A DNA stretch of 21,743 nucleotides, from positions 1 through 21,743 of the IMG/VR virus record IMGVR_UViG_3300012009_000025. One strand, written 5' to 3'. Numbering within the stretch: position 1 is the stretch's first letter; each line of letters opens with the position of its first letter. The notes beneath the pieces are model-generated. The model was not told the DNA's origin, did not search any database, and was given only the letters and a program-made list of their open reading frames with translations. The position numbers and the translations under genes are program-made. Below are positions 1-21,743 of this stretch, piece after piece. This DNA is from a virus.

Positions 1-9
1 GCAGGGGAT

Positions 10-52
10 AGCGGGCGAAGGGAGTCGAACCCTCAACATTCAGCTTGGAAGG
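10..52 (-). other. 3' half of tRNA-Gly(TCC); probable phage attachment site
   Basis: On the minus strand this reads as the 3' part of a glycine tRNA: anticodon loop with TCC (complement of 47-49), variable loop, a 5-bp T stem with a TTCGACT loop (complement of about 18-34), and the acceptor strand CGCCCGC plus discriminator T (complement of 10-17). The 5' half is missing. The upstream sequence gives only about four acceptor pairs and no D arm, and pairing in the anticodon stem stops after three bases. Phages that integrate at tRNA 3' ends leave exactly such a partial copy, so this is inferred to be one boundary (att) of the element. No second copy and no integrase is in the window. A decayed tRNA or phage-borne attP would look the same. 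Confidence 0.6.
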
Positions 53-89
53 CTTTTCCAGGCCGCAATTTACACCGTTTTTCTCCGCA

Positions 90-355
90 TTCTAACTCAT
101 TGCTGTGCAGACTTTAGCGAACCTCGCCACTCATTCGCATTTCTGCATGTATCGCCGTATTTATAACCCAGATACGCTCAGAATTATAACCCACCTTCGA
201 GAACGTGGGGAGCTTCAGCTTACTTGGCTGAATGTCGTTTGTTGGCCCTTGGCAAGTCTTGCTCACTTGCTGTATGCTGTCAGCCATGGCAGAACAGGGG
301 ACAATCCGAAGGCTGCTGCTCACCGCGATAATATTGCCTCGCTGCTTCTGACCAA
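90..355. other. Region with no supported gene at left end
   Basis: Between the tRNA fragment and the terminator at 356-389 I see no ORF with a ribosome binding site or a recognisable product. The long open frames here overlap each other on both strands and run into the gene at 427-936, so they are treated as chance. No clear repeat was seen. Confidence 0.5.
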
Positions 356-389
356 GAGAAAAGCCCCACGCCGGGTAGGGCATAGGGCT
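356..389 (-). terminator. Rho-independent terminator at end of leftward late operon
   Basis: On the minus strand AGCCCTATGCC and GGCGTGGGGCT form an 11-bp stem (two G-U pairs) around a 6-nt loop CTACCC. TTTTCTC follows at once. It lies 38 nt past the stop of the gene ending at 427 and is the last leftward element before the tRNA fragment, so it probably closes the whole late transcript. Confidence 0.8.
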
Positions 390-426
390 TCGCTCGTTTG
401 TCGATTCTGGGGCGTTCTGGGGCTTC

Positions 427-936
427 TCAAGCCTTCTGGAAGACAGGCCACGGGCCTTTGCTGTCAACCTTGGCAATGCCCATTTCGGTGGCTTCTGGCG
501 TATCGCATGCCGCCCGAATCTCGCCGCTCTTAAAGTCTGTCTCTGCGGCAAGCTCTTTGCACTCAAACGTAGTCTTCGGCTTCTTTGCGAGAATGTCAGC
601 AACCTGGCCTTGAATCTCAGCAGCCTCAGCAGCCGACAAATCAACCTTCTTCGCTCCCCGCTTGCTGCTGCCAGAGCTTGCGGCGGGGCTGCTCGTGGAT
701 GCTCCGCTGCCTTGGGTTATCCTTACGCCCAAATCTCCCAGCAGCGATTTTGACGCCTTGTAAGCGAATGTCGCCATCGACGAAAGCTCGTCGTCAATCG
801 CTCGCAGTTGCGTTGCGAATTCTTCCCGCTTCTGCTGCAGCGTTTCTTTTCTCTGCTGTACAAGCTGCATCGTCTTTACCGCATCGCCTGCTTCTGACGC
901 TTTCTGAATGTCTGCCAGCTTGATTTCTTTGGCCAT
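427..936 (-). CDS. Coiled-coil protein with C-terminal winged-helix-like domain
   Basis: 169 aa, unknown function. Residues about 15-55 are rich in Q, E, K and R and predicted coiled coil. Residues about 75-95 are a Gly/Ser/Ala linker. The C-terminal 70 residues (from VDLSAAEAAEI) have the helix pattern of a small winged-helix domain ending in an aromatic WPVF strand. The start is supported by AAAGGGA about 8 nt upstream. It is the last gene of the leftward operon, directly before a strong terminator, in the position where siphoviruses often carry lysis or accessory genes. A DNA- or protein-binding accessory role is only inferred. No signal peptide or membrane segment is visible. Confidence 0.75.
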   Translation of the reverse strand: MAKEIKLADIQKASEAGDAVKTMQLVQQRKETLQQKREEFATQLRAIDDELSSMATFAYKASKSLLGDLGVRITQGSGASTSSPAASSGSSKRGAKKVDLSAAEAAEIQGQVADILAKKPKTTFECKELAAETDFKSGEIRAACDTPEATEMGIAKVDSKGPWPVFQKA

Positions 937-983
937 CGTTGTTCCCTTTCAGTTGGAGTAATTGTCTTAAATGGCTGTCACGC

Positions 984-1328
984 TTACTGATTATCCTGGC
1001 CCTTCTTCTCTGTCAAGCTCTTTTTTATCGCCCAAGCAGAATCTTTATGCTGAAGTCTCTGCTTTATTTCTGTAACGTCTTGCCGCATATCGCATATCTG
1101 CTGCTCTATCCGGGCTAGCTGCTTCGCTGAAGCTATTTCATATTCTCGCTGTCTTGCTTGCTCCGCTTGCAAGTGAGTTACATCTTGCCGCAGTTGTTTT
1201 ATATTGCTTTCTACGCTTGTACGCCAGCCACCAGCGGCGAAGCTCCAAGCCGCGATGGTTATTATGATACCGGCGGCGAAGCTGGCGATAATCATTATGG
1301 TTTTTATGCTCGCTTCTTTTAAACCCAT
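984..1328 (-). CDS. Small membrane protein with coiled coil (holin- or spanin-like candidate)
   Basis: 114 aa. Residues about 9-33 form one strongly hydrophobic membrane helix (IMIIASFAAGIIITIAAW). The rest, about 38-105, is a Q/E/R-rich amphipathic helix typical of a coiled coil. One N-terminal helix plus a long coiled coil resembles XhlA-type holin helpers and inner-membrane spanins of phages, but no diagnostic motif is present, so the lysis role is an inference from shape and position after the tail genes. The start ATG has AAGGGGA about 8 nt upstream and overlaps the end of the glycosyltransferase-like gene by 10 nt, suggesting translational coupling. No endolysin was found beside it. Confidence 0.75.
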   Translation of the reverse strand: MGLKEASIKTIMIIASFAAGIIITIAAWSFAAGGWRTSVESNIKQLRQDVTHLQAEQARQREYEIASAKQLARIEQQICDMRQDVTEIKQRLQHKDSAWAIKKSLTEKKGQDNQ

Positions 1329-2104
1329 AAGTCATTCCCCTTTTCATATTCGCAAGCTTCGCAAAAGCGTTCAGGTATATATTGTTTCAAGCACTTAGAC
1401 AGAGAAGAATTATTATAGTTCAGCCATTTGGCTGTTCCTGCTCTCTTGCAGATACTTTCATATTGCTCTGCTGGGCGAGCTATCATCTTCCACTTCGTAT
1501 CGAAGCCAGCGATAGATTCGGGCTGAGCTTCGGGGAAATAGTAGTTATAATAGCACGTCGGGAGCATGTACGGTAATTCTGCTATCTCACTTCGCAGATT
1601 GAAATAGTCCAATACTTCTGCCATCCTGCCCTTGTGAAATAATCGCGGCAAATGCGTTTCATAATTCCAAGTCGGCAAGCTCTCGGCTTGAAGTCGCTTG
1701 ACTGTATTTTTAAGAAGCTGGCGATAACGCCCTCCAGTGTCGCCGAAGCGTTTATCAATATCTACTTTGCCCAAGTCGCATACAGCTTTGTGTGTCGCTA
1801 TGTCGTCTAACGATATATCTTCTAAGCATACAATGTCATCATACCAAAGAATGTAGTCTTCGCTGATTCGCTCATCTTCTATAACAGCTATGGTCTTATC
1901 TCGCGTGTCGTGCCAGCAGTTGTATTTTATATTCTTACGCCGTTTCATCGGTATATGATTTACGTTCGCCCATGCGGGCTTATCTCCGATGAGCCATACA
2001 TCATTCACCCAGTCTTCGCAGTACATCGCTATGCTTCTCAGCGTATAGCGTAGCTCGTGCCACTGCTGCCCTTTTTCAATAAATGGAATTACTATATCAA
2101 TCAT
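1319..2104 (-). CDS. Stealth/GT-A-like glycosyltransferase, putative
   Basis: 261 aa. The N-terminus MIDIVIPFIEKG followed by WHELRYTLRSI is the nucleotide-sugar-binding opening of GT-A glycosyltransferase-like proteins. ILWYDDIVCLED (about 86-96) carries an Asp pair where DxD-type metal-binding residues sit in Stealth-type proteins, and NYETHLPRLFHKGRM (147-161) resembles their conserved His-Pro block. Stealth proteins transfer hexose-1-phosphate, and related phage proteins are often called glycosyltransferases. It lies between tail-tip or fibre genes and a membrane protein, so it could modify tail proteins or host surface glycans; this is inference. SD AAGGGG sits 4 nt before ATG. The fold call is moderately sure, the reaction is not. 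Confidence 0.7.
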   Translation of the reverse strand: MIDIVIPFIEKGQQWHELRYTLRSIAMYCEDWVNDVWLIGDKPAWANVNHIPMKRRKNIKYNCWHDTRDKTIAVIEDERISEDYILWYDDIVCLEDISLDDIATHKAVCDLGKVDIDKRFGDTGGRYRQLLKNTVKRLQAESLPTWNYETHLPRLFHKGRMAEVLDYFNLRSEIAELPYMLPTCYYNYYFPEAQPESIAGFDTKWKMIARPAEQYESICKRAGTAKWLNYNNSSLSKCLKQYIPERFCEACEYEKGNDLWV

Positions 2105-2119
2105 AATGCCCCTTTTAGC

Positions 2120-3013
2120 TTAACTAAATGGCGTGCCGATATCAGTAGGTATTACGCCGGTAGCTCGATAGAATACAAGAGTGTCAGCTGTATAATCAGT
2201 ACACTCCCATTTGAGCGACCCATCGGTGTCATCCACGTAAATGTTCCCCTCGGATAAACCGCTATCGTACCACTCGAAGTTATTAGATGATATCTCTTCA
2301 AAATCCAACACCACAGGGTACAAACCAGGTGTCATGTAATCTATATTGAAGCTGTCGTCCTCATACAGTAGGCCCTGATAGCTGGCGTGGCTAAGGGGAC
2401 CGTCATATGGGTTAGACATTGCCTTGCCCCAGTGAGTCAGCACTACGTCTGACCAATCGCCGGAATCCAGCGTGCCCGAGCCCGTGCCGTCGATGTATAA
2501 TCGCCAGCATCCACTTAAGGTATTTGTTTTTTCACTGCCTGTATAACAAGCATATATAACTTTACCATCGGCTGTAACGTCTTGCTTCCACGCATAGACA
2601 AGCGTGCCTTCTTCTAGCGTTTCATTGTTTATTTCAAATAGATTGTATGTGGACGAATCGCCTCGGCCATTCGTTTTATTTATCCACTCGCCGCCTGTAC
2701 CAGAGATTGGCCCGAGCGTCTGTTCAGCGAAGCTGTAGGCCGTCGTGATATTCTCTCCGCTACCGCTACCACTGCCGCCGATATTCCAAGAGGGAGTACC
2801 GCTGCCTGTTATCTTGGCAACGAATCGCGGCACGTTTCGTGAAGGAAGACGATGAGCAAGCTCCGCGAGATTTATATTCGCTGTAACGCCACTACCTGTA
2901 TGAGCTAATTCTACTAACCCATCGCCAGATACACTTTCTACTGTATTCGCCGCATCTACAACGCGGTTTAGGTCGGATAGCTTATTATTGCCCTTTTGAA
3001 AATGTGGAATCAT
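2120..3013 (-). CDS. Tail tip or fibre-like structural protein, Gly/Ser-rich
   Basis: 297 aa, no family recognised. The sequence is Asp/Gly/Ser/Thr/Tyr-rich with little Lys, low in hydrophobic stretches, and has GSG-type linkers around residues 70-88 (GSGSGSG) and near 175 (TGSG). This composition suits beta-rich virion proteins such as tail fibres. It has no signal peptide or membrane helix. It follows the 3015-3779 gene with a 1-nt gap and has AGGA 7 nt upstream of its ATG, so the two are probably co-translated. Position downstream of the tape measure is where distal tail, baseplate and receptor-binding proteins are found, which is the basis of the call. Confidence 0.7.
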   Translation of the reverse strand: MIPHFQKGNNKLSDLNRVVDAANTVESVSGDGLVELAHTGSGVTANINLAELAHRLPSRNVPRFVAKITGSGTPSWNIGGSGSGSGENITTAYSFAEQTLGPISGTGGEWINKTNGRGDSSTYNLFEINNETLEEGTLVYAWKQDVTADGKVIYACYTGSEKTNTLSGCWRLYIDGTGSGTLDSGDWSDVVLTHWGKAMSNPYDGPLSHASYQGLLYEDDSFNIDYMTPGLYPVVLDFEEISSNNFEWYDSGLSEGNIYVDDTDGSLKWECTDYTADTLVFYRATGVIPTDIGTPFS

Positions 3014-3014
3014 A

Positions 3015-3779
3015 TTACAATCCTAAATCATTAAACTCAGCGGTAGTGTATACGCCGATTTCTTTAATGCTCTTGCCGCTATTCACAGCAGCGTCTATAT
3101 TGCTGGGTGGCTTGCCTGTTTCTGGGTCCGTATAGATTATCTTCTTTTTCCACCCATCCGCCTTGTAATGAAAATCATATCGGCAATCGTATGTACTTCC
3201 GCTATCTTCGCTATCGCCCGTTATCGCTGTACACAGAACCGTTCCCGCGTCAAGTCCCTTAAACGTAGTTGCATTTACTTTACCTACATACGCAATAGCA
3301 TCGCTGCCAGGGCTGCTGCTTTGAGTCTTGCTGTAGGAGAACGTTACATTGGGCAATAGAATAGAAAATGTCCCGTACTGCTTGGGGTGTTCTTTTCCAT
3401 CTTCATCGGTATATTCTGTATATACTAAAGCTCCGCTATTATCCGTATTCGCCTGAGACTGTTGGAGCGTTGCCCCTACGCTTATTTTTACATAGCTGGT
3501 ATCGTTCTCTTTATTTTTTCGCTCGTAGCTAAGCGTAACTTGTACTGTATCGTCCGACAATGCCGAAGCGTCATATTCAGACAAATATAGTTCGGTGTAA
3601 GTCGGGTGCTGGCTGCCGAGCGAATAGCCCGCAGAATTCAGCGTGTTAATTGCTACATCTATAGCGTTATCTGAGCCACTCGGAAGCCCATATACTAAGG
3701 CTATTCTAGTCTTACTTTTAAAGCCCTTTGAGTCTTTCTTTCCCCTATTGCCTTCAACTATGTCAATTGAATATCCCAT
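3015..3779 (-). CDS. Probable distal tail/baseplate protein
   Basis: 254 aa, function not recognised by motif. It is beta-rich (alternating polar and hydrophobic strands), with many Ser, Thr, Tyr and Asp residues and no membrane segment. The first gene after the tape measure in siphoviruses normally encodes the distal tail protein, and this gene takes that place, but the length and sequence give no direct match to a Dit family. Start ATG is preceded by AGTGGGGAA, the G-rich ribosome site used by most structural genes here. It could equally be a tail-tip component. Confidence 0.7.
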   Translation of the reverse strand: MGYSIDIVEGNRGKKDSKGFKSKTRIALVYGLPSGSDNAIDVAINTLNSAGYSLGSQHPTYTELYLSEYDASALSDDTVQVTLSYERKNKENDTSYVKISVGATLQQSQANTDNSGALVYTEYTDEDGKEHPKQYGTFSILLPNVTFSYSKTQSSSPGSDAIAYVGKVNATTFKGLDAGTVLCTAITGDSEDSGSTYDCRYDFHYKADGWKKKIIYTDPETGKPPSNIDAAVNSGKSIKEIGVYTTAEFNDLGL

Positions 3780-3796
3780 TTATTCCCCACTTCTCA

Positions 3797-5515
3797 TTAT
3801 ACGAACGCTACGCTTTGTCCTTTCTCTCGCATGAGCGAGACTAATTCAGCAGTGTTCTTCGCTGTCTTTTTCGCAGCGTCAGCCGTCTTATTCTCTTTAT
3901 TGCTCGGCTGAAGTATTAGTCTTCTCGATTGCATTACTTTAAATTCGCCTGGCCCTGTATTCATGCTAGACCCGCTGGCAAGTTTGCTTGTCTCTAGTTG
4001 CTTATTGTCCAGCGACGGTAGTTTCTTTTTTGCTATCTCTTTTTGCTTTTCGGCGAGTTTATTATTTACTTGCTGTGGCTTCTTCGTGTTGTCTTCCAGC
4101 TTCGCTAGACGCTTACTTACTTTCTGCTCGTATTCTGAGCTTAGCTGCTTGCCGAGGGAAGCCATTCTGTTCTTCAGTGCCTTTTCAGTCTCGCCTAATT
4201 TACGCTCAGCTATTTTTGGCATTTCTGTAAGCGTGGCCTCAAAGCCATCTGTTAATGCTGTAAATTTCCAGTCTGTCTTTTCGCCTTTAAGAGCTTTCCA
4301 TAAATTGCTAAAGAAGCTTTTAATGTTCTTCCACATATTTTTAAATATAGTCGCTACTAGATTCGCCATGTCTACGAATATATCTTTCCAGTTGCGGCCG
4401 AACCAAGACAATAAATCGGGTATAACAGTGCCTATCCAGTGAACGATTGTATTACCAAGCCAGACAATACTATGAGTAACTGCGACCGCGGCAAGCTCAG
4501 CAACGGTCTTCCAATTTGTAAAGCCTACTTCAAGCATCGTTATAACTTTTATTGATTGTACGGCGAGCCATTTTAAGAAGCCTACAATTCCATCTATTAC
4601 AGACGATATAACATCGCCAGTACTGCCGAATGATACACCGAAGGACGATAGGACGTTTATAATAGCATTAAATACAACGCTAAAATACGTCTTAAAGATT
4701 CCGAAGACTTGAGACATGCCGCCCATTATCTTACTGGTAGTCGCTCCCAGCCAGGGCATGATGCTTTTGCCCCAAGTGACTAGCTTCTCCATTATTGCTG
4801 TCAATGGTGGAAGAATTGATACCATTGCACCGCGAAAAGCCCCGCCTACAACGCTCTTTAAGCGAGTCATACTATCATTGATTCGCTCGGCATAGGAAGC
4901 GTCCAAACGATTGAAGGTAAGCCCCAGTTCTTCTGCTTCCGTCATTAAGCCTTGTAGAGTTCCTTTGCCTTGCTGAAGCATATTTAGCATGCTTACGCCC
5001 TGCCTGCCAAACATCATAAACGCTGCTGCTGCTCTATCGCTCTGTGTCGGAAGCTTAGAAATAGCTTCCGAGATTTCCAGCATTTGCTTTTCTAAGGGCA
5101 TTTTACTAAGGCTATCAGCAGATAGCCCTAACAATTCTAGCCCCTTGCGGGCTTCGCCAACGCCCATCTTCGCTTCGCCCATACGCCTAACGAATATGCC
5201 TAGACCTTTATGTAGTATGTCCAGGCTAGCTCCGTTTATTTGTGCAGCGTGTTCTAAGCCTGTCAAAGCTTTAGTAGCGATACCTAACTCGTCAGACATT
5301 TTCCCTACAGCGTCCATCATGTCTATAGAACGCTTGCCGAAAAACGCCATTCCACCCGCAGCAGCGGCACCGGCGAGCATACCGAATTTCGCGACCTTGC
5401 CACTAATGCGAGCAACGCCTTTGCCGAAGTTCGACAGACGCTTAGACGCACGCTGCATGCTGCGATTAAACGCTGCTGAGCGTGCTTTTAGACTGATAAC
5501 GATGCTATTTGCCAT
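3797..5515 (-). CDS. Tail tape measure protein
   Basis: 572 aa. It is the longest protein of the tail region and sits directly after the G/GT chaperone genes, the standard place for the tape measure, which sets tail length and passes through the tube during DNA entry. Residues about 10-40 are basic. A hydrophobic Ala/Gly-rich stretch lies near 42-60, and longer hydrophobic helices with Trp occupy about 250-400, as is usual in the central part of tape measures. The C-terminal third is Lys/Glu-rich and helical. It is short, implying a modest tail: at roughly 1.5 angstrom per residue about 85 nm. The start at 5515 overlaps the GT reading frame by 11 nt and has GGGGGAAAG just upstream. Confidence 0.88.
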   Translation of the reverse strand: MANSIVISLKARSAAFNRSMQRASKRLSNFGKGVARISGKVAKFGMLAGAAAAGGMAFFGKRSIDMMDAVGKMSDELGIATKALTGLEHAAQINGASLDILHKGLGIFVRRMGEAKMGVGEARKGLELLGLSADSLSKMPLEKQMLEISEAISKLPTQSDRAAAAFMMFGRQGVSMLNMLQQGKGTLQGLMTEAEELGLTFNRLDASYAERINDSMTRLKSVVGGAFRGAMVSILPPLTAIMEKLVTWGKSIMPWLGATTSKIMGGMSQVFGIFKTYFSVVFNAIINVLSSFGVSFGSTGDVISSVIDGIVGFLKWLAVQSIKVITMLEVGFTNWKTVAELAAVAVTHSIVWLGNTIVHWIGTVIPDLLSWFGRNWKDIFVDMANLVATIFKNMWKNIKSFFSNLWKALKGEKTDWKFTALTDGFEATLTEMPKIAERKLGETEKALKNRMASLGKQLSSEYEQKVSKRLAKLEDNTKKPQQVNNKLAEKQKEIAKKKLPSLDNKQLETSKLASGSSMNTGPGEFKVMQSRRLILQPSNKENKTADAAKKTAKNTAELVSLMREKGQSVAFV

Positions 5516-5855
5516 CTTTCCCCCGTTTTGCTCCCTGAGAGCGTTTTACGTTGTTCTTTGTCGCTGTAGCAGCTTTGGCGAAGCGTCGAATACATGCTTC
5601 TTGCTCTTCCGGCGTCTGCTTCTTCTTCTCTTCGTCTGTGTAGGCCATAAAGTCAGCAGGCTTCGCTTTTCCCCCGCCCATAGTGTTCGCGATAGCCGTA
5701 GTCGTTATCGCTTGGCGAAAGTCTGCTCGCTGCTCGCCCCATGGGTCAAGCTCGTATAAAGCGAACCAGTAAGGCAATTCGCTTGCTGGAAGCATTGCTT
5801 TAAGAGAAGCAACGCTCATGCCGAATTGCAGGGCGAGAATAAACCACCATCGCAA
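5505..5855 (-). CDS. Tail assembly chaperone T domain, made by -1 frameshift from G
   Basis: 116 aa if started at a TTG at 5855, but the frame is open back to the poly-A run at the end of the upstream gene. A -1 shift on A AAA AAC (5873-5879) continues as KLAHDAELRWWFILALQFGM, joining the two frames into a product of about 232 aa spanning 5505-6202. This is the lambda G/GT arrangement: the G part coats the tape measure and the T part recruits tail tube subunits. The T portion is rich in Trp/Phe early (RWWFILALQFGMS) and Lys/Glu/Gln late. No convincing ribosome site precedes the TTG, which favours frameshift expression. Confidence 0.8.
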   Translation of the reverse strand: MRWWFILALQFGMSVASLKAMLPASELPYWFALYELDPWGEQRADFRQAITTTAIANTMGGGKAKPADFMAYTDEEKKKQTPEEQEACIRRFAKAATATKNNVKRSQGAKRGKDGK

Positions 5856-5869
5856 TTCAGCATCGTGAG

Positions 5870-6202
5870 CTAGTTTTTTTTTGCTTCTTCTATAGCTCCA
5901 TCATCTATTCCGTTATGCTTAGCGGCTGCTTCAAAAACAGTAACTAAAGCGTTGGCAGATACGCTCGATAGAGCTTCTATTTCGTCTGACTGAAAAAGCT
6001 GATTCCCTAATTCGTCTACTAAAACCATCTGGCAGAATGTCGCCATAATGATTCCATCATCTTGCAGCTGTTCAGCTTTCTTTTGCCATTGCTCTACTTC
6101 GCCCGCTGTAAGCGAGCGGACTAATACATCGCCGCCCCACTCTTCTACATGAACAGTAGTAGTAGGCAATTTCTGATTTAGTATGTCTTGCTTTTGTAGC
6201 AT
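5870..6202 (-). CDS. Tail assembly chaperone G-like protein
   Basis: 110 aa, located between the tail tube gene and the tape measure, where lambda-like phages encode gpG. The sequence has an N-terminal beta-rich part (VHVEEWGGDVLVRSLTAGEVEQW, a common opening in such chaperones) and a helical C-terminal part. It ends EEAKKN then TAG on GCA AAA AAA AAC TAG, placing a slippery heptamer right at its stop. Most ribosomes would make this short form and a minority the GT fusion. SD AAGGGGGAA lies 4 nt before ATG. Confidence 0.82.
   Translation of the reverse strand: MLQKQDILNQKLPTTTVHVEEWGGDVLVRSLTAGEVEQWQKKAEQLQDDGIIMATFCQMVLVDELGNQLFQSDEIEALSSVSANALVTVFEAAAKHNGIDDGAIEEAKKN
5873..5879 (-). promoter_or_regulatory. 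Slippery heptamer A AAA AAC for programmed -1 frameshift
   Basis: On the minus strand nine A bases precede C at the last codons of the G-like gene. The zero frame reads AAA AAA AAC TAG. Slipping back one base reads AAA AAA AAA CTA GCT and enters the downstream open frame without a stop. A AAA AAC fits the X XXY YYZ pattern. No downstream pseudoknot was established by eye. Confidence 0.78.
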
Positions 6203-6212
6203 TTATTCCCCC

Positions 6213-6650
6213 TTAACTACCTGAGCCAGAACCGTCAGAATCAAAATCGGCAATGTCGCTAATCTTAAACGTAGCGGACATACTCATTTTCTCGCCAGCC
6301 GATATTTCAGCAGGCAAGCCCTTGAGATAGCCGCCGAAGTCGAAGTAAGCTCCGCCCGGAGTCTCTACGCGAAAGTCTCTTTCATCGCCAACAAGATTAA
6401 AGAGCGTGTTAAAGCCATCGTCAGAAAACTCAAGCGTTAATTCCACTTCGCCCATATCTACTGGGCCAGGCTTAAATGCTTTTCTACGCTTAGTCGCACT
6501 CATCGTAAAGGATTCAATATCTTCTACTTCTATTCCGCTGAAGCTAATTGATTCTATATCGCTTATTTCATCGTATGAAGTAGAAGTGCCTCCGCTACTG
6601 TCGCCGACGCTAAATGTGCTTCCATGTCCAATATCACCATTCGTACTCAT
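6213..6650 (-). CDS. Major tail tube protein
   Basis: 145 aa. It fits a siphovirus tail tube subunit in position (after gp10- and DUF3168-like genes, before G/GT) and in content: strong Asp/Ser/Gly/Phe composition, the repeated strand pattern ISDIESISFSG and VELTLEFSDDGFNTLF, and a C-terminal beta segment (MSMSATFKISDIADF). The protein ends in an unusual SDGSGSGS tail. It polymerises around the tape measure to form the DNA channel. Start ATG has AGGGGAT 5-6 nt upstream. Confidence 0.82.
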   Translation of the reverse strand: MSTNGDIGHGSTFSVGDSSGGTSTSYDEISDIESISFSGIEVEDIESFTMSATKRRKAFKPGPVDMGEVELTLEFSDDGFNTLFNLVGDERDFRVETPGGAYFDFGGYLKGLPAEISAGEKMSMSATFKISDIADFDSDGSGSGS

Positions 6651-6681
6651 TTTTTATCCCCTATATATAGTTGTGTTTTTA

Positions 6682-7080
6682 TTATTTGTAAAACGCGACA
6701 TAATTTACTTCCACGCCGAAGACTGTCGCTTTTTCTTCTGGCTGTAAATTGGTTATGCTGCTTGCTGATTGAATCATTATTCCGCGAATATTCTTTCCTT
6801 CAACTGTCCCGCTATAATCATCCAGCACGCTTCGTACTACCTCAGCAAGTTCTAAACTCGCAAGCTTCGTAGTCGCCAAACATGCTACTTGTATATTTGC
6901 TTGCTCCAGGTCGCTCACGCTCGCAAGCGTATGGCTATACGTCTTGTCATAGCTGAGTACAAGTCTGGCGTCTTCAACAGGGCCTTGCGGCTGCGTATCT
7001 GTAATATAGATTCTATTACCGACAACGTCGGTTATATCAGGAGCATTGCTCAATATATTATGTATTGCCTTCTCTATCAC
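6682..7080 (-). CDS. Tail completion/terminator protein, DUF3168-like
   Basis: 132 aa. The opening IEKAIHNILSNAPDITDVVGNRIYI, with a later Pro-rich TQPQGP segment and a DYSGTVEGKNIRG block, matches the small tail completion family (DUF3168, gpU-like) that caps the tail tube for head joining. It sits between the gp10-like and tail tube genes, as usual. It starts with GTG at 7080, overlapping the previous stop as GTGA, which implies termination-reinitiation. Confidence 0.82.
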   Translation of the reverse strand: MIEKAIHNILSNAPDITDVVGNRIYITDTQPQGPVEDARLVLSYDKTYSHTLASVSDLEQANIQVACLATTKLASLELAEVVRSVLDDYSGTVEGKNIRGIMIQSASSITNLQPEEKATVFGVEVNYVAFYK

Positions 7081-7508
7081 TTATTTGCTTCCCGCATAAT
7101 GCCGCCCTCTATTTCTCTTACAGTGCTGCTAACCGCATTCTTCTTTTCTTTTTCGTAAGCAGCTTCCATGAATTTCTTGCCGGGATGGTATGTACCGCTT
7201 CTGTCAATCCATCCGTTATTTATAATATATCCGTACCAAGCTCCCTTGGTATCATCGTGAGACTTTCCCGGGTCTATCATTATTATTCTGCCTGCTTCGT
7301 CTCTCGCTGTCTTTTTCATTACGCGAGATTTTATGGCTCGTCTAAGTTGCCCTGTATCGCGTGGGGCTTTTGCTCGTGCAGCCTTTAGCAGCGGCTTCGC
7401 CCCTTTTGTAACGCCCTTCTTTACTACTTTCTTCGCAGTGCGATGGCCGAGCTTCTTTAGCTTCTTGTCTACTTTATCAAGCCCCTTTATGTCGATAGCA
7501 TTACCCAT
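7077..7508 (-). CDS. HK97 gp10-like minor tail/neck protein
   Basis: 143 aa. The N-terminal half is very basic (VDKKLKKLGHRTAKKVVKKG) followed by KAPRDTGQLRRAIKSR, the DTG-L core typical of the HK97 gp10 family. These proteins complete the tail-head interface. SGTYHPGKKFMEAAYEKEK in the C-terminal part is also characteristic. It starts at ATG 7508 in a TAATG overlap with the head closure gene, so it is translationally coupled. It encodes no membrane segment. Confidence 0.88.
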   Translation of the reverse strand: MGNAIDIKGLDKVDKKLKKLGHRTAKKVVKKGVTKGAKPLLKAARAKAPRDTGQLRRAIKSRVMKKTARDEAGRIIMIDPGKSHDDTKGAWYGYIINNGWIDRSGTYHPGKKFMEAAYEKEKKNAVSSTVREIEGGIMREANK

Positions 7509-7825
7509 TACTGTATCTCACTTGCAATTATCTCTAATTCTCTATTTCGATTGTACGGGTTTAGAACGCTACTAATTTCAAGTGTCTTGTCGCCCCACGC
7601 GATACGCCATTCGCTTGTAACGTCGGAGCGATAGCGAATCAGAACCTTATACGTCGATTCTCCGAGCACAAGCCCACCAGACACCTTCTCAGACGCTTTC
7701 TGGGGCTCTACAGCGGCCCATACAGTCGCGACGTCGCTGTAGGCGACTACTACCTCGCCTATCGCGTTTTTAGTCGCTGTGTGGCTTCTCAGCGTGATTT
7801 TTTGATTGAGCCTGCCTGCTCGCAT
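7508..7825 (-). CDS. Head closure (head-tail adaptor) protein, SPP1 gp16-like
   Basis: 105 aa, the usual size for this family. It begins MRAGRLNQKITLR and continues with GEVVVAYSDVATVWAAVEPQ, IRYRSDVTSEWRIAW and the C-terminal YNRNRELEIIASE, the classic order of the phage head-tail joining family. The protein seals the connector after DNA packaging and docks the tail. The G-rich site lies only 2 nt from the ATG, so initiation may depend on coupling with the upstream gene, 30 nt away. Confidence 0.88.
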   Translation of the reverse strand: MRAGRLNQKITLRSHTATKNAIGEVVVAYSDVATVWAAVEPQKASEKVSGGLVLGESTYKVLIRYRSDVTSEWRIAWGDKTLEISSVLNPYNRNRELEIIASEIQ

Positions 7826-7855
7826 GTCCCCCCCGATGAATCGTCTACAATAATA

Positions 7856-8614
7856 TTATTTACTCTTCTCAGCCTTTTCTTGCCGACGATTCGTTTCTAT
7901 TACTCTCAGCTCTGCGTCAATAGTGGATAGTTCGCTTGTGGCGTCTGTGTCGCCAGCCCGCTCAGCGGCCAATAGCCGCATGTATTTAGCCGGGTCACAT
8001 ACCTCAGCTGCCTCTTCATTGGCCAACTTCTCCGCATCTGCCGCATCAATAGGCTCGCCCAGCTTCCTCCGGCGAATCTTCTTGGCCTTGACTTCTCGCT
8101 GCTCGACCAGTACGTCCTTCAGTATCTCCACCAGGTCATCCAGCGTAGGTGGTTCGCCGAATCGGTCAGCGTCGTAGTCAAGTATCACAATCCGCCTGCC
8201 GGAAGGTAGACCCTCGATAACTGGATTGTTTGGGAATGCCCTCTTGCCACCAACTACCCGGCATTCGGGATGTACGTTCTCAGCAAGATTGCCTTGCCAA
8301 GTAGCATCCTGACTGATTCGCCACCGCTTCACCACTTCGTTGATATGCCGCATTAACGCCTCTTCTGCGAAGTGCTGTTTCTTAGTCTCTATGCTGGCCA
8401 CGAGTCTGGGACCTTTATGGGGCAGCAAGTCTACATCTTTCGTGGGTAGTTCTCCGAGTGTATCGGTGTCCCACTCGATGATGTTACCGTCGCGGTCGAG
8501 CTTATAATCTATACCGTAGTTCGCTGAGGCTTTCTCTCCGTTGGGTCCATAGCCCTTACGGTTACGGATGCTTTGTCTGACTTGTTTCTCTCTCCATAAT
8601 CCTAAATCATTCAT
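7856..8614 (-). CDS. Hypothetical protein inserted in the neck module
   Basis: 252 aa, not recognised. It is highly charged (Arg, Lys, Glu, Asp), with no membrane helix or signal. Residues about 170-252 contain long Glu/Ala/Lys/Arg helices (KKIRRRKLGEPIDAADAEKL and a Lys-rich C-terminus) that could form a coiled coil. A VVGGKRAFPNNPVIEGLPSG loop lies mid-protein. SD AGGAG sits 6 nt before ATG, the canonical type, unlike the GGGG type of the surrounding head and tail genes, and GCGAAG/CTTCGC words so common elsewhere are rare here. With the two preceding genes it separates the connector from the head closure gene, so it may belong to an inserted cargo block. Confidence 0.7.
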   Translation of the reverse strand: MNDLGLWREKQVRQSIRNRKGYGPNGEKASANYGIDYKLDRDGNIIEWDTDTLGELPTKDVDLLPHKGPRLVASIETKKQHFAEEALMRHINEVVKRWRISQDATWQGNLAENVHPECRVVGGKRAFPNNPVIEGLPSGRRIVILDYDADRFGEPPTLDDLVEILKDVLVEQREVKAKKIRRRKLGEPIDAADAEKLANEEAAEVCDPAKYMRLLAAERAGDTDATSELSTIDAELRVIETNRRQEKAEKSK

Positions 8615-8615
8615 T

Positions 8616-9248
8616 TTATGCTCCTATCTTGTGTCCACACCAATATGCCAGGTGGAAGTTGTTCTTGCCAACAGCGAAATCCCAGCTACTATCGGTATCG
8701 TTTGTATCCACGTGCCATTCATCACCCGCATGAACCCGAACCATAGCATTCAGCATAATTACGTAGATAGCCTGGTCACCTACATACGGCCAAGCAATGG
8801 ATTCTGCGGCTAGTACCTCCACAGCCCCAGTCGAATCATCAGTGTATTGCAACCTAACGGAAATCCTCGCATTATCGTTGTTGTCAAAGTCCATCATGTA
8901 CGCTTTGAGGCCAACCGTCATCATCCACAACCCAACGTCCTCAGCATCCGGCGTCCAATAGCCGCCGCTGAATGAGCCATCCTTCGGTAGGCTGATAGCA
9001 TCTTGAGCACGAGGGGATAATAGCACTCCACCATTTAGTGTCTCGGTGCCGTCATATTGGTCGGCGGTGAAGCGGAAGTCCATGGTGCTACACCAGCAAC
9101 ATGAGAAGTTGGTAGCATGGAAGGCACGCGGAAATGTCTGTCCATTATTGCTCTGCGTGACTAATTGCCCGTCAGCATCGACGTAAATATTTACTCTATC
9201 CGACGCTGGATTAGAAGGTGGGCTACTTGTTTTTGGTAAATTTATCAT
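8616..9248 (-). CDS. Jelly-roll (C1q/TNF-like) structural protein, putative
   Basis: 210 aa. The C-terminal half shows the strand order of C1q-like trimeric jelly-roll domains: a hydrophobic strand (YVIMLNAMVRV), the turn HAGDEWHVDTND, then a final aromatic strand NNFHLAYWCGHKIG that resembles the family's closing strand. The N-terminal part has Cys-rich NFSCCWCS (about 48-55). Such domains occur at tips of phage fibres and on capsid surfaces. No membrane segment is seen. SD AAGGA is 6 nt before ATG. The gene follows a fibre-like repeat gene and lies in the head-neck region, suggesting a head fibre or decoration; the fold call is tentative. Confidence 0.65.
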   Translation of the reverse strand: MINLPKTSSPPSNPASDRVNIYVDADGQLVTQSNNGQTFPRAFHATNFSCCWCSTMDFRFTADQYDGTETLNGGVLLSPRAQDAISLPKDGSFSGGYWTPDAEDVGLWMMTVGLKAYMMDFDNNDNARISVRLQYTDDSTGAVEVLAAESIAWPYVGDQAIYVIMLNAMVRVHAGDEWHVDTNDTDSSWDFAVGKNNFHLAYWCGHKIGA

Positions 9249-9257
9249 ATCTATTCC

Positions 9258-9836
9258 TTACGTTAATATATATAGTTGACTATCGCCGTCTAGCGTAAGC
9301 GTGCCGTTAACAGCGAAACTGGGCGGAACGATAAGCACATGGGTATCTGGAACGACAAGCGTGGTCCCGCTGTCTACTACAGTCTTTAGTAGCGGAAAAC
9401 CACCAGTCGCAGGTACGGCTTCTACTTGACTAGCCGTAACGCTATGAGGATTTCCTGTATCGTCTGTATGGGCGTTTAAGTCTGTATTGCTCGCAGAACC
9501 GCTGTGCGGGTTGCTTGCATCTGTATGGGCGTTTAAGTCTGTATTGCTTGCAGAACCGCTGTGCGGGTTGTCTGCGTCTGTATGGGCGTTTAAGTCTGTA
9601 TCAGCAGCGTAGTAGCTGCCTTCTTGCCCGTCGAGTTTATCGGCGTCTAACCCGCTGCCTGCTCCATCGACAGTTAATAGCTCTGCGAGCATTTCGCTTG
9701 CGGAATTAACTTCGTCAGTCGCGTCTATCCATTTCCCAGAAGCTGCATCATACTTTAATACTTGCCCGTCGGTCGGAGAAGTTATATTTACATCGCCCTG
9801 AAGCTCCGATATTTTTTGCGGTAATCTTGTCGCCAT
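9258..9836 (-). CDS. Fibre-like protein with tandem 19-residue repeats
   Basis: 192 aa. The N-terminal region (about 1-70) has QKISELQGDVNITSPTDGQVLKYDAASGKW, a common start of phage fibre or appendage proteins. The middle (about 78-135) holds nearly identical repeats of TDLNAHTDASNPHSGSAS encoded by a 57-bp DNA repeat. The NAHTD/NPH pattern is frequent in tail and head fibre shafts. The C-terminus is hydrophobic and beta-rich (VLIVPPSFAVNGTLTL). It starts in a TAATG overlap with the connector gene and has GGGAG about 9 nt upstream. Role as an appendage is inferred from the repeats. Confidence 0.75.
   Translation of the reverse strand: MATRLPQKISELQGDVNITSPTDGQVLKYDAASGKWIDATDEVNSASEMLAELLTVDGAGSGLDADKLDGQEGSYYAADTDLNAHTDADNPHSGSASNTDLNAHTDASNPHSGSASNTDLNAHTDDTGNPHSVTASQVEAVPATGGFPLLKTVVDSGTTLVVPDTHVLIVPPSFAVNGTLTLDGDSQLYILT
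9463..9606. repeat. 57-bp tandem direct repeat within fibre-like gene
   Basis: Units beginning TCTGTATGGGCG start at 9463, 9520 and 9577, exactly 57 bp apart (19 codons). The first two differ by a handful of bases and the third is partial. The repeats are in frame, so copy-number change would alter shaft length without disrupting the gene. No spacer diversity is present. Confidence 0.85.
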
Positions 9837-10414
9837 TATTCTTCACTCCCAGAATCTCTATATCGCAGTACATTTACCAAAGCGTCAAAGTGCGGATTGT
9901 TATATAATCGCAGTGGACTATTCGCTTCGCGATTCTCGTATAAATCTCCTACGAGCATCTGAACAACTAATTTCGCTAAATATTGCTGTTTCGCCGTAAG
10001 GCTATTATTATACAGCGTTACTAAACTTGTAACGTCTACCCATTGGGCAATCGTAGCTTCAGCAGCGTAGATATACGCTTCTATAATGCTGTCTTCGCTG
10101 TCTGTGTCTATACGTAGGCGATTCTTCGCTTCTGAGACGCTCAGAACGCTTGTTGACGCTTCTGAAGCCAACGCCGAAGCGTCTATGTAATCGGAGATAG
10201 CAACGTATTCAGCATCGACGTAGTAGCGAACATATCCGCTGAATGTGTCGTCTAAGCTTGTAGCAAACAGATAATCGCCGTTATCTACTTCGGTGAAGCC
10301 CGTAGTTATATCATCGCCGTATTGGTCGCCTGATTCGTCATACAGCTTAGCGGTAAGCGTTCTACCCTCGTAAGCGATACCAAGTTGTATTGTCTCATAA
10401 TACGATATAGACAT
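9836..10414 (-). CDS. Head-tail connector (gp6-like) with extra N-terminal beta domain
   Basis: 192 aa, about twice the usual length for a gp6-like connector. Residues about 91-192 (LSVSEAKNRLRIDTDSEDSI, then YIYAAEATIAQW and a helical QQYLAKLVVQMLVGDLYENRE block) match the HK97 gp6/SPP1 gp15 connector family, which forms a ring under the portal. Residues 1-80 are a separate beta-rich domain (TIQLGIAYEGRTLTAKLYD, VDNGDYLFATSLDDT) not part of that family. The gene follows the capsid gene after a terminator. SD AAAGGGGA sits about 10 nt before ATG. Confidence 0.85.
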   Translation of the reverse strand: MSISYYETIQLGIAYEGRTLTAKLYDESGDQYGDDITTGFTEVDNGDYLFATSLDDTFSGYVRYYVDAEYVAISDYIDASALASEASTSVLSVSEAKNRLRIDTDSEDSIIEAYIYAAEATIAQWVDVTSLVTLYNNSLTAKQQYLAKLVVQMLVGDLYENREANSPLRLYNNPHFDALVNVLRYRDSGSEE

Positions 10415-10441
10415 ATTATATATATTCCCCTTTTGCAGAAC

Positions 10442-10476
10442 AAAAAGCCCATCGGGGCATAATTGCAGCCCCGATG
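10442..10476 (-). terminator. Rho-independent terminator after major capsid gene
   Basis: A perfect 9-bp inverted repeat CATCGGGGC/GCCCCGATG (10450-10458 and 10468-10476) around a 9-nt loop is followed on the minus strand by GGGCTTTTTG. It lies 25 nt beyond the capsid stop and before the connector gene. It likely trims transcripts so that capsid mRNA exceeds tail mRNA; some readthrough or antitermination must occur for downstream genes unless a promoter exists between. Confidence 0.85.
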
Positions 10477-10501
10477 AACAGAATCGCTATACTACTATAG
10501 C

Positions 10502-11488
10502 TTAAGAACCTGAAGCAGAAGCGGTGGGAGTCTTGACTTGAGCAATGCCCTTGCCAGGAACGATTCCGCCGCCTAAGTTCAGCCCAGTATAAATCTGGCG
10601 TTTATTCGCAACGTCATTTCTTGTAGCTATTAAATTAGCTCCGCGAGCTACAGCATAACCACGGCCGACAGTACCAACAATAGCGACAGTTGCATCATTC
10701 GTATCGCAGCTATTATCCAAGTAACTATTCTGGACGATTACAGGCTCCATCTCTTTTAACAAGTGCATATAAGAAGTAGCATCTGATTTAAACGTAGTAA
10801 CTAACTCAGCCTTAACGGCTGGGTCTACCATAACAAACTTCTTGCCATCCTCTTCTAAAGCACATAATGCTTCGATGATAGAAGCCCATACGTCAGCTAC
10901 TTCCGCTTTATAAGCAGTGTACGTCTGAATCTTATTCGATTCCCAGCTTGTGGTAGTTGAGAAGTTTTTTACGCCCTTGAAGTATGTGCCATCGCCTTCG
11001 ACCATACCATCTTTTACGGTATTGTTATAGCGAGTCCAGAAGTTCTTTGCTATCTCGCGTGCAACGTCTATATCAGCGGTCTGAGCTTCTGAGATATTGA
11101 AGTAGTCGAAAGCTCCGTGAGCATCTAAGCTTATTCCTGAGCCATCAGGGTCATATTCACTTGAGCTTGATATACTTCTAGTCAAAATTCCGCCGCTGTT
11201 TCGGCCGACGCCAGTAGAGCTAGCGTTCGTTACGCGGACGTAGCATAACTGCTCGATATCAAAACCGAAATCAGCAGGCACTAATTTCTTCGCAGCGTCT
11301 ACGCGGAGTAAATCGCTATCTAAGTCCATTACATCGCCTTTTACCAGGCTGTAAATGGAATCCTGTGCTTGTTCAGTAGTATCTTTCGGATGCACCTTTA
11401 ATGCTTCTAATTCAGATTCGAGATTAGCAACGCGATTGCTAAACTCATCATTCAGTGTGTCTAATTTGTTCATTATTTCTTGTGACAT
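10502..11488 (-). CDS. Major capsid protein, HK97 fold
   Basis: 328 aa. The N-terminal 1-31 is a coiled coil (MNKLDTLNDEFSNRVANLESELEAL), a scaffold-like delta domain as in HK97 capsids and probably removed by the prohead protease encoded upstream. The rest fits the HK97 fold, with the E-loop/P-domain part YFNISEAQTADIDVAREIAKNF and the A-domain strands VAIVGTVGRGYAV near the end. It ends in TASASGS. It follows the protease gene and precedes a terminator. SD AGGGGGAAAT is directly before ATG. Confidence 0.88.
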   Translation of the reverse strand: MSQEIMNKLDTLNDEFSNRVANLESELEALKVHPKDTTEQAQDSIYSLVKGDVMDLDSDLLRVDAAKKLVPADFGFDIEQLCYVRVTNASSTGVGRNSGGILTRSISSSSEYDPDGSGISLDAHGAFDYFNISEAQTADIDVAREIAKNFWTRYNNTVKDGMVEGDGTYFKGVKNFSTTTSWESNKIQTYTAYKAEVADVWASIIEALCALEEDGKKFVMVDPAVKAELVTTFKSDATSYMHLLKEMEPVIVQNSYLDNSCDTNDATVAIVGTVGRGYAVARGANLIATRNDVANKRQIYTGLNLGGGIVPGKGIAQVKTPTASASGS

Positions 11489-11505
11489 TATTTCCCCCTA
11501 TAGGT

Positions 11506-12246
11506 TTATTTAAGAGTGTTAATTATAGAATCAAGCTTAGCCAGAACTTCAGCGTCGGCTTGTTGTTCTTGTTTATTTTCTGTTTCTTGCTTCTCGTCTT
11601 CTATCTTTTCTTTCTCTTCTGCCTCTGAGACAGTGAGCTTGGACTTGATATTTTTAGTCCAGTCGAATTTATCTAACATAGACGAATCTAATGCAGCTTG
11701 CTTCTTCGCCTCAGAGATAGAATCGACAAGCCCTGCGGCCTGTGCTTCGCTTGAATCGAAGTAAGTACCATCGGCCCCGTCTTCGCCCTTTAAGAATGCT
11801 TTTACGTCTTCTGCTGATTTACCAGAGCGTTTAACGTAAATATCTACTAAGCTATCTTCGATTTTATCAAGCTCTATAGCCTCATTGAGCATCGCCTGAG
11901 AATTGCCGACGACAAAGCTCCAAGGCTTATGCAGCATGACTAATGCCCCTTCAGCGATAACGCGAGTATCACCCGCTTGTAATATCAGGCTTGCTATCGA
12001 AGCAGCTAAGCCATCCACGTAAGCAGTAACGTTCGCTTTGTGCCGCTTAAGAATGTTGTATATGCTAACGCCGTCCCAGACGATTCCGCCCGGTGAGTTA
12101 ATATATAGATTTATTTGTTCTACGTCGGCGTGAGGCTCTAACGCTTTCGCAAATTGTTTTGCCGAGACGCCTTCGCCCATGAAGTTACCGATAATATCGT
12201 ATAAGTATATATCTAAGGCTTTGCCTTTTTGTTCTAGATTAAACAT
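11506..12246 (-). CDS. ClpP-like prohead maturation protease
   Basis: 246 aa. The serine protease core of the ClpP/crotonase type is clear: INSPGGIVWDGVSIYN (about 50-64), catalytic Ser in GLAASIAS (Ser83), and catalytic His in VMLHKPW (His106), with an acidic residue further on. It cleaves capsid N-termini and itself during head maturation. The C-terminal quarter is Lys/Glu/Gln-rich coiled coil, perhaps acting as internal scaffold (KEKIEDEKQETENKQEQ). SD AGGGGGAAAC sits at the ATG. It lies between portal and capsid genes, the standard order. Confidence 0.92.
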   Translation of the reverse strand: MFNLEQKGKALDIYLYDIIGNFMGEGVSAKQFAKALEPHADVEQINLYINSPGGIVWDGVSIYNILKRHKANVTAYVDGLAASIASLILQAGDTRVIAEGALVMLHKPWSFVVGNSQAMLNEAIELDKIEDSLVDIYVKRSGKSAEDVKAFLKGEDGADGTYFDSSEAQAAGLVDSISEAKKQAALDSSMLDKFDWTKNIKSKLTVSEAEEKEKIEDEKQETENKQEQQADAEVLAKLDSIINTLK

Positions 12247-12262
12247 GTTTCCCCCTGTTTAT

Positions 12263-13381
12263 TTATTCCGCTTTTTTGCGTTCTTTCTCGCTGCCTGTGT
12301 ACGGGTTCTGTAGCGTGTCGCCGCCTTCTATCTCACCCAAGCCAAGCTCAGATAGAAGCGTTTTACGAAGCTCATTCGTCGAGGCTAGCTCCTGTGCCTT
12401 TAGCTTGCCCGCAAGCTCTACAAGCGTTTCTAAATCGCCCATGAAGCGAGAAGTACCAATAGGCTTTATCGTATATTTGATTCTTTCGCTTCCAGACAGT
12501 AGATATTTCGCAATGCTCTGACTGACGTTCTCTAAAATCGGCGACATGACAACTCTATAGATAGTCTTTAAGTCTACGTTCCCGGGGTCGATACCGTGCA
12601 ACCAGAGTATTTCATCGCGATTGTATTTTCGCTGTTCTATGAGCTGGCCGTCGCGATTGCTTATTTGCTCACTCACAGATTCTACTACGCTCGGCAGTAT
12701 TTCATCTTTCGTACTGTTATTAAATATGCTTGCGAGCGTTTCTTTTAGTTTTGCTATTTGGCTGCTATCTAATTCGCCGACTAACTTCCAGATTCGTTTC
12801 GGATTGCCGCCATGCTGCATATATTTCTTCGCGAGCGTTTCTGTTCGATTGTATATGTCATAAATAGCGAGTTGGTCTGTGAAGGCTTTCCCCCTATAGC
12901 CGTCGAAGCTGTTCAATTTGACATGCCAAATATCCGTTTTGCTTATGCTTCTTCCCTTGTGTCTATATTCTATATTACCTGTATGATTTATATAGACTTC
13001 ATTGCTGGGTAATATCGTAGCTGAGACTAAGCTGCCCTTGTTATTACGTGTTACTTCCGCATAAGCGTTATGGTATTGTAGAAGATTATTATAGAAGCTC
13101 GCCCAAAAGTCGTATCCTGTTATCTTCTTGCATATGTCGTAATTAAGCTTTTTGTGGAGCCAGCCCTTTTCTCGCTGTCCATCGCGAAAGACGCCCCATC
13201 GTATATTCGCAAGCTGAGGCACAACAATAGAGCGAGCGATAGCATCGGCTGTATTAGGACCGGATATATCACTATCGCTATCTAAAGTCGAAAGCTTGGA
13301 CAATAAATCGCTTAAGCTGTCCTGCATTTGCTCGTACAGCGTTTCTTTCGTATCTGTATTTGTTTTCGTGAGCCAACCCAT
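12263..13381 (-). CDS. Portal protein, HK97-type
   Basis: 372 aa. The sequence shows the family blocks: FWASFYNNLLQYHNAYAEV near residues 92-110, DIWHVKLNSFDGYRG, GGNPKRIWKL and WLHGIDPGNVDLKTIYR. The portal ring is the DNA entry channel and the seat of the terminase and connector. The start ATG at 13381 overlaps the terminase stop in a TAATG junction, so it is translationally coupled; an AAAGGA lies further upstream. The length is a little below the 400 or so residues usual for the family. No anomaly in the core. Confidence 0.9.
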   Translation of the reverse strand: MGWLTKTNTDTKETLYEQMQDSLSDLLSKLSTLDSDSDISGPNTADAIARSIVVPQLANIRWGVFRDGQREKGWLHKKLNYDICKKITGYDFWASFYNNLLQYHNAYAEVTRNNKGSLVSATILPSNEVYINHTGNIEYRHKGRSISKTDIWHVKLNSFDGYRGKAFTDQLAIYDIYNRTETLAKKYMQHGGNPKRIWKLVGELDSSQIAKLKETLASIFNNSTKDEILPSVVESVSEQISNRDGQLIEQRKYNRDEILWLHGIDPGNVDLKTIYRVVMSPILENVSQSIAKYLLSGSERIKYTIKPIGTSRFMGDLETLVELAGKLKAQELASTNELRKTLLSELGLGEIEGGDTLQNPYTGSEKERKKAE

Positions 13382-14979
13382 TAACTATATAATTCCTTTA
13401 GCATATCAAGCTGAGCATCTAAAGCGTCGGCTGATATGCTTTTCTTTTGGCTTTGCCCGCTGAGAAGAAGCCAAGTCTTTATCGCAATAACTAAAGCTGC
13501 AACTCCGTCAATTCTAAATGGCGAGCTATCATTCTCTTTTGTCGGGTATCTTCCCCCGTTCACTTCTTTCAAGCATACATTCTCCACGCAATATTGCATA
13601 ACTCTATTACCGTCGTGCTGGATACTCCCATCTGTAAGCCTCGTCTCTAATTCGTTACAAGCATCTGTCAACCGCCGCCCTTGCCAAATCGGTTGCATGG
13701 TAAAGCCTGCCGATTCCATCTCGTCTGTAAAGAGCGTGCTTAATGCTGGGTCGAATCCGATAGCTTGTATACTGTGCTTATCAGACAAAGCTTCTATATG
13801 CGATTTTATTTTTGCTTGGTCTATCGTGTCGTTATTCACTAGCTCAATATCGCCCTCTTTTGCCCACTCTCTATATTTCGCTTCGTCTCGCGTTTCTTTA
13901 TCTTCAATTTGTCTATTAGGTAACCAGAATAAGCTTTTCGTATAGAACGCTTCAGCTTCTCTATCGTGCCACAGGGCGACTAAGCAGGTCAGGTCATGCC
14001 TCTTCGATAAATCTAGTCCCAGATAGCAGGGGAGTTGCCCTAGCTTTTCTTCGTCTGTGGCTGAGTGCAGACTGTTCCATCGCTCTACATCGAGCCATCG
14101 CCCTGCCAGAGATTGCCAGCGATTGCAGTTCAGCCGCAAGAACGCTGGGCGTGCTGTCTGCTTCGCCAGAGCTTCGCTGTGAGCGATTCTAAGCGTCTTG
14201 GCGTTGCCTAGCTCGTCTACGCCCGGGTTGACGCTTAGAACGGCTGAGAAGTCTTCCCAGTCTTCTTCTTCGCCCAGAGCGTACAGAACAGGAAGCGTGT
14301 GAATGTCTACGCTGCTGCCATCATGGATTCGCTGGCAGTCTTGCCAAACGTCCCAAGCAACGCCCCGTCGGTTCTCCCCGGCAGTCGAGATAGTCAGCAG
14401 AAGAGGATTCTTGCTCTTGCGGGCTGTGGTCTTCGCAGCGTCGAAAGTCGCTTGATTTATCCCGTGAAGCTCATCAAGAATGACAGGCCCCGTATATCCG
14501 TGTAGCCTGGCCGACTTGGTATTCTCAGCAGCTAGTACGCGAATCTCAGCGTGCTTGCCGAAGCGAATCTGCTTCTTGTAATCGACGCATTCAGCGATTT
14601 TTCTATCCCCGATGAATCTTTGCATATTGCTATAGCTGATTTCGCCCTGTTTTGTGGTAGGTGCTATAAGCGAAGTTGTCTCGCCTGCATGGTCTTCTAC
14701 TATTTGCAACGCCAACGCTAAAGCAGATTCGCCGTAGGTCTTCCCGTTACCCCTAGGGACGAATACATGTACCGTCTGAAAGCGTCTGCTACCATCGGGC
14801 ATTCGCCAGCCGAACAGCGGATATACGATATCTCGCTTGAACCACTCTAAGAATGTAAATTGCTCGCCATTTTCAATTTTCAAATAATTAAAAGCGAAGT
14901 TACAGACTTGCTCAGCTTTCTTCTCATCAAAAAAGCAGCCCTGTTTTCTTGCTAATTTATCGCTCTTATTTTTAAGCAT
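13381..14979 (-). CDS. terL: Terminase large subunit (Terminase_1/HK97-like)
   Basis: 532 aa. The ATPase has a Walker A VPRGNGKT at about 74-81 and a Walker B VILDE at about 166-170, followed by the coupling-type segment LLTISTAGENRRG. The C-terminal nuclease part starts near YLGLDLSKRHDLT with catalytic Asp candidates there and in IGFDPALST. It pumps DNA into the prohead and cuts the concatemer. It overlaps the small subunit gene by 8 nt, with only a weak site upstream, so coupling is likely. Length and order are typical. Confidence 0.95.
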   Translation of the reverse strand: MLKNKSDKLARKQGCFFDEKKAEQVCNFAFNYLKIENGEQFTFLEWFKRDIVYPLFGWRMPDGSRRFQTVHVFVPRGNGKTYGESALALALQIVEDHAGETTSLIAPTTKQGEISYSNMQRFIGDRKIAECVDYKKQIRFGKHAEIRVLAAENTKSARLHGYTGPVILDELHGINQATFDAAKTTARKSKNPLLLTISTAGENRRGVAWDVWQDCQRIHDGSSVDIHTLPVLYALGEEEDWEDFSAVLSVNPGVDELGNAKTLRIAHSEALAKQTARPAFLRLNCNRWQSLAGRWLDVERWNSLHSATDEEKLGQLPCYLGLDLSKRHDLTCLVALWHDREAEAFYTKSLFWLPNRQIEDKETRDEAKYREWAKEGDIELVNNDTIDQAKIKSHIEALSDKHSIQAIGFDPALSTLFTDEMESAGFTMQPIWQGRRLTDACNELETRLTDGSIQHDGNRVMQYCVENVCLKEVNGGRYPTKENDSSPFRIDGVAALVIAIKTWLLLSGQSQKKSISADALDAQLDMLKELYS

Positions 14980-15454
14980 TTATTTTCTTATCTAATATAA
15001 ACTCTTGTTTCTTTTCGGGTGCTTCGTGCCCAGCGATTTCTAAGCTCGCCCTGGCTGAGGGCGTTAAGCCAAATTGCTTTGCTAGACGCTCGGCACTCTT
15101 CATCGCTTGATTCGCCATGCCTACGGCTGGATGCTGATACGGCTGGCCATTCTTGCCAACGGCAATGCTTCCCTGCTCCTGCTCTAGCTTGATTGCCCGC
15201 TCGTATCGTTCCAGCGTCTCAATGAACATGCGGAAAACGCCAGTGTCGGCAGAAGTCAATAGACCCATCGGCTGGAGCACTGCCGCATATCGCTTCCAGA
15301 GAGCTTTGGAACGCTTCGACATGTCAGCAGGCGGGTTCGTGTCGCTTGTCGCTTCTGGGACGCTCAGGGGCGTTGGTGAGCCTGTGCGTCGATGAGGCTT
15401 TGCTATCCCCTGTTCTGCTTGGAGCAATGCTGTTGGCTTGGCTGTTCGTGTCAT
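14972..15454 (-). CDS. terS: Terminase small subunit, P27-like
   Basis: 160 aa. The P27 family pattern is visible: an N-terminal Pro-rich lead, RSKALWKRYAAVLQPMGLLTSADTGVFRM, then the C-terminal GKNGQPYQHPAVGMANQAMKSAERLAKQFGLTPSARASL. It recognises phage DNA and recruits the large subunit. SD AAGGGGAA stands before the ATG at 15454, and the 116-nt space before it (15455-15570) contains a run of Cs but no gene. Confidence 0.9.
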   Translation of the reverse strand: MTRTAKPTALLQAEQGIAKPHRRTGSPTPLSVPEATSDTNPPADMSKRSKALWKRYAAVLQPMGLLTSADTGVFRMFIETLERYERAIKLEQEQGSIAVGKNGQPYQHPAVGMANQAMKSAERLAKQFGLTPSARASLEIAGHEAPEKKQEFILDKKINA

Positions 15455-15570
15455 TTTCCCCTTCTTGTTTTCGTGACTGGCTATCGAAGAAAGAATGTCT
15501 GTCTGCTATAGAGCGTTGCGATAAAATCTCGCACCCACCCCCCCTTATTACATCGAAGCGTGAGGGTCAG

Positions 15571-16269
15571 TTATGCTCTGCCCTCTACTACCTGGCTGGT
15601 AGTCGTGTCTCTAGTCTCACTTCTCACGCATGTAGGCGGTTGTTCTCGCATGTTTTCTAATCGTTCTTTAAGTTCTTTATCTTGTCGAATCTGATAAGCG
15701 TATCTATGCTTCGGTGGCTTCTGAATTACTCTCATCGCGTCTTGTGGCTTACGCACTTTCTTTACTACGCCGAATTGTTTATTATATCCTTTTGTACTAA
15801 CCGAACGCGAATGATATATTTTTCCATCAGCGTATTCGTAGAGCTTACTCGGCGTGCTCGTGCCGATATATACCCAGTTGCCGCCTTGATATATTCCGCC
15901 ATGGTGCCCTTCGGCTGGGTCAGCGAAGCTTACAAGAAGCTTAAGCTTTTTGTATTCTTTCTTGAGCAATCGTATAGCTATGCTTACGATTCGCGTTACT
16001 TCTGTCTCGTGTTTATCCAACGCTACTCTTACTAGCTCTAATACTTCGTTTCTTTCGAGATTGAAGCGAGTTTGCAGGCTCTTGCTATTGCTCATACCAA
16101 AGACGACAACGCCAACGAATCGCCCATGTTCCCATACACCTACAATATATTTGTAACCACTGGGCACTTGGCCCTTGTAATGCCATCGCTCGCATGCGTA
16201 CTTGGCAGAAGAGTAGCTGGCTTGTTCTAAATACAGTTTTTTATCCGCAATATCTAATCTGTCTCGCAT
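15571..16269 (-). CDS. mom: Mom-family DNA adenine modification protein
   Basis: 232 aa. Blocks CERWHYKGQVPSGYKYIVGVWE (25-46), RFVGVVVFG, ELVRVALDK and SFADPAEGHHGGIYQGGNWVYIG (114-136) match the Mom family, a GNAT-like fold. Mu Mom converts adenines in phage DNA to N6-carbamoylmethyladenine, blocking many restriction enzymes. The active residues are not verified here. Its start overlaps the HNH gene by 16 nt with no clear ribosome site, so it is probably coupled. It is C-terminally longer than the conserved block by about 60 basic residues. It lies between the nuclease and terminase genes, so modification and packaging are made together. Confidence 0.88.
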   Translation of the reverse strand: MRDRLDIADKKLYLEQASYSSAKYACERWHYKGQVPSGYKYIVGVWEHGRFVGVVVFGMSNSKSLQTRFNLERNEVLELVRVALDKHETEVTRIVSIAIRLLKKEYKKLKLLVSFADPAEGHHGGIYQGGNWVYIGTSTPSKLYEYADGKIYHSRSVSTKGYNKQFGVVKKVRKPQDAMRVIQKPPKHRYAYQIRQDKELKERLENMREQPPTCVRSETRDTTTSQVVEGRA

Positions 16270-16580
16270 GCTATCGCTTTTTTATATCTCTGTTTCTCTT
16301 TTTGTTTTGCTGCGAATTTCTTTTGCTCTTCTATTTTTTCTTTCTTGGTCAACAGCTTCATTCGCTCAGCAAGCCTGCATTCTTCTATTCCCTTTGCTTG
16401 GTGGCAGTGCAGGCAGAGCGTTTGAAGGTTATTCGCGTCTAGCTCGTATTGCGGATACTCTTTCTTTGGCAACATATGGTCTACCTGTAGCTGGCTCTCA
16501 TGTTCCCCGCAGCGGACGCAAGCGTGTTTATCGCGTTCTAAAACATAAGCTCTAATGGCTTGCCAGTCTCGCCAACGCAT
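16254..16580 (-). CDS. HNH endonuclease
   Basis: 108 aa. A first zinc-binding CVRC (21-24) is followed by VDHMLPKK with catalytic His35, then ELDANNLQTLCLHCHQAKG (about 46-64) with Asn and the second Cys pair. The C-terminal 40 residues are Lys/Glu-rich. HNH proteins next to terminases in HK97-like phages stimulate terminase cutting and packaging, so this is probably part of that machine rather than a homing nuclease. Start follows the lipoprotein stop directly in a TAAATG junction; ribosome site weak (AGAAG). Confidence 0.92.
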   Translation of the reverse strand: MRWRDWQAIRAYVLERDKHACVRCGEHESQLQVDHMLPKKEYPQYELDANNLQTLCLHCHQAKGIEECRLAERMKLLTKKEKIEEQKKFAAKQKEKQRYKKAIACETD

Positions 16581-17177
16581 TTACTTCTTCTCTTTATTTA
16601 CAAGCTCTTTCGTCTTATCGTCCTGGCTCTTGCTTAGCTCGTCTTTTAGCGTCTTCTTGTCTTTGTCGCTCAAATACGCCATTGCTGATTGAACGCCCTT
16701 GACAGTTTGATTAAGGGCCTTCTTTAATGCGTTATTCGCGGGGCTGAGCGATGGTATATACGCTACTAGGATTTTCCAAGCGATAAAGACAATACCGACG
16801 AAGATAATTAAGTAAAGCAATCCCCAGAACCAGCTACGAAGCGTGTAATATATAGATTCAGCGATTCCTTGGCCCTTTTGCTCGCCTGCGTGAAGAAAGT
16901 CTTTATCAGCGGCTATCCCTTGGTCTTTCGTTATTGCTTCAGGCCCACCGATTCCATGCCAGCTTGCTACGCGGGTAGCTGCTTTCTCGTTCTTTACTTC
17001 TTTCTTCTCGCCCTTTTCTATTCGGCGAGAAATTTTCTTGGGCTTGCCATCTTCGGCATATTCTATATCTTCGGCGATTGCTACGGGGCCTTCTTGTAAG
17101 AAAGACTGACTAAGCATTCCATTGGAGCAACCGCCCAGAGTGATAATCAATAGAAGTGCAATAATGTATTTTTTCAT
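16581..17177 (-). CDS. Lipoprotein with internal membrane helix
   Basis: 198 aa, family not recognised. It has a lipoprotein signal with lipobox LGGC (Cys17) after a hydrophobic stretch. A second hydrophobic segment spans about 115-140 (WFWGLLYLIIFVGIVFIAW). Residues about 45-65 and the C-terminal 40 are Lys/Glu-rich. A lipid-anchored N-terminus plus an internal membrane helix is unusual. In phages, small lipoproteins often serve in superinfection exclusion or lysis (outer spanins), and either is possible here; it is far from the late lysis position. GGAG lies about 10 nt before ATG. A large inverted repeat lies in the upstream gap. Confidence 0.8.
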   Translation of the reverse strand: MKKYIIALLLIITLGGCSNGMLSQSFLQEGPVAIAEDIEYAEDGKPKKISRRIEKGEKKEVKNEKAATRVASWHGIGGPEAITKDQGIAADKDFLHAGEQKGQGIAESIYYTLRSWFWGLLYLIIFVGIVFIAWKILVAYIPSLSPANNALKKALNQTVKGVQSAMAYLSDKDKKTLKDELSKSQDDKTKELVNKEKK

Positions 17178-17204
17178 ATTGTTTTTTCTCCGCGACTAAA
17201 AAAA

Positions 17205-17284
17205 GAAAGCTAAGCGTCTATATAGAAGGAGAAGTGGAAACCACTAAGACAAACTATACAGACGCTTCCCCCCAGAAAGCTTTC
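17205..17284. repeat. Nested inverted repeat upstream of lipoprotein gene
   Basis: Three concentric arm pairs: GAAAGCT/AGCTTTC (17205-17211 and 17278-17284), a 14-base pair AAGCGTCTATATAG/CTATACAGACGCTT with one mismatch (17212-17225 and 17254-17267), and AGTGG-AAA-CCACT (17233-17245). A C-rich bulge (17268-17277) lies on one side. It falls in a 146-nt gap and would be in the 5' leader of the lipoprotein mRNA, or form a large hairpin in DNA. No T-run follows, so a simple terminator is unlikely. Confidence 0.75.
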
Positions 17285-17323
17285 CTACATATAATAGGAT
17301 ATTTCAGACGCTAAAATCGGACA

Positions 17324-17560
17324 TTAAAACATCTTATTTCTTAACCGCTCCTTGTTTCGTCGCGTTCGCTCTTTTCCCCTTTTTCGGTCGAGAGCACGTT
17401 CTATCTCTTTTACTCTTTCTTCTTTGCACTGTTTTTCGTGCTCTAGAGCTATTACATAAGCTTCTTGTATATAATCTTCTATATCTTCTTCTTGAATATG
17501 CCAGCTTCTACACAGCATTCTTGCTTGCTTCTCTATTTCTATTATATCGTTTTCATTCAT
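17324..17560 (-). CDS. Small sigma-region-2-like protein
   Basis: 78 aa. The helix pair ARMLCRSWHIQEEDIEDYIQEA and YVIALEHEKQC looks like the core-binding helices of sigma-70 region 2. No region 4 is present. The C-terminal third is extremely basic (RKRGKERTRRNKERLRNKMF). It could be a truncated sigma factor or a small late-transcription activator; the resemblance is short, so this is tentative. The AGGGG upstream is 13 nt from the ATG. It lies 10 nt after the 17571-17891 gene. Confidence 0.65.
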   Translation of the reverse strand: MNENDIIEIEKQARMLCRSWHIQEEDIEDYIQEAYVIALEHEKQCKEERVKEIERALDRKRGKERTRRNKERLRNKMF

Positions 17561-17570
17561 CTCTATCTAT

Positions 17571-17891
17571 TTACCCCTCGCTTGTGTAGCGTTCGATTTT
17601 ACTTCTATATCTCCCCTTCTTCTTATCGTATCCGATAAGCAGGATAACTCCACCAGCAGCGAGCCAGGGCGTATATACTTCGCTCTTTTTTATCTTCTTT
17701 CTACGTGCTGCCATGTTCCCCCTGCTCGTCACCTGCACTCCCGCTATTTCGTCTGCTTTTACAGCTACATAATCAAAAACGCCGAAGAGGTCTTGTCGCC
17801 GTCGAGCGAATGCGTTCCAGTGCTCCGTCTTCGCTACGAGGTAGCCAGACGATTCCAAATCGCTCTTACAGCGCTGGTCGAATTTAGACAT
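17571..17891 (-). CDS. PD-(D/E)XK-like nuclease, small
   Basis: 106 aa. After an N-terminal helix, RRQDLFGVFDYVAVKADEIAG (31-51) leads into VQVTSRGNMAARRKKI. Asp40 followed 13 residues later by Gln53-Val-Thr55 fits the variant active site seen in small phage PD-(D/E)XK proteins. The last part is a typical beta core GVILLIGYDKKKGRY. Substrate is unknown; related proteins are usually annotated as hypothetical nucleases or resolvases. AAGGCGG stands before the ATG. Overlap with neighbours is minimal. Confidence 0.7.
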   Translation of the reverse strand: MSKFDQRCKSDLESSGYLVAKTEHWNAFARRRQDLFGVFDYVAVKADEIAGVQVTSRGNMAARRKKIKKSEVYTPWLAAGGVILLIGYDKKKGRYRSKIERYTSEG

Positions 17892-17892
17892 A

Positions 17893-18198
17893 CTACACCG
17901 CCTTTAGAGCTTCTTGGAGCTTCTGGGGCGATTCTCGAAGCCTTTTAAGCCAGCGTCGAAGCGTGCGGGGAGATATTCCAGCGGCGATAGAAGCTTCTTT
18001 CTTCGTCCGCCCGTTCGCCAGAGATTGCAACGCTCTCGCCTGGGCGTTCTGGAAAAGCGGGGAGCGAGTGAGGCGAGCTTCAAGCCAACAGTCATAACAG
18101 ATATCCTGCGGAGCGTGCCCGAGCGGGCCTGTGTAGTAGCAGGGAACAACTGTATTGCATTTTTCGCATTTAAGCTTTAACTTATTTTCTCTCTTCAC
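17893..18198 (-). CDS. Zinc-ribbon/helix-turn-helix regulator
   Basis: 101 aa. N-terminal zinc ribbon: Cys11/Cys14 and Cys34/Cys37 in two CxxC knuckles. The C-terminal part (about 55-90) is a helix-turn-helix with KKEASIAAGISPRTLRRWLKR as turn and recognition helix, as in phage regulators and small terminase HTHs. It likely binds DNA; a role as late-gene regulator is an inference from its position before the lipoprotein and packaging genes. The start is GTG at 18198 with AGGGGGAAG upstream; it overlaps the acidic-peptide gene by 17 nt. Confidence 0.78.
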   Translation of the reverse strand: MKRENKLKLKCEKCNTVVPCYYTGPLGHAPQDICYDCWLEARLTRSPLFQNAQARALQSLANGRTKKEASIAAGISPRTLRRWLKRLRESPQKLQEALKAV

Positions 18199-18391
18199 TT
18201 TCTTCCCCCTCGTAGTCCTCGTAGTCCTCTTCCCACAGCATCCGAGACACGAAACAGCTAGAGTTTGTCTGCTCGACGCAAAGAAGTATTCGAGAATACT
18301 CCCCCGAGTCTATAACTTCTTCCAGCTTTTCTCTTGCTTCATTTATCAATTGCTTATGCTCTGTATGTTCTATATCTATGTCTATATCCAT
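18182..18391 (-). CDS. Small acidic protein
   Basis: 69 aa with 22 Asp/Glu and about 7 Lys/Arg. It opens MDIDIDIEH and ends in EEDYEDYEGEESEERK, the latter from a short TCGTAGTCC tandem repeat near 18210. It is unrecognised. The strong negative charge could mimic DNA, as in some anti-restriction proteins, but nothing beyond charge supports it. The gene overlaps both neighbours (start inside the nuclease gene by 10 nt, end inside the zinc-ribbon gene by 17 nt), which supports it being real. AAGGA lies 9 nt upstream. Confidence 0.65.
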   Translation of the reverse strand: MDIDIDIEHTEHKQLINEAREKLEEVIDSGEYSRILLCVEQTNSSCFVSRMLWEEDYEDYEGEESEERK

Positions 18392-18975
18392 GTCTCTAAT
18401 CCTTTTTCTATTGTTTTCTCTAATTCGCCCAGCGTTGTCTTACGAACCGTGGGCATTTGTAACGCTACTTTTTTCGGAAGTACATATCCGTTGGAATTAT
18501 TTTCGCCTGATAAATTATATCTCAAATATTTATCGTGCTCTTCTGCGAGATTCGCAAGCATAGCCAGCGATTCATAGATGTATATTTCGTCATCGGAAAA
18601 ATAGTGAATCATAAAATCGGAAAGCGTAGCGGTGAGCCCAGCAGTCTCTTCTTCTCCTTTTTTCCCCTTCGATACTTCGATGCACAAATTCCCTGATTCG
18701 GAATAGTTCGATTCGTCCTTTATTTCTAGCCTGAGCATGGCCGCACCGAGTTTTACTTTTAAGTCATATTTACTATCTTTATCTTTATTTTTTGTTTTTT
18801 CGTAAGTAAAGCCTAACGCTTCTGCTATTTTTTCTTCTATTTCTTCTCCACGCCGTAGCTCTCTCGCGAATCTCTCACCCGGAACCAAGATTTCATCCGG
18901 TATTCTCACGTCTCTTAAAAATTCCTCTACAGCTTCTCTCTTTTTTAATTCCTTTTCAAAAATTCCTGAATACAT
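18382..18975 (-). CDS. PD-(D/E)XK nuclease-like protein
   Basis: 197 aa. Charged N-terminal helices (1-50) are followed by the nuclease core: KYDLKVKLGAAMLRLEIKDES (69-89) with Asp71, Glu84 and Lys86 spaced as D-x12-E-x-K, then GNLCIEVSKGKKG and GLTATLSDFMIHYF. This layout (core then GNLCIEV, then a T-x-x-DF block) occurs in phage and mobile-element PD-(D/E)XK nucleases. Substrate is unknown. AAAGGAG lies 7 nt before ATG. It is close (2 nt) to the upstream gene. Confidence 0.82.
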   Translation of the reverse strand: MYSGIFEKELKKREAVEEFLRDVRIPDEILVPGERFARELRRGEEIEEKIAEALGFTYEKTKNKDKDSKYDLKVKLGAAMLRLEIKDESNYSESGNLCIEVSKGKKGEEETAGLTATLSDFMIHYFSDDEIYIYESLAMLANLAEEHDKYLRYNLSGENNSNGYVLPKKVALQMPTVRKTTLGELEKTIEKGLETWI

Positions 18976-18977
18976 TT

Positions 18978-19385
18978 TTACTCTCCTTTAACTTTTGTAT
19001 GATAATATTTGTCAGCTTTCTTATATAGATAGTGTATGGCTCTTTGTACCTGCTTCTCTTCTTCTTTATCATAACCAACCTCGTAATCTTCTATTTCTCC
19101 CAGAAAACGAATAAGAGCGTTATATCTCTTTACAGACAAGCGTGGATTACCAAAGATAAAAGATTTAATACAATCTAAAGCTCTTTGGGTTTTCTCGTGA
19201 GCTTTTTTCCATTCATCATATGTTTCATACATTATAACGTTATCTATTCCGTTAATGTATTTAGCAGATTCATTATGTGCGTTATCCCACCTTGTCTTAT
19301 TGGGCTTCCCAAAGTCCGGCCTTCCCTCGCCCCAATTATTTATGCTGTAGAGTAATTTTAATCCCTTTTTTGTTTCTTTATCCAT
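18978..19385 (-). CDS. Hypothetical protein
   Basis: 135 aa, no recognisable family. It is Lys/Glu/Tyr/Asn-rich and mostly helical, without signal or membrane helix. The ribosome site AAAGGAG, 6 nt from ATG, is one of the best in the window, so the gene is real. It lies just upstream of the PD-(D/E)XK gene (2-nt gap), so the two are probably made together. Its order in the operon is that of phage accessory or late-early genes. Confidence 0.75.
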   Translation of the reverse strand: MDKETKKGLKLLYSINNWGEGRPDFGKPNKTRWDNAHNESAKYINGIDNVIMYETYDEWKKAHEKTQRALDCIKSFIFGNPRLSVKRYNALIRFLGEIEDYEVGYDKEEEKQVQRAIHYLYKKADKYYHTKVKGE

Positions 19386-19441
19386 TTCATTCTCCTTTTA
19401 CTATTTATGTTATCGGAATTTGTGCTTCTCTATATATACAT

Positions 19442-19633
19442 TCAACATTCTTTTTTATTATCCTTCTTTTTTCTGCACTTTTTTATATATTTTTTATGCT
19501 GTAGTGAAGACAGACTGTCCCCAATTTTATGATTTATAATTTTACTCGCTTCGCCCTCGCTCATAAAAAGCTCAAGCAGTCTAGCTGCTTTTCGCTTTTT
19601 TTTCGCTCCTGCTCGCAATTGCGTAGCTCGCAA
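19442..19633 (-). CDS. Small basic protein, doubtful
   Basis: 63 aa starting at TTG with GGAG 5 nt upstream. Very basic: GAKKKRKAARLLELFMSEGEA and a C-terminal KKCRKKKDNKKEC. The RKAARLLELFMSEGEASKIIN part could form a helix-turn-helix-like element, but this is weak. A gap of 56 nt separates it from the next gene. It would be the first gene behind the promoter at 20130-20158. It may be a chance frame in AT-rich DNA. Confidence 0.4.
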   Translation of the reverse strand: MRATQLRAGAKKKRKAARLLELFMSEGEASKIINHKIGDSLSSLQHKKYIKKCRKKKDNKKEC

Positions 19634-19725
19634 GCTCGCTCCACAATTAGCTTTTTGCTATTCTCTTTTGACTAAAGGCTTTTTATTTGTCAAAAATAAT
19701 CAAGAAGAATATACAAGAGTAACGT

Positions 19726-19753
19726 AGCAGGCAAGCTTGCTTGACTGCTTTTT
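19726..19753 (+). terminator. Possible plus-strand terminator
   Basis: AGCAG and CTGCT (5 bp) and CAAG/CTTG (4 bp) form a stem with one mismatch and a CTTG loop, followed by a run of Ts. No plus-strand gene upstream is recognised, so its use is unclear and the call is weak. Confidence 0.35.
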
Positions 19754-19805
19754 ATCGGCTTATCTTTTTCGAGCAGCAAGGCTGCGAAGGAAAAGTAATG
19801 CCGAT
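19754..19805. repeat. Nested triple-stem inverted repeat in leader
   Basis: ATCGGC (19754-19759) pairs with GCCGAT (19800-19805), CTTTT (19764-19768) with AAAAG (19791-19795), and GCAGC (19773-19777) with GCTGC (19781-19785) around loop AAG; TTC/GAA extends the inner stem. No T-run follows on the minus strand. It could act as an RNA signal (antitermination or attenuation) or as a DNA site. Confidence 0.65.
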
Positions 19806-20129
19806 GAGTGCTTCAAGTGCATATGCGTGTACATACATCGTAAATACATACATGCTTCTAATTAGATAGAAAAAGGGCATGTCTGCATTGCAGATGGAAC
19901 ATAAAACTATAATCAATAGACGCCATTGGAGATTAAAGCGAGCCACTACCCACAAAAAGTCACTAATTCTTTTTGCTGTCTTATCTATCAGAAATAAATA
20001 AGATTTTCTCACCGTCCGGAAATTCTTAATCTCTATGCTTTCCGGCGGATTTCGCTTATTTGCTGCCTTTTTAGTGTTAAAAAGCCGATACGCCTATTTA
20101 CTTTGTAAAAAACATCGTGCTTCTATATA

Positions 20130-20158
20130 TTTATATAATTCTAAAATACACTTGTCAA
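20130..20158 (-). promoter_or_regulatory. Sigma-70-type leftward promoter
   Basis: On the minus strand TTGACA (complement of 20153-20158) is followed by exactly 17 nt and TATAAA (complement of 20130-20135). Six of six and five of six consensus bases. The first leftward gene begins at 19633 or 19385, so the leader is long. It is a good candidate for the main promoter of the leftward operon. Confidence 0.72.
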
Positions 20159-20275
20159 AAACTTTTTAATAAAACAGTATTCTTCTACATGTCTTTTCGA
20201 TATATCTAAAATAAATCCTTCAACAAAATCAGATTTTCCCAAAAGTTTTTTATTTGCATGAAGCAAAGGCATAAT

Positions 20276-20306
20276 AAAAGCCCCAGCCAAATAAATGACT
20301 GGGGCC
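20276..20306 (-). terminator. Rho-independent terminator after the acidic protein gene
   Basis: GCCCCAG (20280-20286) and CTGGGGC (20299-20305) form a 7-bp stem with a 12-nt loop, followed on the minus strand by TTTTATTAT. It lies about 20 nt after the stop of the gene at 20328-20663 and separates it from the promoter region of the late operon. Confidence 0.75.
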
Positions 20307-20327
20307 TTGTTTGCCTACCGCATCAAT

Positions 20328-20663
20328 CTATTGACGAATACGCCGTACTGTGCTGGGGCCATCCAGCACCGGTTTGACATAATCTGTCTCGCACAGCAAA
20401 TCATCAAGTAGCTCTTTCGTCTGCTCCATTACCTGTGTGATGTAGTCTTTTTCGATATCATCATCCCAGTTGGTGCAGCAGTCAGGGTCGAATTTATCAC
20501 CGTTTAGCCTGGCCTGTTGAGTTTCGAATTCCCGCTGCTCTTCATCAAACTCTTCCAGCGTTTTTCCCGCTGGATGTTCAACTGTTATCGAGTATTCTTC
20601 GAATTCGACAGTAATCGTGTCCTTGTCTTGCCCATCTGCGTACATCTTTTTTCTTTTAAACAT
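20328..20663 (-). CDS. Acidic hypothetical protein
   Basis: 111 aa, not recognised. It is very Asp/Glu-rich in the middle (TLEEFDEEQREFETQQ and NWDDDIEKDY), with a basic N-terminal MFKRKKM and a basic C-terminus. The early part DTITVEFEEYSITVEHPAGKT looks beta-stranded, possibly a small ubiquitin-like or PRTRC-type domain. Strong ribosome site AAGGAG 8 nt from ATG; a terminator follows. The spacing and the canonical Shine-Dalgarno set it with the right-hand genes rather than with the structural block. It could be an early or accessory gene. Confidence 0.75.
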   Translation of the reverse strand: MFKRKKMYADGQDKDTITVEFEEYSITVEHPAGKTLEEFDEEQREFETQQARLNGDKFDPDCCTNWDDDIEKDYITQVMEQTKELLDDLLCETDYVKPVLDGPSTVRRIRQ

Positions 20664-20762
20664 TATAACGTCTCCTTAAAAAAGTAATGAGCACCATTGC
20701 TCAATAAATGTTTCTGTGTGATTGTGGAGGCTGCATATTCTGTTAACGATTCTGCCTCATTA

Positions 20763-20951
20763 TCAAATTATAGAGGCGTGTTCTGCTTCTCGCAACTCAC
20801 TCGCGAAGTTTTTCTTTGTGCTGCCTAAAGCCGATTCCTTTTCAAATTGCTTATTCCAAAGGAAAGCTTTCTCGATGTCTGTTAATTCGTTTATCTTCTC
20901 AAATAGTTTTGCTTGCTCTTTAGTTAATGCTGTTCTTGGTTTATTCTTCAT
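20763..20951 (-). CDS. Small hypothetical protein
   Basis: 62 aa, mostly helical and charged (KEQAKLFEKINELTDIEKAF), no known family. It has no signal or membrane segment. A good AAGGAG lies 9 nt before the ATG at 20951, which is the main support for it. It is 99 nt upstream of the acidic protein gene, in the same direction, and divergent from the winged-helix gene at 21183. Confidence 0.62.
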   Translation of the reverse strand: MKNKPRTALTKEQAKLFEKINELTDIEKAFLWNKQFEKESALGSTKKNFASELREAEHASII

Positions 20952-21182
20952 CTATCAATTCTCCTTCAATAAGTTGTGCAGCCACCGATTGCAGCTGCTT
21001 CACTTCGCTACAATTGGTGGCGAGTTTCCAGGGGCCTCTGTTGAATCTGTGCTGAATCGACGCCGAATCACCGGGCAATCCCTCTACTGCTGCTCGCCCG
21101 ACGCTCAGACCGTTTCTTGCTCGAATTTCAGGGGCGAATGCTGTATTCTTGCCGAATGCCCGCTGAATCAGGAGCAGCCGCT
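20952..21182. promoter_or_regulatory. Divergent intergenic region with operator-like repeats
   Basis: It separates divergent genes. An inverted repeat GCCACCGATTG/CAATTGGTGGC (20981-20991 and 21011-21021, one mismatch) has a 19-nt spacer. Further right GAATC recurs every 11 bp at 21043, 21054 and 21065, with CAATC at 21076; GAAT recurs at 21154 and 21165. Such spacing, one helical turn, suits cooperative regulator binding. No clear promoter boxes were seen. Confidence 0.5.
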
Positions 21183-21647
21183 ATGGAACAAGAGCAGGGA
21201 CAGAGAATTGCTGAAGAGGTCTGCGTTGACTGTCTAGAGGAGGGCATGATTCTCGCTCGTCAACGCTTCTTTGAGCGATACATCAAAGGACAGGTTGCCC
21301 AGTTCCATAGCTTTGACAACGCCTCAAAGGAAGGTCTGTCGATTCGGCATGAGATGCGGGAGCTTTGGAAGTGCTATCGGCATGGCGTAGGGCTTGCCCT
21401 GCAGCATATCGGTTACTTTGAATTGGTGGGGAATATACAACGTTTTCGGGATTCAGTCGTCTTGTCGTTTCTTCAGTCCACAGGTCGATGGCATTCGGCA
21501 GAAGAAATCAGCAATCAGACAACAATTCCCATGGGCAGGAGCACGGACGAAGTGCGGGGCATTTTAAAGGAGTTTATACGCAGGGGACTGGTAGAGCGAG
21601 CAGGAAGGACAAAGGCCACTCGATATAGGGCAATGTCCGAAGCATAG
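21183..21647 (+). CDS. Winged-helix DNA-binding protein, putative
   Basis: 154 aa from the ATG at 21183, chosen because GGAG lies 8 nt upstream; an upstream start at 21117 would add 22 residues but lacks a ribosome site. The C-terminal 65 residues (VLSFLQSTGRWHSAEEISNQ, then STDEVRGILKEFIRRGLVER and a basic tail) have the helix-helix-turn-wing pattern of winged-helix regulators. The N-terminal part is helical and unrecognised. It is the only rightward gene, divergent from the leftward set, with operator-like repeats upstream, so autoregulation is plausible. It may be a phage regulator or a host gene; the edge of the element is unknown. Confidence 0.72.
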   Translation: MEQEQGQRIAEEVCVDCLEEGMILARQRFFERYIKGQVAQFHSFDNASKEGLSIRHEMRELWKCYRHGVGLALQHIGYFELVGNIQRFRDSVVLSFLQSTGRWHSAEEISNQTTIPMGRSTDEVRGILKEFIRRGLVERAGRTKATRYRAMSEA

Positions 21648-21743
21648 GCATTCAGTCTATTTGCCGTTTTCCATATCTCTCATATATTGTGCGGTTTAGT
21701 CATTTATGCGGCTGCGGATAGTGCATAGGAAACGGTCTCCAGG
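21648..21743. other. No gene seen at right end
   Basis: Ninety-six bases after the winged-helix gene. No hairpin followed by T bases, tRNA or ORF was recognised. A second copy of the tRNA-Gly fragment is not here. Confidence 0.5.

Follow-up and report, generated by a model that had tools for sequence, protein, structure and literature searches.

Gene content of the window

The window, that is, the whole stretch of 21,743 bases analyzed here, is an entire IMG/VR record and possibly a fragment of a phage; the record carries no host genome. It encodes a terminase, a portal protein, a ClpP-type protease, connectors, a major tail protein and a tape measure protein, all of them tailed-phage genes, and we assign it to the tailed phages because of its terminase large subunit (Table 1). 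The gene for an HNH endonuclease is followed directly downstream, with an overlap, by mom, whose product matches the Mom profile PF25680 over positions 2–197 of 202 and possesses the columns that are invariant in nine homologues. No integrase was recognized among the genes scanned in this record, which may be a fragment.

Table 1. Positions of the principal genes and sequence features in the window
Feature	Position	Strand	Evidence
Zero-GATC, single-GCGC region	1..21743		Exact count, Markov model, codon-shuffle null, non-coding count
Tape measure protein (long-tailed phage)	3797..5515	-	PHROG 9483 E 9.5e-57
ClpP-type head maturation protease	11506..12246	-	PHROG 133 E 4.5e-63
Portal protein	12263..13381	-	PHROG 12 E 1.1e-36
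Terminase large subunit (TerL)	13381..14979	-	Pfam TerL_nuclease E 4.9e-25; PHROG 9 E 4.2e-102
Mom-family DNA-modification protein, 232 aa	15571..16269	-	PF25680 E 5.7e-43; PHROG 1384 E 3.8e-48; 8bv8 E 4e-10
HNH endonuclease, stop overlaps mom start	16254..16580	-	Pfam HNH E 1.9e-11; PHROGs HNH
Sole GCGC of the window	17871..17874		Junction of CAG (Gln) and CGC (Arg) codons, close to the start of gene 17571-17891

Some further features of the gene complement are recorded here. The gene at 1319-2104 (- strand) has a weak match to Stealth CR2, under the Pfam cut-off, as well as a match to PHROG 7999, and is an odd cargo beside tail genes. The sole apparent rightward gene, at 21189-21647 (+ strand), lies near the right end; the C-terminal part of its product bears a weak resemblance (E 0.003-0.005) to winged-helix ends found in defence proteins, and it possibly encodes a regulator. 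Ribosome-binding motifs upstream of gene starts are often of the GGGG type (for example, AGGGGGAA), with 36% of starts being the top value among the loci compared, and genes avoid AGGA, GAGG and AAGG internally.

Loss of GATC and GCGC

The initial annotation had described a total absence of GATC over 21.7 kb, and an exact count bears this out: there are 0 GATC in 21,743 bases compared with 59.1 expected under a maximal-order Markov model. Because GATC is its own complement, the zero applies to both strands of positions 1-21743. The expectation of about 85 sites given at the time corresponds to the uniform-base value; the deficit is still enormous under better models. We observed that a second word, GCGC, which had gone unnoticed in the first reading, is purged as thoroughly as GATC. 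Over positions 1-21743, a single GCGC (at 17871) contrasts with 101.9 expected under the maximal-order Markov model.

As a second null, synonymous codons were shuffled with the proteins and the codon usage kept fixed, over 32 genes comprising 18,993 coding bases. Under this codon null, 49.5 ± 5.3 coding GATC were expected (the lowest of 301 shuffles had 38) and 0 were observed, and for GCGC the corresponding values were 63.8 ± 6.6 and 1. The Poisson probability of zero GATC is approximately 3e-22 for the coding part alone. The 2,829 bases of non-coding DNA contain neither word, with 5.1 GATC and 8.0 GCGC expected. Under the Markov model and the codon null alike, GATC and GCGC both pass the threshold for elimination (observed-to-expected ratio, O/E, below 0.1 with an expectation above 15). 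The remaining fourteen 4-bp palindromes are present at 0.59-1.25 of the codon null, and the next lowest, CTAG (0.57-0.61) and CCGG (0.59-0.72), are unremarkable. Among all 4- and 5-mers and the degenerate 5- and 6-bp palindromes, no third site combined a large expectation with a count close to zero. A number of purine/pyrimidine palindromes appear low but were left uncounted, because purine bias on the coding strand distorts the both-strand Markov model.

Codon choice at word-forming junctions

The loss of both words can be followed into individual codon junctions. Aspartate before C is encoded 27 times by GAC and never by GAT, compared with 166 GAC and 220 GAT elsewhere (220/386), so that the preference for GAC at this position, which the initial annotation had reported from about ten pairs, extends to 27 of 27. 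Isoleucine after G is encoded by 45 ATA, 24 ATT and 0 ATC, compared with 140, 79 and 90, respectively, elsewhere, and TC never follows a codon ending in GA. With respect to GCGC, the alanine codon GCG is used 0 times before C (132 elsewhere), glycine before alanine is encoded by other codons 22 times and by GGC 0 times (204 GGC elsewhere), and the serine codon AGC does not occur before alanine (183 elsewhere). Arginine CGC follows G once, at the GCGC at position 17871, and follows other bases 64 times. All codon junctions able to form GATC or GCGC are affected, and only those, with normal usage elsewhere.

Two pentamers are also over-represented. ACGCT is strongly so on the coding strand (77 compared with 27 expected, z 9.5, in the window 1-21743), an excess greater than its role as an escape neighbor of GCGC obviously accounts for, and GAATC is high as well (42 compared with 16 in the codon null).

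Selection and mutational decay

Both words might have been erased without selection, either through decay of host-methylated sites (5-methylcytosine to T) or through a general mutation bias. Mutation is faster at methylated cytosine, which speaks for such decay. We compared the one-step neighbors of GCGC. GCAC/GTGC, the product of deamination of a cytosine methylated at the HhaI position, shows no excess (O/E 1.07), whereas the transversion product GCGA/TCGC is in excess (O/E 1.58); the transition product ACGC/GCGT is likewise in excess (1.57). Since transversion escapes are in excess and GCAC/GTGC is not, selection is favored over mutational decay, and we rejected the decay of methylated sites on this neighbor-word test. 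For GATC, we know of no decay caused by adenine methylation that is comparable to that of methylated cytosine, and a mutation bias would hardly clear GATC from every junction without exception and yet leave codon use elsewhere normal. Taken together, we consider mutational erasure of the two words exceedingly improbable.

Probable host restriction and alternative causes

GATC and GCGC are both palindromic 4-bp recognition sites of orthodox Type II enzymes. MboI, Sau3AI and DpnII cleave GATC, and HhaI cleaves GCGC. We conclude that selection exerted by Type II restriction in the host very probably removed the GATC and GCGC sites from this tailed-phage genome, or genome fragment. This is supported by the span of the loss, which comprises coding and non-coding DNA and every word-forming junction, by the palindromic nature of both words, the type recognized by orthodox Type II systems, and by the other fourteen 4-bp palindromes, which remain in the range given above. 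Selection by restriction, as the initial annotation had proposed, is thus the best explanation, but not a GATC-specific one: GCGC is purged as completely as GATC, and therefore at least two specificities are involved; a taboo against GATC alone would leave this unexplained. We infer two enzymes, one MboI/Sau3AI-like and one HhaI-like, present together in a single host or met in different hosts over time. Such enzymes of past or present hosts would cut incoming unmethylated phage DNA at GATC and GCGC, and variants with fewer sites would survive, until nearly no GATC or GCGC was left. Within genes, synonymous codon choice would remove the sites; in the DNA between them, substitution would do so.

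Phages are well established to eliminate restriction sites, chiefly in response to orthodox Type II systems, and non-temperate phages more often do so fully (PMC6286503). The window resembles the dsDNA phages of Rusinov et al. 2018 in the near-total loss (below 0.1, with an expectation above 15) of short palindromes recognized by Type II enzymes (PMC6286503). It differs from them in that two words are lost together, the enzymes are deduced, and a DNA-modification gene is present. Staphylococcus phage K has no Sau3A (GATC) sites, which was attributed to a GATC enzyme of its host (PMC9146914). The loss of GATC is complete in phage K as in the window, although the phage of the window is unrelated and has lost GCGC too. 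The double loss adds a strong case to a phage strategy that is already known.

Methyl-directed mismatch repair by Dam and MutH, which has been put forward for enterobacterial phages and phiX174, could also have removed GATC, with the loss of GCGC having a separate cause. Phage phiX174 (5.4 kb) likewise has no GATC, with approximately 20 expected, and this was tied to mismatch repair, as the mutation rate falls when GATC sites are added and counter-selection through MutH cutting of unmethylated sites was proposed (PMC5014478). In the window, by contrast with phiX174, all but one GCGC are missing as well, which mismatch repair leaves unexplained. Loss confined to GATC is expected from Dam/MutH, yet GCGC, which is outside this pathway, is equally lost; a second cause would be needed, whereas restriction covers both words. 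Mismatch repair is thus highly unlikely to account for these observations.

A further alternative is a DpnI-type enzyme, which cuts methylated GATC, encountered after growth in Dam-positive hosts, together with an enzyme for GCGC that is either m5C-dependent or HhaI-like. GATC was reported to be under-represented in 46 of 46 phages whose hosts encode matching modification-dependent enzymes, but the same authors credit mainly orthodox Type II systems sharing the site (PMC6286503). Modification-dependent and orthodox Type II causes are inseparable by sequence alone; we regard the former as improbable, if somewhat less so than mismatch repair. Protection by a phage-encoded methyltransferase was rejected as an explanation: none was recognized among the scanned genes, and such an enzyme would abolish the need for site loss.

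Three points speak against host restriction. The searches described below yielded no host and hence no restriction gene, the window spans just 21.7 kb, and a phage with protective DNA modification might need less site loss, by analogy with hydroxymethylase-bearing coliphages, which rarely avoid sites (PMC6286503). The pair of missing words serves as a fingerprint of the enzymes faced by the phage and as a testable clue to its host, with organisms possessing GATC- and GCGC-cutting systems as candidates.

Related loci and the search for a host

We retrieved comparison loci through the similarity of their TerL or Mom. Of the 260 loci testable for GATC, 11 have less than 0.1 of the expected number, and just one of these 11 has an expectation of at least 40 (L036, 3 compared with 44.8); GCGC falls under 0.1 in one of 239 loci (L019, 2 compared with 58.4). 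The window is thus the most extreme for both GATC and GCGC among about 250 related loci. L019 is a 17-kb viral contig with near-normal GATC (71 compared with 87 expected) that has TerL, the protease and a connector gene in common with the window at 30-41% identity. Different words have been lost elsewhere: AGCT in L182 (0 compared with 58), CGCG in L102 (0 compared with 111) and L109 (0 compared with 77), GTAC in L169 and CATG in L147. Such scatter of lost words among relatives is the expected trace of different hosts with different enzymes. The joint loss of CGCG and AGCT in L221 and L226 indicates that double loss is uncommon, not unique. L102 and L109 are stretches with TerL from assemblies of Zixibacteria and Phycisphaerales.

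No close relative or host was found in single-protein scans of IMG/VR with TerL, capsid and ClpP, in profile scans with TerL and Mom, in a genome collection and three bacterial groups searched with TerL, or in phages searched by megablast. Among phages, viral contigs and genomes, the best TerL identity was approximately 32%. A weak resemblance of several head and tail genes to proteobacterial phages and prophages does not settle the host group, and codon use and ribosome-binding motifs indicated no single host group.

Site loss and the mom gene

Over residues 9-202, the protein encoded at 15571-16269 is homologous in sequence to the methylcarbamoylase Mom of phage Mu (PDB 8bv8). Unlike in Mu, the window contains no GATC, and the Dam-dependent control of mom that operates in Mu through GATC sites cannot function here. 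The target context of Mu Mom is C/G-A-C/G-N-C/T. A Mu-like Mom would offer no shield for GCGC, because GCGC contains no adenine. It would not shield GATC either, because Mom-modified Mu DNA can still be Dam-methylated and cut by DpnI at GATC (PMC8281217). Site removal would therefore complement the Mom of the window if its activity and target are like those of Mu Mom. A DNA-modification gene in a phage that has eliminated sites almost totally is a pairing that one would not anticipate from the published coliphage comparison.

One might go further and propose a divided anti-restriction strategy, in which Mom masks the adenines within its reach, only words beyond its protection are purged, and both devices were shaped together. 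The adenine of GATC is followed by T and GCGC has no A, placing both words beyond reach in this proposal. However, the Mu Mom target is impossible in 12 of the 16 four-base palindromes, and the chance of two of two is approximately 0.55. Because of this chance pairing, and because some Mom-bearing relatives have lost AGCT or ACGT instead, such a division of work has no statistical support, and we consider it doubtful.

Both AGCT and ACGT can accommodate the target context of Mu Mom. AGCT is below 0.1 of expectation in 4 of 88 Mom-bearing loci and 0 of 162 others, and ACGT in 3 of 82 and 0 of 150, respectively; in both comparisons some of the loci are related, and the counts are not independent. 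Mom as the cause of the loss of GATC and GCGC was rejected, as Mom-bearing loci, taken as a class, avoid neither word and show a median O/E of 0.93 for GATC and 0.99 for GCGC (approximately 85 loci). Near-loss at a ratio below 0.15 was seen for AGCT in L182, L221, L225 and L226, and for ACGT in L189, L217 and L237.
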